Below are positions 1 to 64,000 of a DNA stretch of 64,000 bases, piece after piece. Positions within the stretch are counted from its first letter, which is position 1; each line of letters begins with the position of its first letter. The stretch comes from a virus. A program made the translations under genes and the position numbers. The stretch lies in IMG/VR virus record IMGVR_UViG_3300025276_000023, positions 62,001 through 126,000 of that record. The stretch is one strand, 5' to 3'. The notes under the pieces were generated by a model. The model was not told the origin of the DNA and made no database searches. It saw nothing but the letters and a program-made list of their open reading frames with translations.

Positions 1-1
1 T

Positions 2-259
2 TGTTTAGGTCTTTCAAACTATCCACTATTGCTAGATGAAGTTGGGAAATACTTTAAGTTAGAACACAAGGTAAGACTTTACGATTATCTAAAGCTTTTG
101 TCAGAACACAATAAAGCAAGTACGATAGTATTAATCTCTCACTTTAAAGGTACGTACGAGGCACTTACTAGAGCAGACGTTTGTAGAATAGACCCAACCG
201 GTTTAGAGATACAAGACCATGAGAATAAGTTCTTCAACATAAACCCAGTAGAAGCATAG
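2..259 (+). CDS. Rad50/SbcC/T4 gp46-like ATPase, C-terminal end (5' truncated)
   Basis: The gene enters from the left edge, so only its last 85 or so residues are visible. The reading frame is already open at base 2. It shows a Walker B-like stretch (PLLLDEVGKYF), then about 35 residues later a hydrophobic strand ending in the H-loop-like VLISHF. This order and spacing are typical of the C-terminal ATPase lobe of SMC-type recombination nuclease subunits (SbcC, Rad50, T4 gp46), which open DNA ends with an SbcD/gp47 nuclease for repair and replication. The Walker A half and coiled coil would lie upstream. It ends at a strong hairpin and converges with the minus-strand gene at 293. Another ABC-type ATPase remains possible. 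Confidence 0.6.
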   Translation, partial: CLGLSNYPLLLDEVGKYFKLEHKVRLYDYLKLLSEHNKASTIVLISHFKGTYEALTRADVCRIDPTGLEIQDHENKFFNINPVEA

Positions 260-260
260 A

Positions 261-292
261 GGAAGGGACTTCGGTCCCTTCCCTTATGTTTG
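261..292. terminator. Bidirectional hairpin terminator, TATG type
   Basis: A 9-bp perfect stem (GGAAGGGAC / GTCCCTTCC) with a TTCG tetraloop lies between convergent genes. The plus-strand tail reads CTTATGTTTG. Read on the minus strand the tail is CTCTATGCTTC, so both strands carry TATG after the stem. Confidence 0.8.
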
Positions 293-892
293 TTATTCTA
301 ACGTATTGCTTTCAAAGAAACGAATGTACTCTTCTAGTTTCGCCACTTTAGTAGTAAGTTCTTGAATAGTTTTGTAAGGATTGATTTCAGCATTAACGTT
401 AATCAATCTTTCCTGCTCTAGCGTGTCATGAATCTCCTGAGTTATGAGCTCAACGACTTCCCCTTCAACAATAAAGCATTCTAATTCTTTCCCCACCAAC
501 TGAGAAGCCAATGTCTTCATCTCATTTAAAACATGTTCAGTACTTAAAGACTTAGGTATAGCGCCTATATCGATACATAGCGTTTCTGTTTTATATTCAA
601 CAATACTTGATTGTACATAGCTAGTAAAATAGTTTACCGGTATATAGATTTCATTACCGTCGCTCTGAATCATCAATGCAATTTGAATGTCTTTCTCGGA
701 AGCTTCGTCATAAACGTCTTGTTCTAAACCAATCTTAGCGTAAACTGATTGTTGTACGTCTATACTGAAACCTAACTCTGATAGTCTACTTACACGAATA
801 CATTCAATGCGAGTAGTTTGTAGGTGTTCGTAGGGAGCTTTAAATCCATAGAAACCTACATCGCCAACTTTAGGTAAATATAAACCCATCAT
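293..892 (-). CDS. Unknown protein with C-terminal coiled coil
   Basis: This 199-residue protein is not recognised. The last ~35 residues have a heptad-like pattern (IQELTTKVAKLEEYIRFFE), suggesting a short coiled coil and an oligomer. No signal peptide or membrane segment is seen. Its start overlaps the stop of the upstream gene as TAATG, so the two are probably translationally coupled and work together. A second ATG follows the first directly and either could be used. A structural role is only a guess from the partner gene. Confidence 0.75.
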   Translation of the reverse strand: MMGLYLPKVGDVGFYGFKAPYEHLQTTRIECIRVSRLSELGFSIDVQQSVYAKIGLEQDVYDEASEKDIQIALMIQSDGNEIYIPVNYFTSYVQSSIVEYKTETLCIDIGAIPKSLSTEHVLNEMKTLASQLVGKELECFIVEGEVVELITQEIHDTLEQERLINVNAEINPYKTIQELTTKVAKLEEYIRFFESNTLE

Positions 893-2619
893 TAGTGAAG
901 TATTCCGTCATTAGGATCGTTTCCACCATCGTTTCTTCGATCAGCAAATGTTCCAGCGAACGTACCATGATTAGAAACGTAGTCACCTAATCTGGCAGTC
1001 ACGACTACCTCATAACCGTTATAAGGAATGCTATACTCGGCGAACATGAAAGCCGCGTCGCTACCCGATGAGAAAGCTGTTTCTACAGCGGTTGGTTCAC
1101 CTATCTGAGTTAAATGAGCGTACCAGTAGATGGGTCCATCAAAAAAGTATGCATCCATATTACCAGTTTCCGGATTGAACTTCACCAATCTTACAACCAG
1201 TGAGTTTGTATCGTACTTATCTGAACCAAATGAACACTCTATCTCCGGCAATCCTATGAATCCATCTCCAGGTCCTGGACCAATAACAGGACCGTCGTCA
1301 TCACCGTCTCCAGGAAATTCAGGAATGGGTGGTTCGATTATTACATTTGAACGGACAGATATTAAGTAATTTACTTTCTCGTAATTAAATACGATGTAAG
1401 TATTATCACCTCGCTCTACTGTACTGAAATCATTTGGTAGATTGACGTATCCATCACCGTCCCAACGTTCTGCGTAATAAAAAGCAGATGTTAACTGCTG
1501 CATGAATCCGCGAGTATAAGGTGATAGGCGATCGTAATAAGCATCTAAGGTAGATACAGAAGCAAACTCTGGCATCTGATCTCTAAAGCGCGTTATGCCG
1601 GTCTGGTTCTTTTCATTACCAATTGCTACAAAGCCAATGGATTTAAATGTGAATGCGCTATGTTCAAGATTATTGTAGACATAGTCTATATCTAAACCGT
1701 GGAACGTACTGAAACCATATTTAAACATTAGCTCCATATCAGCAGTAGGTGAATAAATACCGAAGATAGACTGTAAGTTTTCAACAGATATCTCATTCCA
1801 CATTGGGCTGATGTAGAACTCATTAGGTAGGAACAGTTCAGGTAATATCTTTTCCCATTCAGATCTTGGGTATTCAGAATTGGCCAGTATATGTTCAACT
1901 AAGCTATTTTTAATAAGATCAATGTTCTTACCAGCGTTACCATATATAAGCGCTGTGAACGTTATTTTGTGAGTGACCTCAGGATCATTCTTATCGACCC
2001 AGTCAACTTCGAGCGGGTACTGATGAGTAAAAGGCACTTCATTGCGAACGATATCAATACGATTGAATATATCAGTGAGACTAATATTGTCTAGTGTATT
2101 GAATACATTGGCTCGGGTTTCATGGAGTTTATCTAAATCGTCCAAGGGCATGATGGGGAATAATTCATACTCAGGATATTCTTTATCGAACTCTTGATCA
2201 GAGAACCATAGACTAACTAAGTCTCCATCTGCACTAAAAACTATATAAGTAGGGTACCAAACATCACCCACTTTTTCCATTCTTCCAACTTCTTCAATTT
2301 CTAAATCGGAATATTGAACTTGGAAAAGTTGCTTAAAGTCTGAGTTGTCGCCAGTGTAACTGCCATCTTTCGATGTGTCATAAATCCACTGTGCCATTTC
2401 AAGTATTGCATTTCGCATGCCGAGAGGCAAAGCCATTTGTACATCATTATTTTCAGATTGAAAAGTTAATATCTTCACATCTTTAAATTGTGAGCTTGAA
2501 TAATTACCAATCTCTCTGCTAAAACTTGCAGAGTTAGGCGATAACTCACCGATGGGACTGACCTGCCCAGGAGTATTGTTTATTAAAGGTATTACGTTAA
2601 CAAAAGAATGAACGATCAT
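892..2619 (-). CDS. Unknown, probable virion-associated protein with Gly/Pro/Asp linker
   Basis: I place the start at 2619 (MIVHSFVNVI, 575 aa) because GAGGTGAC sits five bases before that ATG. An upstream ATG at 2673 has no such site and would overlap the divergent gene at 2651. The protein has an N-terminal part of about 440 residues, a low-complexity Pro/Gly/Asp linker around residues 445-470 (including GDGDDDGPVIGPGPGDG), and a beta-rich C-terminal part of about 110 residues that could be an Ig-like or jelly-roll fold. That build resembles appended virion or fibre-type proteins, but I recognise no family. It forms a two-gene unit with the following gene. Confidence 0.7.
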   Translation of the reverse strand: MIVHSFVNVIPLINNTPGQVSPIGELSPNSASFSREIGNYSSSQFKDVKILTFQSENNDVQMALPLGMRNAILEMAQWIYDTSKDGSYTGDNSDFKQLFQVQYSDLEIEEVGRMEKVGDVWYPTYIVFSADGDLVSLWFSDQEFDKEYPEYELFPIMPLDDLDKLHETRANVFNTLDNISLTDIFNRIDIVRNEVPFTHQYPLEVDWVDKNDPEVTHKITFTALIYGNAGKNIDLIKNSLVEHILANSEYPRSEWEKILPELFLPNEFYISPMWNEISVENLQSIFGIYSPTADMELMFKYGFSTFHGLDIDYVYNNLEHSAFTFKSIGFVAIGNEKNQTGITRFRDQMPEFASVSTLDAYYDRLSPYTRGFMQQLTSAFYYAERWDGDGYVNLPNDFSTVERGDNTYIVFNYEKVNYLISVRSNVIIEPPIPEFPGDGDDDGPVIGPGPGDGFIGLPEIECSFGSDKYDTNSLVVRLVKFNPETGNMDAYFFDGPIYWYAHLTQIGEPTAVETAFSSGSDAAFMFAEYSIPYNGYEVVVTARLGDYVSNHGTFAGTFADRRNDGGNDPNDGILH

Positions 2620-2650
2620 AGTCACCTCGTTTGTAGAAAAGGAATAAGTT

Positions 2651-3181
2651 ATGCTATATCTTATTAAAGTCATATTATCTTCATTCCTCCCGTTTATGAA
2701 AGAAGCAATGATGGGAGCTAATGGACATCCTTACATGGATGGTAAAAAGAGAAAGTCGGAAGGAGGCATGGTTACAGCCTTGCTACCAATCTCTCTTTTA
2801 TGCATTGCCTTTGTAAGTACAGATCTATTAGAAAAATATGACATGTTAAACAAATTGACATTGACAGTCGAGGCTACTAAAAAGGAGTTAGTCACAAAAG
2901 AAAAGAAGTTAGAAAGTCTAGAGGCTAAATATGAGACTCTAGAATCAGAAAATTCAAAGTTAGATACTGCTCTCTTTAGAAAGGATTATGACTATAAGGG
3001 TCTGAAAGGTGACTATATCGAAATGAAGGATTTGTATAAAACTCTCTTCACTAAATATGAAAACCTTAAAGATAAAAAAGAAGGTATCTGTTTTCCCAAC
3101 GTCGACTATTCAAATGAAACTATTGACTTAGATGAACTGAATAGAAAACTCAACAATTACAACCGAGGTTCTAATGATTAA
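2651..3181 (+). CDS. Probable inner-membrane spanin (i-spanin, Rz-like)
   Basis: The 176-residue product has a hydrophobic N-terminus, a basic stretch (DGKKRKSEGG, ~31-39), one clear transmembrane segment at about residues 40-60 (MVTALLPISLLCIAFVS), then a long charged helix-rich periplasmic part with heptad repeats (~70-150). This is the layout of inner-membrane spanins, which fuse inner and outer membranes in the last step of lysis. The next gene overlaps by 8 bp and encodes a lipoprotein, the expected o-spanin partner. An AAAAGGAA site precedes the ATG. The N-terminal extension before the membrane segment is unusual. Assignment rests on architecture, since spanins diverge strongly in sequence. 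Confidence 0.65.
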   Translation: MLYLIKVILSSFLPFMKEAMMGANGHPYMDGKKRKSEGGMVTALLPISLLCIAFVSTDLLEKYDMLNKLTLTVEATKKELVTKEKKLESLEAKYETLESENSKLDTALFRKDYDYKGLKGDYIEMKDLYKTLFTKYENLKDKKEGICFPNVDYSNETIDLDELNRKLNNYNRGSND

Positions 3182-3644
3182 CCGTATCGTACTCGCTGTG
3201 TTCTGCTGCTCTTATTTGAGCAGCTGTAACCTGACGGCTAACCAACCCCCTAATGAATACAGCCGTGCAATTGACACAACTCAAGTTACGGAGCCTATGA
3301 TACATAACGCCCCAAAGCTAAAGGACTTCGTAGAGCTGTACGGAGACCAACAAGGAGGTAGGATCTATGTTCGAGAACTTAAGAACTATCATGAGTACTT
3401 ATCTTATTACATCCAGTATCTGTCAAAACAATACGACATACCGGTGTATAGCGAGAAGTCTTGTATTTATCCTCCTACAGAAGAAGGGCTAATAATTCCT
3501 GAAATAGATGAGATAACAGACTCGTCTCCAGAAGAGATAATTAATCGGTTAGCTATTCATATAGGTAAGGTCACGCGTACTGTTGATGAGTACAATAAAG
3601 CCCTTGCTGATAAATACGATAAATACAAATCGTGTATTAATTAA
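3174..3644 (+). CDS. Probable outer-membrane lipoprotein spanin (o-spanin, Rz1-like)
   Basis: The 156-residue product begins with a short basic and hydrophobic signal (MINRIVLAVFCCSYLSSC) containing a lipobox-like LSSC, so processing by signal peptidase II at Cys18 is likely. Two further cysteines lie just before it. The mature part starts with a Pro/Asn-rich stretch and continues as a charged helical domain. It is larger than classic Rz1 lipoproteins. The gene overlaps the i-spanin candidate by 8 bp in another frame, matching overlapped spanin pairs. The alternative is an unrelated phage lipoprotein such as a superinfection-exclusion factor. Confidence 0.6.
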   Translation: MINRIVLAVFCCSYLSSCNLTANQPPNEYSRAIDTTQVTEPMIHNAPKLKDFVELYGDQQGGRIYVRELKNYHEYLSYYIQYLSKQYDIPVYSEKSCIYPPTEEGLIIPEIDEITDSSPEEIINRLAIHIGKVTRTVDEYNKALADKYDKYKSCIN

Positions 3645-3691
3645 CCTAAATCCCTATTACTATAGACTACTAAACAATTAAGGATATTACG

Positions 3692-5281
3692 ATGGAAGCT
3701 GGCGTTTTTTATACCGACGGTGGTAAAAGACCTATGGGTACAGGTTGGGGTGTTCATGGTTATACATACGCTATTGATGGTAATGTAATTAAAGCACCGC
3801 GCAATCAAGCACAGCCGACTGATATCGGTTATCTTGATAAAGTATTAAAGGTGTCTAAGTTTGACGCTAAAGGCAATGAGATAATCACAGATCAAATTAA
3901 ACCTTTTGCAGAAGAAACGGCTGTATCTACAGAAGTGGATAAAAGCAAAGACAAAACACCTTTAAAGAAAGAACCGTTTAACTTTAAAGTTAACAAAGCT
4001 ATTCCGGTTAAGCCAAAGACGTTCATCGATGCTTGGGGTCGTTTAGATTCAGAGATGTCTAATAACGTTGCTGAGCTATCTGCTATGACATACGCACTTG
4101 ATTATGCAGAAGAGAAAGGACTTAAGAAAATTAAAGTTCTCTCTGATTCTGAGTACTGTATTCTAGGTACAGTCAATGCATTGAAATGGCGACGTGATGG
4201 ATGGAGAAACTCTCGTGGGTTAGATGTTAAGAACGCAGAGCTTTGGGAAAAGACACTTAAGTCTATTGCCGATGCAGCACAAGCTGGTCGTGAAGTACAG
4301 TTTGTTTGGGTTCGTGCTCATAACGGTGAGAAAGGAAATGAACTTGCAGATACAAGCGCAACTAAAGGTTTAATTCTTAATACCATCGAAGGTAGTGCAG
4401 AAACAGTTCTTCAAGAAGAAGATGTTAAAACATACGGTAAAGCTAAACTTGAATATTCAAGACTACTTGCTTTTCCTATTTGGTACTTTAGAACTAACTG
4501 TGGTAATGAAATTAACTTACCAGATGGAACGTTCCAGTATTACGTAGGAACTCATAACAACGCACCAGAGATGGCAGGTAAAAGAGCCATTGACCATAAC
4601 TTCGGTGTGGTTCGTTTGAATGAACGTGTTGAAGTATTTGATGAAGTATTAACTGCTCAAGAAAAGCTACTTAGCTCTACAGAAGAAGTCATTTCTTTTG
4701 GTCTGATGAGCAACATCTTTAAACCAGATGTATTAGTAGAACTTGAAAAGAACGGTGCTCAATACTTCTATCCAAAAGAAGAATCGTTTAACAAAGATGT
4801 TGTGATGTTTGATAAGCTAGAGAACGGCGGTGTGCAATTAACACACGTAGCTAGACCACCTAGAATATCGGCTCGTGTATTCGATTACTGTAAATTGCTG
4901 GATTATGTGCTAGACCAGTACTTAAGTAATGATGAAACTGTTATCGTTACCGATTTGACTGATGACTTTCAATTGAAAGAAACCAGTGCTAAAGGTAAAG
5001 TTAAATATTCATTACAAGACGCGGTCAAGTCAAACTTATCAATGATGAAGATTGCCGTTAACCATAATCTCAAAGCAGAAGGTAAGAAAGAATTTAATAT
5101 AGCCATTGGCTTTACAGTTCCTTCTAAGAACCATCTAAGTAGATTAATCGGTAAAGACTTCAGCATCAAGTTTGTAACGTGGAAAGAATGCGACATTGCA
5201 TTTAGATACGCTGCTATCGTTGAATCCTCAGATGGTATCGCTATTTATGCACCGCACTCTAATTCTGTAATCTGTAAATAG
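3692..5281 (+). CDS. rnhA-like: Ribonuclease H-like protein with large C-terminal extension
   Basis: The first ~230 residues form a type I RNase H domain. The acidic catalytic set is present: D9 (YTDGG), E128 (NNVAELSAM), D152 (LSDSEY), H210 (RAHNG) and D220 (GNELAD). Such enzymes remove RNA from RNA-DNA hybrids, for example replication primers. Two features are odd: about 75 extra residues lie between the first strands of the fold (~32-112), and about 300 residues follow the domain with no recognised motif. phiKZ has an RNase H gene near its UvsX-like gene, and the same neighbourhood is seen here. The start follows AAGGATATTACG. Confidence 0.88.
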   Translation: MEAGVFYTDGGKRPMGTGWGVHGYTYAIDGNVIKAPRNQAQPTDIGYLDKVLKVSKFDAKGNEIITDQIKPFAEETAVSTEVDKSKDKTPLKKEPFNFKVNKAIPVKPKTFIDAWGRLDSEMSNNVAELSAMTYALDYAEEKGLKKIKVLSDSEYCILGTVNALKWRRDGWRNSRGLDVKNAELWEKTLKSIADAAQAGREVQFVWVRAHNGEKGNELADTSATKGLILNTIEGSAETVLQEEDVKTYGKAKLEYSRLLAFPIWYFRTNCGNEINLPDGTFQYYVGTHNNAPEMAGKRAIDHNFGVVRLNERVEVFDEVLTAQEKLLSSTEEVISFGLMSNIFKPDVLVELEKNGAQYFYPKEESFNKDVVMFDKLENGGVQLTHVARPPRISARVFDYCKLLDYVLDQYLSNDETVIVTDLTDDFQLKETSAKGKVKYSLQDAVKSNLSMMKIAVNHNLKAEGKKEFNIAIGFTVPSKNHLSRLIGKDFSIKFVTWKECDIAFRYAAIVESSDGIAIYAPHSNSVICK

Positions 5282-5290
5282 AGGTAGCTT

Positions 5291-5683
5291 ATGACATCTA
5301 GACTGGAACACATGGTCTCAATGTTCTTCATTAGATCGCTTGCAAAACTACTCCCTGACCGAATGAAACGTTTATTGGTCATAGTTAGTCTTTACAATCA
5401 TTTCCTAGAGAGTGAATCAATAACCGAAGAACAGCGCCAGCTAAAACTGACGGAACTTAATGAAGCATTAAAGCTTGCAACAACGAGTTCCAGAAGTCTA
5501 GCGCTTGGTTTATTATTCAGCGAACCTCTTTGGGGCGGAAGAACAAACATCACTATGAATAACTTGAAGCGTGAACGGGTTGATAACTTCCTACCGCACT
5601 TCTTACGTTATGGTAGAGATGTGGATATAGAAGCTGATGTAAGAAATCTAGATAAGTTTCTGTTAACAAAAAGAAATGCATAA
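5291..5683 (+). CDS. Unknown small helical protein
   Basis: The 130-residue, mostly helical protein starts 9 bp after the RNase H stop with a GAGGTAGCTT site, so the two are co-transcribed. It is basic at the N-terminus (RMKRLLVIV) and has no membrane segment or known motif. It closes the plus-strand unit before the hairpin at 5685. A role in replication alongside RNase H would be a guess from position. Confidence 0.7.
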   Translation: MTSRLEHMVSMFFIRSLAKLLPDRMKRLLVIVSLYNHFLESESITEEQRQLKLTELNEALKLATTSSRSLALGLLFSEPLWGGRTNITMNNLKRERVDNFLPHFLRYGRDVDIEADVRNLDKFLLTKRNA

Positions 5684-5684
5684 T

Positions 5685-5716
5685 AAGAAAGGGGTGTTAG
5701 CCCCTTTCTTATGTTT
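5685..5716. terminator. Bidirectional hairpin terminator, TATG type
   Basis: Ten-bp stem AAGAAAGGGG / CCCCTTTCTT with loop TGTTAG lies between convergent genes. The plus tail is ATGTTTT directly after CTT (TTATGTTTT). The minus tail reads ATTATGCATTT. Both strands therefore carry TATG. Confidence 0.8.
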
Positions 5717-5720
5717 TAAG

Positions 5721-6557
5721 TTACACTTTTTTATTCATTTCAGTTAGTGCGTTATCTAGTGCTTGATAAGAATAATCAAGTAAAGATAAAAGACTAATTG
5801 CTTCTGCAACCGCATGTACATGTAAGCTAAGGTCAGATACAGCACGACGATTACCAGCAAGACGTAAAGCGTATTGTTCCATGAACTGATCTGCTAGCTC
5901 ATTGATACGTTCAATGTCTTTAGATACCTTAGTGGTGTCTAACTGACTTCTTTTTTCAGTTAACTGAGAGTAATATGTACGCAACTCATCTAACTCAGAA
6001 ACGCTACTAATCATATCACCAATAGTAGAGCGGTTACTACGAGCACTAGAACCGAACATGCTTTGGAACTTTTCATTGGTAGCATCTAAGGTAGTTTGTT
6101 TAACTTTACCATAATTACTTAGACTTTTGATTTTATCAGGGTCATTATTCAAAACAGCAAACAACGACACAAGGCCGCTGAGAGCTTCTGTAAGCTCACT
6201 AGACAATGAGGTATAACATTCATCCAATGTAACTATCCATGTCTTAAGGTTAACTTGTAGACCGTCCTGTATAGATACCGGATGCTGGCTAACATTAGCC
6301 AGATCTTTTTTCTGCAACTTCTTAAATAAAGTTTCTAGTAATTTAGAATCTGAGTTTTTAAAATCTTTAAAGTTTGTCTTTTTAGGGAACGCGCTTTTAA
6401 AACCAGATAATAAAGATTTAACGAAACCAGCACCGTCCTCAGCACTGTAAGTAAGTTTAGAATATGCCGACACATTTGTATACAAGATCATTGCCTGACT
6501 ACCAACCCCACCAACCGTGGGTTCTAACGCTAGTTTTCTGTTTATTTTCTGTAACAT
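5721..6557 (-). CDS. Probable inner-head (internal virion) protein with S-x-E propeptide site
   Basis: The 278-residue protein lies on the opposite strand between the RNase H and RecA-like genes, the place where phiKZ carries the inner-body gene 153. It contains SAE at residues 38-40 followed by an amphipathic helix (DGAGFVKSLLSGFKSAF), the same pattern seen in the proteins at 61362 and 62521. phiKZ head proteins are cut after Glu in S/A/G-x-E, so residues 1-40 may be a propeptide. The rest is helical (QLTEKRSQLDTTKVSKDIER and similar). The assignment is by position and motif. Confidence 0.6.
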   Translation of the reverse strand: MLQKINRKLALEPTVGGVGSQAMILYTNVSAYSKLTYSAEDGAGFVKSLLSGFKSAFPKKTNFKDFKNSDSKLLETLFKKLQKKDLANVSQHPVSIQDGLQVNLKTWIVTLDECYTSLSSELTEALSGLVSLFAVLNNDPDKIKSLSNYGKVKQTTLDATNEKFQSMFGSSARSNRSTIGDMISSVSELDELRTYYSQLTEKRSQLDTTKVSKDIERINELADQFMEQYALRLAGNRRAVSDLSLHVHAVAEAISLLSLLDYSYQALDNALTEMNKKV

Positions 6558-6617
6558 TTTATTTAGTCCACTTTAATATGTAAAAACAAATTTCATAAAA
6601 TAGGAAAGGTCCAACTT

Positions 6618-8135
6618 ATGGGTATTAATTCTGTAATCGAGTCAACTCCACCAATCAAAGCTTTATTCAACATGGGCTGTCTGATGGATATCCCAAACTG
6701 CTCGGGCAGTTACCGCTATGGCAAGTATGGTGAAGCCATATTAAATGGGGGTCTAGCTCATTTCGAAGGTGTAGGTGGTAGACCGAATACGCACAAGTCT
6801 ACGTTCATGCACTTTAGATCACTGCGACTGATAGACCGTTACCCAACTACTGAGGGAAGTAATCTAGATACTGAATACTCTCAAACTCCTGGTCGTTTCA
6901 ATCTATTGCGTAAACACCATCCTCGCCTAGAAGCATTGAGCTTTGACTTCGAAGATGAAGATCAACAAATCCTTACTATCACAGATGGTCGTAAATACCG
7001 TGGTGATGATTACTGGGAAGAAGTTAAGAACTACGCTAAAACAAAGATGAATGATAAAACAGCTATCATGACTCTACCATTTGTAACAGCGAAAGGTCGT
7101 CACTTCAAAGGGCTTAAAGTTGATGTAATGGCAATTGACTCATTATCTCGAATGGGCACTAAGTCATTAGATAAAATCATCGACAACAATGACGTTGGCT
7201 CTAACAGCATGCAAACATTCGGTGCTCGTGACTCAGGCGTTAAAGCACAGATGTTAATCCAGATATCTGATTATGCACTGCGTACTGGTTTAGTATGTCA
7301 ATTAACAGCGCACGTTGACGATGAAGTTAACTTAGAAATGTTTCCTACTTCAACTAAGAAACTAGCGTTCTTGAAAAACGGTCTTAAGTTCAAATACGTA
7401 TCGAATCAGTTTGCGTTCCTACCTAATAACTTATGGTATGTTTATTCAGCTACGCCTTACAACAATGCAACAAGTAAGTACAGTGAATATCCTCGTGATA
7501 AAGACGATACAAACAGTACAGACTTAATGCGTATGTTCATTCAGAATCTACGTGGTAAGTTTGGCTCATCGGGTGCACCGACTGAATTAATCGTTTCTCA
7601 ACGTGAAGGTATCTTACCTACATTGAGTGAGTTCCATCACTGTCGTAAAACTAAGAGCAAACCTACAGAAGCAGGTTTTGGTTTAGTGGGTAACAACACA
7701 ACTGCTGCACTTGCATTAAAGCCAGATGTTAAGTTTACTCGAAATACCATTCGTACTAAGTATGTTGAGCATCCTGAACTGGTACGTGGTTTTGAAATCA
7801 CATCTGAAGTATGTCAATTAAAAGAGTTATGGCATCACCTTCCATTAGAATATAAAATGATTACAATGGAAGAGATCTACGCTAAGTTAGTTGACCTAGG
7901 TTATGATGTTGACTTCTTACTTGGTAAGACTCGTGGCTTCTGGACACATGTTGAATCTGAATCTATGTTCGGACCGTTCTTATCAACATGGGATGTCCTT
8001 CGTATCGTTACAGATAAGTATTATCCGTACTGGTATGACAAAGCAATTAAAGAACATAAACTAGCACCGATTAAAAATCGTAAAGTTGCAATTGAAGCAC
8101 TTAAGCTAGAATGCCCTTGGGTAACTTGGTGTTAA
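6618..8135 (+). CDS. uvsX-like: RecA/UvsX-like recombinase ATPase
   Basis: The 505-residue product has a RecA-fold P-loop at residues 53-62 (GGRPNTHKST) and a Walker B strand at ~168-176 (VDVMAIDSLS). The P-loop is divergent: His replaces the usual Gly before the catalytic Lys, comparable to T4 UvsX where that position also varies. Such proteins form filaments on single-stranded DNA and drive strand exchange in recombination-dependent replication. phiKZ gp152, described as UvsX-like, lies in the matching place. It is followed by a strong hairpin, so it is probably a single-gene unit. A RecA-fold packaging or replication ATPase is a less likely alternative. Confidence 0.75.
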   Translation: MGINSVIESTPPIKALFNMGCLMDIPNCSGSYRYGKYGEAILNGGLAHFEGVGGRPNTHKSTFMHFRSLRLIDRYPTTEGSNLDTEYSQTPGRFNLLRKHHPRLEALSFDFEDEDQQILTITDGRKYRGDDYWEEVKNYAKTKMNDKTAIMTLPFVTAKGRHFKGLKVDVMAIDSLSRMGTKSLDKIIDNNDVGSNSMQTFGARDSGVKAQMLIQISDYALRTGLVCQLTAHVDDEVNLEMFPTSTKKLAFLKNGLKFKYVSNQFAFLPNNLWYVYSATPYNNATSKYSEYPRDKDDTNSTDLMRMFIQNLRGKFGSSGAPTELIVSQREGILPTLSEFHHCRKTKSKPTEAGFGLVGNNTTAALALKPDVKFTRNTIRTKYVEHPELVRGFEITSEVCQLKELWHHLPLEYKMITMEEIYAKLVDLGYDVDFLLGKTRGFWTHVESESMFGPFLSTWDVLRIVTDKYYPYWYDKAIKEHKLAPIKNRKVAIEALKLECPWVTWC

Positions 8136-8149
8136 TTTAATACCGTTCA

Positions 8150-8184
8150 GATATAGGGAGCAATCCCTATATCCTTATGAATAA
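8150..8184 (+). terminator. Hairpin terminator, GCAA loop, TATG type
   Basis: A perfect 10-bp stem GATATAGGGA / TCCCTATATC capped by the stable GCAA tetraloop is followed by CTTATGAAT instead of a U-tract. It separates the RecA-like gene from the SLOG gene. Confidence 0.7.
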
Positions 8185-8238
8185 AATGGAATCCTCCTAT
8201 GATTAAAAACAAGCTAAAAGAATCAAGAGAATTGAACA

Positions 8239-8709
8239 ATGACTGCAAAAAAGAAAAAACCAAAGATCTCGAAGACTAAAGTTGGTATCTTCGGCATAAA
8301 ACAATTTGACGATATGGAAGTTGTTAAAAAGAAATTAGGCAAAGTAGATATCTTCAAAGATGAAGATGTTGCTGAGAACATTGAAGTCTTCACCTATGAT
8401 GACGATGGTATCCCTGCTCTAATCCGTGACTATTGCAGTGACAACAAAATCAAATGTAGCGTTATTAAAACTAACTGGTCTGCTGACTCATCGGCAGGGG
8501 TTAAACGTAATACTGAAATATTAAACAAAGCTTCTCGAATCATCATCTTCACTGACAATAAAGACTCATACATGAAAACCGTCACCGAAGAAGCTAAAGC
8601 TAAAAAACGTCAGATCAATACCTTTTGCTTACAGAACGAAGATAGTAAATACTATAAAGCAAAAGAAGAGCGTCCAGAAACTGAAACGCTAACCGAACAG
8701 AGGATCTAA
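8239..8709 (+). CDS. SLOG-superfamily (YspA/DUF2493-like) nucleotide-binding protein
   Basis: The 156-residue product has a basic N-terminus (MTAKKKKPKISK) and then a Rossmann-like pattern: strand VGIFGI (15-20), helix, a second strand at CSVIKTNW (73-80), the motif SSAGVKRNTEIL (84-95), a strand IIIFT (101-105) and a helix leading to a last strand. The AG-x-x-RN element followed by the 'problem residue, strand, helix' order is diagnostic of DUF2493/YspA proteins, which bind nucleotides or nucleotide-derived ligands. It is 2 bp from the RNA polymerase beta C-terminal gene. Function in the phage is unknown; the family often occurs near nucleotide-sensing or defence systems. The ribosome site is weak. 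Confidence 0.65.
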   Translation: MTAKKKKPKISKTKVGIFGIKQFDDMEVVKKKLGKVDIFKDEDVAENIEVFTYDDDGIPALIRDYCSDNKIKCSVIKTNWSADSSAGVKRNTEILNKASRIIIFTDNKDSYMKTVTEEAKAKKRQINTFCLQNEDSKYYKAKEERPETETLTEQRI

Positions 8710-8711
8710 TA

Positions 8712-9410
8712 ATGGATTTTTTAAACGTACCTAAGAATAAACAAAAGGCTGTCCGTGAAGCTTTCCTTACCAGCTGGTTGTCATCATTAGAGTCAATGAT
8801 TAAAGGAACCGATAACGTTCCCATGTACACTGAATACTTCGCTGCTAAGAGCGATGAAGAATGTATGGCTATCTTTGAATTGATTCGTACGGGTAAGTTT
8901 AAACTGCCCTTAATAGTTCCTAACCTCAAAGGTACTAAAGTAGATATCGAACGTCTTAATAAATTCGGTCTTGAACTAGGTCATACGTTCTACCAGAATA
9001 TAACCATTACGGATCAGACAGTCGATGATGTTACTTACGCTTCTCCTGTAAAAGCAATGGTTGTTAAAGATTATGTACGTCGTCAGATACAGACGAGTGA
9101 AAATAAACTAAGCGTACCTAAAGATGCTAACGTAGTCGATGACTCAACAGGTCAGGTTACAGGTGATTCTAAGGGTGGTGCTTTCTCATTAGCAGAGACA
9201 CGTAACTTAGAAGCAAAAGAACTTGATAACTGTATCTATGAATTCTTAGCACCATTGGGTGGTAATAACGAAGCGTATCAGATAATGGAAGATACAATCA
9301 TTGAGCAAGGTACTGTAACTATTGCAGACATTCAGACAGATGAACGTCCTGGAGTAGTAGATATGGTAGATGTTTTATTCAGATCAGCACACATTAAAGG
9401 TAACTGGTAA
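8712..9410 (+). CDS. Viral RNA polymerase beta subunit, C-terminal part (phiKZ gp149-like)
   Basis: The 232-residue product carries the signature of the beta C-terminus. Around residues 155-190, GGAFSLAETRNLEAKELDN and EFLAPLGG match the place of the bacterial G-G-Q-R-F-G-E-M-E-x-x-A-L element and the clamp region after it. In phiKZ the virion RNA polymerase beta subunit is split between gp178 (most of it) and gp149 (C-terminus). Here the large part is at 28682. A connecting region with Asp/Ser-rich linker (DDSTGQVTGDSKG) precedes the motif. It shares an operon with the two following genes (TAATG and ATGA overlaps). Identification is by motif and synteny. Confidence 0.68.
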   Translation: MDFLNVPKNKQKAVREAFLTSWLSSLESMIKGTDNVPMYTEYFAAKSDEECMAIFELIRTGKFKLPLIVPNLKGTKVDIERLNKFGLELGHTFYQNITITDQTVDDVTYASPVKAMVVKDYVRRQIQTSENKLSVPKDANVVDDSTGQVTGDSKGGAFSLAETRNLEAKELDNCIYEFLAPLGGNNEAYQIMEDTIIEQGTVTIADIQTDERPGVVDMVDVLFRSAHIKGNW

Positions 9411-9943
9411 TGGCAGAAATTGCAATTGAAACTAACAATGATAAGATCGACATGTTCTGTAGAGAAGTACTTGTTTCTTCTAGACAGTTGTATGGGGAAA
9501 GTAAACTCTACGATACATTCTTCAAACGTTTAACTAATTTCAGATTAGAAAACATAACGTCTAAGCCTAGCCAGTTAAAGCTTGTTGAAGAAATTAAGCT
9601 ACTCGATGCTGAGTGGACTAAAACAGTAAGTATAAGTTACATTGAAGTATTGCACGCTGCTACTTCTCGTCTTATCTATTTACTATCCGTAGAAGGGCTC
9701 TGGGAGATCGCTAGAGACGCTGTAGTTGAAACGGTACAGAATCATGTTCCCTTTCACACAGATCGCGACCACGTGTCTGTCAAGTCCGATTCTCTAAACT
9801 TAATGAATGCGGATAAGACTATTGAATCGACTGACCTTAACAAGTTTAGAAACGAAAGATGGTTAGTTGCTTATGTTATATTAGCGATGTACGTAACCGT
9901 CCCAGTTAACATTGCTAGACTATCTAATGCGGTTGATGAATGA
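9410..9943 (+). CDS. Unknown protein paired with polymerase beta C-terminal gene
   Basis: The 177-residue protein starts inside the stop of the beta C-terminal gene (TAATG) and ends overlapping the next start (ATGA), so all three are coupled. Its C-terminal ~40 residues (RWLVAYVILAMYVTVPVNIA) resemble the C-terminus of the next protein (NLVAVAWAMYITIQYIPVKV), pointing to an old duplication. That segment could be a membrane-associated or buried helix. No known motif was found. A role linked to the virion polymerase or to virion structure is inferred only from the operon. Confidence 0.75.
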   Translation: MAEIAIETNNDKIDMFCREVLVSSRQLYGESKLYDTFFKRLTNFRLENITSKPSQLKLVEEIKLLDAEWTKTVSISYIEVLHAATSRLIYLLSVEGLWEIARDAVVETVQNHVPFHTDRDHVSVKSDSLNLMNADKTIESTDLNKFRNERWLVAYVILAMYVTVPVNIARLSNAVDE

Positions 9944-10662
9944 ATATCTTATTAAGTCTCGATGAGCTGCTCGATACTCGCCTAGGGGTACTTAACACAA
10001 TGGATGTTAATTACCCTAAAAAGATGTTAGCTAACGATTGGCAAACACGAATAGGTGACAGTACCATTTTAGAATACTGCGACGTATCTAATGATGAGTA
10101 CAATGAAGCATATGGTAAACGTACCGTTGAAGAGTTAAAGAATTCTGTCATTACAAACATCCCTTCTTATGTAGCAAATCAACTAGCAAGTGATATCGTT
10201 AACTTTCCAGAGATGGAAGAGCTAGGCGCTACGCCAGAGATATTCTTAAACGTCTGGCCTTATAAACTCAATAAAGAAGAGACGGATACGTTTGTACTTA
10301 TACTTAGACGAATCTTTACGTTTGCTGAGAAAGTGACAGTCATTCAAGTGTCTCCTAAATACATAACGCCTAGATGGTTGAAAGATAAAGAGATTTATTA
10401 CTTCTTTAACTATGATGGTATCAAGTGGATGAACATTCATTCAGAAGCGTTATTGGAATTCCCTATAACCAGAATGAAGTTTTATATGCCTGCTACCGAA
10501 CAGATAAACTCTGAACCAATGACACAGGAAATGCACAACGAATATAAAGATGTTGATCGCTTTAATCTCGTTGCTGTAGCATGGGCCATGTATATAACCA
10601 TTCAATATATTCCAGTTAAGGTATTCTCAATCATTGATAGACCTACAGATAAAGCAAAATAG
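9940..10662 (+). CDS. Unknown protein, C-terminus related to preceding gene product
   Basis: The 240-residue, acidic protein begins in a 4-bp overlap with the preceding gene and has a similar C-terminal segment (AWAMYITIQYIPVKVFSI). The rest is mixed alpha/beta without a recognised motif. It ends two bases before a U-tract terminator at 10664. It is most likely a partner of the 9410 product; the shared C-terminal element may be the surface by which the two interact. Confidence 0.75.
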   Translation: MNILLSLDELLDTRLGVLNTMDVNYPKKMLANDWQTRIGDSTILEYCDVSNDEYNEAYGKRTVEELKNSVITNIPSYVANQLASDIVNFPEMEELGATPEIFLNVWPYKLNKEETDTFVLILRRIFTFAEKVTVIQVSPKYITPRWLKDKEIYYFFNYDGIKWMNIHSEALLEFPITRMKFYMPATEQINSEPMTQEMHNEYKDVDRFNLVAVAWAMYITIQYIPVKVFSIIDRPTDKAK

Positions 10663-10663
10663 A

Positions 10664-10690
10664 AGAGAGGCAACTGCCTCTCTTTTTCTA
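10664..10690. terminator. U-tract hairpin terminator between convergent genes
   Basis: Stem AGAGAGGC / GCCTCTCT with loop AACT is followed by TTTTCTATTATTTTTT. This is the classical intrinsic type. On the minus strand the tail is TCTATTTTG. Confidence 0.8.
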
Positions 10691-11122
10691 TTATTTTTTA
10701 AGCGCTAAACGTTTAGCTTCTTCAGATTTCTGACGAGTAGTAAACTGGTCATATGTCTGACCAGATGCTTTCTCGTTTAATTCAGTTTCCAGTATTTCAA
10801 ATTTACCAGACTGTTTAATGACTGGAGTTTTGTCTGCTTCAACTGCATTGCCTCGTAAGAATGGGTTTGAACCATTGCGTTGGATAGATTCTGAAATTGC
10901 AGACATGGCTTGTGCTTGTTCTGCGGCTGAGTCGGCTTGTTTATCTTCAACTTCTAAACGTAAGTTGGTCTGCGCTTGCTTGTCTGTATCAGCCAATGCT
11001 TTAAGATAAAGAGAGCCCATTTTAGGATCAATGAAAATAGTTGTGTCTTTTTCTAATTCATCAAGAAACTTATCTCGACGATGTAATGTTTTCTCAATCT
11101 GCTCTCTGTTAACATCTGCCAT
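10691..11122 (-). CDS. Unknown small helical protein
   Basis: A single minus-strand gene of 143 residues sits between two plus-strand operons, with an AAAGGAAGC site before the ATG. The product is charged and Ala/Gln-rich in the middle (KQADSAAEQAQAMSAISESI), so it is probably helical or coiled coil. The minus-strand genes near it in this genome are mostly virion components, and an internal virion or scaffold-like protein is possible, but nothing in the sequence proves that. Confidence 0.7.
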   Translation of the reverse strand: MADVNREQIEKTLHRRDKFLDELEKDTTIFIDPKMGSLYLKALADTDKQAQTNLRLEVEDKQADSAAEQAQAMSAISESIQRNGSNPFLRGNAVEADKTPVIKQSGKFEILETELNEKASGQTYDQFTTRQKSEEAKRLALKK

Positions 11123-11154
11123 GTTAGCTTCCTTTATGTAAAGTTCTTTAAATA

Positions 11155-11174
11155 TATATCATATAAATGATGTA
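11155..11174 (+). promoter_or_regulatory. Putative early promoter motif, copy 1
   Basis: TATATCAT, five bases, then TGATGTA, 20 bp before the start of the 11194 gene. One of six copies of a motif with identical spacing in the window. Confidence 0.5.
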
Positions 11175-11193
11175 AGTCTAGGATAACCTGCCA

Positions 11194-11664
11194 ATGGATT
11201 TTATTAAACAACTTTTATTTAAGTGGCGGTGTAAGAATTTCTTATCTTCCAATAAAGAAATAAAAGAAAAAGTAATCTACTTGATAAACAATATTAAATA
11301 TCTACCAGTAGTAAAGTTTGAAAATGTAGATAGTCATGTATTACTCGTACATACTGAAAACATAGAAGAGCTGGTTAAACTAATGGTTCAAATAAACAAT
11401 GATGTAACGATAGGTCGTATAAGTAAACCAATACCGTCGACCTCTCCAGTAAACATAGGAGGTAAAAACTATTTCAGAGACAATACCTCTGAACAAGTAC
11501 CGTTTGATAGAACTCACTGTAAAGAATTATTCAATAATGAATTCAATAAATATTTAAAAAAGCTTAACAAGATTAAGCATGATGTGTCAGAAATAGATTT
11601 CTATACCCGACGTCACGGTCAAGTGATTGAAGATATAGTTGAACTATTGAGAACCAACCTATAG
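11194..11664 (+). CDS. Unknown basic protein, first gene of a promoter-led unit
   Basis: The 156-residue, Lys/Asn-rich product (WRCKNFLSSNKEIKEKVIYL near the start) lies 20 bp after the promoter-like motif at 11155. A weak site (AGGATAACCTGCCA) precedes the ATG. Composition is more AT-driven than in the structural genes. There is no signal peptide or membrane helix and no recognised domain. It is co-directional with the 11674 gene nine bases downstream. Confidence 0.7.
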   Translation: MDFIKQLLFKWRCKNFLSSNKEIKEKVIYLINNIKYLPVVKFENVDSHVLLVHTENIEELVKLMVQINNDVTIGRISKPIPSTSPVNIGGKNYFRDNTSEQVPFDRTHCKELFNNEFNKYLKKLNKIKHDVSEIDFYTRRHGQVIEDIVELLRTNL

Positions 11665-11673
11665 GGAAAACCC

Positions 11674-12249
11674 ATGTCAAAAGAAGATGACGAAAAAGAA
11701 AAGTCTAGCTCACTCAAAATTAGAAGACTTATTAATTCAAGAGATAAAGGCTCCGGCCAAACTAGCAATGTAATAGCTAAGTTATTTCGAGTCATTTTAA
11801 TTGAACTTGACATAACTCTAGATAAGTTCACTATATTGAAATCGAAATGGTTAAACGATCCGAATAACCACATACGCAATACAAGGACGGCTAAGTCGAC
11901 GGCTAGTTCTAATTTGGTTAAAGATATTATCAAAGATACGATGTCAATAGACGTGTTCTTAAAGATGATGTCTTTATTGAAAGTTGAAAGCATTTCTTTT
12001 TCAGTAAGTATAAAGCGAAAGGGACATCTCAGACCTACTGAACACACTGTTATGATCGACGACCTTCCGGGGTATATATCGACCAGAAAAACAAGTAGAC
12101 ACGCAGCTGAGAAGAAAGAGCCAGAAGAAAAAGTGAAAGAGGATAAAGCACAACCTAAAAATCCTAATACCACATTGGATGAAAAGACTGCTGAGTTTGA
12201 TCTTAAAGTAAAAGAGATCATCGATTCTCTCAACATTAAAAGAAAATAA
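11674..12249 (+). CDS. Unknown basic protein with charged Lys/Glu-rich tail
   Basis: The 191-residue product has a compact part of about 135 residues and then a low-complexity charged linker (EKKEPEEKVKEDKAQPKN, ~145-162) leading to a final amphipathic helix. Such tails often tether a globular part to a partner or to nucleic acid. The start follows AGGGAAAACCC. It ends at the hairpin at 12258. It is not recognised. Confidence 0.7.
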   Translation: MSKEDDEKEKSSSLKIRRLINSRDKGSGQTSNVIAKLFRVILIELDITLDKFTILKSKWLNDPNNHIRNTRTAKSTASSNLVKDIIKDTMSIDVFLKMMSLLKVESISFSVSIKRKGHLRPTEHTVMIDDLPGYISTRKTSRHAAEKKEPEEKVKEDKAQPKNPNTTLDEKTAEFDLKVKEIIDSLNIKRK

Positions 12250-12257
12250 TTTACTAG

Positions 12258-12295
12258 CGTGAAGGACTCTGGTCCTTCACGTATGCATTTTATGA
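12258..12295 (+). terminator. Hairpin terminator, TATG type
   Basis: Ten-bp stem CGTGAAGGAC / GTCCTTCACG with loop TCTG, followed by TATGCATTTTATG. Confidence 0.7.
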
Positions 12296-12318
12296 TTGAT
12301 TATTGATTAGAGGTCATG

Positions 12319-13323
12319 ATGAGTAAGTACGTAAGGAGTTTAAACATATCTGACCCCAGCGAAACAGTACTAGCGCTCGATGGGAATGGTGTCACACCTA
12401 CAGAAAACCTCAGTAAGTTAGCAGAGAAGGATTCGCCTGAACAAACCACAGATAAAGTACAATCTTTGGTAGATCAGGTGAAGCCGACTAAGGAACTTGA
12501 AAAGGTTGCTTCTGTAAAAAATGAAGCTGCTAAAAAAGCTGAGATTAAAGAAACGTTAAAGAAACATCCAAACATAAAAGAGTACTCTCAAGATATTGAC
12601 GGTGCTGCAGATGAATGGGATTATTTTGAAGATGAGGAATACGGTACATGTGAAGCTGTGGATGGTACAGTTAAGGAATTAGGTTTCTTTGACAAGCTCC
12701 AGAATAAAGTTAATTCTTTAGCTGCTGAATACGGCATACCGTTTATAAACCCACAGTCTCAAGATGCTTTAGATAGAGCTAAAGCTAAACGTCTTTTAAA
12801 GACAGGCTCTGCTGAAGAATTGACAAGTGTATATTCTAAGTCAAAAAATAAACCAACTATTGAAAAAGCAGTCGATGATGAGTTTGACGCGACTGCTTCT
12901 AGAGGTAGTTGGAAGACTGTATTGGCAGCTACTAAAATACTAGGTAAGAACTATGTGCGTAACCGAAAGAAATTAGGTTCTAAAAACCTATTAGCATCTT
13001 ATAAAAAAGACCCTTTGTCAATGTTCAATAAAGAAGAACTCACTGGACTGTCAGGTGCGTTAACTGAAATGGACCCTACATGGGGCGGCTACGTAACTGA
13101 CGGAGTACTTAAGTATCAAAAAGGTAATTTCGATACGTTATCTACCGATGCGGCTAAATTGCTAGGTGTAGATAAAAGTAAGTATTTTCCTAAAGTTATT
13201 AAAATAGCTAAGAAGAAGAAATGGGACCGAAAGGTAAACGATAGAATTAATAAGGCCAAAAAGAAAGTATCTGATAAAACAGGTATCTCTTCTGGTTCAA
13301 GTGGTAGTATATATAGCGGTTAG
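12319..13323 (+). CDS. Unknown Lys-rich protein
   Basis: Two ATGs stand in a row at 12316 and 12319. The AGAGG site is better spaced for the second, which I use (334 aa). The N-terminal ~80 residues are polar and probably disordered. Residues ~85-110 are acidic (GAADEWDYFEDEEYG). The C-terminal third is strongly basic (KIAKKKKWDRKVNDRINKAK) and ends in a Ser/Gly tail (SSGSSGSIYSG). Such a basic tail suggests contact with DNA or with an acidic partner. No family is recognised. It is followed within 8 bp by the 13332 gene. Confidence 0.7.
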   Translation: MSKYVRSLNISDPSETVLALDGNGVTPTENLSKLAEKDSPEQTTDKVQSLVDQVKPTKELEKVASVKNEAAKKAEIKETLKKHPNIKEYSQDIDGAADEWDYFEDEEYGTCEAVDGTVKELGFFDKLQNKVNSLAAEYGIPFINPQSQDALDRAKAKRLLKTGSAEELTSVYSKSKNKPTIEKAVDDEFDATASRGSWKTVLAATKILGKNYVRNRKKLGSKNLLASYKKDPLSMFNKEELTGLSGALTEMDPTWGGYVTDGVLKYQKGNFDTLSTDAAKLLGVDKSKYFPKVIKIAKKKKWDRKVNDRINKAKKKVSDKTGISSGSSGSIYSG

Positions 13324-13331
13324 GAGTAATT

Positions 13332-14045
13332 ATGAGTGATTTAATATATAGAGACGGATGGTTACATTCGGTGGAAGAAATTAATTTAATACCTTATGGG
13401 ATAGTGACTCCTGTTCTGGAGGAAGGAGCAGAGGAAGTTGAAATAGTTTCTCCTTTTGATACGTTATTTAAACGTTTCAATAAAGAAGAAATAGACTATG
13501 ATAACCCAGCGGTTTTACCTACTTCCATTGCTGAAATATATAAACCCAAAGAATATTCAGCTTCTTTTTTTTCAAGGTACTATCCTAAATCGGGCTCTGA
13601 GAACCTCCAACCTTATGTTGATGCAATGATCGAAGCCGGTTGGAATACGAGCAACCCTAGTGAGTTACTGCAACCAAAAACAGATGCTGGTTTCTTTAAA
13701 ATGTATATCGATAAGGCATTGTTTAGAGACGATTCATCCAATCGAATAGAAAGAGTGTTTGCAATGACCGTTGACCGCACTGGCTATAGCAGCAGGGGTT
13801 ATCCATATGAAACATACCAATTATCTGAACTGGAAATTGAGCGCGTAGGCGATTTAGTCCTAGCCGATACTAGCAAGATAAATCGTGTTCATGGAGTTAG
13901 AATAATATTTGGCTTCAATGTCGTGGACAATACAATGCCGCTGAACCTATATCAAATCTCATATATTAAACGAGATCTTGTTAGAGAGATGGCGGATATA
14001 GATGCCACCTTACCACATGAGTTAGTGTTGGTCGACGGTATTTAA
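13332..14045 (+). CDS. Unknown protein
   Basis: The 237-residue, acidic, mixed alpha/beta protein has no recognised motif and no membrane segment. TAGGAGTAAT precedes the ATG, a strong site. It overlaps neither neighbour but is close to the Lys-rich 12319 gene, and the opposite charges of the two products would allow an interaction. Confidence 0.7.
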   Translation: MSDLIYRDGWLHSVEEINLIPYGIVTPVLEEGAEEVEIVSPFDTLFKRFNKEEIDYDNPAVLPTSIAEIYKPKEYSASFFSRYYPKSGSENLQPYVDAMIEAGWNTSNPSELLQPKTDAGFFKMYIDKALFRDDSSNRIERVFAMTVDRTGYSSRGYPYETYQLSELEIERVGDLVLADTSKINRVHGVRIIFGFNVVDNTMPLNLYQISYIKRDLVREMADIDATLPHELVLVDGI

Positions 14046-14091
14046 TTACATCCAGATACATTCTATAGACAACTAACTAAAAGGAATGTTT

Positions 14092-14346
14092 ATGATTTAT
14101 AATATATTCATCATTTTAGCTCTAGTGTCCTCTACATGTCTGAAGGTGATATTCGAAGTAGTGTGGTTATTAATAGACGCCATAGTAGTTTATCTACCTA
14201 AAGAATTGTCAATTACCTTCAATATAAAGAGCGCAGACTTTTGGGGTTTGAAAGCTATTATGTTACTGGTACGACATAGAGTGACAAGAGGGCTAAAGAC
14301 TAACCTGCCAATTAAAACAGGCACAGACTTTTGGGGTCTGGGTTAG
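14092..14346 (+). CDS. Small membrane protein with DFWGL repeat
   Basis: I use the ATG at 14092 (84 aa), six bases after AAGGA; the ATG at 14086 abuts that site and cannot use it. The N-terminus is a strong hydrophobic helix (IYNIFIILALVSSTCLKVIF), with a second hydrophobic stretch (VVWLLIDAIVVYL). The tail holds two copies of IK-(S/T)-x-D-F-W-G-L thirty codons apart, mirrored in DNA by two 17-bp direct repeats with one mismatch. A hydrophobic leader with a repeated motif fits a membrane-bound host-interaction peptide. Function is unknown. Confidence 0.65.
   Translation: MIYNIFIILALVSSTCLKVIFEVVWLLIDAIVVYLPKELSITFNIKSADFWGLKAIMLLVRHRVTRGLKTNLPIKTGTDFWGLG
14234..14340 (+). repeat. In-frame 17-bp direct repeat encoding DFWGL
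   Basis: CAGACTTTTGGGGTTTG at 14234-14250 and CAGACTTTTGGGGTCTG at 14324-14340 differ at one base and are exactly 90 bp apart, so both encode DFWGL in the same frame near the end of the small membrane protein. Confidence 0.85.
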
Positions 14347-14374
14347 CACCTAAATTAAAAACTCAAAATTAAAA

Positions 14375-14392
14375 AAGTCATTACAATGACTT
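14375..14392. other. Short hairpin, minus-strand terminator-like
   Basis: AAGTCATT / AATGACTT stem preceded on the plus strand by six A and followed by AAACATAA. Read on the minus strand it is a hairpin with a T6 tail. No minus-strand gene ends here, so it may stop antisense transcription. The 228-bp gap 14347-14574 otherwise holds this hairpin, the terminator at 14533 and a ribosome site. Confidence 0.4.
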
Positions 14393-14532
14393 AAACATAA
14401 TTTGATCTTTCCTCCTGATCTACATAGAAGCTATACTTAGTCGACTACTAGGGATGGAGGAAGATTTACTAAACAACGCAGAACCATCTACTCTCTCTTT
14501 GATGTTTCTATCTTGTTATGTCGATATGTCAT

Positions 14533-14553
14533 GGGACCTTCGGGTCCCTTTTA
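14533..14553 (+). terminator. Hairpin terminator with TTCG loop and U-tract
   Basis: GGGACC-TTCG-GGTCCC followed by TTTTATTC, 20 bp before the AAAGGAG site of the 14575 gene. It can serve as terminator of the upstream unit or as an attenuator for the downstream one. Confidence 0.65.
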
Positions 14554-14574
14554 TTCAAGTTAAAGGAGCATGTG

Positions 14575-14853
14575 ATGTATTCGTTCCCACTTACCTATGT
14601 TACTACGATAGCAATGAAAGTACGTGGCGACAGTGCTGACTATGCTATCTTAGAAGCTTTCTTAGCCATTTCAGGAGCAGATTTGGTAGTCAAGGTCGAT
14701 AGCCCTGAACGTAGAGACTGGACTATAGTTAGAAAAGTGTACAATAAAGAAAAAACAATTCAAGCATTAAAAACTCTAAACTCACAATACTTAGATGGGG
14801 AAACACTCAGCCCTTCTACTGTATTAAAAATATATGACGATTTGGTCAGTTAA
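14575..14853 (+). CDS. Unknown small protein
   Basis: The start at 14575 (MYSFPLTYVT, 92 aa) is chosen because AAAGGAG lies six bases upstream; an in-frame ATG at 14518 lies before the terminator hairpin. The product is a compact alpha/beta protein with no known motif. The next gene begins 13 bp after its stop. It heads a four-gene unit of unassigned proteins up to 16619. Confidence 0.68.
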   Translation: MYSFPLTYVTTIAMKVRGDSADYAILEAFLAISGADLVVKVDSPERRDWTIVRKVYNKEKTIQALKTLNSQYLDGETLSPSTVLKIYDDLVS

Positions 14854-14866
14854 GGAAGAAACGATA

Positions 14867-15613
14867 ATGAAGATCGAATATGTAGTTAATGGTAAATCTA
14901 TTGCTTTAAATGATAAAATACAAAAAGCTATTGATAATAGATCTATCCCTTTATCATTATTTCGTGCAACATTACTTAATGCCGTCCGCAAGATTCTAAA
15001 CGGTCGAGAAAAAGAAGTAGACTACGATGCACTTGCAGATGCCGTAGTTAAAAGCATTGATCAATTTAAGAGCCGTGTAAGACGCCTCTCGAAGCTTGTA
15101 CGATATTCTAATGAATGCCTAATGAAAATAAAAAACGCCTTGGAGAATCGCACTGAAGATAATCTAGAGCTACTTAGAAGTACAGTGGGATATATCCCTG
15201 CTGAGAATATACGAAACTATCGTTTCTTAATGACGGTACTCAAACGAAGAATCTTTGATTTAGATGAAATAAATGAACTTGAAAAGATAGTAGGCGGTTT
15301 AAATTCTATCTACGGTTCATTAGCTTCGACTGAAAAACATTTCGTCCCTGGAAATAAAGATCAGTTTCCAACACCATTGGGTGAGTGTAAAATACCTTTC
15401 GACTTACTAATCAAACATAATTGCGAAAGACTATCAAAACAAATGTTAAGTCTTCTCTGTAAAAATGGCAAGCAGACGCTAACGGACCTTGGTTTTAACT
15501 TACGTTCTCGTGAGATGACGGTAGATGGAAAATACTATGTGTACCACTTTACCTTCAAGAACATTACAATTCCATGTAAGGCAGCTGTCATAACCCCCAA
15601 AGAGAGGAAATAA
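14867..15613 (+). CDS. Unknown helical protein
   Basis: I use the ATG at 14867 (MKIEYVVNGK, 248 aa), preceded by AAGGAAGAAACGATA; the in-frame ATG at 14834 lies inside the preceding gene. The N-terminal ~150 residues are Lys/Arg-rich and helical (SRVRRLSKLVRYSNECLMKI), and the last ~60 form beta strands (GKYYVYHFTFKNITIP). No catalytic motif is visible. The C-terminal arrangement recalls the ends of the 15615 and 15984 proteins (a short beta hairpin and aromatic strand), but the similarity is too weak to call a family. Confidence 0.68.
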   Translation: MKIEYVVNGKSIALNDKIQKAIDNRSIPLSLFRATLLNAVRKILNGREKEVDYDALADAVVKSIDQFKSRVRRLSKLVRYSNECLMKIKNALENRTEDNLELLRSTVGYIPAENIRNYRFLMTVLKRRIFDLDEINELEKIVGGLNSIYGSLASTEKHFVPGNKDQFPTPLGECKIPFDLLIKHNCERLSKQMLSLLCKNGKQTLTDLGFNLRSREMTVDGKYYVYHFTFKNITIPCKAAVITPKERK

Positions 15614-15614
15614 A

Positions 15615-15968
15615 ATGAAAAAAGAAATACATGTAATCGCCCACAGTCTAACTAAACAGATCAAAGACATCATAGATACTTTAGAAGCTAATGGTTTCTC
15701 CACTACCGTTAAAGCTATGGATTGTGAAGACATCACAATAGACGACTTCAACGGCATACGTCAGATGTTAAATGAATGGGACAGACAGGTAGAACAACTT
15801 TTAAGAAAAGAAAGAATAGCCCAAAGTCACTATCTCTTAAACTTGGTTAGAGGAACTACTGGTTACGTATACAGATATAAAAAAGAACCCAATTCCAAAC
15901 TAGGTTTATTGACGCTAACAAACCAGCGTCTCGGTAACGTATATGAAATTAAAATCCACCCCTATTAA
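15615..15968 (+). CDS. Unknown small protein
   Basis: The 117-residue protein starts one base after the stop of the preceding gene with GAGGAAATAAA as ribosome site, so co-translation is likely. It has a Lys-rich N-terminus, an acidic helix (AMDCEDITIDDFNG) and a C-terminal beta hairpin (LLTLTNQRLGNVYEIKI). No family recognised. Confidence 0.68.
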   Translation: MKKEIHVIAHSLTKQIKDIIDTLEANGFSTTVKAMDCEDITIDDFNGIRQMLNEWDRQVEQLLRKERIAQSHYLLNLVRGTTGYVYRYKKEPNSKLGLLTLTNQRLGNVYEIKIHPY

Positions 15969-15983
15969 AAAGAGTTACTTACC

Positions 15984-16619
15984 ATGACATTAGAGCAGAT
16001 GCGTCGTTTTGTTAAACGTAAAGAACTATGTAGTCTAATAAAGCTTTACTCGACAGTCGACTTAGATTATGGTCGTATAGACGATCCTGTTAAGTTCAGG
16101 AAAGAACAAGCTAAGTATGGACGTTATGCGACTGCTTTAAAAGCACTGTCTTCAGAAAACACCGAGCTTTTCAATACGTATAAAAATACTGAAAATGAAG
16201 AACATCGTATATATTCTTTACTTGCAAACTACAGTACCATTCAACAATTTGTTACTCATGGTAAGAACCAAAGAGAAATCATCCAGTTAGTAGCGGCTAA
16301 GGAAGAACTTACCTTCTTTCAATCTAGTAAGATCGTTACTCGCATATTGGACATTTCTCAGTTACTCGAACGTTACTGTAAACTGTTAGAAGACGATAAA
16401 GAAAAGAAACATCTACTATATCGTCTGACAAGTTATTTTACCGACTACTTCAAACTGTTCCATAAAAAAGAATTTGGCTTACCCTATATCTTACCGTACA
16501 TTCCAAAGCTTAAGATGGCTGACGGTAAGTTAGAAGTAAAACATAGCTTTACTGAATTTGGTAAAGAACCGCCCTATGCAATACAGAACTGGCGTTGTAA
16601 CTTCATTGTAGTGCTTTGA
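15984..16619 (+). CDS. Unknown helical protein
   Basis: The 211-residue basic protein ends the four-gene unit before the hairpin at 16633. Most of it is predicted helical (EKKHLLYRLTSYFTDYFKLF), with a final aromatic strand (NWRCNFIVVL). No motif is recognised. Its ribosome site is weak (CTTACC before ATG), and coupling to the upstream gene 15 bp away may help translation. Confidence 0.68.
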   Translation: MTLEQMRRFVKRKELCSLIKLYSTVDLDYGRIDDPVKFRKEQAKYGRYATALKALSSENTELFNTYKNTENEEHRIYSLLANYSTIQQFVTHGKNQREIIQLVAAKEELTFFQSSKIVTRILDISQLLERYCKLLEDDKEKKHLLYRLTSYFTDYFKLFHKKEFGLPYILPYIPKLKMADGKLEVKHSFTEFGKEPPYAIQNWRCNFIVVL

Positions 16620-16632
16620 TATCATACATACT

Positions 16633-16660
16633 AGGAAGGCGGCTGCCTTCCTTTATGTTT
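16633..16660 (+). terminator. Hairpin terminator, TATG type
   Basis: AGGAAGGC-GGCT-GCCTTCCT followed by TTATGTTTG. On the minus strand the tail is AGTATGTATG. Confidence 0.78.
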
Positions 16661-16682
16661 GAAATGGAAAGGTTTTGACATC

Positions 16683-16702
16683 TATATAGTAAATATGAGA
16701 TA
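16683..16702 (+). promoter_or_regulatory. Putative early promoter motif, copy 2
   Basis: TATATAGT, five bases, then TGAGATA, 30 bp before the 16733 start and just after a terminator. The flank matches copy 4 at 41325 (ATCTATATAGTAAA in both). Confidence 0.6.
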
Positions 16703-16732
16703 ACTAACTTAAACAATTATAGGAAACGAATC

Positions 16733-17140
16733 ATGAATTCAATTAAACTTAAAATAGCAGCCGGCCTTGCAGCAGTATCAGTAGTATCTTTAGGCGCGGC
16801 TTATTTTCTAAATAAGTCAGATCAGAAAAAAGAAAAGTCAACTAAGCGTAACAGCGATGTTTCTTTCTTTGACGGTTATACCCTTTACTTTACCAACGAT
16901 GCAATCGAAGGTATCGTTACAGTAAAGGACGGTGAGTTCGAAACAAACGTCACTGCTATAAAAGAAGTAAAAGGCAATACAGGAATGAGCACAGTAAACT
17001 TAGGCTTAATGTTTTTAAAGGTAGCGGCCGATGCTGCTAACATAAAAGCTGCTAAATCATCGCTGTCAAGAGCAGATATATTTAGAGTAATAATAGCTGG
17101 TGACAATGATGTCTTCTCTATTGAAAACACAGTAGCTTAA
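16733..17140 (+). CDS. Small membrane-anchored protein
   Basis: The 135-residue product starts with MNSIKLKIAAGLAAVSVVSL, a single N-terminal membrane anchor or signal-anchor, then a Lys-rich linker (KSDQKKEKSTKRN) and a compact domain. Its N-terminus resembles the 42-residue peptide at 41376 (MNELKIRIGVVVGTT), and the two genes share almost the same promoter motif. AGGAAACGAATC precedes the ATG. Possible roles are host membrane takeover or exclusion of other phages. It is not recognised. Confidence 0.68.
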   Translation: MNSIKLKIAAGLAAVSVVSLGAAYFLNKSDQKKEKSTKRNSDVSFFDGYTLYFTNDAIEGIVTVKDGEFETNVTAIKEVKGNTGMSTVNLGLMFLKVAADAANIKAAKSSLSRADIFRVIIAGDNDVFSIENTVA

Positions 17141-17169
17141 TTAACCCCCCATTATCAAAGGAAACAACC

Positions 17170-17535
17170 ATGAAGATTTCAGACGCACTATGTATAGCAG
17201 CGGTAGCAGTGACAGCAGTAGCTTTAGCATCTGCAAGTGTAATAGAAGTTAGACGCGAGCCTCTACCTAGACGTAGAATGAATCGTGGTTCTACTCACCA
17301 GATAAGAGGAAGTCGAGTTCGTGCTACTGTAATATTTAACAGTGATCGCACATTTAATGTAGATGTTAGAGACGTAGGCGATTTCTACGGTCGCTATAGT
17401 CTAGCTCAGATGTTACGTAATCGTATCGAACAAAACCTTAGATACGATCATTCAATGTCTAAAAGATTGGCAGTCAGTAAAGCTTGTAATGAGGTTTCTG
17501 ACTTTACCGGTTTACCATTGTACAATATCAGTTAG
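17170..17535 (+). CDS. Small membrane or exported protein with basic domain
   Basis: Residues 5-24 (DALCIAAVAVTAVALASASV) are an N-terminal membrane helix or cleavable signal (ASA-like end). The rest is Arg-rich (EPLPRRRMNRGSTHQIRGSR) followed by a folded domain with a beta strand and helices. It is in one unit with the 16733 gene, 29 bp apart, and ends before the terminator at 17551. Unknown function. Confidence 0.65.
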   Translation: MKISDALCIAAVAVTAVALASASVIEVRREPLPRRRMNRGSTHQIRGSRVRATVIFNSDRTFNVDVRDVGDFYGRYSLAQMLRNRIEQNLRYDHSMSKRLAVSKACNEVSDFTGLPLYNIS

Positions 17536-17550
17536 GTATTGTACAATAAA

Positions 17551-17580
17551 AAGAAGCTTCCGTAGCTTCTTTTTTTTATT
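17551..17580 (+). terminator. U-tract hairpin terminator
   Basis: AAGAAGCT-TCCGT-AGCTTCTT followed by TTTTTTATT, 15 bp after the stop of the 17170 gene. Confidence 0.8.
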
Positions 17581-17598
17581 CACTATTAGGATTAAATT

Positions 17599-17835
17599 AT
17601 GCATTATAGTTATAACGAAGATGAGGCGATTTATTTACGTACTCAATTGGCTAAACGAATTGAGCTAGAACGTAACGCTGAAAGAAAAGAAAGCATGTTA
17701 CACCTACAGAAATGCATGGGTACGGAAGGTCCTATCGAAACAGAACTGGCTAATCGTTCTGACTGGCCTGAGATTATCAATACCATCATGTATGGTCCAG
17801 AGGCAGGGGATACGTATGAACCAGGAATCCTTTAG
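17599..17835 (+). CDS. Unknown small charged protein
   Basis: The 78-residue acidic/basic helical protein (YLRTQLAKRIELERNAERKE) starts 18 bp after the terminator. Its C-terminus overlaps the start of the next gene by 20 bp, so the two are probably coupled. The ribosome site is weak (TTAGGATTAAATT). No motif. Confidence 0.6.
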   Translation: MHYSYNEDEAIYLRTQLAKRIELERNAERKESMLHLQKCMGTEGPIETELANRSDWPEIINTIMYGPEAGDTYEPGIL

Positions 17836-18217
17836 CTTTACAGAAAGGTTATATGAAAGCACTATGAAAGAGTCAGATAAAATAATGGACAGCGCTTTCT
17901 TAGTTGATAAAACTGATCATCACGACACTCTACTAGACGATATAATCTTTAGACTGTACAGATATCAACGCGAGTTAAATGTAACGCGTAAGATACTCGA
18001 TACTGGTAAGGTTCAATATCGTTTCTTATCAATGGGTGACGTGCCGCTTACAATTCATCCAAGACAAGCAAGTCAAATGCTATTTACTAAACTGGAGAGT
18101 TTGCTACCTAAGCATCCAGAGAAAATGGATTTCATTGACGCTGCAATTCTACTAGATGATTTGTTAATTGAATACAACAAAGAACCTAAACGTGGCAGCT
18201 TAAGTATAAGTAACTAA
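17816..18217 (+). CDS. Unknown small protein
   Basis: The start at 17816 (MNQESFSFTERLY, 133 aa) is preceded by AGGGGATACGT; an ATG at 17792 in frame lacks a site. The product is helical and acidic, without a membrane segment or known motif. It ends at the bidirectional hairpin at 18223 and converges with the large minus-strand tail operon. Confidence 0.66.
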   Translation: MNQESFSFTERLYESTMKESDKIMDSAFLVDKTDHHDTLLDDIIFRLYRYQRELNVTRKILDTGKVQYRFLSMGDVPLTIHPRQASQMLFTKLESLLPKHPEKMDFIDAAILLDDLLIEYNKEPKRGSLSISN

Positions 18218-18222
18218 CATAA

Positions 18223-18262
18223 ACAGCTCCCATTATGGGAGCTGTATGTTTTTTCTTTTTTT
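18223..18262. terminator. Bidirectional hairpin terminator
   Basis: Ten-bp stem ACAGCTCCCA / TGGGAGCTGT with loop TTA between convergent genes. The plus tail is ATGTTTTTTC; on the minus strand the stem is followed by TTATGTTAG, so TATG is present on both sides. Confidence 0.85.
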
Positions 18263-18267
18263 AGTTT

Positions 18268-20307
18268 CTAACCACCACGGTCACTAGGATCGGCTATAGC
18301 TGCTAGCCAGCGACCAGGCGATGCTCCAAATAACCAACCAGCATTCGATGCAACACTTGCCCATTTAGCAGGTGAGCGCCATTGTTGGAAGTCTAGCATT
18401 GACTTGTGGAAGTTCTTCTTCAGACGCTTAGTTGTATAGATCTGATCTACTAAATCTAACGAACCCATGATTGCCATCAAATCAGTAAATTGATTTTCAT
18501 CTGATAATAGATATTTAGATATACCACCTGGAAGTAGAGTATCTAATGGATTGAAACCAGCAGTTAAAGGCATGTGAGTAATTGATGTTAAATCTAATAG
18601 CGTAAATTCAATATCAATACCTAGTGGTTCACTGTCTTTAGTGTAACCGATATTACCAGTACCTAATGTCATAGTGAATGAATCAATTATGCCCAGTCTA
18701 GATTGTGCTCTACCTTTACAGTAGTATTCACAAATGAATGGACCTGTGTATGATTGGAAACCAGTTGATCTAGGAATAGCACCCGCCATTACTGAGATAG
18801 CAGGAATGAATAAGTTCTGCAGTCTTGATACTGGATCAGATGACCATGAACGACATTCCATCTTAGCACTTATCTTAGGCGCATTTGTTATTGTCTCTTC
18901 CCAGTACTTAGGGATGTCCACTAACGCATTGCCCATAAGAGCAGCTAGACCGCTCACACCGACACTTTCAGCAACGCCGCTAAGCAATGCCCCTACCGAG
19001 CTAGTAACGGCTCCTATAGCGTCTCCTACGAACCCACCAATTAACTGACCATCTGATAGATTGAAACGAATGTCTTTAGCACCCGATGACATACCGTTAA
19101 TCATACCGGCTACACCAGATTCTTTAACCGTACTATTAGCAGAGAAACTTGTAGAGCCAGGCTTATCAATTCTAAACGATACAAACTGACCACCATCATT
19201 ACTTTCTGCTTCTAGCGAAGTAAAGAACTTAGACCACCAGCCTTCATCTTCACCGTAGAGATCAGAGGCTGTTTCAGCAGGTTGATTAGCAATGTTAGTT
19301 TCAACATCGTTTGCGAACTTAGCTTCCTCATTTGGGTCTTCGGTTTCCTTTTCCTGTAATGGTTTATACGCATCGAGAGAGAACCAATCGTCAATGTACG
19401 TTCCCATATCACGCCCTTCGGCGATAACTGGATCATTAGGATGTCCGGTTTCTTTATAGACTCTACTTACAGCAGCAATTGCTTCATCAGCTGTTTTAGA
19501 TTCATCGAGGCTCTTCTTCAATAGCTCATGGCGTTTATTAGCAAGACGTTGATAACGAGTGGTTACGTTATAGATATCGATGCTGCCATTTGAATTATAG
19601 ATGTCAGGTAATAGTTTACGGTAAGCTGCTTTATCATCATCACCAAAACCTTCTTGTTCTTTATATCCCTCAGTACGTTCTGAGTTAGCCATACCTGCTA
19701 CGTTACCCATATTTGACATCAAGCTATTTAGAACACTTGAGCGAGCATCGTTGTAGATATGCATTGCAGGTTTCAGATAGAAGTATTTAGTAGAAGGCAT
19801 GTCTGCTAAGAATCTAAGCGTCTGTGCTATTAGAATATAAGGTAATATTCTAAAGGTTGCTACAGTCCCTATGATTCTACCAATAGAACGTGCTATTTGA
19901 TTACTACGTCCTTTATTGGCTAACTGTGCGGCTGTTGGGTCATAGAAGTTACCAAAGAACCGAGTCATGCTGTTATAGGTTGGAATACCGAAACGCATAT
20001 GCATGATAACTTGAGTATCATCGAAACGTTCGCTATAGTCACGTCCCATACCGCTAGTTGCACCCAAGAAACTATATTTAGTTGTAGGGTCATCTACATA
20101 TCGTTCTTCATTTAAATCAGCAAAGCCTGTAAACTGAGGCAGTGGATTTATTGCTTTATTGCCACCAAGTGTAGTGTCTCCAAATTTGAATAGACCAGAC
20201 GGTAGCTTTCTAAATTTATCTACGCTTGTATCGAATGAGTCCGGTGGAAGAAGAAACGCACTTCTCACCCAACTACTGACAGATGCATCGCTTAGTACTT
20301 CGTACAT
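18268..20307 (-). CDS. Large virion/tail protein (downstream of gp181-like gene)
   Basis: I use the start at 20307 (MYEVLSDASVSSW, 679 aa), which has GGAGTGTCT directly before it; the ATG at 20337 has no site. The product has an N-terminal part with a hydrophobic helix (IIGTVATFRILPYILIAQTL), a charged central helical part, a Gly/Ala-rich hydrophobic stretch (~430-465) and a C-terminal beta-rich part (~480-590). It follows the 2210-residue gene on the same strand, as virion genes follow gp181 in phiKZ. A baseplate or tail-associated role is likely but not shown by a motif. Confidence 0.65.
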   Translation of the reverse strand: MYEVLSDASVSSWVRSAFLLPPDSFDTSVDKFRKLPSGLFKFGDTTLGGNKAINPLPQFTGFADLNEERYVDDPTTKYSFLGATSGMGRDYSERFDDTQVIMHMRFGIPTYNSMTRFFGNFYDPTAAQLANKGRSNQIARSIGRIIGTVATFRILPYILIAQTLRFLADMPSTKYFYLKPAMHIYNDARSSVLNSLMSNMGNVAGMANSERTEGYKEQEGFGDDDKAAYRKLLPDIYNSNGSIDIYNVTTRYQRLANKRHELLKKSLDESKTADEAIAAVSRVYKETGHPNDPVIAEGRDMGTYIDDWFSLDAYKPLQEKETEDPNEEAKFANDVETNIANQPAETASDLYGEDEGWWSKFFTSLEAESNDGGQFVSFRIDKPGSTSFSANSTVKESGVAGMINGMSSGAKDIRFNLSDGQLIGGFVGDAIGAVTSSVGALLSGVAESVGVSGLAALMGNALVDIPKYWEETITNAPKISAKMECRSWSSDPVSRLQNLFIPAISVMAGAIPRSTGFQSYTGPFICEYYCKGRAQSRLGIIDSFTMTLGTGNIGYTKDSEPLGIDIEFTLLDLTSITHMPLTAGFNPLDTLLPGGISKYLLSDENQFTDLMAIMGSLDLVDQIYTTKRLKKNFHKSMLDFQQWRSPAKWASVASNAGWLFGASPGRWLAAIADPSDRGG

Positions 20308-20345
20308 AGACACTCCATTAATAAAAAAAATCTTCATTACATAAA

Positions 20346-20379
20346 ATGCGCAGCTAGGATTAACTAGCTGCGCATTATG
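20346..20379. terminator. Hairpin between the two large minus-strand tail genes
   Basis: Twelve-bp stem ATGCGCAGCTAG / CTAGCTGCGCAT with loop GATTAA. On the minus strand it is followed by TTTATGTAATG, on the plus strand by TATGTTTAT. It would separate or attenuate the two minus-strand genes. Confidence 0.65.
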
Positions 20380-20380
20380 T

Positions 20381-23300
20381 TTATATACTCCGTCTCATTG
20401 ATATCTTTCCAGTATCGAGTGGGGCGGATGTTTCAGGTTTCTTAAAAGATTCCTGCTGGCCCGTAGAGGCCGATTGATTACCAGTAGGATTCACTGTTGC
20501 TTGAGGGGCTGTATTATTAACCTTACCGTTTTGCTTTATAAGGTCTTTTAGTAGAGCAACACTTTGTTTGTGATAGCTATTACTCTCAGCTAGTAGTGAG
20601 TTGGCACGTTTAAGCTCTGTAACGGCTTGTAACGAACTCTGGCTACTGTCAGCAGCGTATTGGGTTTGTGCTTTCGCACGTTGTTCAGCGGCTCTCTTAG
20701 ACGCTCTCTCGACTAACTCTTTCTGTTCTTTAGTATCGACAACATCAGACTTTTCATCTTGATATTTAGACTTGTTAACAACATTAGCAGTATCGGCCAC
20801 GTAAGAACTAGAAGACGATTTCTTAACAGCAGGAGTTGTGGAAGCTTTCACTTCATCTAGTCTGCTAGATAATCCAGAAAAGAATTCCTTCTTAGTCATC
20901 TTCGCAGAGAGTCTATCTTTATCAGCTGTGGTTTTAGGCTTAATGAATTCAGATACATTGGCATCGTCATCTGCTTGTATTAAGCGGATTGTTTCCTCAG
21001 TACCGTACATCATAGCCGATAGATTTTCTTGAGAGGTTGGTTCTCTTCCTAAGATAGAACGCATTCTAGCAATTGACACCTTAAGGAACTCAGCCACCGC
21101 AATGGTTGCATGTTGAGGATTCTTAATGTCTGGCTTATCGATACTGTATCGTTCAGCATGCTTATCCATTAGTTTCCTAAAGGTAGCAGCATCCATTAGA
21201 TACATACCCGACCTAGCACCTACTCGTTTGTTAGGATTGAAGTTAGTAGCTAGTTTAGCAAGTCCTAGTATTGGATCAGGCTCAATGCCTACTAACATGG
21301 CTACTGACATTACCATCTTGCCATATTCGCCCATTGTAGCACGAAGCGGTTTATAGATAGCACTTGCATCAGCATCACCTACAGATGAAATCTTAGCATT
21401 GATTTCTTTCTCAGAGATACTAGCAACTGGATTAACTTCTGTAGGAGCACCAGAACTAGGAACGTAGCTAGTAGTCTGACCCGAATTTCCACGAGCCTTC
21501 ATCTTATCTATTTTCTTCTGCACCCTACGTAAAGTTGGATTGTCACTGTTACGTCTACGCTCGGCTGCCTGTTTTGCAAACTCCTCACCGGTCATCGGTT
21601 TATCAGATGTGCCTTGTATAGGAGTGACACTCGCTGGTTTATCTGGATCAGCAACCTTAGCTACTTCTCCCCGAGCTTTCATTGCATCGGCTTGTTTCTG
21701 TGCTTTGCGTACAGCAGGGTTATCGCTATTGCGTCGTCGTTCGGCAGCCTGATCTGCAAACTGAGCAGCTGTTGATTGAGTAGCTTTAGGATTAGGAACA
21801 TCCTTCATTGTTTTAAGTTGTTCATCGGTTGGATTGAGTGCTGGATCTTTAGGATCTAAAGTGGCTTGCTCATTATCTTTCATCTCAATGACTGAACGCA
21901 TATGTTGATCATATTTACGTTGCAGTGAAGGGTTGTCAAAATGTTTACGGACAATGTCGGTACCTTTAAAGTATTCAACGCCGTCTTTAACATCAAACTT
22001 CTCTTCAGCTGGACTATCGTTAGCAGCCTTCGCCACCGTTCCTTGCATCATTAACATGTTAGCTTTATTGTCGTTAGCTTTACGTGCATCTTTCATTACA
22101 GCTTGACCGTACTTAGCACTGTAACCGTCATCTGGTAGATCGTAGGTCTTCTGAGGGTTCTTAGAAGGCTGTCCATTACGCATGTTAATCATACGTTTCT
22201 CAGCAGACTTATCTCTAGGCGTGTGTTTCTCAACAACTAAAGCAAGTGCTTCTTCGATAGGTTCCATTCGACCATCCATCACTATATCAGAATCCCCAAA
22301 CGGAGAAGACGTGACTGTATATGGACTAGGTTCAGTTCTTATCATTGAAGCTTTTGCAAATTTAATCTTATCTTCTTCTTTAAGATCTTTATCTACTGTC
22401 ATTAGGTTAGATGAATTAGCCATTGTTTTCAATAGATACATGTTCTTCAAAAAGACTGGTTTAAAACGTTCACTGAACCACTTGTTAAACATCTTAACCT
22501 TCTGTTTATTTTTAATATCAAACTCAAAGATTTCAGGTATTTGCTCAAACGGTACTTTACCAGATATAGATGCAGACTCTCCAGAGATAGAAACATTCTT
22601 AGAAAGGATTTGCTCAAACTTACCTATGGTTTGAATTAAATCATAGTCTAAGTCTGGTACACCGTACTGAGCCATCCGCAGTTCAGTTAAAGGATCTAAC
22701 AGTTCTGAGAAGTAGCTATAAGTAAAGTAACTAACAGCCCCAACCGCAGCAACCGTCAAGACAACAGGAGAGAACACAACTGCGGCTACTGTACCAGCAG
22801 CCGCAGCAGTTGCTGCCGCAGCAGTAGCAACACCACTTGCAATGGCAGGAGCAGCCGCCACAGCCGCCGTAGCCACATAAGGTATTGCTCTAGCCCCCAT
22901 TGCCAAAGCTCTAGCAGTTAAAGACTTCTTACCACCACCTAGGAACATATTAGCGACACTGGAACCGGTTAAGAAATTAAGTACAGTTGTTAACACTGAC
23001 CCTATTCCCATTATACCACCAACCACTTTACTTAACATGCCAAACGTACCGCTCATTAGTCCTAATACTTTCTTGGAGAATGACCCTCCTTTACGATTAG
23101 CCTTAGCCGCCTTATCTTCCCTTGCCTCTTTACGCTTAGCTTCTTTCTTAGCTTTACGTTCTTTCATGATATTGACAAAAGAACCTACTCGGTCTTTCAT
23201 GTCACTGGCTTCGTTCTTAAGTTTATCTTTGAAGCTAGGACGTTTCTTGCTCTTGTCCTTTTCTTCTTTGTTTCTAAACTTCTTGAACTTACCAAATAGC

Positions 23301-26300
23301 GTATCCATGTAGCCATTCATTTTAGCAGCAAAGCCTTCTTTAGCTCCTTTGGCTTTATCTTTAAGAGCGTCTTTCTTTTGCTTCAACTTCTCTTTAAGAT
23401 CTTTACCTCTAGAACTTGCTTTGTCTTTAAGCTCAGATGCTTTATCTTTCGCTTTATTGTATTTCTCATCGACACCAGAACGTTCACGGTAATCTTTTGC
23501 TTTGTCTTTGGCTTTATCTATCTTGCCATCAACATCGTATTTATTACGTAACTCATCTGCTTTAGATTTGATCTTATCTTTAGCAGTCTTACCACTAAAG
23601 GCATTGTACTTGTCTTTAACTTTATCCAGTAAACCAGAACCCATTGAAGTAGCTGAACTGAAAGCTGCTTTAGCACCGTTAACGATACCACCAGACGCTT
23701 GAGCCAATTCTTCTTCTTTAACATCGAGTCCTTTATAGGCAAAGTATTTTAATAAGAGTGCATAGATACGTTTAGTTATACTTCCCGTACCAATTCCAAA
23801 TGAACGTTTCTCACCGTTGCCGTCAGTGCCGAATCCAGGTATCTTAGATGTTAACCATCCTAAACTTCCTTTGATTGCATCGGCTGCTGTACCAGCGCCC
23901 TTCTTAACGAGGTCAAAGGCTTTCTTGCCACCATTTAATACTAAGCCAGCACCTTTACCTATAAGTCCAATGGCGCTCGCTATAACGCTCTTAGGCAACC
24001 CTATCTTTTTACCGTCAATAGTAACAAGGTTCTTTAATTCCTCAGCATTAATTACAATGCTCTTACCTTCGTATATAGGACCGGTTAAATGTTTCTTGTG
24101 AGTGACCGTAACCCCAGCAGAGTTAACGTACGCTCCATTATTCATTTTAACAACTCTAAGACGAGGTTCACTTTCCCCTTTCACGTAAACGTCTGGTAGT
24201 TTAGTGAAGAAGTCTTTAGCTTTGTTATAGGCTTTATCTATCCCTAGCATCTTAAATGGATTGACTAAGTTAAATGGTTTTTTGATTAACCCTAAAAGGA
24301 AATCTTTACCTGCTTTAAAGTTTATCTTTTTACCAGCGAAACTATAAAGGCCATCTCTCCATTGTTCAGGACTGATAGCGTAGTTACCAGCTAAGTCTTT
24401 TATCGGTCCCTTTATTTGAGACATCTTGGTAATTATCTTACCCGTAATAGCATCTTTATATTCACCAGCTTCTAATTTAGCTTTAGTGATTAAAGGATTG
24501 ATCTTATTGGTAGCTGAGTAGAGATCTATATTTTTAAGACCTAGAACAGTATCTTTAATAGCCCCGCCAGCTCTACGTGCTAGACCAGCTGCAAAGGTTA
24601 ATGGTTTAAGTGTATTGCCAAATACTTTCTTACCGATGTCCCATGGCTTCTTAATGATGGTGTTAAACGCACCTTTACCAAGACCTTTAAGTTTACCGTA
24701 TTTACCTTTAAGGTAATTCTTAGCTCTGGTTCGTTTACCTTCTTTAGGCGTACCGTCATTGTCACCGTAGGCAAACATATCGGGTAGATCAATTAAGAGT
24801 TCTTTTATCTCACTTAACAGATCAACTTGCTTAGACGCATGTTCTTGGCTTGAGAACTTGCCTTCAATCATTTCTAACTGATCATAGTCGATGGCTAATT
24901 CACCGCCTGTTCTACCTTGTAAAGATTCAATCAATTGATCAATACTTTGAATTAGTTCACCTGCTTCAATGGTAGTGGAAATAGAATCACCAGCGCCACT
25001 TGCGCTATCTGGACCGACTGGAGGATTCCAAGGTTTACCTGGTTCTTTATCAGACGGGTCGTAAGGCTTTTCTGCTGCTGCTTTATCTTTACCGTGCTGA
25101 CGATAGCGTTCAAAGATATACTCTTCATTGACATGATCATCACCATCTCGGTCAACAGTAACACCACTGCGTCTGAGAGCTTCTCTATTAGCTGTGTTAG
25201 CGTAAAGATTAGCTGTCTCATAAGTGTTAGGCATTGCTTCACGCAAACGTCTTAGATCACGATTGGCTTCTACTTGAGCAAAAGAGCCTTTAACATTTTC
25301 ATCGCCTATTGTTCCATCCATCTCAAGTTCGAGTTTGGCATGAACAGCATCGGCAAATCGATCGTACTCTTCCATTGATAGTTTAGACTTATCTAGATAG
25401 TCACCATCAATTAGTTTCTTAGTGTTGAAGTCAGTATCAGTACGAGCAAACCGAAGAAACATCTCTTCTATTTTATCTGCTATATCATCAACTGAACCAT
25501 CTGTAACAACAGACAGTAGATTTTTATTGATGTCTTTCAATGCGTCGAGTTCAGTGTCTCTAACTGCATCGCCTTCTATTCTAGCTGAGAGGTCAGTTGT
25601 CTGTACAAACTTATTACCAGCATGATCAAAAGTAACTGAGTCTTCTTCCGTACCGCTTACGCTATGCCATATTTTAGATAACCAACCAGGTATTACTTCA
25701 ATGATTGATTTACGAGTAAGGTTGTCAAAGTCAGCATGGTCGGTTGAGTTAGCTATTTGATCATAACCTACTCTAGACTCACGTCTATTCCTAAGGGCTT
25801 CTAAAGCAGTCTCTTGCAACATACTAGAAATGTTACCAGTATACGTCTTAGACTCTAAATGCTCACGTAGCATCTTGTCGTAGTTCTCACTACCGTTTAG
25901 AAGCTTATTGCCAAGCGTTGCAATCTTTTTATTCTTAGCCATATGAGGAGCTAAGAACTTACCCATCTTCTCACCTAACCAGCGAGTTAATGATTCAGAA
26001 CCCATCTGAGCACCGAGTTCAGTTTTACTGATACCCATCTCTTCAAGGTCAACGCCCTCTAACATATCGCCTGCAAATGAAGCAGTGGCTACAGCGTCTT
26101 TAAACTCAGCTACCTTCTCTTTAACTCGTTTACCTAGAATGTCCCCAAATGTATTGAGGAAGTCTTTAGCCATTGGAGCGAACTTATCTTGTGCTTTACC
26201 GATAAGTTTCTCTTTGGTTAACTGCATTGCTAGTTCACTGTTTTGTATTTTAACAGCTTCTGGCAAACCAGTGTTCTTAACCAAAGAGCGGAAGTGAGTA

Positions 26301-27013
26301 AGTGTTTCTTCCTGAGTTAGTTTAAATAGTTCGTAATGGTCTTTAGCTACAAAGAAATGCTTGTATTTTAATTCAAGTGTTTTACGTTGCCATTGCATCG
26401 TAACGTTATCTTGATACGCATTGTGTTTAGCCAATTCGTTACGTATACCCTGAGAGATCTCAGTATTGGTTTCGTGACGTTTAGACTCAACAACTTTGTA
26501 CATCATGTCCTGAGCTTGATCTTCTTTCTTCTCTTGTGCTTGCGCTTCGAAAATAGGAGCTAGTTCAGACGCTATACCTTGATTGCGAATTTCATCTTTG
26601 GTCATTTCAGCAGAGTTGGTTTTCTCTTCTTTTAGAATCTCTTCTAACTTTTTAGAAACCGCATCTGGTAAAACTTTATCGAGCATTGTGGTTGCACGAC
26701 GACCCATTCTTTTAAGATCAACGATGGCTGGTCTTAAATCATTTGTTACTTGATTGTATAGTCCAATACCTTTATCAGTCACGTCATTCGTTACGTCAAA
26801 AGCTGCACCATAACCTTCTGGCAAAGCCTTACGTAAAACGTTTGCTTGAAATGAACGATCGGTTATTGTTTCTTTGAAACCGCTATATGCCCCTTTACCA
26901 AAGTCTTTTGCAACACTTCGGTTATTACTGGGCGATTCGGGATCTTGGAACGGATCATTGAAATCGAAATCATCCATTTCAAAATTATCAAAATCATATT
27001 CTTTATTATTCAT
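20381..27013 (-). CDS. Giant virion protein (phiKZ gp181-like) with degenerate lytic transglycosylase domain
   Basis: At 2210 residues this is the longest gene, close to phiKZ gp181 (2237) and next to the RNA polymerase genes as there. Residues ~1-900 are helical and charged. A Lys/Asp-rich low-complexity part (~1130-1230, e.g. KDKIKSKADELRNKYDVDG) is followed by a Gly/Ala hydrophobic segment (~1330-1430) able to cross or bind a membrane. Two copies of an FAxQAAERRRNSDNP repeat lie near 1750-1840. Residues ~1880-2000 look like an SLT-type lytic transglycosylase (LGLAKLATNFNPN, then GARSGMYLMDAATF), but the catalytic Glu position is Ala. This suggests a tape-measure or injection protein with peptidoglycan binding. 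The ribosome site is modest (TAGGTTGGATT). Confidence 0.78.
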   Translation of the reverse strand: MNNKEYDFDNFEMDDFDFNDPFQDPESPSNNRSVAKDFGKGAYSGFKETITDRSFQANVLRKALPEGYGAAFDVTNDVTDKGIGLYNQVTNDLRPAIVDLKRMGRRATTMLDKVLPDAVSKKLEEILKEEKTNSAEMTKDEIRNQGIASELAPIFEAQAQEKKEDQAQDMMYKVVESKRHETNTEISQGIRNELAKHNAYQDNVTMQWQRKTLELKYKHFFVAKDHYELFKLTQEETLTHFRSLVKNTGLPEAVKIQNSELAMQLTKEKLIGKAQDKFAPMAKDFLNTFGDILGKRVKEKVAEFKDAVATASFAGDMLEGVDLEEMGISKTELGAQMGSESLTRWLGEKMGKFLAPHMAKNKKIATLGNKLLNGSENYDKMLREHLESKTYTGNISSMLQETALEALRNRRESRVGYDQIANSTDHADFDNLTRKSIIEVIPGWLSKIWHSVSGTEEDSVTFDHAGNKFVQTTDLSARIEGDAVRDTELDALKDINKNLLSVVTDGSVDDIADKIEEMFLRFARTDTDFNTKKLIDGDYLDKSKLSMEEYDRFADAVHAKLELEMDGTIGDENVKGSFAQVEANRDLRRLREAMPNTYETANLYANTANREALRRSGVTVDRDGDDHVNEEYIFERYRQHGKDKAAAEKPYDPSDKEPGKPWNPPVGPDSASGAGDSISTTIEAGELIQSIDQLIESLQGRTGGELAIDYDQLEMIEGKFSSQEHASKQVDLLSEIKELLIDLPDMFAYGDNDGTPKEGKRTRAKNYLKGKYGKLKGLGKGAFNTIIKKPWDIGKKVFGNTLKPLTFAAGLARRAGGAIKDTVLGLKNIDLYSATNKINPLITKAKLEAGEYKDAITGKIITKMSQIKGPIKDLAGNYAISPEQWRDGLYSFAGKKINFKAGKDFLLGLIKKPFNLVNPFKMLGIDKAYNKAKDFFTKLPDVYVKGESEPRLRVVKMNNGAYVNSAGVTVTHKKHLTGPIYEGKSIVINAEELKNLVTIDGKKIGLPKSVIASAIGLIGKGAGLVLNGGKKAFDLVKKGAGTAADAIKGSLGWLTSKIPGFGTDGNGEKRSFGIGTGSITKRIYALLLKYFAYKGLDVKEEELAQASGGIVNGAKAAFSSATSMGSGLLDKVKDKYNAFSGKTAKDKIKSKADELRNKYDVDGKIDKAKDKAKDYRERSGVDEKYNKAKDKASELKDKASSRGKDLKEKLKQKKDALKDKAKGAKEGFAAKMNGYMDTLFGKFKKFRNKEEKDKSKKRPSFKDKLKNEASDMKDRVGSFVNIMKERKAKKEAKRKEAREDKAAKANRKGGSFSKKVLGLMSGTFGMLSKVVGGIMGIGSVLTTVLNFLTGSSVANMFLGGGKKSLTARALAMGARAIPYVATAAVAAAPAIASGVATAAAATAAAAGTVAAVVFSPVVLTVAAVGAVSYFTYSYFSELLDPLTELRMAQYGVPDLDYDLIQTIGKFEQILSKNVSISGESASISGKVPFEQIPEIFEFDIKNKQKVKMFNKWFSERFKPVFLKNMYLLKTMANSSNLMTVDKDLKEEDKIKFAKASMIRTEPSPYTVTSSPFGDSDIVMDGRMEPIEEALALVVEKHTPRDKSAEKRMINMRNGQPSKNPQKTYDLPDDGYSAKYGQAVMKDARKANDNKANMLMMQGTVAKAANDSPAEEKFDVKDGVEYFKGTDIVRKHFDNPSLQRKYDQHMRSVIEMKDNEQATLDPKDPALNPTDEQLKTMKDVPNPKATQSTAAQFADQAAERRRNSDNPAVRKAQKQADAMKARGEVAKVADPDKPASVTPIQGTSDKPMTGEEFAKQAAERRRNSDNPTLRRVQKKIDKMKARGNSGQTTSYVPSSGAPTEVNPVASISEKEINAKISSVGDADASAIYKPLRATMGEYGKMVMSVAMLVGIEPDPILGLAKLATNFNPNKRVGARSGMYLMDAATFRKLMDKHAERYSIDKPDIKNPQHATIAVAEFLKVSIARMRSILGREPTSQENLSAMMYGTEETIRLIQADDDANVSEFIKPKTTADKDRLSAKMTKKEFFSGLSSRLDEVKASTTPAVKKSSSSSYVADTANVVNKSKYQDEKSDVVDTKEQKELVERASKRAAEQRAKAQTQYAADSSQSSLQAVTELKRANSLLAESNSYHKQSVALLKDLIKQNGKVNNTAPQATVNPTGNQSASTGQQESFKKPETSAPLDTGKISMRRSI
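21495..21770 (-). repeat. Two-copy protein repeat inside the gp181-like gene
   Basis: Two segments of ~33 residues share FAxQAAERRRNSDNPxxR, then QKxxxxMKARG. They are about 170 bp apart start to start. A third, weaker version (DNPSLQRKYDQHM) lies further toward the N-terminus. The linker between copies is Pro/Thr-rich. Confidence 0.75.
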
Positions 27014-27045
27014 AATCCAACCTATTAATTGAAGGTGAGAGTCAC

Positions 27046-28719
27046 ATGATTAAAAACTTTCAAAAAGAGCCCTTAAATTTAAAAATTTTACAAGTCAATA
27101 AGGAAGCTATTAAATTCATGACGCCTGTTACGGCTCCTGATATATTTGAAAGAGGTACCCATCATTTTCATCCAGATGGTCTATACTCTACAGATATATT
27201 TGGACAAGTCGGTTCAGACGAAAGGAAAGAAGTATTTTCTTACATTGACCTTAAAAATGAAGTATTACATCCGCTACTGCTAGAAGCCCTAAATGATCTA
27301 AAGAAAAATCTTTACTTAGGAATGATGGCAGGTACAGTAAAAGCAATCTGGGATGACGAAGAAAAGAACTTTGTCAAAAACGATTCTGATGCTGCACAAA
27401 CGGGCTATGAGTTCTTTATGTCTAAACGAGCAGAAATTGTTCATAAGCAAACTGGTTCTGATGAACGAGCAATAAAGATTAAGTTACTTCAACTTTATGA
27501 AGAACAGTCTTTAATGCGTTATCATTTAATCATGCCTGCCGCTTATAGAGACATGGAGATAAAAGACAATCAACAACGTGTTGATAACGAAATAAATGAT
27601 TTATATCGTCGTCTAATCTCAGCTACTAATGTAATGATTGCTACACAAGATAAAGCACCTTACGATGTACCTCGCTGGACTGTACAGAGAACAGCTCGTG
27701 ATATATTCGATATGATCATGCGAATCCTAAAAGGTAAGCGTGGTGTGATGCAGAAGAAGTATGGTCGACGTACTACCCGTAACAGTACACGTAACGTGGT
27801 AACGGCGATGGACCCATCTTCTCGTTATTTAAAAGACCCTAGAAACCCAACGCTTAAAGATACAAACATCAGTTTCATTCAAACTTTGTTTGGTGCGTTG
27901 CCATTTACTCTTCGGGGTCTAAAATTAAGTATCTTAGAAGAAGTGTTTCCTTCTGGCATTGAAGAAGATGATGTTTGGCTAGTTAATGCTAAAACGATGA
28001 AACGTGAACTGGTTGAGCTAGATGCTGATACAGTAGATAAATACGCGACAACAGAAGGTCGTAAGAAACTATTGCAGCGGTTCTTTAATAAGAAGCTTCG
28101 TAATAAACCGATTAAGATATCAGGTTATTATTTAGCCCTTGTTTATGAAGATGAGACAACCTTTAAAGTAATTCAAGATATCGATGAGTTACCTGCTGGT
28201 TACGTTGCATCTAAAGTTACTCCGATGACATTAGGCGATTTATTATACATTGCCTGTTATCCTCAGTACGGTGATAAGTACGGGACAATGACTCGTTACC
28301 CTATTACCGAAGATGGTTCTGTATTTCCAACGCGTTACCGTGTAACCACCACTGTAAAAACTAGTTTAAAGCACCAATTAAATGATAACTGGGAACCGGA
28401 TGTTGAATTCTATAACTTCCCAGATAGAAGCGATCGTGCAATATGGTTAAATGCTCTATCACCTCATCTATCTAGACTTGATGGTTCTGGCGGTGACTTC
28501 GATGGCGACCAATACACTTCTCCGTTCTTATTAATGGAAGACAGTGTGAACGACATTAAACGTTATTACAATACCCGTAAAGCGTATACTCGTTTAGATG
28601 GTAGCTTCTTAGCAAGTGCTGGTAACAAGAGTAATGGACTAGTAGCATTTAACTTAACACGCGATATGCGTTTTAGTAGACATGAAGAGGAACAAGACTT
28701 TGGATACTTCGATAAGTAA
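27046..28719 (+). CDS. Viral RNA polymerase beta' subunit, N-terminal part (phiKZ gp180-like)
   Basis: The 557-residue product holds the active-site motif DFDGDQ at ~484-489 (three Asp that bind catalytic magnesium). Near the N-terminus, FHPDGLYSTDIFGQ (~41-54) matches the bacterial beta' 'F-x-P-x-x-D-G-L-F-x-x-x-I-F-G' element. There is no zinc-binding cysteine cluster after it. The protein stops about 68 residues after the catalytic motif, so the rest of beta' must be encoded elsewhere (gp80 in phiKZ) and is not in this window. It would form the virion polymerase that transcribes early genes. It overlaps the beta gene by 38 bp in another frame. Confidence 0.9.
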   Translation: MIKNFQKEPLNLKILQVNKEAIKFMTPVTAPDIFERGTHHFHPDGLYSTDIFGQVGSDERKEVFSYIDLKNEVLHPLLLEALNDLKKNLYLGMMAGTVKAIWDDEEKNFVKNDSDAAQTGYEFFMSKRAEIVHKQTGSDERAIKIKLLQLYEEQSLMRYHLIMPAAYRDMEIKDNQQRVDNEINDLYRRLISATNVMIATQDKAPYDVPRWTVQRTARDIFDMIMRILKGKRGVMQKKYGRRTTRNSTRNVVTAMDPSSRYLKDPRNPTLKDTNISFIQTLFGALPFTLRGLKLSILEEVFPSGIEEDDVWLVNAKTMKRELVELDADTVDKYATTEGRKKLLQRFFNKKLRNKPIKISGYYLALVYEDETTFKVIQDIDELPAGYVASKVTPMTLGDLLYIACYPQYGDKYGTMTRYPITEDGSVFPTRYRVTTTVKTSLKHQLNDNWEPDVEFYNFPDRSDRAIWLNALSPHLSRLDGSGGDFDGDQYTSPFLLMEDSVNDIKRYYNTRKAYTRLDGSFLASAGNKSNGLVAFNLTRDMRFSRHEEEQDFGYFDK

Positions 28720-31700
28720 TTTAGTTGCTTCTATGGAGGCAATACGTTATTCCGACTGGTACAAGCGTCGTGGTATACGTCGAGTAGATGAACTCAAACA
28801 ACTCAAGTTAATTAATGAAGAAAGCTTTGAATTGCCAAGAGAGTCGATTGTTCATTACATGACTAACAATCCAAATGAATTGGGTATTCATGTTAATAAC
28901 TTTCTGATTAGACAAAGCACTGGGTTCATTGGTATTGAACATGTTAAGAAATACACAACGATGGAAGGCTCGCCTATTAAGGTTCCTATCGATGTTAACG
29001 GTTTAACGCGTAAATATAAAAATGCTAACCGTGACATTCGTCCTATCGTGAACTTTGATTCGATTGTTAAAAATCCAGAAAACGTAATTATCATTAACTA
29101 CGCTTTACTGAATCAATTGTATTCTTATCGCCAATCGTATTTGTCTAGCTATTATAAGTTTGAAAACATTACAAACACATTGATAGATAACATCAATAAA
29201 TATTCTGAGCTTAGTACACGCAATCAGTTTATCAATTTATCATTACCTGACCAAGTGCCGACCTACGTACAGTTTAAAGCATTGAAAGATTCAATGAATA
29301 GTACATCACTTGCACCTTTCAACCGTCAGTCTACATTGATAATCTTAGAGCTTTATAAATGGATATCTGAGGATAGAGAAGATTCTATCTTTAACCGTTT
29401 AGATGAAGCTGCTATTGATAAAGTGAATCTTGTATTTACTGAATCGGGTAAGTCAAGTATTTTAAATCTAGGTAATCTTAATAAATGGCGTAAGTCACTT
29501 GAGAACCCAGATGGTAAATTTGCACCTACTCAATTGAACCATATCTTTTTAAGTTTCATTCGTGCCATGGCAGCGATTCGTTTGCTAGGTAAAGAAGATG
29601 TTAACTCTATTGATATCTCTGACGATATCTCTAAAGCTGAGTTAGCTGATTTAGATGTTGTTCTTGAAGAAGAGGTTGAAGAGTACGATGAAGATGGTGA
29701 GTTGGTATCTGACTCATCTAGTGACTTCACTGACTCAGGCGACATTAGCTCAACCATAGACAAAGAAGAAGTCTATGAAGATAAGTTTGGTAAAACAGCA
29801 GGGGACTTAACCAAAGGGGTTGATGAAACAGAGCTAGTTAAAACGCTACTGCCTTCAATCCGTGATAAAGTATCTACAGGTGAGATTACTGAGAAACAAG
29901 CTAAGCGTTACGTTAAGCTTGCGTCTGAATCACTTAAGATAGCTGACCCATACGGCGGTAATGAAAACATAGGCGAGTTACTAGCTGGCTATAAAGACAC
30001 TATCAATAAATTATCAGTTACTAAAATTCCTGATAAGAAAACAGTCATTGATAAATCTATGCTTGAGTCTAAACTACCTAACATAACTAAAGACTATGTT
30101 AAGTATAAGTTAAAGTCTGACATAGTTGCTTCTGTATACGCTCTACAGAACGATGGTTACATTATCCGTGATTACAGCATTGATGACATTAAAGATGTTC
30201 ACAATGAAATAGAGATCCATACAGTTCGCGTTGAAACAATTGGCGGCGATGTATCTACTATCAAATTTAAAGTACCTGTCATTCGTGAAGATGGTACTTA
30301 CTTCATAGGTGGTGTTAAATACTATCTTCGTAAAGGTCGTCGTGATGTTCCTATACGTAAAGTAAAACCATGGAAAGCATTTCTTACTAGTTACCATTCT
30401 AAACTACCATTCATTAAATCACAGAAAGTGGTTGATGACTACGCTGGTTGGATGAGAAAACAAATAGAGAAGCTTTCTCGTAACGATGAACATCCATTAA
30501 CGATACTAGAGTCTCGTGATGTTTTTGATCATCTGGTTAAACTCCCTCGTTTCTATACGATGATTTCTAAAGGTATTGTTGAAGTAGATGTTGCTGGTTT
30601 AAAACTTAACTTTGAATATGCGGATGCTGTTGAGAAATACGGTGAAGCAGTAGTTGAGAAGTTTACTAAAGGTGGCGAGATGATCATCGGTAAACGTGAC
30701 GGCGAATATATACTGGTTGATGATGCTGGTCTGGTACGTTCTGCTCAAGTGGGTAAGAAAGGTACAATGATGGGCAGTCTATTAGATGTTCTACAGATAC
30801 CAGAAGAAGTTCAGCTTAAAGCACCGGTTGATAAAGTGCAAGTAAGTATCGTTGGTAAGAAAGTTCCTGTCTGTGCACTTATAGCTTACAGATTCGGACT
30901 TGAGAATCTTATCAATGCACTGAAGCTTACTTACCGTCGTGTTCCTAAAGGGACGCGTTTAAAGATGGGTCCTGATGAATACGCTGTTGCTTTTGCTAGC
31001 GATACGCTTATATTCAGACGTGAAGAATACTTAGGTCAATTAATCATGGGTAGCTTGAATGCTGCTAAAGATGCACTTAAGTTATTTGAGCTAGAAGACT
31101 TTAATAGTCGTGATGAAATCTGGGGTGATGTTCTACAACGCATGGGTTACGGTCCACGTGTATATCGTGAGTTCGAAAGTCTTTACAACATTTGGTTAGA
31201 TCCAATGACAGTTCAGGCTCTAGAGATTATGAAAGAACCAACCAAGTTCCGTCCTCTAGTTATACGTGCAGTTGAAATACTTACCACTGATTGGCACTTA
31301 AAAGAAATGCATGGTTCTGGTTTCATGACTAAAGGTTATGAACGTGTAGCTGGCTTTATCTATAAGAACCTCTCAGACAGCGTGAGAACGCAAAAGGCAA
31401 GACAGACGAGTAAGAAGTTGGATATGAATCCAAATGCCGTCTGGGAAGAGTTTGAGAAGGATACGTCTAAACAGATAGTTGAAGAATCAAACCCAGTGCA
31501 AAACTTAAAAGAAATGTCGAACCTTACGTTTAGTGGTACGGGTGGTCAAACATCTAGAATCATGGTTAAACATAAACGTGAATTTGATCCTAACGATCTA
31601 GGGTTGATTTCAGAAGGGGGTGTAGATAATGGTGACGTAGGTGTTACAACCTTCCTTACTTATGATCCTAAAGTGACTAATCTATTGGGTATGGCTGATG

Positions 31701-32896
31701 AAGCTATTCCTAGTTTTGAAGACGCTGCTAAGTTCCAATCTACTAGTTTCTTAGTATCTCCTTTTGCAGACCGGGATGACGGTAAGCGCGCAGTATTTAT
31801 TGGCGTGCAAATGGCTCACGTGGTTGCATGTCAGGGTTATGAAGTATCTTTAATACGTACAGGTGGTGAAGCGGTTATTGGTAACTTAGTAGATGATATC
31901 TTTGCAGTAAAGGCTAGAAGCGCAGGTGTTATTAAACGAGTAACTAAAGATCTTATCGTTATTGAATACGACGATATCAATCTTAAAGATGACCATGTAT
32001 TTACTGGTAGACGTTACGGCGTTGTTACAGGTAAAACTATCCCACATGACATCGTAACAGATGTTGTTGTTGGTACTAAAGTATTTGAAGGTTATGTAGT
32101 TGCATGGAACGTTGGTTTCTTTGAACGTGATGTTCTAGAGCCGGGTGGTGTTCTTTGGAAACGTGGTATCCCATCAATCATTGCTCTAGTGGATGGACCT
32201 GAGACAATAGAAGATAGTTGTCGTGTAGGGTTAGATCTATCTAAGAAGTTAACTATCAATACGACAGGCATCAAAGAAATAACAGCGACGTTTGATCAGG
32301 CACTTACCGGTCTCGTTGAAGTAGGTACTGATGTTGCTACTGATTCTGTTCTTGCTTTCCTAGAAGACAGTGTTACGGCTGGTACTGATTTGTTTGATGA
32401 GTTTAGCATTCAATCCCTTAACTCAAATGCTAGACTATCGCCTAAGGCTGGTAAAGCAGGTAAAGTAAGTAAGATTGAAGTTATCTACAACGGTGATATT
32501 GAAGACGCAACTGAATCAGTTCGTAACTTGATATTGAAGTTTGATGGTGAACGTGCTAAAGATGCTCGTAAATATAAAGATGGTCGTGTAACTATTGGAC
32601 AAGCTGCTGATCTACCAATTGATACGGTTATCGTTAGAGTGTATATCGATAGTACGAATGATGCAGCTGACTGTGATAAAATAGTTGTAGGACATCAGTT
32701 GAAATCAGTTATCGGTTCTATACTGGTAGGTGAGAATAAAACCATCTACGGTGAAGACATTGACGTGTTCTTTGCACACATGGGTGTTAATGATCGAATA
32801 GTAATGAACCTTACCTATAATGGGATGTTAACGGTACTTACTGAGAAATCAAACGACCGAGCTATTGCAGCAGCTTTAGCGGTTTTAGAAAAATAA
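28682..32896 (+). CDS. Viral RNA polymerase beta subunit, main part (phiKZ gp178-like)
   Basis: The product (~1400 aa) follows the beta order. EDGTYFIGGVKYYLRKGRRD (~535-556) corresponds to the 'G-x-F-I-I-N-G-x-E-R' site. NLTFSGTGGQTSR (~946-958) and FDPNDLGLISEGG (~967-979) match the fork-loop and 'P-x-x-T-P-E-G-x-N-I-G' region. EDIDVFFAHMGVNDR near the end matches the beta dimer/active-site region before the C-terminus. The true C-terminus is missing and encoded at 8712. An acidic insert lies at ~320-360 (DVVLEEEVEEYDEDGELVSD). The start is uncertain: the ATG at 28682 has no ribosome site, while a TTG at 28700 has AGAGGAA seven bases upstream. Confidence 0.88.
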   Translation: MKRNKTLDTSISNLVASMEAIRYSDWYKRRGIRRVDELKQLKLINEESFELPRESIVHYMTNNPNELGIHVNNFLIRQSTGFIGIEHVKKYTTMEGSPIKVPIDVNGLTRKYKNANRDIRPIVNFDSIVKNPENVIIINYALLNQLYSYRQSYLSSYYKFENITNTLIDNINKYSELSTRNQFINLSLPDQVPTYVQFKALKDSMNSTSLAPFNRQSTLIILELYKWISEDREDSIFNRLDEAAIDKVNLVFTESGKSSILNLGNLNKWRKSLENPDGKFAPTQLNHIFLSFIRAMAAIRLLGKEDVNSIDISDDISKAELADLDVVLEEEVEEYDEDGELVSDSSSDFTDSGDISSTIDKEEVYEDKFGKTAGDLTKGVDETELVKTLLPSIRDKVSTGEITEKQAKRYVKLASESLKIADPYGGNENIGELLAGYKDTINKLSVTKIPDKKTVIDKSMLESKLPNITKDYVKYKLKSDIVASVYALQNDGYIIRDYSIDDIKDVHNEIEIHTVRVETIGGDVSTIKFKVPVIREDGTYFIGGVKYYLRKGRRDVPIRKVKPWKAFLTSYHSKLPFIKSQKVVDDYAGWMRKQIEKLSRNDEHPLTILESRDVFDHLVKLPRFYTMISKGIVEVDVAGLKLNFEYADAVEKYGEAVVEKFTKGGEMIIGKRDGEYILVDDAGLVRSAQVGKKGTMMGSLLDVLQIPEEVQLKAPVDKVQVSIVGKKVPVCALIAYRFGLENLINALKLTYRRVPKGTRLKMGPDEYAVAFASDTLIFRREEYLGQLIMGSLNAAKDALKLFELEDFNSRDEIWGDVLQRMGYGPRVYREFESLYNIWLDPMTVQALEIMKEPTKFRPLVIRAVEILTTDWHLKEMHGSGFMTKGYERVAGFIYKNLSDSVRTQKARQTSKKLDMNPNAVWEEFEKDTSKQIVEESNPVQNLKEMSNLTFSGTGGQTSRIMVKHKREFDPNDLGLISEGGVDNGDVGVTTFLTYDPKVTNLLGMADEAIPSFEDAAKFQSTSFLVSPFADRDDGKRAVFIGVQMAHVVACQGYEVSLIRTGGEAVIGNLVDDIFAVKARSAGVIKRVTKDLIVIEYDDINLKDDHVFTGRRYGVVTGKTIPHDIVTDVVVGTKVFEGYVVAWNVGFFERDVLEPGGVLWKRGIPSIIALVDGPETIEDSCRVGLDLSKKLTINTTGIKEITATFDQALTGLVEVGTDVATDSVLAFLEDSVTAGTDLFDEFSIQSLNSNARLSPKAGKAGKVSKIEVIYNGDIEDATESVRNLILKFDGERAKDARKYKDGRVTIGQAADLPIDTVIVRVYIDSTNDAADCDKIVVGHQLKSVIGSILVGENKTIYGEDIDVFFAHMGVNDRIVMNLTYNGMLTVLTEKSNDRAIAAALAVLEK

Positions 32897-32907
32897 CCAC
32901 CATAAAC

Positions 32908-32947
32908 AATTGCCTAGGACTTAGCTGTCCTAGGCAATTATATGATT
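32908..32947 (+). terminator. Hairpin terminator, TATG type
   Basis: Thirteen-bp stem AATTGCCTAGGAC / GTCCTAGGCAATT with loop TTAGCT, followed by ATATGATTT. The left flank CATAAAC gives GTTTATG on the minus strand. Confidence 0.75.
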
Positions 32948-32982
32948 TCTAAATTTATAGAACAACCATTGAGAGGATACTC

Positions 32983-33159
32983 ATGTCAATACATACAAAC
33001 AAAAAAACCGTTACTATTGCAGCGGTTACAACTATATGCCAAGTGGCATTTCACGTTGTTACTACAGCAGGCGGCAATGAAATTGCAATGCCTGAATCGC
33101 GTGATGTTCTAGAAGACATTGCTAATGAAGTTAAACTACAGTTAGCGGAGAAAGTGTAA
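32983..33159 (+). CDS. Unknown 58-residue protein before the gp177-like gene
   Basis: A short gene starts with MSIHTNKKTVTIAAVTTICQ and ends in a TAATG overlap with the 33159 gene. GAGAGGATACTC precedes its ATG. The strong site, the tight overlap and amino-acid-like composition support a real gene. It could be a head component or a chaperone for the following structural protein; no family is recognised. Confidence 0.65.
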   Translation: MSIHTNKKTVTIAAVTTICQVAFHVVTTAGGNEIAMPESRDVLEDIANEVKLQLAEKV

Positions 33160-34610
33160 TGAATCGTTTCCTCACATATGGTTTAACAGTTGCAGAATAT
33201 TCAGCAATTGATATCGCACCTGTTCCAGGTTCTCCTTTAGCTCAAGCAGTTAGTATTATTACTCCTAACAAGCCAGTTGAAACAGTAGAAGAAATAGCGA
33301 CTGGTTTAGAAAGCGCAATTGATCAAACACTTATTGATTTCGTTGGTGGTTACGGTGATATCTCTGAATCTATGATTCATGACTTATTAGAAGTGTCTGG
33401 TAAACGTTTAGAATTTATTCAAACAACAGTTGCTCCTTTATCTGCTCGCTTTGCTGAAATGGTAGCAGGTAATCTTAAATCAAATTTAGATGCTACTAAC
33501 ATTATCGACTATGACATTGCTACGCATGAATTGCCTCGCATTGCAACGTCTGGTAATCTTGAAGGTATCTGTAAACAGTACATTGATACTGAAGGTTTCA
33601 AAAACGTAACTTACTCTCCATCTGCTTACTTCATAGATGAGTCAGAAGAAGTGTTAGTTAATACTTTAGAATCTGGCATTGCAGCATGGGATGAAGAAGT
33701 AAAAGAAATCCTAACAGCGGCTGGTGAAGAAGGGATGGTTAAAGCTTACAACCGTTTCTTAAACAATGTTCGTGGTACAGAAGTTGATAAAGATGGTAAC
33801 AACATTGTTACTTATCCAAACAACATCGAATACCTAAACGATTACATCCTTTGTTTCTTATTTGTTAACTCTGCTCTTTTAGGCGGATACGAAAACAAAG
33901 ACAAGATGTTACATGGTCGCTACAACATCGATACAGTGCTACGTAGTACTGCTGGTGCGCTTGGTACAGTGATTAAATCAATCATTGATATCTATGGTCG
34001 TGCTGTTGAAACTAACCGTGTGATTCGTTCTATCGATCATGAAAACAATGTTATTGAAGTATTCAAAACTAACTTCAACGACTACGTTGCCAATGGCGGT
34101 GAAGCGGAAGTACTTAAGATGGGTGCATTACTCGCATCTGAAGGTCATGGTGGTTTCCTTAAAATGACTACTGAAGAGTTGTTACAGAACTCTGAAAAAG
34201 CAATTGCCATGTTCAATGCTAAGATTAGCAAGATTGAACTAGATGCAGCTACCAAAGCACTAACTGCGTCTAAGATGCAAACAGCGGGTATGTTCAAAGA
34301 AATGATTGAAGGTATTTCTGAGCTTGAACTTCACATCGGTAATAAAGAAGAGATTCTTTCTTCTTCTAAAGTTGCTGATTTACTAGCTGAGATTTCATTA
34401 GAAGACTTTGAAAATCGTCCTCGTGAAATCGCACTTGAGATCTTCTGTAAAACAGTATGGCCTCAAGCTAGCTTCTGGTCTTTTATTAAGACTATGAATA
34501 CGGCTGCATTGAACGACCCTCATTTAACACCTCGTGAGTCAGCGTACAAAGCGTTCGTTAAAGAAGTAGTTGCTAACTTGTTAAAACAGACTACTGTCGT
34601 CAATGGCTAG
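33159..34610 (+). CDS. Virion structural protein (phiKZ gp177-like by position)
   Basis: The 483-residue acidic protein lies between the polymerase beta gene and the prohead protease with one small gene before the protease, the order of gp178-177-176-175 in phiKZ. It has a possible processing site GLE (49-51) before an amphipathic stretch (SAIDQTLIDFVGGYGD). The rest is helical, with no membrane helix. Codon choice is optimal-looking, as expected for an abundant virion protein. Starts by TAATG coupling to the 58-residue gene. Confidence 0.65.
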   Translation: MNRFLTYGLTVAEYSAIDIAPVPGSPLAQAVSIITPNKPVETVEEIATGLESAIDQTLIDFVGGYGDISESMIHDLLEVSGKRLEFIQTTVAPLSARFAEMVAGNLKSNLDATNIIDYDIATHELPRIATSGNLEGICKQYIDTEGFKNVTYSPSAYFIDESEEVLVNTLESGIAAWDEEVKEILTAAGEEGMVKAYNRFLNNVRGTEVDKDGNNIVTYPNNIEYLNDYILCFLFVNSALLGGYENKDKMLHGRYNIDTVLRSTAGALGTVIKSIIDIYGRAVETNRVIRSIDHENNVIEVFKTNFNDYVANGGEAEVLKMGALLASEGHGGFLKMTTEELLQNSEKAIAMFNAKISKIELDAATKALTASKMQTAGMFKEMIEGISELELHIGNKEEILSSSKVADLLAEISLEDFENRPREIALEIFCKTVWPQASFWSFIKTMNTAALNDPHLTPRESAYKAFVKEVVANLLKQTTVVNG

Positions 34611-35304
34611 AAAGGACGCTGTAGTACTAGATAGCTTTGAATTGAAGAACGGTAAGTATATCACTAAGACGGGTTGTAAGATCATCTTTCCAGCCCGTTA
34701 TAGACAGAAGAATCTGGCTAGCTTTGGTGAGTATACTGAATGTCTTTCAGTTTATAAAGTAGTACTACCGGATGGGACGTTTTCAGTCGCACGTGATGTG
34801 AGTCGTATCCGATTGGCGAAAACAAGTTATCAGATTGAAAAGATAGACGATGAAGATATGTACGTCTTTAATTATGATGCAGGTGATGTTGTAATTGATT
34901 CAAGCGATATCATCGTTGATAAACTTTTGCCTTATTACACTTATGAGTATTTCATAGATAAAGGTTACGTTCCTTCATTTTTAGAATATGACGATATGTG
35001 TTTGATGTGGGAAAATGTAGAAACTACGACGGGTAATAAAGTAGGGTCAACTAAAGAAGTCATTCGCTTTATCATTTCTTTAATAGCTCGTTATCCAGAC
35101 GACCCTACGTTGTTCTACAGACAAGCGGTTAATAAAGGATATAAAGGCAAACCTAAATGGATTGCTTTCTCAAGTGTTATCCACGGTCCTCGAACTACAA
35201 CTGCTAAGCTGATAGGTGCACGTTTTAACTCTGCATTGATCGCTGCTTTAAATACTGAGAATGCTAAGCCTGAAAAGGTTGAAGACATTCTAAGGAGAAA
35301 TTAA
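34603..35304 (+). CDS. Conserved-position protein between virion protein and prohead protease
   Basis: The 233-residue protein overlaps the upstream gene by 8 bp and the protease start by 3 bp (TAATG), so expression is coupled with head genes. The N-terminal half is beta-rich (TKTGCKIIFPARYR, YKVVLPDGTFSVARD), the C-terminal half helical. In gene order it matches phiKZ gp176. A head-assembly role is inferred from the coupling only. Confidence 0.65.
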   Translation: MARKDAVVLDSFELKNGKYITKTGCKIIFPARYRQKNLASFGEYTECLSVYKVVLPDGTFSVARDVSRIRLAKTSYQIEKIDDEDMYVFNYDAGDVVIDSSDIIVDKLLPYYTYEYFIDKGYVPSFLEYDDMCLMWENVETTTGNKVGSTKEVIRFIISLIARYPDDPTLFYRQAVNKGYKGKPKWIAFSSVIHGPRTTTAKLIGARFNSALIAALNTENAKPEKVEDILRRN

Positions 35305-36098
35305 TGTTTGGAATAGGTGGAACACAACCTATGCGTGTTGGTAAACAATTCAGAGTTGGCTGTGAAGTAATGTCAGCTCAAAATAAAACCGGCATATTGC
35401 GTAAGAATGAAAAAGGTGAGTATTGTGATTTAGTACTTGGTGCATTAGAGTTCCCTAACAGCGGTGGATCAACATATTCACTTAGCTCTGGTGAAGACAT
35501 GTTACGTGAAGGATCTCTCTTTAGAGATTGTTTGATGAACGGTCAAGCTAAAGGTGAATACTGGCACCCGTCTAAAGAACCAGGTATGACAGATGAAGAC
35601 TGGTTTAGACGAATCATGTATACGGCTGAAAAGAACACATGTCATTTACATACATCAATGTGGATTGATTTTATCATACCAGCAGGTAGCAATAAAAAAG
35701 TTCCTGCTTTTATTGGTAACATCATCCCAACTGGTCCATATGGTGAGACATTAGATAAGCAATTAAATCTTCCTCAAGATAATGTTAGTTTCAGTATACG
35801 AAGCATTACGGACGATATCGCTTTACCTAATGGTACTTATCGTAAAAAGATATTAGCGGCTAATGGTTTCGACCACGTTACTCGTCCAGGTATTAAGATA
35901 GCAACTAAATCTAATTCAGTTAGTTTAGAAAATGCTTCTGCTACAATTACATTAGCAGACATGGTTCGTTTTGCTGAGCGTACATCTGAAGTAGGTGTAA
36001 GCTTTGAAGCCTCTCAACACTTTAAACGTGTTATTAGAGACATCGGTAAGCGTTACGAAACTAAAGTCTATATCCCTGCAAGTGCTAGTTGGAAATAA
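35304..36098 (+). CDS. Prohead protease (T4 gp21 / phiKZ gp175-like)
   Basis: The 264-residue product has the two signature elements of the herpesvirus/T4-type prohead serine protease: GEYWHPSK with His88 and VSFSIRS with Ser164, the expected distance apart. T4 gp21 has the equivalent 'G-E-x-x-H-P' and 'V-S-x-S-x-R' elements. The enzyme cuts head and inner-body proteins, in phiKZ after Glu in S/A/G-x-E, during capsid maturation. Candidate substrates in this window are the proteins at 5721, 33159, 61362 and 62521. It is the last gene before the hairpin at 36108. Confidence 0.85.
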   Translation: MFGIGGTQPMRVGKQFRVGCEVMSAQNKTGILRKNEKGEYCDLVLGALEFPNSGGSTYSLSSGEDMLREGSLFRDCLMNGQAKGEYWHPSKEPGMTDEDWFRRIMYTAEKNTCHLHTSMWIDFIIPAGSNKKVPAFIGNIIPTGPYGETLDKQLNLPQDNVSFSIRSITDDIALPNGTYRKKILAANGFDHVTRPGIKIATKSNSVSLENASATITLADMVRFAERTSEVGVSFEASQHFKRVIRDIGKRYETKVYIPASASWK

Positions 36099-36107
36099 AA
36101 CAATAAT

Positions 36108-36140
36108 AAGAGAGGGTTTTAAAACCCTCTCTTTTATGTA
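36108..36140 (+). terminator. Hairpin terminator, TATG type
   Basis: AAGAGAGGGTTTT / AAAACCCTCTCTT, an almost loop-free palindrome whose centre will form the loop, followed by TTATGTAAAA. Confidence 0.72.
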
Positions 36141-36154
36141 AAAAGTTACAAAAC

Positions 36155-36174
36155 TATATTATTAAGATGATATA
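36155..36174 (+). promoter_or_regulatory. Putative early promoter motif, copy 3
   Basis: TATATTAT, five bases, then TGATATA, 15 bp before the 36190 start. TATATTA is the closest of the six to the phiKZ early motif TATATTAC. Confidence 0.55.
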
Positions 36175-36189
36175 AATAAGGAAAACATC

Positions 36190-36846
36190 ATGGCTATTAC
36201 CAAAACGACTGTATACAGAATGCCTCATCGTAATGTTACGTTAGACGGCTCTATCACTAGAGAGAAGCGACATGCTTTTGACATGTTACAAGACATCGAC
36301 ATCTCTACTCAGTTGCGTGCGTTAGTATTTGATAGAGATACTCCATTCCAATACTTTAAAGATGCAGTTGCCTTTAACTACGGTAAAAATAAATTAGCGC
36401 TAGGCATTGAATTAGAGATCGATCCTTCTACTCTGGACGAAACTTATTTCGAAGCCATCTGCAATGCTTTATTTGAATCAGCATCTACATCCCGTTCTAT
36501 TAGCCTGCGTACTAAATCTGGTTATGTTACAACAGCAGTAAATGCTTATGCGTTTGCCTGTTTCTACATTTACATGGATTCAATATTACGCACTGTAGAG
36601 CGCTCTAGCTACACGGATCAGAAATACCTAGCATCGCTATACATAAAGGTTAAAGACTCTATGTATGAGCTCGTGGCTCGTTCTCTGGATAAAGAGAAAG
36701 CTTTATTCGTAGGTAGTACGGTAACTGTATTTGCTGCTGCGGATGATAGTACTCCCGATACAGAAGAAAGAACTATTTATGTTATTGAAGACCTCGCCTC
36801 TAGCTTTAGCGATGCGGAAATAAAAACTAAATTTAACAAACTATAA
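36190..36846 (+). CDS. Unknown protein, first gene of the AAA+/thymidylate synthase unit
   Basis: The 218-residue protein starts just after the promoter-like motif at 36155, with AAGGAAAACATC before the ATG. It is mainly helical with a C-terminal strand region (VGSTVTVFAAADD). There is no recognised motif. It is followed 36 bp later by the 36883 gene and then by the AAA+ ATPase, so it may be part of a nucleic-acid-metabolism unit. Confidence 0.68.
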   Translation: MAITKTTVYRMPHRNVTLDGSITREKRHAFDMLQDIDISTQLRALVFDRDTPFQYFKDAVAFNYGKNKLALGIELEIDPSTLDETYFEAICNALFESASTSRSISLRTKSGYVTTAVNAYAFACFYIYMDSILRTVERSSYTDQKYLASLYIKVKDSMYELVARSLDKEKALFVGSTVTVFAAADDSTPDTEERTIYVIEDLASSFSDAEIKTKFNKL

Positions 36847-36882
36847 CCTAAGCTTGACCAGCTTATCACTCAAGGAATACTA

Positions 36883-37296
36883 ATGGCATTAACTATTGAC
36901 TTACTCAATCAATATATCGTAAAGCAAAATGAAGTAAAGCACGAATTGAATGATGATGAACGATTATACATGAATTATTGTTTCTTCTATCTGGTATGTG
37001 ATCGCTGTAAATGTCAGTACAGCGATAAGTACGATGCATTGATGGTGGTAAATAATGATTATAGACCACAATACGTTGTAAGGATTAGTGATTTATCATT
37101 AAAAGATTACGTAGATGGAGATGGAACACATAGACGCGATGCGCTGTATCGTCGAATGAACTCAGTTCCAATCACTAAGGGAAATAAAAATAAAGTAGTG
37201 GACATGCTACAACTTATGACGTCGGAGTTTAATCGTAGAGAGAAAACTTCACTTGAACGTTTGTTTAAAAATCATAGAGTTAATATCAACAACTAA
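36883..37296 (+). CDS. Unknown small protein upstream of AAA+ ATPase
   Basis: The 137-residue protein contains a cluster of cysteines near residues 23-45 (YCFFYLVCDRCKCQY) that could bind metal, though the spacing is not a standard zinc knuckle. CAAGGAATACTA precedes the ATG. It ends 9 bp before the ATPase start, so it is a likely adaptor or partner of the ATPase. Confidence 0.66.
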   Translation: MALTIDLLNQYIVKQNEVKHELNDDERLYMNYCFFYLVCDRCKCQYSDKYDALMVVNNDYRPQYVVRISDLSLKDYVDGDGTHRRDALYRRMNSVPITKGNKNKVVDMLQLMTSEFNRREKTSLERLFKNHRVNINN

Positions 37297-37305
37297 GGAT
37301 TGATA

Positions 37306-38448
37306 ATGAGTGAGAAAGAAATAAAGAACTATAAGTTGCGTTCCAATGGCATAACGACAGATGTTCTAGAAGATACGGACAGTCGAGATATCGATGGTCT
37401 TGAACCAGCGGTTCATTTAGCGGTTGATGAAGACGGTCCTCGCTTTAAACGCAAGTCAGGTCACTATAGAGATGAAGTAAAAATCTATGGTTCTAATGTG
37501 CAGGAGCGAACTAAAGCGGTTCTAGAAGATCTAAGAGAGACGGAAGTTCCTCTAGGTATAATGATCGTAGGTACTAAAGGTAACGGTAAAACAATGCTGG
37601 CAGAAAATATATCAAATGCCTGTATTCGTGAACTAGCAATGCCTGTAATTGAAGTTAAGTCTATGATACGTGCTAAGACATTGGAAGCAATGATTCGTTC
37701 TGCTGGTGACTGTGTTGTCTATATCGATGAGTACAGTAAGTACTACTCTCCTCGTTATTCCAATACAACAGGCGGGTCTCAAGATGTCGATAACTCTGAT
37801 GAACTATTAACTCTGTTCTCAGATAAGACATTAGGTAAAGTGCTGTTTATCATCACTGATAATAAGATGCAGAACATTAGTGAGTTCTTACATAACCGTA
37901 CTGGTCGTATGATGTATCGTTTTGTTTATGATTACGTACAAGCGGATGTAGTTAAAGATATCTGTAAAGACTTTAAAGTAAATAAAGAAATTACAGAGTT
38001 CTTACTAGATCATGCTAAGAACACAAAAGAGTCTATTGACAATATCCTTACGCTGGCTCAGAAAGCGACTAAACATAAAACGTTAAGTTCATTTCAAAAG
38101 ATATTTAGTTACTTGAATGTCAAGCCACCTATGTTCCGTTCGTATTACATTAAAACGGATACGCCACATAAACTTTCTGCGCGTGTTGAAAATGATGATA
38201 TCGTATTCACTGTTGATTCACCGGAAGAAATTAAAGATGCGGAAGGTAATTTAGTCGCGTCTGTTGGTAAAAACATTAGTCGATTTAAAATATCAACTAT
38301 GAACTATCGTAACCGTCGCGGTACTGTATATGGTGTTAACTATATATTCGCATTCCGCAACTTACCTGAGAAACCAGACGATGTTTACGAAGCTGAGATA
38401 ACAGGTGTACCGCCTGCTGAGTTTACGAACACTGGTTACTTCTTCTAA
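37306..38448 (+). CDS. AAA+ ATPase
   Basis: I use the ATG at 37306 (MSEKEIKNYKL, 380 aa), six to seven bases after AAGGAT; an in-frame TTG at 37300 is less likely. The AAA+ elements are clear: Walker A GTKGNGKT (89-96), Walker B VVYIDEYSK with D141/E142, sensor-like FIITDN, and an arginine-finger-like HNRTGR. The C-terminal ~110 residues form a separate beta-rich domain (KDAEGNLVASVGKNISRFKI). AAA+ proteins of this size unfold or remodel partners or load helicases; the substrate here is not evident. Its operon carries thymidylate synthase next. Confidence 0.82.
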   Translation: MSEKEIKNYKLRSNGITTDVLEDTDSRDIDGLEPAVHLAVDEDGPRFKRKSGHYRDEVKIYGSNVQERTKAVLEDLRETEVPLGIMIVGTKGNGKTMLAENISNACIRELAMPVIEVKSMIRAKTLEAMIRSAGDCVVYIDEYSKYYSPRYSNTTGGSQDVDNSDELLTLFSDKTLGKVLFIITDNKMQNISEFLHNRTGRMMYRFVYDYVQADVVKDICKDFKVNKEITEFLLDHAKNTKESIDNILTLAQKATKHKTLSSFQKIFSYLNVKPPMFRSYYIKTDTPHKLSARVENDDIVFTVDSPEEIKDAEGNLVASVGKNISRFKISTMNYRNRRGTVYGVNYIFAFRNLPEKPDDVYEAEITGVPPAEFTNTGYFF

Positions 38449-38461
38449 TTAAAACAATCAA

Positions 38462-38477
38462 TGGGACTCCGGTCCCT
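38462..38477 (+). other. 5' leader hairpin before thymidylate synthase
   Basis: GGGAC-TCCG-GTCCC just before the ribosome site (TAGGAAAAAG). It lacks a U-tract or TATG, so it more likely protects the transcript end or modulates the start than terminates. Confidence 0.45.
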
Positions 38478-38489
38478 TAGGAAAAAGAA

Positions 38490-39677
38490 ATGAAACAATA
38501 TATTGAATCAACTACTCACGTTTTAAACAGCGGTATCATTAGCCCTACTCGTGGAACACCAACAGTTGCTGTACACGGTATCATGACTCGTTACGACTGT
38601 AGCAAGTTTCATCCAATCACTACCATCAAACATCAAGGCATGAAAGACATGACTACTGAGATGGAATGGATGATGAAAGGTCTTACAAGCAATCTGTGGT
38701 TATTAGAGCGCGATTGTAAAATCTGGAACAAGTGGGACGTACTTCCTTTAACAGAAGTGGATATTGCTGATAAGTTAGCAGAAGTAGGCGTTAGCGTAGA
38801 TTTCTCTTTAGTTGATCAAGAAACACTTTCTAAACTTACAGCAGCATTGAACATCTCAGACAAATCTGGTGAGTTAGGTCCAGTGTACGGTGAGATGATG
38901 GCTAACTGGCCTACTAGCAATGGTGAAACTATTAACCAGCTAGATGAACTAATCGATGGTATTCGTGAGAACCCATTCAGTCGTCGTCACATTGTGAGTA
39001 TGTGGAATCCTGAATTCTTACCTAATGAAAAAGCAGACCATGTTGAGAACATTAAAAACGGTAAGCAAGTTCTACCTCCTTGTCATATGTCTTTCCAAAT
39101 ACTTATTAGAAATGAACCTTTCTTTGCCGGCATTACAAAAGAACCAATGACTGATGTTGAAGCTGCTAAAGCAATGTGGTCAGCGGCAGTAGGCAATGGT
39201 CACACAGATAAAATATTCCATGAATGGGTTTCTTCTGTACTGGCTAGTGAAAAGACATATGTTGAAATGGTAAGTGCTTTATATGAATCGGGTTTTGTTT
39301 TCAAAACAGGTGTATCAACTGATAATTTAATCGAGCGTTATAACCGTCGTTACGTAGATTTACTATTTACTATGCGTAGCAATGATAAACCATTAGGCGA
39401 ACCGTATAACGTATCTAACTATGGTACTCTATTAGCCGCTGTAGCGCACCTCACTGGCTTTGAACGTGGTGACTTGATACATTCTACCGGTAACAGTCAT
39501 ATCTACTTAGATCAGCTTGAGGGCGTTGATACAATGCTTTCACGTGAACCTAAAGAAGGTACTCGTTTACTGATTGAAGATCGTGGTCAACGTTACCTTA
39601 AAGATTTCGCTGCTTCTGATTTTACATTAGAAGATTATCAATCACATGGTAAAGTTTCTTTTAAAGTAAACGTGTAA
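38490..39677 (+). CDS. thyA: Thymidylate synthase with family-unusual insertions
   Basis: The 395-residue enzyme shows the active-site set: PFSRRHIVS (R165/R166), LPPCHMSFQ with nucleophile C198, FTMRSNDKPLGEPYNVSNY with the RS-x-D element and N307, and GNSHIYLDQ. N307 in PYN marks dUMP methylation rather than dCMP hydroxymethylation. It makes dTMP from dUMP with methylene-tetrahydrofolate. It is much longer than bacterial ThyA (264): about 40 residues are added at ~85-128 and ~70 between the Cys strand and RS-x-D (~210-280). The start follows the leader hairpin. Confidence 0.92.
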   Translation: MKQYIESTTHVLNSGIISPTRGTPTVAVHGIMTRYDCSKFHPITTIKHQGMKDMTTEMEWMMKGLTSNLWLLERDCKIWNKWDVLPLTEVDIADKLAEVGVSVDFSLVDQETLSKLTAALNISDKSGELGPVYGEMMANWPTSNGETINQLDELIDGIRENPFSRRHIVSMWNPEFLPNEKADHVENIKNGKQVLPPCHMSFQILIRNEPFFAGITKEPMTDVEAAKAMWSAAVGNGHTDKIFHEWVSSVLASEKTYVEMVSALYESGFVFKTGVSTDNLIERYNRRYVDLLFTMRSNDKPLGEPYNVSNYGTLLAAVAHLTGFERGDLIHSTGNSHIYLDQLEGVDTMLSREPKEGTRLLIEDRGQRYLKDFAASDFTLEDYQSHGKVSFKVNV

Positions 39678-40592
39678 ATGCGTCATCATAAAAGTTTAGG
39701 GCTGAGCGCAATGTTCGGCCTTGTTAATGCCAATTCATCTAACGCAGTCATACTGCCTAAATTGAAGCCATCAGAACCACTGGACTTCATGCCGGCTTAT
39801 GAAAGTATATTGATCGATAAGTCTATAGAAGGTCTTGGTTTAATCAAAGGCCCTTTCCATCAAAGGAATATTTTAATGAGTTATGTCTCTGCTAATGTAG
39901 AAAAAGAAAACGGGTCTCGTAAGTTTGACTTTAGAGTACTTCATCGAGAAGAAGTAATCGATGCAGTACATCTTGAGAAAGATGCTGAGCCTAGTAATGA
40001 AGATTTAGCTATACTTTATCTAACTGAAAACAAACCGGTTAATGATGAAGTTGAAGCACCTTTACTTGTCGCTGGTAAGTGTCCTGTAACTCAACATGAC
40101 GCGACTGCTAACTTAATGTGGCACGTACATTCTAAAATACCTTCTGAGCGCTTAGCACGCATCCTAGCTAAGTTTCCTGAACTTGATCCTAAGTTTAGCA
40201 CTGGTGGCGTAATGGATAAACGCCTTACATTAAGCGATCTTGTCACTGCTAATATCTCATACGCTATTATGCCTACCTTCGTTGGTAAAACATTGAGCCT
40301 AAAAGATAAGAAAGCATTTCGTGATTATGCGGGTAAGTCTATTTTCATTAACGACCGTAAACTAAAGAAAGATTCATTAACCGTGATTATCTTTCCAAAC
40401 AAAACGTATACCGCTAACCCTACGTTCTGTAAGCAGTTAGAAGACTCTATCATGAGCGCTCTAACTTATACTCATTCATCTAAGGTATATTTATTTAATG
40501 CACCTACCAATTTACTTGCACTTACTAATCTACCTACTTTAAAAGTAACAGTAAGTGAAGATGAAAATGGTACATTGCATACTTTCTGTTAA
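39678..40592 (+). CDS. Unknown protein next to thymidylate synthase
   Basis: The 304-residue protein begins at the very base after the thyA stop, without its own clear ribosome site, so it is likely translated by coupling. It is mixed alpha/beta with no signal or membrane segment and no recognised motif. A nucleotide-metabolism role is only suggested by the position. Confidence 0.7.
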   Translation: MRHHKSLGLSAMFGLVNANSSNAVILPKLKPSEPLDFMPAYESILIDKSIEGLGLIKGPFHQRNILMSYVSANVEKENGSRKFDFRVLHREEVIDAVHLEKDAEPSNEDLAILYLTENKPVNDEVEAPLLVAGKCPVTQHDATANLMWHVHSKIPSERLARILAKFPELDPKFSTGGVMDKRLTLSDLVTANISYAIMPTFVGKTLSLKDKKAFRDYAGKSIFINDRKLKKDSLTVIIFPNKTYTANPTFCKQLEDSIMSALTYTHSSKVYLFNAPTNLLALTNLPTLKVTVSEDENGTLHTFC

Positions 40593-40601
40593 GGGGAAGA
40601 T

Positions 40602-40943
40602 ATGAAAGAACACGACCTACTTAAAAGATTTAAGCTGAAAGCTAACGATGAAAGTCTCGATCCTTTATTTGAATTAGTTTTACTTAAAGTTGAAGGAGAA
40701 TGTACAGCGGCAATTAAAGACCATGTAAATCGACTGGGTCGCTTTTCTACTACTATACTTGTAATGATCAATACCATTGTCAATCATGGCTTACGTGATG
40801 CTACAGGTGCTGTAATGGCAAGTGATTTTATAACTCAAGGTTTAGATGTAGGTTTTACTTTAAGCTATATCAGTAGTGATGCTATACAAGTAAAGTCTGT
40901 AGTCTCGTCTAACGGTATGTTGAAAAAAATCAAGACAATTTAA
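40602..40943 (+). CDS. Unknown small protein
   Basis: The 113-residue product has a helical N-terminal half and a beta/helix C-terminal half (FTLSYISSDAIQVKSVVSS). AAGGGGAAG, a strong site, precedes the start. It ends before a U-tract terminator at 40957 and begins the accessory block of small genes. Confidence 0.68.
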   Translation: MKEHDLLKRFKLKANDESLDPLFELVLLKVEGECTAAIKDHVNRLGRFSTTILVMINTIVNHGLRDATGAVMASDFITQGLDVGFTLSYISSDAIQVKSVVSSNGMLKKIKTI

Positions 40944-40956
40944 CTAATATTAACGC

Positions 40957-40986
40957 GGGTCTTAGCAATGAGACCTTTTCTTTCTA
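40957..40986 (+). terminator. U-tract hairpin terminator
   Basis: GGTCT-TAGCAATG-AGACC followed by TTTTCTTTCT, 14 bp after the stop of the 40602 gene. Confidence 0.65.
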
Positions 40987-40998
40987 CCAGAGGTTTAT

Positions 40999-41256
40999 AT
41001 GTTCTATATGACTTTTATTTCTTTACTACCAACTTTCTCAATTGCCATCTTTGGAATGATTTACATTCTAGTGGCGTTTAAACTATTTCTATCTTTTAGC
41101 TCCACTTATGAGAATGAGTTTGGAGTAAGTAATTTACCTATAGGACAGTCTTTAGTTTTAAGCAGCCTGTGGTTTCCTCTAACCGTATTAGTAGTAGCAG
41201 CAATAGTGTTAGTAATAATAGGTGCTAAAGTGGCTTACGTTAAGTATGGGACATAA
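40999..41256 (+). CDS. Small membrane protein, two transmembrane helices
   Basis: The 85-residue product has one membrane helix at ~1-35 (FYMTFISLLPTFSIAIFGMI and onward) and a second at ~50-75 (LVLSSLWFPLTVLVVAAIVL). The short loop between is polar. The ribosome site is weak (CAGAGGTTTAT). It is one of a series of small membrane proteins in the accessory blocks. Holins can look like this, but no lysis partner is adjacent. Confidence 0.68.
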   Translation: MFYMTFISLLPTFSIAIFGMIYILVAFKLFLSFSSTYENEFGVSNLPIGQSLVLSSLWFPLTVLVVAAIVLVIIGAKVAYVKYGT

Positions 41257-41262
41257 ATAACA

Positions 41263-41300
41263 AGAGAGGACTTCGGTCCTCTCTCTATGTTTGTTTTTTG
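41263..41300 (+). terminator. Hairpin terminator, TTCG loop, TATG plus U-tract
   Basis: AGAGAGGAC-TTCG-GTCCTCTCT followed by CTATGTTTGTTTTTTG, combining both tail types. The left flank gives ATTTATG on the minus strand. Confidence 0.82.
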
Positions 41301-41324
41301 TTTAAATGCAATTAATTTGAGATC

Positions 41325-41344
41325 TATATAGTAAAAGGGAGATA
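41325..41344 (+). promoter_or_regulatory. Putative early promoter motif, copy 4
   Basis: TATATAGT, five bases, then GGAGATA, 31 bp before the 41376 start. The flanking ATCTATATAGTAAA is shared with copy 2 at 16683. Confidence 0.6.
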
Positions 41345-41375
41345 GATATCATAAACAATATATTAAGGAATTACA

Positions 41376-41504
41376 ATGAACGAATTAAAGATTAGAATAG
41401 GTGTAGTAGTTGGTACAACAGCCGCAGTTTTCATAGGCTTTACTGTAGTGGATAAAATCGTAGCTCGTAAGAAAGCTAAACTAACTAAACAGGAGAATAA
41501 ATAA
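41376..41504 (+). CDS. 42-residue single-helix membrane peptide
   Basis: The peptide begins MNELKIRIGVVVGTTAAVFI, one membrane helix, and ends in a Lys-rich tail (ARKKAKLTKQENK). TTAAGGAATTACA precedes the ATG, and its stop overlaps the next start (TAATG). N-terminus, promoter motif and tail all resemble the 16733 product. A small membrane effector is plausible. Confidence 0.66.
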   Translation: MNELKIRIGVVVGTTAAVFIGFTVVDKIVARKKAKLTKQENK

Positions 41505-41707
41505 TGTCATATTTTAAAACAGGCGTAGCACTCGGCGCAGTACTAGGAACAGCACTTACAGGTCTTTACTATAAAGCAAGTGTATCAGACATGCATGTTG
41601 AAATAGCTATCGATAAACGTAGAAAGGAATACAAGAAAGCATTTGAACAACGTCAAGCAGCAGCGGCTAAAAAGAGAGAACAGTGGGAACGTGACTTGAA
41701 TATATAG
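41504..41707 (+). CDS. Small membrane-anchored helical protein
   Basis: The 67-residue product has a Gly/Ala/Leu-rich membrane helix (FKTGVALGAVLGTALTGLYY, 4-23), then a highly charged long helix (IDKRRKEYKKAFEQRQAAAA) predicted to be cytoplasmic or periplasmic coiled coil. AGGAGAATAA inside the upstream gene serves as ribosome site. It is translated with the 41376 peptide and may form a complex with it. Confidence 0.68.
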   Translation: MSYFKTGVALGAVLGTALTGLYYKASVSDMHVEIAIDKRRKEYKKAFEQRQAAAAKKREQWERDLNI

Positions 41708-41720
41708 TAGGATATTTGTA

Positions 41721-41757
41721 AGGGAGCGAGAGCTCCCTGCCCTCTTATCTTTTTTTG
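41721..41757 (+). terminator. U-tract hairpin terminator
   Basis: AGGGAGC-GAGA-GCTCCCT, then GCCCTCTTATCTTTTTTTG. Confidence 0.68.
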
Positions 41758-41778
41758 TTTTCAAATAGTTTTTAAAAC

Positions 41779-41798
41779 TATATCATACTAGTGAGTTA
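41779..41798 (+). promoter_or_regulatory. Putative early promoter motif, copy 5
   Basis: TATATCAT, five bases (ACTAG), then TGAGTTA. Nearly the same as copy 6 at 44083 over 18 bases. The 106 bp to the next start (41904) would be a long leader. Confidence 0.6.
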
Positions 41799-41903
41799 TC
41801 TAATATAAACTCCTGTACTTAAACGTAAGGGACTTTATCAATGAAGATAATGAATCGTATTGATATATTATAGAACGTCTTAAAATTGATTATGGAGATT
41901 ATA

Positions 41904-42263
41904 ATGGGTTTAGGGTATGTATTGTTTATTTGTGTTTCTTTATACCTGCTACATGTAGATAAGAAGCACAAGAATAAATTTAAGTTTAAACACATTCATT
42001 ACTTAGTAGAGACAGCTGCTGATACCGGTGAACTAATCACCATTACACTCTTAAGTAAAACAGTAGATGCTGTTCGTGAAAAGGAATGTGTAAGTATGAT
42101 GCAGCGTACTATGACCACCTCTACCAATAACTTTGCTATCATTAGCAGAGCCTTGCCTGACGATAATAAAGGTATACATAAGTGGTATACCTATAACAAA
42201 TCAGTTACCGATGAGTTACTATTAGGGTATTCATTACAGTGTTCTAAAATTGATGTGGTATAA
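41904..42263 (+). CDS. Small membrane-anchored protein
   Basis: The start at 41904 (MGLGYVLFICVSLYLLHVD, 119 aa) is preceded by GGAG six bases upstream; a TTG at 41886 is also in frame. One N-terminal membrane helix is followed by a basic stretch (DKKHKNKFKFKH) that keeps the remainder on the cytoplasmic side, then a folded domain of about 85 residues with no recognised motif. Confidence 0.66.
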   Translation: MGLGYVLFICVSLYLLHVDKKHKNKFKFKHIHYLVETAADTGELITITLLSKTVDAVREKECVSMMQRTMTTSTNNFAIISRALPDDNKGIHKWYTYNKSVTDELLLGYSLQCSKIDVV

Positions 42264-42304
42264 TTTTACGTCAGGTCATTATAGTTTGAGGAATTTATTT
42301 CTCC

Positions 42305-42326
42305 CCATTGTTTGTCAAAACAATGG
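42305..42326 (+). other. Leader hairpin in the 121-bp gap before the 42385 gene
   Basis: CCATTGTTT-GTCA-AAACAATGG, a perfect 9-bp stem followed by a purine-rich stretch (AGAGGGAGGAGCGAAGCG) and not by U. It may stabilise or regulate the downstream message. No coding sequence is seen in 42264-42384. Confidence 0.45.
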
Positions 42327-42384
42327 TAGAGGGAGGAGCGAAGCGACAACAACAGAACTAAGTTAGATACTAGGAACTTAATGA

Positions 42385-42843
42385 ATGATAAAAGATGATA
42401 GTATACGAGAAGTAACAGGTTGTATCTATGACAGTAAAGGGAGGAAGATAGAATACACAATTAAAGATATCGATCCATACTACACGACTGAGTTATATTC
42501 AATCAAGCTACCTAACGACCCTATAGTCTGTACTAATGGGTTCTATCAAGTAGATGGGTATGAATACATCATCATCGGTGCTAACAATGAACTAGCTAAA
42601 CGTTTTATGGAACAACATACTTTATTCAATGGTGTTACTGACTATGAAGATGGGTTAGCATTTACACTCAACTTTGAAGATAGAACACAAATACGTTATA
42701 CAGTTATTGATATCGGTAAACGGTTCGATAAACAAATTATCTCTAAACTTTATGTAGGTAATATATCTAATAAAGTTAAGGGATTCAGACAGATAATCAT
42801 AGAAGGTTATCTCCACTATGTTAAGGAATTATTCGATGAATGA
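42385..42843 (+). CDS. Unknown protein, first of the HigA-like gene unit
   Basis: The 152-residue, beta-rich protein starts at the second of two close ATGs (TAGGAACTTAATGA before it). It lacks membrane segments and known motifs. The next gene starts inside its last codons, and the HigA-like gene overlaps that one, so three proteins are coupled. It is larger than usual HigB toxins (~90-110), and no RelE-type residues stand out. Confidence 0.66.
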   Translation: MIKDDSIREVTGCIYDSKGRKIEYTIKDIDPYYTTELYSIKLPNDPIVCTNGFYQVDGYEYIIIGANNELAKRFMEQHTLFNGVTDYEDGLAFTLNFEDRTQIRYTVIDIGKRFDKQIISKLYVGNISNKVKGFRQIIIEGYLHYVKELFDE

Positions 42844-43339
42844 ATTACCTAAAGAAGCTCTATCAAATAAAGAAATGATAGCTAAGTATATCGTTGCTTT
42901 AGTCAATGGTCCGTTAAGTCAAATCAAACAAGACTTGAAGGATGGGGGTTGCACTATCCATATTGGATTTAATGAAGACTTTGAACGTGAGCAAGTAGCT
43001 GGGTTTGCTGATAAAGACGTTCTGCTGAATGCACATAAGCAATTGAACTTCACTATATTAGTTACAGGTTTAGAAGCGGGTGGTCGTGATTTCTCTGCTA
43101 AGACTAACGTACCTACTTTATCTAGCGATATTAGAAGCACTGAATTAATTATTCATTTAAGCCATGGTGATTTAAGAGGATTCGTTCCAGAAGTTAAGAT
43201 TGAAGAAAGCGATGGATTTAAAGTAGAGATCTCTAGTCTATTTTATTATACGGTAGATCGTTTCCTAACCAATCTATCCAATGGTGTTGTTCTAAAGCAA
43301 TGCAGCGGCGCTGAAGGACGTAATCGTTACCATGTCTAA
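42836..43339 (+). CDS. Unknown protein overlapping the HigA-like gene
   Basis: The start at 42836 (MNELPKEALSNKE, 167 aa) follows AAGGAATTATTCG; an ATG at 42818 in frame is less well placed. The protein is mixed alpha/beta (GGCTIHIGFNEDFEREQVAG, TELIIHLSHGDLRG). Overlaps of 8 bp on both sides put it in one unit with the HigA-like gene, the usual position for a toxin. Nothing in the sequence identifies a ribonuclease, so toxin status is conjecture. Confidence 0.62.
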   Translation: MNELPKEALSNKEMIAKYIVALVNGPLSQIKQDLKDGGCTIHIGFNEDFEREQVAGFADKDVLLNAHKQLNFTILVTGLEAGGRDFSAKTNVPTLSSDIRSTELIIHLSHGDLRGFVPEVKIEESDGFKVEISSLFYYTVDRFLTNLSNGVVLKQCSGAEGRNRYHV

Positions 43340-43772
43340 AGATACGCGCCATATATGTGATGTGCTTCGAGAAGAGTTCTTAGAGCCAAATAACCTTAGC
43401 CGTATAAAAGCAGTTAAAGCAATGCAGATGTCAAATACGGTTTACTCGCATACAGCTAAAGGGAAACAAATGCCAAGCATAACGTTCTTCTCTAAGCTAG
43501 CTCATTATACAAATACAGATGTAGAGTTTTGGATAGAGCAACATGCAAGATGGTGTGTAGAGCGTGCTAAGGATCTTTTAGCTGAACTTAAACCTCGCCC
43601 TTGCTTTGAAGATAAAGTCTTGACCTGTGAAGAACCAGAACCCTATACAGATAAAGACTTAATCATGTTCGACCTCAATGCATTAGTACGTGATAATAAG
43701 AAAGTAGCCTATAATAAGAAAGCAGAAGGTAAGTTCTCTGCTTTTCCAGCTCCACCAACAATGTTAAAATAA
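43332..43772 (+). CDS. HigA/VapI-like antitoxin homologue (Xre helix-turn-helix)
   Basis: Residues 8-80 match the HigA/VapI family pattern closely in layout: ICDVLREEFLEPNNLS at the start (compare 'G-E-x-L-R-E-E-F-L-x-P-x-x-x-S'), a helix-turn-helix across 23-55, then TDVEFWIEQHARWCVERA (compare 'S-P-E-F-W-L-x-L-Q-x-x-Y-x-L-x-x-A'). HigA proteins bind operator DNA and neutralise a co-encoded HigB RNase. Here a ~65-residue charged tail follows. No obvious HigB is next to it; it may be an orphan antitoxin that blocks host HigB, or a phage repressor. Confidence 0.72.
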   Translation: MSKDTRHICDVLREEFLEPNNLSRIKAVKAMQMSNTVYSHTAKGKQMPSITFFSKLAHYTNTDVEFWIEQHARWCVERAKDLLAELKPRPCFEDKVLTCEEPEPYTDKDLIMFDLNALVRDNKKVAYNKKAEGKFSAFPAPPTMLK

Positions 43773-43784
43773 AAGGATATTCCA

Positions 43785-44006
43785 ATGTCAGGTTTTATAA
43801 AGTTCTCAATCTATTCGTCAGTTCTATTTATAATGATGGTACTACTTCTATTAGCGTTTAATAATAACGTAGAAGAAGCTAAGGTAGCATTTGTTATTAT
43901 ATACTTAACAGGTACACTTCGATACAATGCAAGTGAAGATGTTAATTACGGTTCAGAATGTTTTATCTGGTTCTTACTCAAACCACGTAAATACTTCACC
44001 GAATGA
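43785..44006 (+). CDS. Small membrane protein
   Basis: The 73-residue product has a strong membrane helix (SVLFIMMVLLLLAF, ~12-25) and a second hydrophobic stretch (VAFVIIYLTGTL, ~35-46), with a short basic C-terminus. AAAGGATATTCCA precedes the ATG. It is the last gene of the unit; the ~140 bp after it hold promoter motif copy 6. Confidence 0.64.
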   Translation: MSGFIKFSIYSSVLFIMMVLLLLAFNNNVEEAKVAFVIIYLTGTLRYNASEDVNYGSECFIWFLLKPRKYFTE

Positions 44007-44082
44007 AAACGCGGTATTATTTTACACACATCGCTAATGATTTGACGAACAGCTAATACCTGATTCGAAAACAAACCAAGTA

Positions 44083-44102
44083 TATATCATCCTAGTGAGA
44101 TT
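44083..44102 (+). promoter_or_regulatory. Putative early promoter motif, copy 6
   Basis: TATATCAT, five bases (CCTAG), then TGAGATT, 43 bp before the 44146 start. Together with the terminator at 44622 it frames a single gene. Confidence 0.6.
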
Positions 44103-44145
44103 TCAATAAAGAAGTCCGCTACATTAAACCAATAAAGGAAATACC

Positions 44146-44598
44146 ATGTCTTTAAAAACTAATACTACAGATCTTTCAGCAATCATCAAAACTAAACTTG
44201 CGCTAGTAGACGGCGAGATTAACGATACTGTAGCATACGAAGATTCATTACCAGAAGGTCTTGATCTAGATACAGTTAAATCAGTTCGTTCACATGACAA
44301 AGCATACGTGCCAGCATTTACTCACGCTGCACAAGCTGTTGTTTTCGACGCAATGAAAGCTGACTCTGAAGTAACTTCTGTTAAAGCAACTACTGATCTA
44401 CATGGCGGCGATAGCTTCTCAGCAACTATCAATCGTTCACGTAGCTTCCCAGTACCTGGTGAGAAAGACAAATCAACTGTAACAGTTTACGGCGCTACTT
44501 CTGTATCGTACGCAAGTGCTGCTGGCAAAAACGCTGGTGAGCTTAAGAAAGTATTATCTGCTGGTAAAGAACAGTTCGCTGCACTAGCTGAAAAGTAA
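44146..44598 (+). CDS. Probable abundant early protein of unknown function
   Basis: The 150-residue product is soluble, Ala/Ser/Lys-rich, with a beta-rich middle (ESPTTDLHGG-like stretch, then FSATINRSRSFPVPG and STVTVYGATSVSYASA) and helical ends. Codon use favours common-tRNA codons (GCT, GTT, AAA, CTT in runs) more than its neighbours. It has its own promoter-like motif and a very strong GAAA-loop terminator, and AAAGGAAATACC precedes the ATG. That set suggests high expression from an isolated transcript. I recognise no family; a DNA-binding or host-takeover protein are among possibilities. Confidence 0.68.
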   Translation: MSLKTNTTDLSAIIKTKLALVDGEINDTVAYEDSLPEGLDLDTVKSVRSHDKAYVPAFTHAAQAVVFDAMKADSEVTSVKATTDLHGGDSFSATINRSRSFPVPGEKDKSTVTVYGATSVSYASAAGKNAGELKKVLSAGKEQFAALAEK

Positions 44599-44621
44599 CA
44601 ATTAAGAAACAATAGACAATG

Positions 44622-44660
44622 CTATGCAGGTGGAAACACCTGCATAGTTTTTATTTTTTC
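44622..44660 (+). terminator. Very strong GAAA-loop terminator with U-tract
   Basis: CTATGCAGGTG-GAAA-CACCTGCATAG followed by TTTTTATTTTTTC. Confidence 0.88.
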
Positions 44661-44677
44661 TCTATAAGGATCTACAC

Positions 44678-45061
44678 ATGACTACCCAACAACGATTACA
44701 TTCGCTTTCAGATGCACTTACACTAGTTGTAAACCCAGGCAGTAAAACAGTAGAGGAACTGTTACATTCACTAACTCCTCAAGAACTTAAAGATTTCGAC
44801 GAAGTATTAGACGATAATCTAACAGAGTTATTTTCATTGATAGTAACGGATAACGGTTCAATCATTCCAAATGCTGCTAAAAACTTAAAGGGTGATAACA
44901 CACCTGTGGTGCGCACTAAAGCTACTGACTCAATCGCTATTGTGGTAGAAGGTATTAGCATCTTTATTAAACAAGGCGAGTACCAAATGTCTCAAGCTGA
45001 CATTCCGGTTAAGCCAACTTCTTTCTTCTCTCGTATAGCCAACTGGTTTAAAAATCTATAA
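44678..45061 (+). CDS. Unknown protein with C-terminal amphipathic helix
   Basis: The 127-residue acidic protein ends with FFSRIANWFKNL after a Pro-rich linker, an amphipathic helix typical of membrane-surface or partner binding. The body is helical (SLTPQELKDFDEVLDDNLTE). AAGGATCTACAC precedes the ATG. It is followed 10 bp later by the 45072 gene. No family recognised. Confidence 0.68.
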   Translation: MTTQQRLHSLSDALTLVVNPGSKTVEELLHSLTPQELKDFDEVLDDNLTELFSLIVTDNGSIIPNAAKNLKGDNTPVVRTKATDSIAIVVEGISIFIKQGEYQMSQADIPVKPTSFFSRIANWFKNL

Positions 45062-45071
45062 GGATTCACAA

Positions 45072-45677
45072 ATGTCCAAGTCTCCAAAGTCAAACGATCG
45101 CAACCTTCGTAACTTATCTAGCGAAGAAAGCGAAATCGTAAAATCAAATATCAACTGGAGTTACTTCAACCGATTGTTCTGCTCTTCTTTTATACGTCAG
45201 TTACGTAAAGGTAATTTAGATGTACGCGGTACTACTTCGTACGCAACAATAATTAAAGAAACATCGCCTCGTCAACCTTATTTACAAACGTATATCAATG
45301 CAGCGGTACTAGGTCAATCATTACACAGAACATTTACTCAAAGTTCACTAAAAGTAATCGATACCTACTACACAGCCATATACAAAGCACTTGCACCGTT
45401 CATTAAAGAACATGGTACTACACCAGCAGCTTTCAATGCAGCCTTTGATGCGATTGAAACATTTGATGATGTAACACGTGATTACGTTGAAACAGTTCGT
45501 CAACGTAAAGATAACACCGCTACAATGGCAACTCTATTAGCAGGTTCAAAAGACCGTATAGTTTTAGTTGCACATCTGCTAGCTTTCAAATCGATTGTTC
45601 TAACAGAAGGTTACTTCTACGAAGATCAAACGGTAGAGCTAGAAATTGAAGAAGCAGATCCAGTAGTGGCTGAATAA
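45072..45677 (+). CDS. Unknown helical protein
   Basis: The 201-residue protein is helical with a polar basic N-terminus (SPKSNDRNLRNLSSEESE) and an acidic C-terminus (VELEIEEADPVVAE). TAAGGATTCACAA precedes the ATG. It ends at the strong hairpin at 45687, where the minus-strand tail genes converge. No motif. Confidence 0.68.
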   Translation: MSKSPKSNDRNLRNLSSEESEIVKSNINWSYFNRLFCSSFIRQLRKGNLDVRGTTSYATIIKETSPRQPYLQTYINAAVLGQSLHRTFTQSSLKVIDTYYTAIYKALAPFIKEHGTTPAAFNAAFDAIETFDDVTRDYVETVRQRKDNTATMATLLAGSKDRIVLVAHLLAFKSIVLTEGYFYEDQTVELEIEEADPVVAE

Positions 45678-45686
45678 ATTGCATAG

Positions 45687-45735
45687 ATAGAGAGGAGCAT
45701 TGAGCTCCTCTCTATTGTGTTTTCTTTTTTTTTTG
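45687..45735. terminator. Strong hairpin terminator between convergent units
   Basis: Twelve-bp stem ATAGAGAGGAGC / GCTCCTCTCTAT, five-base loop, plus tail TGTGTTTTC then T10. On the minus strand the stem is followed by CTATGCAATTT. Confidence 0.85.
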
Positions 45736-45736
45736 C

Positions 45737-46603
45737 TTAAGAAGTAACTTGCTCTGTAGAGATTAAGTTTAATGCTTCTTTGTAACCTGTTTGAGTGATA
45801 GCTTTGATGTTTGCATCAACGTCACCAATAAACAATTCACGGCTAGATGGATTAGCACCAACTAGGTTTAACTCGTCAAGTAATTTCTGAGCTAATTTAT
45901 TTACGCTATAACCAACGATTGTCGTAGCAGTAAATGGAATCTGGTATTCAAGCACTTGCTGACCAGTGAAGATATTACGCTCACCTTCAACCAAACCACC
46001 TGTCATAGGTTGTTGATTAAAACAAAGGAATGCGTGTACTACTTCACGGTGAGTAGGATCTGGTTCGATATGAAGCGTTACCATTGATGTATTAGCAGAT
46101 ACTAAACGATACTGTTCAACACCCGGTAATGTAGATACTAATGGAATACCTGTATCTGGATCTTGGATACCGTAACGAATCCAGAATTCGAAGAACTTAT
46201 TAACCGGCTTAAACATTCTTTCAACGAATGTATAGTTAGGTTCAGTACGCTCACGCTTAGACATTGACACGTCTTGCCAGAACTCACCAGAACGGTTAGC
46301 TTCAACCTGTGCATATTCAACATTGATTGTAGAACGGAAGCCAGTGGCTTGTTTACAGTTAAGTTCAATAAGGTCTTTTAATGTACCGTGAAAGATTTCT
46401 GGATTTTCTAATAAATCAAAGAAACCTGGAGATGATAAAAGAAGGTTGATCAAAGGCTGTTTAATGTAAGAAGCCCAGTTCAAACGTTTTTTGAAGTCAG
46501 GTGTAAAACCGTAAGGACCGCCGTTTAATTGTAGACCTGGTGTATTACCGTTAACTTCATAACCAGTACCAGCCTGGTTAAATAGAGCTGAGATGTTTTC
46601 CAT
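45737..46603 (-). CDS. Tail tube protein (phiKZ gp30-like)
   Basis: The 288-residue protein lies directly downstream of the tail sheath gene on the same strand, as gp30 follows gp29 in phiKZ and related giant phages. Size is right for a phiKZ-type tube protein. Contents are beta-rich with a helix, e.g. NVEYAQVEANRSGEFWQDVS and QQVLEYQIPFTATTIVGYSV. GGGAGAAACAG precedes the start and codon use is highly biased, as expected for a protein needed in hundreds of copies. Identification is by position and composition. Confidence 0.78.
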   Translation of the reverse strand: MENISALFNQAGTGYEVNGNTPGLQLNGGPYGFTPDFKKRLNWASYIKQPLINLLLSSPGFFDLLENPEIFHGTLKDLIELNCKQATGFRSTINVEYAQVEANRSGEFWQDVSMSKRERTEPNYTFVERMFKPVNKFFEFWIRYGIQDPDTGIPLVSTLPGVEQYRLVSANTSMVTLHIEPDPTHREVVHAFLCFNQQPMTGGLVEGERNIFTGQQVLEYQIPFTATTIVGYSVNKLAQKLLDELNLVGANPSSRELFIGDVDANIKAITQTGYKEALNLISTEQVTS

Positions 46604-46623
46604 CTGTTTCTCCCAATTGGGTT

Positions 46624-46648
46624 ACTAGGGGATTTCACTCCCCTAGGT
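46624..46648 (-). other. Hairpin between sheath and tube genes
   Basis: CTAGGGG / CCCCTAG with an eight-base loop, 20 bp upstream of the tube ribosome site. No U-tract or TATG on the minus strand. It may be a processing or attenuation site that adjusts the ratio of tube to sheath. Confidence 0.5.
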
Positions 46649-46653
46649 TAAAT

Positions 46654-48681
46654 TTAAATACTTGCTTTTAATAAGTCGTCGTAGCTGTGAGTAACAACAG
46701 AAACCTGGTTAGCAATACGTTGATGTGGAGAACCGATATGGATCTTAGTATTCCAAGTAGACGCAGAGTTTTCAAAATACGTCTCAGGACGAATTAAGAT
46801 GTTACGGCCAAACTTGTTAAGACATAGTTCAGAGATACGTACGTTAGAACGCTCAATGAATTGTTCTTCAGTTAAGGTATCGTTACCAACTAACTCAACC
46901 CACACGCGGAATGCAATACGTTTCACTACACCAGTGATGGTCATGATACGTTCGCTATTAAGCGTTGATTCAGAGCTATCGTAGATAGTCTGCCATGCAG
47001 GTACAAAGTTATCTTTAAGACCAGCTGAATGGATGTTAGTTAAACCAACAGACCATTGTTGATTGCGCACTGCATCTTCTGTCCAAACATCTGAGATGTC
47101 AGATAGACGAAGGTACTTGATCTTGTTCAACGGACTAACAGTGTAGTTCATGTTGTCTTTACGAAGACCGTCTTCTGAACCCATGTATTTAGCACGGTTC
47201 ATCATTAACTCATAGTTAGCAGGAACAGGTGCTGTCCAAGTACTATTAGCAATACGAGCTGACTGACCCATGATAGTAACACGACATGTCGCAGTGCCAT
47301 ATACAGTACTTTCAGGCACTAAACGGTAACGAGCACGTAACGCCATTGCTAAAGAGATTTCTTCACTAACAGATGGTTTAGAGATTGAAGAAATAAACGG
47401 AGTAGCAGAGATGTCCATGTCACTACGACCAGCTAAGATTTCAGCCATCGCATATTTAACATCTAGACCGAAACCAGTATCGTAGAAACACGACATTGGG
47501 AAACGAGCCATATCTTTGTACTTATCAGTCAAGCTACCAAAGTTACGTAGTTCATTTGCTATCTGTGCTTCAACAGCTTCGATAGAAAGATCACCATCAT
47601 CACCACCAACTAAGTAGTGAGTATTGATTTCAGTAAACTCAGGGTAGTTGTTTAAACTATCCGCTAAAGCAATCGCACGGTAAGGAATACCGTTATGATC
47701 GTTTGCAGTGAATAAGTTCATCAAGTACATGTCTTCATCTTCATTAGATACGCGAGAGTTAACGTTAGACTCAACACTTTGCATTAATGCTAATAGCTCA
47801 TCGACGTTATCTTGGTATAAGAACATGTCACCGAATGGACCATCTACGTCATTGTCTTCAGATACATATTGACTTTCATAGATGTCAGGTAAATAAAGAT
47901 CTTGTTCGTATATTGGATGGTACGCATCTGGTTTTAAACAGAAGTCGATTGAACGAGAACCATAAAAAGTATTCCAAACGTTCGCAGCGTATTTAGGATT
48001 TTCTTTTAATACGATTTCAAGACGGTGGAAATAAGCTTTTTGATCAAGCATTGAATCTTCATCAACTGGGCTAATACTGTTCGTTTTAGGAGAAGAGAAA
48101 CGTAGACCGATGCCGTCACCTAAAGAGCCAGCCCATTTAGCTGGAATGTCTAGGATCTTATAGATCTGAGACGTAGCACCTTCTTTAGTCTGAATGCCTG
48201 GAACTTTAGTACCATCGCCCATTGAATCAAAATCAAGATTCGTAAGTACTGGGATGATTGAAAGACCTGGAACAGCTTCGCCAGTTGGAACTTTATCACC
48301 TTGGTCAGTAATGAAGTGACCTTCATCATCAACTTCGTATAAAGGAATTTCAGTTTGTAAAACGTCATATGCAATTGTCATACCAGCAATGGCAGAACCA
48401 GGCATGTCTAAACGTTTGAAGAAAATTGGATTTGGCGCACCTAAACAACCCTTGATAAAAGGAGTTGTGTGAGTAGCGTATTTACCACGATAATCTAATG
48501 TATTTTCATGATAACGACGAGTAAATAAAACACCATCATTATAAGTTGCTTTATTTGTTCCCCATGCAGCAGGACCCATGAACCATGGTAAATGCTGTGG
48601 TGTATTCTCAGCTTCCGGCACTTGCGTGGCGATAGACTGATCCTGAATACCCAAGAAGGTAATTTTAGGATGTACTTTCAT
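46654..48681 (-). CDS. Tail sheath protein (phiKZ gp29-like)
   Basis: At 675 residues it is close to the phiKZ sheath (gp29, 695). Sequence features are those of contractile sheaths: an extended N-terminus (GIQDQSIATQVPEAENTPQH), a variable surface region with acidic loops (DEEDMYLMNL), and a conserved C-terminal part with NIHSAGLKDNFVPAWQTIYD, MTITGVVKRIAFRVWVELVG and FIERSNVRISELCLNKFG. The sheath contracts to drive the tube through the envelope. AAAGGAGTAAGCA precedes the start, a strong site. The tube gene follows. Confidence 0.85.
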   Translation of the reverse strand: MKVHPKITFLGIQDQSIATQVPEAENTPQHLPWFMGPAAWGTNKATYNDGVLFTRRYHENTLDYRGKYATHTTPFIKGCLGAPNPIFFKRLDMPGSAIAGMTIAYDVLQTEIPLYEVDDEGHFITDQGDKVPTGEAVPGLSIIPVLTNLDFDSMGDGTKVPGIQTKEGATSQIYKILDIPAKWAGSLGDGIGLRFSSPKTNSISPVDEDSMLDQKAYFHRLEIVLKENPKYAANVWNTFYGSRSIDFCLKPDAYHPIYEQDLYLPDIYESQYVSEDNDVDGPFGDMFLYQDNVDELLALMQSVESNVNSRVSNEDEDMYLMNLFTANDHNGIPYRAIALADSLNNYPEFTEINTHYLVGGDDGDLSIEAVEAQIANELRNFGSLTDKYKDMARFPMSCFYDTGFGLDVKYAMAEILAGRSDMDISATPFISSISKPSVSEEISLAMALRARYRLVPESTVYGTATCRVTIMGQSARIANSTWTAPVPANYELMMNRAKYMGSEDGLRKDNMNYTVSPLNKIKYLRLSDISDVWTEDAVRNQQWSVGLTNIHSAGLKDNFVPAWQTIYDSSESTLNSERIMTITGVVKRIAFRVWVELVGNDTLTEEQFIERSNVRISELCLNKFGRNILIRPETYFENSASTWNTKIHIGSPHQRIANQVSVVTHSYDDLLKASI

Positions 48682-48757
48682 TGCTTACTCCTTTGACGTT
48701 TTATAGTCGGGTTTATGTTATGATATCATATAATCAAATAAGCTAAGGATTACTACA

Positions 48758-49681
48758 ATGAAAACCCCTTCAGAAACAACAGCTGGTGTCATCTCTAGCA
48801 AGAGATTTAAAGACCTAGATTTTAAACTTAAACGTGCATTACTTGAGGGTGCGTTACCTAACCTAGTAAAGGGCATTAAGTTATTCGGTTTGGTCGACAA
48901 TAAAGATATACGTATTGAAGACATTCCACCTTTTCTTGATCCAGTCAAAGTAGATGATTCTTGGATAATCGATCTAAGATCACTTAAAAGTAAGGTACTT
49001 TATCAGGGTAGTAATATTTCATTACCTGATGATGGTTCTATAGGATTACTGAAAAGAACAGCATTCGCATGTATGCATTGGGAATCAGATGCTAGTACTT
49101 ACGATAGCTTAGGTAACTTCGGTATTATTTGTTTTGGTTTTTGGATAGGCAATATCATTTCAAACAGTGAAGGTTTACAGATAACTGACCGTAACCGTTT
49201 AATAGTTGCTGCTATGTTTTGGGCATGGACACAGAAGAATATCATTGGTAGAAAGCGTGATGATGAACTATCAGCCGATGAAGAAATGACAGCGGTTAGC
49301 GTTATCTCTGGCAACGTAGGCATTGAGCGTTCTGAGATTTTATCTATCGTTCGTTCATTAGGTCACATATCGGATATCTTTTCTTTTATATCTGCAATCA
49401 AGAAACTGAACATCAATCGTTTACGTAGCATCGATTCAGGTACATTAATTACACTGGTAGGTAACAGTTGGTTTGGCTTCATTGACAATAAGCATATGTT
49501 AGCTATCGCACTGGAGTACCCTCCGTACTTCTACTCAATCGTTTATGAAGCTCTTGAGAGTCCGCGTCTTTATAAGAAGACAAACATTGCAGGCGTTGTA
49601 GAGAACCAGCGTACAAACCATACGCTTCGTTCTTTTAAAGCTAACTTCAAAGACCTTATCAGTTCACTAGACGATAACTAA
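48758..49681 (+). CDS. Virion protein of the tail/baseplate unit, function unknown
   Basis: The 307-residue protein starts a run of six plus-strand structural genes between the sheath and terminase, the place of gp26-gp28 in phiKZ. It has no signal or membrane segment and no recognised motif. AGCTAAGGATTACTACA precedes the ATG, and the divergent intergenic region 48682-48757 contains TTATG twice, which could be the promoter for both directions. A tail or neck component is likely. Confidence 0.62.
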   Translation: MKTPSETTAGVISSKRFKDLDFKLKRALLEGALPNLVKGIKLFGLVDNKDIRIEDIPPFLDPVKVDDSWIIDLRSLKSKVLYQGSNISLPDDGSIGLLKRTAFACMHWESDASTYDSLGNFGIICFGFWIGNIISNSEGLQITDRNRLIVAAMFWAWTQKNIIGRKRDDELSADEEMTAVSVISGNVGIERSEILSIVRSLGHISDIFSFISAIKKLNINRLRSIDSGTLITLVGNSWFGFIDNKHMLAIALEYPPYFYSIVYEALESPRLYKKTNIAGVVENQRTNHTLRSFKANFKDLISSLDDN

Positions 49682-49690
49682 GGATTAAAC

Positions 49691-52186
49691 ATGAAAGAGA
49701 GCGTTTTACTACACGCTCTCCAGAATGCTTGGGCTAACCCATTAGTCGATCAGCCAGTACGTTTAAAACCGGCTAAATTAACAGGCATTAACGGAGAGTT
49801 GATTTCATTCGATTATTTCAATACTCGCTATCCATTACCTAATAGAACAGAACGTTTTCATATCTATCACATTGGTGTCTATTCTAGCAACGCTGTACTC
49901 CTTACAAAACTAAGTCAGTACGTATGGACGTCTATGGATGATTTGGTAACTAAGCAAGACTTTATCTTTCATGGTTATACAGACGATGGGATGTTCATTC
50001 CTAATCACGATGTATTTGTAATCCTATCAAGTGATAATGATTTAATCTTTGCGGTGCGTGAAAGAAAGCAGTACGACCTTTATAGAAAAACCTTCTATAC
50101 TAGATTCCAGCAAAACGCATACTTTGCTTCTGAGTTTTCGACAGCTCCACTAGATTCAACAGCTAAAGGCAAACAGATAACTACTGATAGCGAACTGATT
50201 TCTTTAAGACAAGAAATTATTAAACATCAGAAATATGAAGGACATACCTTTATTTATAAAGATGGTTATTTGATTGATTCAGATACAATGCAAGATGTTA
50301 AGATTGGTAGTAACTTAAGCTTTGTTTATGACAGTTCTATAAAAGAAGTTATCGACTTTAAGTTAGATGAATTAGATACTTACCTATCAGCTATCGATGT
50401 CAATACCAAATACGTGCTACATCCTAATAAAATAACGAATCCTGGAACGACTGTCGACTATGTTGACGATGTCGATTTCTATCTGGTACACAAAGATCCA
50501 TCAGGTGGTGAAACGAAAGGCGTTCTTATTTACAGACATAAAACTACAGACTCTCGCTCATTGACGCATAGAGACTGGGGTCTTAACTATGATCAAGTTC
50601 AGTTCTTATTAGATATCACTAAAGACATAGCTGATTATTACATTCGTGCCTATGTTCGTCACAGTGGACATGATAAGCGTCTTAATTTATCGGAAGATAG
50701 GATTCATGAGTTCTATAAAATGTCTGACGACGCTATCTACGAATCATTAACTGGTAAATCATCTTTAATGCCGGAATGGACTGCTACTGGTTTAGAGTTG
50801 TCGGATTACATGCAGTTAGTTGCTAGTCCGTATAAACAGCTAGACGTCAGTGACGTCATACGTGGTTATGGTTATACCTCTTTAGCTAAAGCACTGGGAC
50901 AGGCCAGTATAGAGGCACTCGAATCTAATATCCCTTTAGGTCACGCTCTAAATGAAAACGTTACTGTTTTTGAATATTCAGTAATTGGCAATTTAATTGG
51001 TTTCCATTATCATCCAGCTGGCAGTAGCTATATACCTAGTTCATCTGAATGTTCTTTCATAACCGTTCTTTATGGTAAGCCTGGAAGTGAATATAGCTAT
51101 GTCGATTACGATTCGTCTGAGAAAGCAGATCCTAATCTAGACATACGAGTATTTGACTGTCCTATTATTGACGGTATTCCAGACAGAAAATGGAAAGAGA
51201 TTACTAATGAAACTAATAAATATCGAATTGAAGACGGTGAGATAATTTGGACGATTGATAAAGATGGTCGCTATGCTATCGTTGTTGATAACTCTATCTT
51301 AAAAATACACCAAGGTTCAATGACTGTTGATGATGGTATTATTGAAATAGACATACCTAGTGAAATGGGACTGATTCCTGAAAAGGTAGACGTGTTTATT
51401 AACTCTAAGCACTTAGCCGCCGATATAGACTATAGACGTATAGATAATGAGATAGTTATTTTAAACACTCGTTACTACGACTCTAAAGAAACTATCAATT
51501 TCATCATAGTCTGTAAAGGCATTGAAACTAAAATGTCTAAATATGAAATCCAAGAGAAAACGGGTTTTGTTATCAATGGTAAGATGGCAGTCGATAAAGA
51601 ATATGACTTAAAAGATGATAAAGTTCTTTTCTGTTATATGGATGGTCGTTTAATACTTCAAGAGAAGATAGCGTGGGAAGAAGACGGTACTGGTATGACT
51701 CGTCCTGGTTTCAATGGCTTTCCTTTCTCTATAACGGAAGCTTATGTCACGTTACCTAAACTAGTTGATTATGATCACTACCCTCGTCGTCAATACAGTA
51801 AAGAAAGAGATCAGGCCATCACTGCCTTATTCTCAGGCATGGGTTTATACGATAAACAAGACAGTCCTTCTGTAATGACGGATTACGTACTGTACTCACC
51901 ATTTATGTCATACATAATCAACGACATTGTCAAGGGGCTGAGAGAACCATTAGAAGCTCATGACTCTATCGATAAATATAACGATTGGTGTGAACGGTAC
52001 TATAAATATCTTGACTATGATCCATGTGTTAAATTCACTAACCAACAGATGCAGTATGTCAAAATACTTCCGTCCATTCATATTAGTGAACGTGTATCTG
52101 AGAAAGAGTATTCTTTCTTTGCTCGTATCATTGAGATTTATTTAAAGGACCGCATCATATTGCGAGATAGTGTGGTGATTCAATAG
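49691..52186 (+). CDS. Large virion protein, function unknown
   Basis: The 831-residue, Tyr/Asp-rich product (many YD and DY pairs) is beta-rich, e.g. RFHIYHIGVYSSNAVLL and VDVFINSKHLAADIDYRRID. It starts 9 bp after the upstream stop. Large Tyr/Asp-rich beta proteins in this place of the genome are typical of baseplate or tail fibre components. In phiKZ the neighbouring gene would be gp27. No enzymatic motif was seen. Confidence 0.62.
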   Translation: MKESVLLHALQNAWANPLVDQPVRLKPAKLTGINGELISFDYFNTRYPLPNRTERFHIYHIGVYSSNAVLLTKLSQYVWTSMDDLVTKQDFIFHGYTDDGMFIPNHDVFVILSSDNDLIFAVRERKQYDLYRKTFYTRFQQNAYFASEFSTAPLDSTAKGKQITTDSELISLRQEIIKHQKYEGHTFIYKDGYLIDSDTMQDVKIGSNLSFVYDSSIKEVIDFKLDELDTYLSAIDVNTKYVLHPNKITNPGTTVDYVDDVDFYLVHKDPSGGETKGVLIYRHKTTDSRSLTHRDWGLNYDQVQFLLDITKDIADYYIRAYVRHSGHDKRLNLSEDRIHEFYKMSDDAIYESLTGKSSLMPEWTATGLELSDYMQLVASPYKQLDVSDVIRGYGYTSLAKALGQASIEALESNIPLGHALNENVTVFEYSVIGNLIGFHYHPAGSSYIPSSSECSFITVLYGKPGSEYSYVDYDSSEKADPNLDIRVFDCPIIDGIPDRKWKEITNETNKYRIEDGEIIWTIDKDGRYAIVVDNSILKIHQGSMTVDDGIIEIDIPSEMGLIPEKVDVFINSKHLAADIDYRRIDNEIVILNTRYYDSKETINFIIVCKGIETKMSKYEIQEKTGFVINGKMAVDKEYDLKDDKVLFCYMDGRLILQEKIAWEEDGTGMTRPGFNGFPFSITEAYVTLPKLVDYDHYPRRQYSKERDQAITALFSGMGLYDKQDSPSVMTDYVLYSPFMSYIINDIVKGLREPLEAHDSIDKYNDWCERYYKYLDYDPCVKFTNQQMQYVKILPSIHISERVSEKEYSFFARIIEIYLKDRIILRDSVVIQ

Positions 52187-52199
52187 AGGTACAAAGAAC

Positions 52200-52541
52200 A
52201 TGTCAAACCTTTTTAGTCAAATACATACTGACGTTAAAATTGTAACCTCCTCTAAAGGTAAAGTAAACGTACCGAGTGAAGTAGAGGGCGGTAATGTTCC
52301 CGTGCGCATTTCAATGCACGACAGTGACGGTACCAACGTAGCAACAGGCTACTACGATGGTAAAAAGATTTATTCCGTTACTGATAGTACTGAAGGTCTT
52401 CGTGGACGTGTTGGTATTAAAGTTAGATTAAACGATGCGGATGGTGATGGTAAAGTATCATTATCTGAATTAATGCCTAATGCAAGATTGGATGGTTTCT
52501 TCTATCCAATCAATCCCCTAACAGTAACTGTAGAGGTATGA
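52200..52541 (+). CDS. Small virion-type protein with an EF-hand calcium loop
   Basis: The 113-residue protein has a full canonical EF-hand/dockerin-type loop, DADGDGKVSLSE (residues ~81-92), with D1, D3, D5, G6 and E12 in place. Loops like this bind calcium and stabilise fibres or docking modules. The rest is beta-rich (VPVRISMHDSDGTNVATGYY). It ends 3 bp before the next gene, so it is co-translated with the two large beta proteins around it. Calcium may stabilise the structure. Confidence 0.72.
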   Translation: MSNLFSQIHTDVKIVTSSKGKVNVPSEVEGGNVPVRISMHDSDGTNVATGYYDGKKIYSVTDSTEGLRGRVGIKVRLNDADGDGKVSLSELMPNARLDGFFYPINPLTVTVEV

Positions 52542-52544
52542 TAA

Positions 52545-54671
52545 ATGGCCGATAAGATTCCTAAAACGAATCCCGAGCTCTTTAATAAAGTGATAATGCG
52601 TCATGAATTATACACAGGTCCAGATGGGACTGGTGAGATAGTAGGTGAGGTAGATGATTTTATTTTAGACTATAGTACGGGTTTCTTTAGAGTTGTCGAC
52701 GTAATAGATAACATAGCTTCCATACGTCCATGGACTCCCCCTGAAACTAGCACTATTCGTGAAGATCTTGGTTTGATTGGTTTATTAAATGCTAACTCTA
52801 ATGAATTTTTATTCTTAGACACGACAGTGACTCCACATCGCGTAAGTATTCCTAGCTCCGTCACGTTTGCAGGTAGTCAAAAGAAATATGCTAAACTATT
52901 CTTCGGTAGTGATCTGACTGAAGATAATGGCATTGTCATAAGTACGCATTATGAGAACGGTCGTTACGTTAGTGAAAATATTCCATTAGAACGTGTAATT
53001 GTAAGTGACTTTACTAACGAAGCACTTAAGACGATGAAAGAGTCGTACGTCAATACTAAACTTCCAGACAATGAGCTTGTAACCTTAGTGGTGTATAGCG
53101 AAACTGGAATGCCTACTGATATACGAGAGTTCCGCGTCTATAATACAAACTACGTTAAGTCTTTAAATGTTCGTGAAAGCTATATCACATCCATTGAATT
53201 GAACTCTAATTTCTTTAGTGAAAATGATTCATCGTTGCTTGAAATACCAATGAATGTTTCTCTACGTGATTTAGACCTTACTGCTACTATTCGTTATCGC
53301 AATGAGCAAACTCGAACCGTGGCTATTGATGGCAATACAATGCGTATCGATGGTTTAGATAACTATATCAGCAATACCGACGGCAAACAGGCAAACATCA
53401 ACTTAGTTTATTCTTTGAGCGATGGTGAATATACATTAAATGCCGGTGGTCAGAATAAACGTATCGTTAATCAGAAATATAAAATCACCACTGTCGAGAC
53501 AGAAGGTAACTATACTGTTAAGTTATACGTAGTTCCTAACTGGGTAAGTGACGATGTAGGTTATGTATTAGAATATTACCTTTACGATCTAGATCGCGGT
53601 GATTATTTCTACGCAACTCCTTTTGTTGAGATGGGCAGTGGTTCACAACCATTCAAATCTAAACAGTACGGTACTGAGCAATGGTTGACAGTCGTAATCG
53701 ATGTATCTAAAGCTAACCGTAATTCAAAGCCATACAGACACGTACAGAAGTTTGCTGTTAGCTTGTTAAGCAATGGTCGTTCAGATCAAACACCTTGGTT
53801 AATTCGTTATGAGGACGACGGTAAATTGGAATACGGCTATAACCTTGAAGCAGTTGCAACCTATCAAACGATTAATGATTGGAAGATTGATATTTCTAAT
53901 AACCTAGAAAATACAACTAACTTCCTAACTGCGTGTTTTTACGCATCAAAACCATTAGTCAATACAGCCATTGAAAAGAACACTCCCGCTCCAACTCACT
54001 TCATTATGAACATCAATGGACGTGAGACTGAACACGTATTATCTGAATGGAACAATACGCTTAACAGTACTGTAGGCGGTACAGAAGGTAAATGTATTCT
54101 TTTACATTGGATTCGTAAGATTGGCGGACAAGTACTTCACCTAGGTATGTCACCCCTAATAACGCGTACTGAAATAAAATCATTGGCAGTCAGTTCTTCT
54201 AATGTTTCATTTCAAAAACCTGAAACGCTAGCCAATAACTTTTTAGAGCTACAGTCAGGTAACAGTACGGTCAATGAGTTTGATAAGAACACGTCTATTA
54301 AATTCAGCGCTGACGGTACGTACGAATTGTTATGGACGTCTGACGTAGATACCCGTGGTGAAGTCATTCCTAATACTGGCTTTAAAGGCGAGTGGATAAA
54401 TGGAACGCGTGACGATAACAATCGTTATCAGGTATCTGTAGCTATCATATCTCGTTGGGAGGCAGGAGACGGAATCAACTTCATCGACCTTAATCTCAAT
54501 GGCGCCGATTACGAAAACGGTAAAATAGTGGATATTGCAGGAGATGTAATCTTCTCAATGGAAAGTGATTTTGCACCATCGGGCTCTGAGATTTCTATTT
54601 CAGTGGCGATACGTAACAAAGACGTTCAAGCTTCTCGCGTCATTGATACATTAACGATAACTAAAAACTAA
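52545..54671 (+). CDS. Large beta-rich virion protein (fibre/baseplate candidate)
   Basis: The 708-residue product is dominated by beta strands in short segments (QTRTVAIDGNTMRIDGLDNY, NYTVKLYVVPNWVSDDVGYV) with few helices, the make-up of tail fibre or receptor-binding parts. There is no signal peptide. It ends in a compact domain (GSEISISVAIRNKDVQASRV). Translation couples to the EF-hand gene. It ends at a TATG-type hairpin. Not recognised as a family. Confidence 0.62.
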   Translation: MADKIPKTNPELFNKVIMRHELYTGPDGTGEIVGEVDDFILDYSTGFFRVVDVIDNIASIRPWTPPETSTIREDLGLIGLLNANSNEFLFLDTTVTPHRVSIPSSVTFAGSQKKYAKLFFGSDLTEDNGIVISTHYENGRYVSENIPLERVIVSDFTNEALKTMKESYVNTKLPDNELVTLVVYSETGMPTDIREFRVYNTNYVKSLNVRESYITSIELNSNFFSENDSSLLEIPMNVSLRDLDLTATIRYRNEQTRTVAIDGNTMRIDGLDNYISNTDGKQANINLVYSLSDGEYTLNAGGQNKRIVNQKYKITTVETEGNYTVKLYVVPNWVSDDVGYVLEYYLYDLDRGDYFYATPFVEMGSGSQPFKSKQYGTEQWLTVVIDVSKANRNSKPYRHVQKFAVSLLSNGRSDQTPWLIRYEDDGKLEYGYNLEAVATYQTINDWKIDISNNLENTTNFLTACFYASKPLVNTAIEKNTPAPTHFIMNINGRETEHVLSEWNNTLNSTVGGTEGKCILLHWIRKIGGQVLHLGMSPLITRTEIKSLAVSSSNVSFQKPETLANNFLELQSGNSTVNEFDKNTSIKFSADGTYELLWTSDVDTRGEVIPNTGFKGEWINGTRDDNNRYQVSVAIISRWEAGDGINFIDLNLNGADYENGKIVDIAGDVIFSMESDFAPSGSEISISVAIRNKDVQASRVIDTLTITKN

Positions 54672-54674
54672 ATA

Positions 54675-54710
54675 AATGAGGAGGGAATTAGTCCCTCCTC
54701 ATTATGTTCG
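54675..54710 (+). terminator. Hairpin terminator, TATG type
   Basis: Ten-bp stem TGAGGAGGGA / TCCCTCCTCA with loop ATTAG, followed by TTATGTTCG. Confidence 0.78.
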
Positions 54711-54740
54711 CTATTTTGTGATATAACTTAGGAGCTAACT

Positions 54741-57179
54741 ATGAGACAAATTAAAATACCAGTTGGTCAAATCATTGAGGACAGGAGCTTCATTGTTGAC
54801 TACGTTGGTCAAAATACCGGAAGACTGGTTGAGAAAGTAATACTCGATGGGACTACCGAAATTGAATATACTGGTGATGAAAGAGAGAAAGGACTTAGAA
54901 CCATTCTAGTTAAGAACGATGTTCGTCCTTCTGCCGATTCAAGCACTTTAAACATTACTCTAAACATCTCTAAGAAAACCCAGAGAAAAGTTAATATAAA
55001 ACTAAAAGGTAATTATGAAATAGAAGTTAACTGGGGCGACGGTTACGTGCAGGCAATCTCTGGGGATGGCGAAACTGTAGTAGAACATACATATAGTCAA
55101 GACGTCGTTAATCGCATGTCTATATCAGGCAGTGCCGAAGATATAAACGTTTCATCGGACTCCATTGTAATTGTAAGTAGCTTCGGTAAACTCGGATTAA
55201 ATAAAATAGATTTTAGTAACTGTACTAATTTAATCAAGATTCCAGAGTCTTTACCTGAATCAGTAATTGATCTTTCTTATTGTTTCAGTAACTGTCATCG
55301 AATCGATACCGGCAACTTAAGTCTCTGGGACTTCAGTCACGTCATTGATCTGACAGGTTTCTTATCTTTTGCGGAAGACAAGTTAGTATCGTTCAGTAAC
55401 ATGACTTTAGAAAAACTCGAATCTATCGATAAGTTTTTCTATAACTCCACTCGCTGTACTCTACAGTTCAATAACTGTAAATTGCCGTCTCTTAAATATA
55501 TGGACGGTGTCTTTGAAGCTGCAAATACTCCCACATTCCTTATCAGTGAAGTTAAGATGCCTGACCTGACTACGTTAAAGAACGTTTTCCTTGAAGCATA
55601 TACTGTTACTGAGAACCGTGGATTGTTTAAAATCACCGATAGTATTTTAGGCATGACAGTTGTAGAAAATTTGATCTACGATTGCTCTGGCATTGATGTA
55701 ATTTTTGAAAATTTGTCTTTCCCAAATGCTATAAGTGCTAGACAATTGGCAGTAGACATAATAGATACTGACATCAAGATCGACAACCTGACGTTTGGGG
55801 TAGAGACATCCGTAACTCGATTGTTTTCAAACGTCAATGCCTCGGTTAGCAATAAACGTTCTTCTATTTTTGTTCTAGGAAACACGTTAGGGAAAATAAC
55901 AGACTTCTATAGATTAATAGATAACGTATCCGATACTGATATTGTGTTTAACTTTAAGCAATTTTCACAAGAAACTCTGATTGATAATTTTACCGGAATG
56001 TTATTTAGTTTATCTAAGGTAGATATCAATTTAAATAATGTTGATATATCGACCATAGACATTACGGAGATGGTGGAAAACAGTAACGACGTAATGTTCA
56101 AGATGAATTTGACAATTGCTGAGCCCATAGTCTTCACTCGCATAGCTACAGATTCTGATCGTATAACGATAGATCTTTCAAACAGTCTGTTTAGAGATAC
56201 TGTCGAATACCGAACACTCTGTCCTGGCGCTAAAGAAGTTAAGCTAATAGAGACCAAAGTAACTTACGAGAAAGATGTTACATATAGCCGAGTCTTGCAA
56301 TCACATGAAGTTATCTGCTATGAAGCCATAGATAACATCTATAGAGAGAATGTCTATATCGATGCCTTAGTCGATGATTGTGGAGTGGATGAAATATATG
56401 CTAACAACTGGAAGATCTTTAAAGACCTTACTCTAATATGTCTATTTAAAAGGACTGAATTAATAAATCAGTTTAAAGAAATAACACTCAATGGTTGGTA
56501 CATCGCCGGCAATTTAAATTCTAAGACGCTTTCTCGTTATAAATTAGAAACCGAAGGCTATCTAGTAAGATGGTTTAAGAAATGTCGAATAGATCTAGTC
56601 TCTATGAGAAACTGGACTATAGATAAAGTAAGTAATTTGGAAAGTAACTGTTCTGATATATCAGGTATAAATAAATTAGATCTAGAGAACTGGACTGTCA
56701 ATGATATAAACATGAATTTTACGTTTAGTAATTGCGGTGCAAACATTAGCTTGAAGCGATGGGACTTTAGAAAAGATGTTATTTTACAAAATACATTTTC
56801 TAGTAACGTTAATTACAATCGTACCATAGATCTCAGCGGTGTCCTGTTTTCTGCTAAAGTATCTTTCTTAGAGACTTTTAAGAACAGTAATGTTAATATA
56901 AATTTACTTTCAATGAAGTTTAGAGAGCAGACGGTATTTAGAAATACTTTCGAGTATTTAGGTAGTTCGCCTGCTGGTAAAGACATTGAGATATTAATTA
57001 CCGGTCTCGCTAGTTTAAATGTAGATAATGTAGTCCTCATAGATTCATTCATGATTGGTCTAGGACGAGAAGTTAAAGTAAACGGTCTGGAAGGATTGAT
57101 GTTATGGAATCTTAATAGCGGCACTTTAGTCATTACTCCATTTACTAATACAACTCTTCCATTTGATCCTCCATTTTAA
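54741..57179 (+). CDS. PKD/BspA-like repeat protein (candidate adhesin)
   Basis: The 812-residue protein has a PKD-like module near ~85-132 (EVNWGDGYVQ ... VVEHTYS ... MSISGSA), the form found in bacterial BspA-type surface proteins. After it come many repeats of the BspA/DUF285 kind, with an NW or LD core then F-x-x-C/N, such as KIDFSNCTNL, IDLSYCFSNCHRID and KLDLENWTVNDINMNFTFSN. It is rich in Asn and Ser and has no membrane segment. In phages such modules usually serve as host-binding parts of tails. GGAGCTAACT precedes the ATG. This is the best receptor-binding candidate in the window. Confidence 0.68.
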   Translation: MRQIKIPVGQIIEDRSFIVDYVGQNTGRLVEKVILDGTTEIEYTGDEREKGLRTILVKNDVRPSADSSTLNITLNISKKTQRKVNIKLKGNYEIEVNWGDGYVQAISGDGETVVEHTYSQDVVNRMSISGSAEDINVSSDSIVIVSSFGKLGLNKIDFSNCTNLIKIPESLPESVIDLSYCFSNCHRIDTGNLSLWDFSHVIDLTGFLSFAEDKLVSFSNMTLEKLESIDKFFYNSTRCTLQFNNCKLPSLKYMDGVFEAANTPTFLISEVKMPDLTTLKNVFLEAYTVTENRGLFKITDSILGMTVVENLIYDCSGIDVIFENLSFPNAISARQLAVDIIDTDIKIDNLTFGVETSVTRLFSNVNASVSNKRSSIFVLGNTLGKITDFYRLIDNVSDTDIVFNFKQFSQETLIDNFTGMLFSLSKVDINLNNVDISTIDITEMVENSNDVMFKMNLTIAEPIVFTRIATDSDRITIDLSNSLFRDTVEYRTLCPGAKEVKLIETKVTYEKDVTYSRVLQSHEVICYEAIDNIYRENVYIDALVDDCGVDEIYANNWKIFKDLTLICLFKRTELINQFKEITLNGWYIAGNLNSKTLSRYKLETEGYLVRWFKKCRIDLVSMRNWTIDKVSNLESNCSDISGINKLDLENWTVNDINMNFTFSNCGANISLKRWDFRKDVILQNTFSSNVNYNRTIDLSGVLFSAKVSFLETFKNSNVNINLLSMKFREQTVFRNTFEYLGSSPAGKDIEILITGLASLNVDNVVLIDSFMIGLGREVKVNGLEGLMLWNLNSGTLVITPFTNTTLPFDPPF

Positions 57180-57191
57180 TAAGGTTTAGCA

Positions 57192-58421
57192 ATGGCGCTT
57201 ATAAAGGATATTTACGATAGTAATTTATCGCAACTTAAGATAGATGCGGAACTATGTAAAGACATAATAAAATATGAACATTCGTTTGTTCGTAAAAATC
57301 AAGAACATGTAGATTTCTTTGGTTCTGCTTTACTGGGAACACATCGAGTTATCTGGGGAAATGAAGAAAGGAATAAATGGTTAGATGATATTTTAGAAGT
57401 GGATGAGATAGCCCTTCGTAAAGATATCTACGACTTGCCACCTGAGCTCAATCCTAAAGACGGTTCTGGTAAAATGAAGATCAAAGTAGGTCTGAACTTT
57501 ATTAACCTTAGCTTTGTTTACTTGGCGTTTAGAATCAATACGTCTAAGTTACCAAGACAGTTAAGAACAGATGCGATGGAATCTATATTCAGAGTAATAC
57601 ACTACAAGTTTATTACTTCTCTTATACAGAACTATTTTAAAACGCATATGTCGGAGCGTCGTACAGCAGAAGCAGCATTCAATGAATTGAATGACCGCTT
57701 TGATTTAAAACGTTACGGTAGTTGGAAGAAGCTAATAGACATGCGTGCTGAAATGCTTTCGTCTACTAGAACAATCCATAAAAACACGCTTGAAAACTTC
57801 AATGATGATAAATCAGTAATCTATGTAGTAACTGATATACAAACTCGTATTCGTCGATTGATACAAGTGTACTTCGGTGTACTGGATGACGTTACTCGCT
57901 CTAAGCGACATCTAGTAACTACTTCAAGTATGGTAGATACAGACGATGGGCAAATGGTAAAAGATATAGTTATTGAAAAGAATAACTACTACCGCTACCT
58001 GATGCAAGTACTGCCAGACAAACGTTCTTTGATTAAAGACGATATTCTCTACCCGTTATTAGACATTAACCATTCTGCCTCTCCTGATAAAGTAAGAGAG
58101 ATATTGGGTTATATATCTGAACACGCTAGGGATAAAGAAGTGACTGTTCTGTGTAATGAGTTATTGATCTTTGTATTTAGTTTTATGAAAGAGAAGAAAC
58201 TCAAAACATCTCAATTAGCTGAACTAGCAACTCGTCTCAAAGCAATGTATACAGGTTCTAAAATTAAAGACCCTGCTATATTGAATCTAAGAACCAAAGG
58301 TGATGCATTAGTACGTAAGGGCAGTAAGTACTCAAGAACCGCTCCTGTGTCCACTGAGCGCACTGTAGTGCTATTATACTTAGCCATTCGTACATTGTCT
58401 ATAAACCGTTATAAAGCGTAA
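57192..58421 (+). CDS. Virion protein, function unknown
   Basis: The 409-residue, mostly helical, basic protein is the last plus-strand gene before the terminase operon, a position that fits phiKZ gp26. AAGGTTTAGCA precedes the ATG. It has no membrane segment and no catalytic motif. A neck, tail-completion or packaging accessory role is possible. Confidence 0.62.
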   Translation: MALIKDIYDSNLSQLKIDAELCKDIIKYEHSFVRKNQEHVDFFGSALLGTHRVIWGNEERNKWLDDILEVDEIALRKDIYDLPPELNPKDGSGKMKIKVGLNFINLSFVYLAFRINTSKLPRQLRTDAMESIFRVIHYKFITSLIQNYFKTHMSERRTAEAAFNELNDRFDLKRYGSWKKLIDMRAEMLSSTRTIHKNTLENFNDDKSVIYVVTDIQTRIRRLIQVYFGVLDDVTRSKRHLVTTSSMVDTDDGQMVKDIVIEKNNYYRYLMQVLPDKRSLIKDDILYPLLDINHSASPDKVREILGYISEHARDKEVTVLCNELLIFVFSFMKEKKLKTSQLAELATRLKAMYTGSKIKDPAILNLRTKGDALVRKGSKYSRTAPVSTERTVVLLYLAIRTLSINRYKA

Positions 58422-58430
58422 CGTGCATAA

Positions 58431-58459
58431 GGGAAGGGACTTAGTCCCTTCCTCTATGT
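58431..58459. terminator. Hairpin terminator between convergent units, TATG type
   Basis: GGAAGGGAC-TTA-GTCCCTTCC followed by TCTATGTTT on the plus strand; the minus-strand tail is CCTTATGCAC. Confidence 0.8.
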
Positions 58460-59134
58460 TTAGTCTTGGATTTCTTCCACTACCACTGGCTGCTCAGCGG
58501 CATCGGTTGTAGTTTCCATTTGTTGTTTTTGCATTGAATCATGGAACTGCTTTTGCATCACGTGTAAAACTTGTACAGTGATTAGATCGAATCTAACAAG
58601 GTCTTCATCGATAGAGAACCCAACCACGTGGCTAAGGATTGATACCGCATGTTCAAATGATACACGAGTAATGTCACTACCTTCAGTTGATTCAATAAAC
58701 TTAGGAAGATTATCGTCAAAGAACTTTTGAGCGTAAGTGATGAACGTACGATTATAAACTTCTGGAATTAATGTTTCGTGTTCAATGCCTACTGTTTTAA
58801 GTTCTAATTTAAACTCACCCAGCACTGCCATCATTAGACGGTTACAAATAACACCAGCTGTTTGACGAATTTCATTTACGATATTCATTTGCTCAGTGTA
58901 GTAATTGCTGTCTATTGCAATTTTACCAGCAGTTGGTTCAGCGTCTGTCAGACCCATTGATGAAAGGATAGATTCAACTTCCGCATCTTGCTTAGCCAGT
59001 TCTTCAAGTTCTTCTTCTGTATAAGGAACTTCATCGACTGCTTGAATTGCTTTCGTTTCACCACGACCCTGTAACTCTAAATCATCAACGCCCTGAGTTG
59101 TTTCTACTTCAACTGCTTCATTAACTTCTTTCAT
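58460..59134 (-). CDS. Acidic protein coupled to terminase
   Basis: I use the ATG at 59134 (MKEVNEAVEVE, 224 aa), where GAAGG is 8 bases upstream; the ATG at 59140 is too close to that site. It overlaps the end of the terminase gene by 14 bp. The N-terminal ~75 residues are strongly acidic (EVPYTEEELEELAKQDAEVE) and the rest helical. The coupling and acidic nature suggest a packaging or head-assembly partner. A small terminase is possible but is not shown by any motif. Confidence 0.65.
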   Translation of the reverse strand: MKEVNEAVEVETTQGVDDLELQGRGETKAIQAVDEVPYTEEELEELAKQDAEVESILSSMGLTDAEPTAGKIAIDSNYYTEQMNIVNEIRQTAGVICNRLMMAVLGEFKLELKTVGIEHETLIPEVYNRTFITYAQKFFDDNLPKFIESTEGSDITRVSFEHAVSILSHVVGFSIDEDLVRFDLITVQVLHVMQKQFHDSMQKQQMETTTDAAEQPVVVEEIQD

Positions 59135-61289
59135 TTTCATTGCCTTCTTTTTTAATGTATTTAGAGATGAGTTTATTTCGTTTCTTCTCGACCTTGATAG
59201 ACTCAAACATATTAGATACTGTTCCTGATTCTTCATCAGTTACTTCTAGCTTATCTAACAGTTGTTCTATACTCGTTTCGAGTTTATGCATAATAAAAGG
59301 ATTGCGTGTAGAATTTAACCGTTCGATTAAATCGTTTAGCTTTTCTTTTAATGCTATTTGTTTTTGCTGCTTACGGATATCAACATTAGAACCAACGAAA
59401 CCATCTTCGGCTATGCGAGTAGGTATCTTCAATGCATCTATTCCGTAGTTAGCTAAGTTCTTACCACACATGATGAACCAGCTTGCTAGTAACCATGCAA
59501 ATACGGCATCGTCGTGTCCAGAGGCTGCGTGATCTATTCGACCATTCTTAATAACCAATTGACGTAACTGACTAGAGAGTACTTTATCGTAAATGTGATT
59601 CTGTACCTTAGTAGCCATTGTAGAGAACACAGTGCCATATAAAAGCTCACGGCTACTACCTGTCGTATTAAACCCGAAAAGGTCTCTACAGCGATCGTAG
59701 AACACCACATCACGTCTAGACGGAGGAGTCTCTTTAAGTTGCTGAACCAATGCTCTATTCTTACCTTCATTTTCATGAACGCGGTTGAACATACGCTTGA
59801 ATGGATCTTCACCTAGTTTAACAAGTTCTGCAATACACGCATCGATGAATGTCATAGCAGATGATTTCTTCTCAATAATCATTACTGACTTAGGAAGTAT
59901 AACCAATAACTTAGATACGAATGTTGCTGCGGTTAAAAGACTCGAATAGTTAATACGTGCTGTACCTGCTACTTTCAAAGTATACGGGTTAGTTATATTT
60001 ATATCTATTGAATCTCGACCAATCGCATCAGATGTATCAATCCCTATTATGAAAGGAATATCTTTTTTCATTGAAGCAAGGTCAGTTTCTTTTATGTACC
60101 ATTCAATGATGTAACGCCATTTAGTAATCTCAACGTAATCAGGAGAACGTTCAGACTGTAGAATAGCTTCTAGTACAGCAGTTGATAATGGAGATGAGAT
60201 ACCACCGGCAGTCCAACGGTTAAAGAAATCTCGGTCAGCTGCTTCACCTGTCACCTGTGTTTCAATTATCTTCTCTTCTAACCATTCGTTCGTTTTACCT
60301 AATTGTAAATGATCGTATTCTAGAAGAAATAGATTTGCATCTTTACGTTCACCAGAGCTATTGAATTTTACAACTTCTTCTAGTTCTTCTATATTTTTCA
60401 TATCCATGAATTTCTCATGGAATCGAGTAGCGTTCTTATAGTACTTAAACATGTAAGCACCGCTACGTGAATCGATCTTACCAGCCGTTGTAGTGAATAG
60501 CGTACCGCTGGGTTGATTATTCTTAATCGCATGTTCACGAGCCACTGAACCAGATGCAATGGCTGCTTGTAGCATTAACCAGATGAAAGGTGTGAATGGT
60601 GGCTCATCAGAATGTAAGAAAGCAGAGGTAATACCACGACCTACGTTAGAGGCAGCGTCTTCTGAGTTTTGACCTACCGCAGTAAGTATCTTATTGCCAC
60701 GTGTATTATAAGTGAATATAGTTTGGTTAGCCGCATCTGTTTTATCATCGAACACCATCCACTTAGGTAGTAGTCCTCGCATCTGTCGATACCGCAATAT
60801 ATTCTCTACACGTAACTGGTTATCTTTAGTTATTAATTGTTGTTTAAGATTTCGAGCACCGAAGAGTTGTACCCACATACTTAAGCTATCTGCACCAACT
60901 GATTTACCTGTCTGACGAATCTGTATTAACATACAGTCAATGCGGTTTAAGAAACCCCAAAACAAACTCATGTTGCCACGGTGAGCTTGGAAGTGTGGAT
61001 GCGTTACAGATGAAACAGCAGGTATGAGCAATACTTCACGTAAGAAGTAAAAAGGATTGTACTCACATTCTAGATAGATCTTAGTCTTTGTTTCGAAGTC
61101 TAAATCTGGTCCATCTTTATAAACGTCTATTCCTGACAATTCAGGTTGGAATAACTGTAGAGGCCAGGCATTGTTTTCAACACCCATTCCATCTAAGATT
61201 TCACAGTACTTTAAAAAGCTTTCGTTATTTGTTTTATAGTCAACGACTGCCGTGGGATAATCTTCCCAATCTTTCTTAAATAGTATCAT
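59121..61289 (-). CDS. Terminase large subunit (phiKZ gp25-like)
   Basis: The 722-residue packaging motor has both expected domains. ATPase: IQIRQTGKSVG (~122-132) as Walker A with the adenine-side QIRQT, and SAFLHSDEP (~222-230) with D228/E229 as Walker B and catalytic Glu. Nuclease (RNase H fold): IGIDTSDAIGRD (~414-425), MIIEKKSSA (~462-470) and GHDDAVFAW (~590-598), giving three acidic positions. It cuts concatemers and drives DNA into the head. Walker A uses QTGKS instead of the usual GKS/T spacing. The ribosome site is weak. Confidence 0.9.
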   Translation of the reverse strand: MILFKKDWEDYPTAVVDYKTNNESFLKYCEILDGMGVENNAWPLQLFQPELSGIDVYKDGPDLDFETKTKIYLECEYNPFYFLREVLLIPAVSSVTHPHFQAHRGNMSLFWGFLNRIDCMLIQIRQTGKSVGADSLSMWVQLFGARNLKQQLITKDNQLRVENILRYRQMRGLLPKWMVFDDKTDAANQTIFTYNTRGNKILTAVGQNSEDAASNVGRGITSAFLHSDEPPFTPFIWLMLQAAIASGSVAREHAIKNNQPSGTLFTTTAGKIDSRSGAYMFKYYKNATRFHEKFMDMKNIEELEEVVKFNSSGERKDANLFLLEYDHLQLGKTNEWLEEKIIETQVTGEAADRDFFNRWTAGGISSPLSTAVLEAILQSERSPDYVEITKWRYIIEWYIKETDLASMKKDIPFIIGIDTSDAIGRDSIDINITNPYTLKVAGTARINYSSLLTAATFVSKLLVILPKSVMIIEKKSSAMTFIDACIAELVKLGEDPFKRMFNRVHENEGKNRALVQQLKETPPSRRDVVFYDRCRDLFGFNTTGSSRELLYGTVFSTMATKVQNHIYDKVLSSQLRQLVIKNGRIDHAASGHDDAVFAWLLASWFIMCGKNLANYGIDALKIPTRIAEDGFVGSNVDIRKQQKQIALKEKLNDLIERLNSTRNPFIMHKLETSIEQLLDKLEVTDEESGTVSNMFESIKVEKKRNKLISKYIKKEGNENERS

Positions 61290-61324
61290 AGGGGATTGTC
61301 ACAGTTAAAAGGTTGGATTCATAC

Positions 61325-61354
61325 TATCAGACATAAATGAGGGCTGGGCCCTCA
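61325..61354 (-). terminator. Hairpin terminator upstream of terminase, minus strand
   Basis: TGAGGGC-TGG-GCCCTCA; on the minus strand the stem is followed by TTTATGTCTG. It sits between the 61362 gene and the terminase start. Confidence 0.7.
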
Positions 61355-61361
61355 CCTATAA

Positions 61362-62468
61362 TTATCCTGCCTTATTTAAAGCAGATTGTGAACGCATGCA
61401 GTATTGAATTATTGCATTTGTTACTTTTAGATTGTGTCCCAGCAATGGAATGGCTGGAGAATAAATCCATCGATTTAAAGAATGAAGTACTTTAGATATC
61501 TTACGAAGATATACTTTACGTTCATCATTCTGATCTTCTCTACCAAGTGCATTATAGGCATTTCTATATTGCTTTATTTTATTACGGTATTGAGTGACAC
61601 GTTTATAGTAGCGTATATGGAACTGTATCGCAACGTTAAGCACTTTAATACATTCTTCCAGTAAGACTGTCTGTTCTCGTCCGGGTACCGCTAGGACCTT
61701 GTGAGTGCTCGTATCGTAATCGCCAGAAGAAGTTAAAGAACCTCTTGTAGTTATAATAGAGTCGAGTGCAGAGGTTAACTGGTAGTTGGTTGTTTTCAAA
61801 TCTGATTCAGTAACTGGTTCAGCTTTGTATTCTATTTCTACAGTGCCTAATAAAGGACCCGTACTATAGACATGAGGCGTATTGGTCGCTTTAAGGTGTG
61901 GGCTAGATAAATACTTCTTACGTAGCTGATATACATCACTAGCAATGCCTTGGGTTAAGAAAACAACTTCTGGGGCGTTGAGTGAATTAAAGCGATTAAG
62001 TAACTGATCTGTTTTAGGAAATACTTTGTCGATTAAACGAACGCTGTATTCCATGTTATCAATTGCTTCTGTAAAAAATACATCTCTTAACTTCTTAATA
62101 CCTTTTAAGATATCAGACGAGTTAGGAACATCGCCGGTAGCTGTTAAGTATTGAGCATCGGGTATTTCAATGATTGCTTTACTAGAACCAGATGGCAGAT
62201 CAGGTATTCTAGCAAGTAACTTTCGAGCAGTGATTATTCTGTTCTCTGCTTGGTTTCTTCCAGATGTCATTACCGTTAAGAATCTGTCAAACGAGCGATA
62301 GATTAAATCAAGTAGCTTTTTAGCCACATCTTTGATTATATCTATAGCACCTTCTTGGGAAACATTGATTCCTTCAAGCATTGTAGGACGACCGTTAAGA
62401 CGCATTAGAATGATGCAGGTATCCATTTCCTGATGGAGTAGATCTAACTGTTGTATTTGAGAATCCAT
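61362..62468 (-). CDS. Probable inner-head protein with S-x-E propeptide site
   Basis: The 368-residue product has a possible processing site SQE at 37-39 followed by an amphipathic helix that ends in basic and aromatic residues (GAIDIIKDVAKKLLDLIYRS). The same pattern follows S-x-E in the proteins at 5721 and 62521, so a common propeptide layout is likely. The rest is helical with Arg/Lys-rich parts (RKKYLSSPHLKATN). GGAGTTAAA precedes the start. It sits between the terminase and the 62521 gene, consistent with head function. Confidence 0.62.
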   Translation of the reverse strand: MDSQIQQLDLLHQEMDTCIILMRLNGRPTMLEGINVSQEGAIDIIKDVAKKLLDLIYRSFDRFLTVMTSGRNQAENRIITARKLLARIPDLPSGSSKAIIEIPDAQYLTATGDVPNSSDILKGIKKLRDVFFTEAIDNMEYSVRLIDKVFPKTDQLLNRFNSLNAPEVVFLTQGIASDVYQLRKKYLSSPHLKATNTPHVYSTGPLLGTVEIEYKAEPVTESDLKTTNYQLTSALDSIITTRGSLTSSGDYDTSTHKVLAVPGREQTVLLEECIKVLNVAIQFHIRYYKRVTQYRNKIKQYRNAYNALGREDQNDERKVYLRKISKVLHSLNRWIYSPAIPLLGHNLKVTNAIIQYCMRSQSALNKAG

Positions 62469-62477
62469 TTTAACTCC

Positions 62478-62510
62478 ATAAGTAGGGGATTCGAAAATCC
62501 CCTACAGTTA
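62478..62510 (-). terminator. Hairpin between inner-head genes, minus strand
   Basis: GTAGGGGAT / ATCCCCTAC with loop TCGAAA; minus-strand tail TTATGGAG, where GGAG is also the ribosome site of the next gene. Confidence 0.6.
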
Positions 62511-62520
62511 ATTGAATGTA

Positions 62521-63921
62521 TTAAACAACAGCTGGTAGGTTATCTTCTACTTTAGCATCTGCGCCTTCAGACTTATCGTCGTTTGCAGCAGTTTGACCAC
62601 TAAGGTGGAATTTAGCAGAACGCTCAGCGTAACGAAGGTAATCGTCAGTTACTGATTGGAACGTAGACGTCAATAGACCGTGAGGCATGACTACAGAATC
62701 ACGAACGATACGACTCATTGCAGTTAGTTCACGACCAAGTTTTGCAGTCTGTTCAGTACCACCAAATTTTTCAACTACATTGCCTTCAAAAAGACGATGT
62801 TTAGCAATGTTTTCAAGAGTTTTAAGTGCAATTACTTTACCGCTGATAGCTTGTTCAATATCAGTTACAAGTTTACCTAGCTCATCTACAGTAAGTACAG
62901 GAGCCATCATTGATTCAGGCGTGTTTTCATCTTTGACTAGGCTAAATTTCATGCTCTGGATATGATCCGAAACTCTAATAGCATCGACACCTGATTCGCT
63001 AGTTATTGCAGTAACTGCATTTTTAGTTATCTTGATTTTCTTTTTGCCAACTAAAGGACTAGTAGCAGTCATTTCATCATCTTTACCGGCAACAAATTTA
63101 AGCTTGAAAATAGACGTATATGAAGTAACTACTGAGTCAGCTGCTCTGATTACGCCATCTAAAGCTTTTCTGTCAACATTAATCTCGCCTTTTTCTTTAT
63201 CTACTTGAACTTTCGTTGCTACCGCCGCTGCTTCAACGAAGGTAAGTAGTTCAACAAATTTAGGATTAGCACCATTCAACATTGAGAATACTTTAAGCAT
63301 TTCACTGTATTCGCCAACTGTACCTACGTTAGCTACCTGCGAACCCGTAAGACGAATTTCATCACCCGCTTTCGCTTTTGATTCAGTTTTCGCTTTATCG
63401 ATCATTGAACGTAAGTTTTTAACGCGTGTTTCTTTACCACGGAACATGTTGAAGATTTTAACAACAAGCTCATATAACCACTTACCTGCTTGTTTAAGTT
63501 TTTCACCAACAGCAGAAGCCATATCTTTAAGTGTTTGACCGATTGCTTCTGCACTGTAAACAAGACCAGCTTCGCTTTCAAAACTTTCAGTTACTTGTGA
63601 TTGAGTTTTACCAAGTACGTCAGCGTGGATATCAAGATCAGTACCTTGAACCGCGCCATAAGCAACAGCCATTGTAAGACTTGCTTGTTCAAAAGAATGG
63701 ATTGGTTTACCAGCAAAAGATGCAAGAAGATCAAGTGCTTCCATACGAGACTCTAAAGACGCAACAGTTGTTTCGCTTTCTTCAATGTCTTGTTCAACAG
63801 ACTGATCTAACATGTTAGATTCAACTGCATGTTCTGCAACTTGTTCCGCGTATAAATCATCTGGCATTGCAACTGACTCAAATGATGCTACTGGTTTACG
63901 GATTATTAAAGTTCTAGCCAT
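62521..63921 (-). CDS. Probable inner-body protein with a long N-terminal propeptide
   Basis: The 466-residue protein has six S-x-E sites in its first 125 residues (13-15, 41-43, 56-58, 76-78, 113-115, 123-125). The last, SAE, is followed by AIGQTLKDMASAVGEKLKQ and an amphipathic helix to KIFNMFRG, like the 5721 and 61362 proteins. phiKZ-type inner-body proteins are cut after S/A/G-x-E by the prohead protease, so most or all of the first 125 residues may be removed. The mature part is helical and Lys/Val-rich. AAAGGAAAACGTAAA precedes the ATG. It sits upstream of the terminase operon. Confidence 0.7.
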   Translation of the reverse strand: MARTLIIRKPVASFESVAMPDDLYAEQVAEHAVESNMLDQSVEQDIEESETTVASLESRMEALDLLASFAGKPIHSFEQASLTMAVAYGAVQGTDLDIHADVLGKTQSQVTESFESEAGLVYSAEAIGQTLKDMASAVGEKLKQAGKWLYELVVKIFNMFRGKETRVKNLRSMIDKAKTESKAKAGDEIRLTGSQVANVGTVGEYSEMLKVFSMLNGANPKFVELLTFVEAAAVATKVQVDKEKGEINVDRKALDGVIRAADSVVTSYTSIFKLKFVAGKDDEMTATSPLVGKKKIKITKNAVTAITSESGVDAIRVSDHIQSMKFSLVKDENTPESMMAPVLTVDELGKLVTDIEQAISGKVIALKTLENIAKHRLFEGNVVEKFGGTEQTAKLGRELTAMSRIVRDSVVMPHGLLTSTFQSVTDDYLRYAERSAKFHLSGQTAANDDKSEGADAKVEDNLPAVV

Positions 63922-63944
63922 TTTACGTTTTCCTTTTATACTAA

Positions 63945-63972
63945 TGTTTAGGGTAAGATAATCCTACCCTTA
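63945..63972 (-). other. Imperfect hairpin upstream of the inner-body gene
   Basis: GGGTA and TACCC with an inner GAT/ATC pairing, 30 bp upstream of the 63921 start on the minus strand. It is followed on the minus strand by TAAACATTAG. It may end the unit upstream, which lies beyond the window. Confidence 0.4.
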
Positions 63973-64000
63973 AAGAATTAAACTATTTTTAACTTAAAAT

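Follow-up and report, generated by a model that had tools for sequence, protein, structure and literature searches.

Hairpins followed by TTATG as putative transcription terminators at gene ends of phiKZ-like jumbo phages

For the nucleus-forming jumbo phages initiation motifs are known; termination by their multisubunit RNA polymerases is essentially unstudied in the literature searched. The late promoters of phiKZ, utilized by its non-virion RNA polymerase (nvRNAP), consist of the tetramer TATG, every base of which is required and whose G is position +1 (PMC4666361). In phage AR9 termination at predicted terminators has been observed by RNA-seq (PMC5312081). No published description of a stop signal made of a hairpin and TTATG was found in the literature searched, the phiKZ RNA-seq studies (Ceyssens et al. 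2014; differential RNA-seq) lying outside its scope. In giant phages with their own RNA polymerases such a hairpin with TTATG, not a U run, marks many gene ends.

The 64-kb stretch analyzed here (the window) is part of a phiKZ-like jumbo phage contig, a fragment record of 129 kb. The contig encodes homologs of the virion RNA polymerase subunits gp178, gp180 and gp149 of phiKZ (E 7e-200, 1e-80 and 2e-30), two of which were located by homology on the plus strand of the window, the gp180-like subunit at 27046..28719 and the gp178-like subunit at 28682..32896. The non-virion set (gp55, gp68, gp71/73, gp74 and gp123) is represented in the 129-kb fragment by a partial gp123 homolog at the contig edge (E 3e-16). 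Megablast against the phage collection found no close DNA relatives of the contig; an IMG/VR contig, G001, carries an RNA polymerase subunit 100% identical to that of the window phage and thus supplies no independent evidence.

A preliminary description of the window listed 14 hairpins followed by TATG, and in 14/14 the tetramer was found at the stem end on the strand given there, starting 0-2 bases past the stem or sharing its last base pairs. TATG on both strands, reported at 261, 5685, 18223 and 58431, is confirmed and extends to the hairpin at 20346. The predicted bidirectional terminators are at 252..291 (between convergent genes; TATG 285-288 on the plus and 255-258 on the minus strand), 5679..5713 (5710-5713 and 5679-5682), 18218..18249 (between convergent genes; 18245-18248 and 18218-18221) and 58425..58459 (58455-58458 and 58426-58429), the last matching another terminator of the contig at 94% identity over 49 bp. 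The hairpin at 20340..20380 lies between two minus-strand genes, so that the minus-strand TATG (20340-20343), serving the tail-fibre gene 20381-27013, is the relevant copy; the other is at 20376-20379 (plus). Plus-strand sites are at 8150..8179 (hairpin 8150-8173 with CTTATG, TATG 8176-8179, 3' of the UvsX-like recombinase gene 6618-8135), 12257..12285 (TATG 12282-12285), 16633..16657 (hairpin 16633-16652 with TTATGTTT, TATG 16654-16657, an early-like promoter repeat at 16648-16716 just downstream), 32908..32944 (with ATATG, TATG 32941-32944, 3' of the RNA polymerase subunit gene 28682-32896), 36108..36138 (with TTATG, TATG 36135-36138, 3' of the head maturation protease gene 35304-36098), 41263..41289 (with CTATGTTTG, TATG 41286-41289, then an early-like promoter repeat at 41291-41389) and 54675..54706 (TATG 54703-54706, 3' of the structural gene 52545-54671). 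Minus-strand sites are at 61332..61354 (hairpin 61338-61354 with TTTATG, TATG 61332-61335, 3' of the gene 61362-62468) and 62477..62505 (hairpin 62482-62505 with TTATG, TATG 62477-62480, 3' of the gene 62521-63921).

Other hairpins of the window have U-tracts, as had been proposed for six of them. This stands for 10664 (convergent, 10661..10690, without TATG), 14533, 17551 (17548..17578, plus strand, ending the early-like unit 16733-17535) and 44622 (44621..44660, plus strand, without TATG); the hairpin at 41721 (41721..41755, plus strand, without TATG, ending the early-like unit 41504-41707) has its T-run ~12 nt from the stem, and 40957 has only TTTT. A mixed convergent hairpin at 45682..45716, absent from the earlier list, has TATG at 45682-45685 on its minus side, toward the structural gene 45737-46603, and a T-rich flank on its plus side.

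Over the 129-kb contig the intergenic TATG rate predicts 3.4 hairpin/direction pairs with TATG in the interval -5..+5 around the stem end, whereas 25/46 have it; the nominal P of 6e-17, like the others, is optimistic because each direction of a convergent hairpin enters the count separately, and the count misses the 252-291 hairpin, whose stem runs beyond the motif. When the 3' flanks were shuffled 500 times with dinucleotides preserved, the first 9 nt past the stem held a mean of 1.9 TATG and a maximum of 8, compared with the 12 found. TATG is the commonest tetramer past stems on the contig and ranks near the top in the other TATG phages, and 13 of the 14 intergenic copies of TATGTTT on the contig are behind a hairpin. 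Chance is therefore excluded as the origin of the family that the preliminary description had proposed. About half of the contig hairpins are without TATG, which consequently cannot be essential for every terminator.

The family is also conserved in many phiKZ-like phages. TATG at stem ends (expected number in brackets) is found at 47/114 in phiKZ (8.4), 51/89 in PhiPA3 (4.7), 42/100 in 201phi2-1 (6.0), 57/97 in RAY (5.8), 47/80 in Proteus phage 10 (6.3), 29/84 in OBP (4.7) and 13/42 in Goslar (2.4), and the rule is also strong in FLC6. The excess is absent from pTD1, Miami, T4 and one IMG/VR relative, and there is little or none in AR9 (7/89) and PCH45 (6/72), whose flanks are T-rich; T4, Miami and AR9 were run through the same pipeline. 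On the polymerase tree, whose deep branches are poorly resolved, TATG use needs at least two changes on supported branches; this speaks against a single TATG-using polymerase clade and implies that TATG is widespread and gave way in PCH45, pTD1 and Miami to T-rich or TATT types.

TATG shows a strong positional peak 1-4 nt beyond the G-C core of the stem and is part of a longer element: TTATG(Y)YG in phiKZ, 201phi2-1, RAY and Proteus phage 10, and TTATGTTT(G) in the window phage and OBP. A pyrimidine-G step at +5/+6 or +6/+7 after TATG occurs at 40-74% of sites in the larger genomes, compared with ~5-10% per flank position. In RAY and Proteus phage 10 the extended element is TTATGCCG, and its intergenic copies stand directly behind a hairpin in 30/34 and 25/27 cases, respectively. 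TATG is commonest at convergent gene ends (phiKZ 24/28, PhiPA3 27/32, RAY 28/34, Proteus phage 10 28/34). At co-directional sites of most of the TATG phages it is mainly 3'-only rather than 5'-only (RAY 24 vs 3, Proteus phage 10 14 vs 3, contig 10 vs 2) and is thus more than a longer stem. Many co-directional hairpins of phiKZ and 201phi2-1 have TATT or TATA in place of TATG, and in these two phages the upstream CATA, the opposite-strand motif, is about as common as the downstream TATG.

Position, strand specificity, conservation and the near-exclusive link of the extended motif to gene-end hairpins are thus demonstrated at the level of genome sequence. As in intrinsic terminators, a stable G+C-rich hairpin stands at the 3' end of the transcription unit outside coding sequence; directly past the stem, however, there is TTTATGCCG in RAY and Proteus phage 10 and the partly U-rich TTATGTTT here, and because this different 3' element replaces the U-tract the class is best called terminator-like. 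The convergent-end peak and the 3'-side bias are best explained if TATG is the 3' portion of a hairpin terminator, and we consider it probable that the sites are terminators of the phage's own multisubunit RNA polymerase(s), with hairpin and TTATG replacing a plain U-tract. The G+C-rich RNA hairpin would form at the 3' end of the unit, the conserved DNA/RNA element TTATG following at 0-3 nt; transcription of the 8-9 nt past the stem would leave a weak, pause-prone RNA-DNA hybrid from the TTATG element, the hairpin would fold, and the transcript would be released. The RNA would most probably end immediately 5' of the conserved G (TATGYC|G or TATGTTT|G), at a distance of 7-9 nt from the stem that ordinary intrinsic terminators share. 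Where genes converge, a single hairpin with TATG on both strands would stop transcription from either side.

That the two terminator types match two polymerases, as had been suggested, is supported in phiKZ, where TATG is found in 24/35 units ending with structural (late) genes vs 5/27 early-promoter-led units (Fisher P 1e-4), and at co-directional sites only in 9/21 late vs 1/20 early-led units (P 0.009). It is suggestive in the window phage, with TATG at 0/4 early-like units vs 11/15 units with structural homologs, the early count resting on few units since the early promoter motif (core ATCTATATAGTA) was guessed from repeats. The split is not seen in the tandem units of RAY (4/11 late vs 4/10 early) and Proteus phage 10 (3/10 vs 7/11). 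The polymerase utilizing TATG terminators is most likely the non-virion (late) one, because TATG is favored by the late but not by the early-led units of phiKZ; of all steps in the interpretation this one is the weakest. It is a minor possibility that the nvRNAP active center reads TATG for both start and stop: a free TATG would serve as promoter, whereas one met behind a hairpin during elongation would be a sequence-specific pause leading to release.

The sites might instead be ordinary intrinsic terminators in which TTATGTTT is a somewhat interrupted U-tract and A or G at two positions is tolerated drift, without any specific element. The consensus is T-rich in the window phage and OBP, and plain T-run hairpins coexist with it; yet the rank of TATG among post-stem tetramers, the conservation of the U-poor TTATGCCG in RAY and Proteus phage 10, and the lack of TATG excess in T4, AR9 and Miami render this unlikely. 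Alternatively CATA...TATG could be an outer stem or a palindromic DNA-binding site with no 3' element. The two motifs face each other at convergent ends, where they can pair, and a palindrome is the classic layout for protein binding, but the 3'-only asymmetry of co-directional sites rejects pure stem extension for RAY, Proteus phage 10 and the contig; no such asymmetry is seen in phiKZ and 201phi2-1, so that the rejection does not extend to that group. Overall this reading appears quite improbable. Equally doubtful is that the hairpin with TATG serves RNA processing or 3'-end protection and not polymerase release: phiKZ interferes with RNase E, and a ~100-nt RNA from the PHIKZ298 3'UTR is thought to end at a hairpin (PMC8545117), a hairpin followed by TTATATTC being present there, but release of the polymerase agrees better with the early/late split of phiKZ and with the TATG that convergent ends carry on each strand. 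The earlier suggestion that one transcript may stop and another begin at the same site, post-stem TATG being an nvRNAP late promoter, gains from the tetramer shared with the phiKZ late promoters, in which G is +1, and from its correct strand at co-directional sites, but is very improbable and was discarded, since TATG is commonest not upstream of and co-directional with genes but at convergent ends, where firing would send antisense RNA into the facing gene, copies of the extended motif are rarely found away from hairpin 3' flanks, TATG alone is insufficient for initiation, and P119L, the only characterized phiKZ late promoter whose sequence was placed, has its TATG in A+T-rich DNA with no hairpin ahead.

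If TTATG hairpins are terminators of the phage polymerases, operon maps would be improved, since predictors based on U-tracts should miss many TATG sites, and for phages lacking RNA data such hairpins at convergent ends would delimit transcription units. A stop element sharing the four bases of the late promoter also offers a specific and cheap in vitro test with purified phiKZ nvRNAP.

Like bacterial intrinsic (Rho-independent) terminators, the phage sites have a G+C-rich 3'-end hairpin, often bidirectional between convergent genes, and a conserved 3' segment of 8-9 nt; they differ in that this segment is TTATG(YYG) or TTATGTTT without a U run and that the enzyme is likely a phage multisubunit RNA polymerase. 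The elemental pause signal of bacterial RNA polymerase is G-10 Y-1 G+1. The phage element contains Y-1 G+1 steps at 7-9 nt from the stem (TATGYC|G), and in the phiKZ group a G occupies the would-be -10 position (39/47); however, the element is part of a hairpin terminator in which TAT is conserved, and RAY, Proteus phage 10 and the window phage have not retained G-10. AR9 and PCH45 also have gene-end hairpins and two multisubunit RNA polymerases, but differ from the TATG phages in their flanks. Sigma-dependent promoter-like pausing would be a parallel to a dual reading of TATG, which would act as a terminator instead. The phiKZ late promoters (PMC4666361) contain the identical tetranucleotide and belong to phages with the same family of enzymes; unlike the hairpin-less P119L, the terminator TATG stands behind a gene-end hairpin and often faces a convergent gene.

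The window, bases 62001-126000 of a 129,102-base IMG/VR virus contig, carries genes for homologues of two phiKZ virion RNA polymerase subunits, gp180 (27046-28719) and gp178 (28682-32896), as well as of the terminase, the head maturation protease, the tail sheath, the tail fibre and further structural proteins. The gp180-like protein has its nearest named relatives, at about 40% identity, in Proteus phage 10 and Erwinia RAY-type phages; the contig is a fragment of a phiKZ-like jumbo phage, most of whose non-virion polymerase genes lie beyond it. All 14 gene-end hairpins assigned to a TATG terminator family in the preliminary description indeed carry TATG at the stem end. Among mechanically detected hairpins of the whole contig, retained when outside ORFs and near an ORF 3' end (which set their direction), TATG lies within -5 to +5 of the stem end in 25/46, vs 3.4 expected from the intergenic TATG rate, and no other tetramer is as common there; the count errs on the low side, since stems running through TATG (e.g. 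252-291) are partly missed. In the first 9 nt past the stem 12 TATG were observed vs a mean of 1.9 in dinucleotide-preserving shuffles of each 40-nt 3' flank, so that the family exceeds chance by both measures. None of the open-access papers searched describes a terminator with TATG or TTATG, an earlier mention in the phiKZ RNA-seq paper being possible; reviews of jumbo-phage polymerases treat initiation and touch on termination only in passing.

The same pipeline, applied to all comparison phages, placed TATG at the stem end in phiKZ (47/114), PhiPA3 (51/89), 201phi2-1 (42/100), RAY (57/97), Proteus phage 10 (47/80), OBP (29/84), Goslar (13/42), FLC6 (7/16, 60 kb only) and weakly in EL (11/67). 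Neither AR9, pTD1, Miami and T4 nor the divergent IMG/VR relative G002 showed an excess, and PCH45 is marginal (6/72 vs 2.5 expected, P 0.04); T-rich or TATT flanks take the place of TATG in these phages. PCH45 (loci L079-L089) differs from other nucleus-forming phages in its plain T-run terminators, despite homologues of the phiKZ non-virion (late) RNA polymerase (nvRNAP) subunits including gp68. In polymerase trees, whose deep branches are unresolved, the TATG phages are not one clade and at least two changes are forced, which fits TATG use as an old trait that would have been replaced several times. Sites aligned on TATG extend to TTATG(Y)YG in phiKZ, 201phi2-1, RAY, Proteus and Goslar, and to TTATGTTT in this phage and OBP. 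Of the intergenic TTATGCCG copies, 30/34 in RAY and 25/27 in Proteus stand immediately after a hairpin, as do 13/14 TATGTTT copies on this contig.

TATG is most frequent at convergent gene ends (phiKZ 24/28, PhiPA3 27/32, RAY 28/34, Proteus 28/34), as a rule on both strands. At co-directional sites of three genomes it stands mostly on the 3' side only rather than the 5' side only (RAY 24 vs 3, Proteus 14 vs 3, this contig 10 vs 2), and is therefore a strand-specific 3' element, not merely extra stem. This asymmetry was not seen at co-directional sites of phiKZ and 201phi2-1, where the coding-strand flanks of many hairpins are TTATTTCG-like or TATA and CATA stands upstream; this pattern may reflect the stopping of antisense transcription. 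Co-directional gene ends of these two phages also show a second recurrent flank after the stems, TTTATTTCG / TTATTCCG, together with an opposite-strand CATA upstream of the stem, possibly an early-type terminator.

That TATG sites might end one transcript and start another was also proposed. phiKZ nvRNAP initiates at TATG, whose G is +1, and requires all four bases, TATG alone being insufficient (PMC4666361). The characterised phiKZ late promoter P119L, placed at about 117.6 kb by its published oligonucleotide (PMC7618050), has no hairpin ahead of its TATG; this and the convergent enrichment argue against a general dual role. A stronger possibility, compatible with these observations, is that one enzyme reads the same four bases as promoter and at the terminator.

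A further suggestion was that two terminator types may match two polymerases. With phiKZ units sorted by annotation and by an early promoter motif, TATATTAC, that the upstream regions yielded, TATG ends 24/35 structural-gene units vs 5/27 early-led ones (P 1e-4), and, counting co-directional sites alone, 9/21 vs 1/20 (P 0.009). In this phage a 65-100 bp repeat (core ATCTATATAGTA..GAGATA), likely its virion-polymerase early promoter, precedes small genes in four copies (window 16648-16716 and 41291-41389; window-relative -17995..-17896 and -32844..-32777), two of them directly after TATG terminators. TATG ends none of the four units so led and 11/15 units with structural homologues. RAY and Proteus show no early/late split; the idea is therefore backed by phiKZ, the well-annotated case, and suggested by this phage, but does not hold generally. 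One convergent hairpin (window 45682-45716) combines both types, TATG toward a structural gene and a T-rich flank toward a small gene. An exact 86-bp intergenic duplication (window 42280-42365; window-relative -13785..-13700), its copies 56 kb apart, folds as a long hairpin (-19.5 kcal/mol).

A second conserved step after TATG, pyrimidine-G, occurs in 40-74% of sites in the larger genomes, at +5/+6 in the phiKZ group, RAY, Proteus and Goslar and at +6/+7 in this phage and OBP. From these sequence features the element would act as a polymerase-specific pause and weak-hybrid segment, letting the hairpin release the transcript. The pyrimidine-G step sits about 7-9 nt beyond the stem, at the usual release point of ordinary intrinsic terminators. 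The pause signal of bacterial RNA polymerase is Y-1 G+1 with G-10; its G-10 has a counterpart in phiKZ-group sites (39/47) but not in those of RAY, Proteus and this phage.

Follow-up and report, generated by a model that had tools for sequence, protein, structure and literature searches.

A stand-alone gene of a phiKZ-type phage, its family in chimallin phages and its predicted HU-like fold

We ask what a small, stand-alone and apparently strongly expressed gene might do in a phage whose DNA may be housed in a phage nucleus. The window, i.e. the whole stretch of 64,000 nucleotides analysed here, covers positions 62,001-126,000 of a 129-kb IMG/VR virus record, and its recognisable genes for tail sheath, tail tube, virion RNA polymerase beta and head protease place it in the phiKZ type. 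The organisation of DNA within such a nucleus remains largely unstudied, and no function has been assigned to many of the core genes that these phages carry. The features to which the text refers are as follows.

44077-44097, + strand: early-promoter-like element CAAGTATATATCATCCTAGTG, AT-rich, about 50-70 nt before the start codon (consensus match, matrix rank)
44135-44140, + strand: ribosome-binding site AAGGAA (sequence)
44146-44598, + strand: the gene, ATG start, 150 aa (open reading frame; PHROG 9746/7952 family)
44146-44265, + strand: residues 1-40, predicted helix 1, small beta hairpin and L-P-E-G segment (AlphaFold2, charges, conservation)
44266-44361, + strand: residues 41-72, predicted long helix 2 (AlphaFold2)
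44377-44514, + strand: residues 78-123, predicted three-stranded antiparallel sheet with protruding beta2-beta3 ribbon (AlphaFold2; weak profile alignment)
44452-44475, + strand: predicted ribbon tip FPVPGEKD (AlphaFold2)
44533-44592, + strand: residues 130-149, predicted C-terminal helix with the conserved basic G-x-L-K-K-V-R (AlphaFold2, conservation)
44621-44659, + strand: intrinsic terminator (scan)

The isolated gene, its promoter and its expression

The initial annotation described a stand-alone gene with its own AT-rich promoter motif, a strong ribosome site, a clear codon bias and a GAAA-loop U-tract terminator, and this description holds. The gene forms a separate unit, flanked by intergenic DNA of 139 nt on its upstream and 79 nt on its downstream side; its good ribosome site AAGGAA lies 5 nt ahead of the ATG, and the strong terminator (44621-44648 in the scan) consists of a 12-bp stem, a GAAA loop and a U-tract. 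It is noted that this isolation is conserved across the family described below: an upstream gap of at least 60 nt is found for 60 of 67 family members and for 348 of 823 other same-strand genes at the same loci (p = 1.5e-14), and a terminator for 34 of 67 and 182 of 823, respectively (p = 1e-6), both p-values being optimistic because there is some relatedness among the loci. Just upstream of the gene, 43332-43772 gives a weak match to a helix-turn-helix regulator (HTH_3, E 9e-4).

The element at 44077-44097 matches, with 2 mismatches in 21 positions, the jumbo-phage promoter consensus that is given for OBP in PMC7058600, where it is listed with N1M2, 201phi2-1, EL and phiKZ and sits before the OBP early operons. 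The window holds three sites with at most 3 mismatches to this consensus, all in gaps upstream of genes and with 44077-44097 the best of them; the count is weak alone, because 0.95 such sites are expected from shuffles and 8 of 100 shuffles reached three. With a matrix built only from the upstream regions of other phages (RAY, SA002, PCH45, SPLA10 and L021), the element ranks 6th of 127,960 positions. A similar element occurs 63-86 nt before ten family genes (that of the window and nine others), where about 0.26 would be expected from background, the looser regular expression behind this count having been written after those elements had been viewed. No such element was found upstream of phiKZ gp186, and the short promoter pattern of 201phi2-1 shows no enrichment in the window at 3 mismatches. 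The gene is without a TTATG late element. A host-type promoter is not claimed, because a sigma-70 scan gave fewer sites than in shuffles. The promoter motif, of the kind that precedes early genes of the phiKZ type, suggests early transcription of the gene. Further early-promoter-like sites lie in intergenic gaps at 41779-41793, 11149-11169 and 36149-36169 (+), the one at 41779 (TATATCATACTAGTG) being nearly identical to the element discussed here.

In codon usage, measured against the tail sheath and tube genes, the gene ranks second among 59 other genes (z = 3.7), with none of 2000 synonymous draws as high; since this bias is common to the reference tail genes, it is uninformative on timing. 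According to table 3 of PMC6690015, two orthologues were detected by LC-MS/MS of crude lysates, RAY gp173 with 58.1% coverage and Deimos-Minion gp179 with 61.49% coverage. Together with the codon bias, these detections lend indirect support to a high expression of the gene. The strongest tail-like codon bias elsewhere in the window is seen in two further genes, 33159-34610 and 62521-63921, whose matches are PHROG 3841 (unknown function) and, weakly, a phiKZ internal head protein.

A family shared by the chimallin phages searched

It had been stated that the protein matches no known family. This has to be corrected, as the protein falls in the uncharacterised PHROG families 7952, 9746 and 28629 (E = 2e-6 for the 9746/7952 family), and profile searches for its homologues revealed a family widespread in chimallin phages. 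A search with the single sequence gave LucasX LUCX_18 as the sole relative, and neither searching the phage collection at the nucleotide level nor scanning IMG/VR with single sequences gave any. Using tblastn and profiles starting from LUCX_18, relatives were reached in jumbo phages of Erwinia, Salmonella, Serratia, Proteus and Burkholderia, and then phiKZ gp186, PhiPA3 gp222, 201phi2-1 gp283, EL gp194, Asesino gp273, Goslar gp214 and a member in SPN3US. By profile searches, 17 named phages carry a member, among them phiKZ, PhiPA3, Goslar and RAY (gp173), and in the records of PhiPA3 and 201phi2-1 the copies bear an independent annotation of similarity to phiKZ gp186. The members phiKZ gp186, PhiPA3 gp222, 201phi2-1 gp283, RAY gp173 and Goslar gp214 are, like the window gene, single-copy and usually in a transcription unit of their own; they belong to PHROGs 9746, 7952, 28629, 32697 and 16459, all uncharacterised, and a literature search found no paper naming phiKZ gp186.

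The alignment of the family is too divergent for a pattern search, and the tail sheath was therefore used as an anchor, giving 80 IMG/VR loci. Among the sheath-bearing IMG/VR records longer than 50 kb the family is present in 56 of 56, and the records without it are all shorter than 46 kb. The chimallin model PF25677 matches 24 of the 31 records searched, all 24 of which carry the family, and AR9 and phiR1-37 have neither a PF25677 match nor a family member by profile search (the AR9 hit, at E 0.03, was not accepted). The family is present without a PF25677 match in SPN3US, EL, Asesino, one IMG/VR record and the window's own fragment; PF25677 is a narrow model that misses SPN3US, EL and Asesino, and the chimallin of Asesino is known experimentally (PMC11724907). 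Among the records tested, then, the family is co-extensive with the chimallin phages. Note also that the thymidylate synthase reading frame at 38490-39677 of the window has 395 aa for about 275 aligned profile positions, suggesting an internal insertion, e.g. an intein.

Predicted fold and comparison with HU/IHF

AlphaFold2 models of the window protein (pLDDT 91.4, 55 sequences) and of a second, divergent member, L043 (pLDDT 92.9, 42 sequences) both show a helix, a small hairpin, a long helix, three strands with a long beta2-beta3 ribbon and a C-terminal helix. The predicted order alpha-alpha-beta-beta-beta-alpha with a protruding ribbon is that of HU/IHF (PF00216), including the HU proteins of AR9 and phiR1-37, and the likeness extends to a glycine in the beta1-beta2 turn and a proline that is often at the ribbon tip, the ribbon segment carrying a proline in 44 of 55 members, in some as N-P-x-T-G. 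The strict arm-tip motif R-N-P-x-T-G is found in few members and is absent from the RAY and phiKZ-type members, and the members of RAY, phiKZ and PhiPA3 are without the long proline-bearing ribbon.

In Foldseek searches of the PDB, HU/IHF proteins head the lists for both models, the best E-value being 0.12 with the window protein as query and 0.016 with the second member; no match is significant at 0.001 for either model. For the second member the probability reaches 0.92 and all matches above 0.5 are HU/IHF-like, many of which count as one, as HU chains are redundant in the PDB; normalised by query length, the TM-scores are about 0.3, and by target they reach 0.53. In BFVD, 17 family members come first, followed by viral IHF/HU proteins that include AR9 HU. 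When the family profile is aligned with 85 HU/IHF sequences, the ribbon falls weakly in register on HU residues 47-72, with an empirical p of about 0.01 (3 of 300 column shuffles; 10 of 300 for a shorter segment). A global profile alignment of the family to HU was unsuccessful, and a profile search of PDB sequences gave matches only at the level of chance.

By contrast with HU/IHF, neither the window protein nor the A4 members match PF00216 at E 0.01, nor do six named orthologues at E 1; the family proteins have 127-175 aa rather than about 90, are not strongly basic (median pI 6.0), have longer helices and carry between helices 1 and 2 an acidic insertion of 20-25 residues relative to HU, the segment of residues 1-40 having a family median net charge of −3. 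The C-terminal half carries a positive net charge (median +3). The members of the phiKZ group are more acidic than the window protein, gp186 having a net charge of −12, and their ribbon is shortened. Filing the family in PF00216 was considered and rejected, as profile match, size and charge all differ; the family may still work like HU.

A canonical HU, sought across whole genomes, was not found at the family gene in any of them, and PF00216 has no match in 15 phages that carry the family, nor in 79 of the 80 IMG/VR records. It is present in AR9 and phiR1-37, both without the family, it being understood in this comparison that absence of HU is common among phages generally and that AR9 and phiR1-37 may share ancestry. 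One IMG/VR record (L035, G033) holds both a canonical HU at 17943-18209 (PF00216, E 5.5e-28) and a family member, the only such record, and the exclusion is therefore not strict.

Candidate functions, and hairpins followed by a late-type motif

We tentatively favour, at somewhat less than even confidence, the explanation that the gene product is an HU-like architectural and putative DNA-binding protein, favoured by fold and distribution. The gene would be transcribed early, the virion RNA polymerase using the TATATATCAT...GTG element. Its product, an abundant, non-virion protein with an HU/IHF-like fold, would dimerise and would contact DNA by way of its ribbon and its basic C-terminal half; in the replication compartment it would probably bind and bend or coat the phage DNA, much as HU acts in the bacterial nucleoid. 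Host nucleoid proteins would be unable to fill this role, since H-NS-GFP was located outside the nucleus of both RAY and Asesino. A further step, which we regard as possible and rather doubtful, is that in nucleus-forming phages, from whose nucleus at least host H-NS is excluded, a divergent histone-like chromatin protein of the phage's own replaced canonical HU and organises the nuclear DNA. Against the HU-like reading stand the overall charge, the fact that the phiKZ and RAY types have lost the ribbon, the missing sequence membership and the GFP result for PhiPA3 described next.

The localisation evidence comes from PhiPA3 gp222 (YP_009217301.1, which is also the accession of the copy found here), which in the lists of PMC10643120 is among the top-25 proteins proximity-labelled by ChmA in 2 of 3 trials, and among the top-25 labelled by intranuclear RecA in 1 of 3 trials. 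In the text of that paper, gp222 is absent from the eight nuclear, six shell and five bouquet proteins named from GFP fusions. The ChmA labelling and this absence from the named nuclear fusions would fit a protein of HU-like shape that does not bind DNA, i.e. an abundant early cytoplasmic or shell-adjacent factor such as an adaptor or host-takeover protein, as would the near-neutral to acidic character of the family and the existence of short-ribbon members. We consider this somewhat unlikely, in view of the positive C-terminal half and of the RecA list, where gp222 has the fourth highest normalised peak area, given with no fold-change value against the cytosolic control. It is also conceivable, and improbable in our estimate, that the HU likeness is a coincidence of a small alpha/beta fold with an entirely different function: the Foldseek E-values are above 0.01 and the sequence evidence has p of about 0.01-0.03, while the two divergent members agree in this result and the sequences align in the structurally equivalent register.

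A role in the virion or in tail assembly, e.g. as a tail chaperone, is suggested because the gene adjoins those for tail tube and sheath: in the window and most relatives it lies between the virion RNA polymerase beta/protease block and the tail tube/sheath genes, and its codon usage resembles theirs. However, the family gene is at a different locus in PCH45, SPLA10 and the Pseudomonas phiKZ group, including phiKZ, PhiPA3 and 201phi2-1, and the promoter resembles the early class with no late element. Nor do the annotations mark a known virion protein, as 201phi2-1 gp283 is without the 'identified using mass spectrometry' tag of its neighbours gp277 and gp280, and phiKZ gp186, unlike its neighbours, has no virion or structural note. 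We therefore judge this explanation quite improbable. A likeness can also be drawn to the early ribosome-binding proteins of the phiKZ gp014 type (PMC10914614), which are likewise small, abundant and of early infection; gp014 is unrelated to the window family by any test here, and gp186 is unnamed in the text of that paper.

Returning to the HU-like architectural protein, a gene that is present once in each chimallin phage tested, and whose product seems abundant and is predicted to have an HU-like fold, offers a concrete candidate for a phage-encoded nucleoid protein, a candidacy that also draws on the labelling by both shell and RecA fusions.

Finally, we note an observation on the strong hairpins of the window, 13 of 34 of which are followed by TTATG within 10 nt, compared with 1 of 34 at a control offset; examples lie at 261, 5683, 8150, 16633, 36108 and 54675 (+) and at 62482, 58432 and 32908 (−). 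In the 80 IMG/VR loci the count is 193 of 1073 against 15 for the control, and it is 10 of 24 in phiKZ stretches, 1 of 16 in AR9 and 0 of 4 in phiR1-37. TTATG contains the phiKZ late-promoter consensus TATG, and the determinant of late promoters is called unclear in PMC7598289; the hairpin could be this missing determinant, or it could mark RNA processing.
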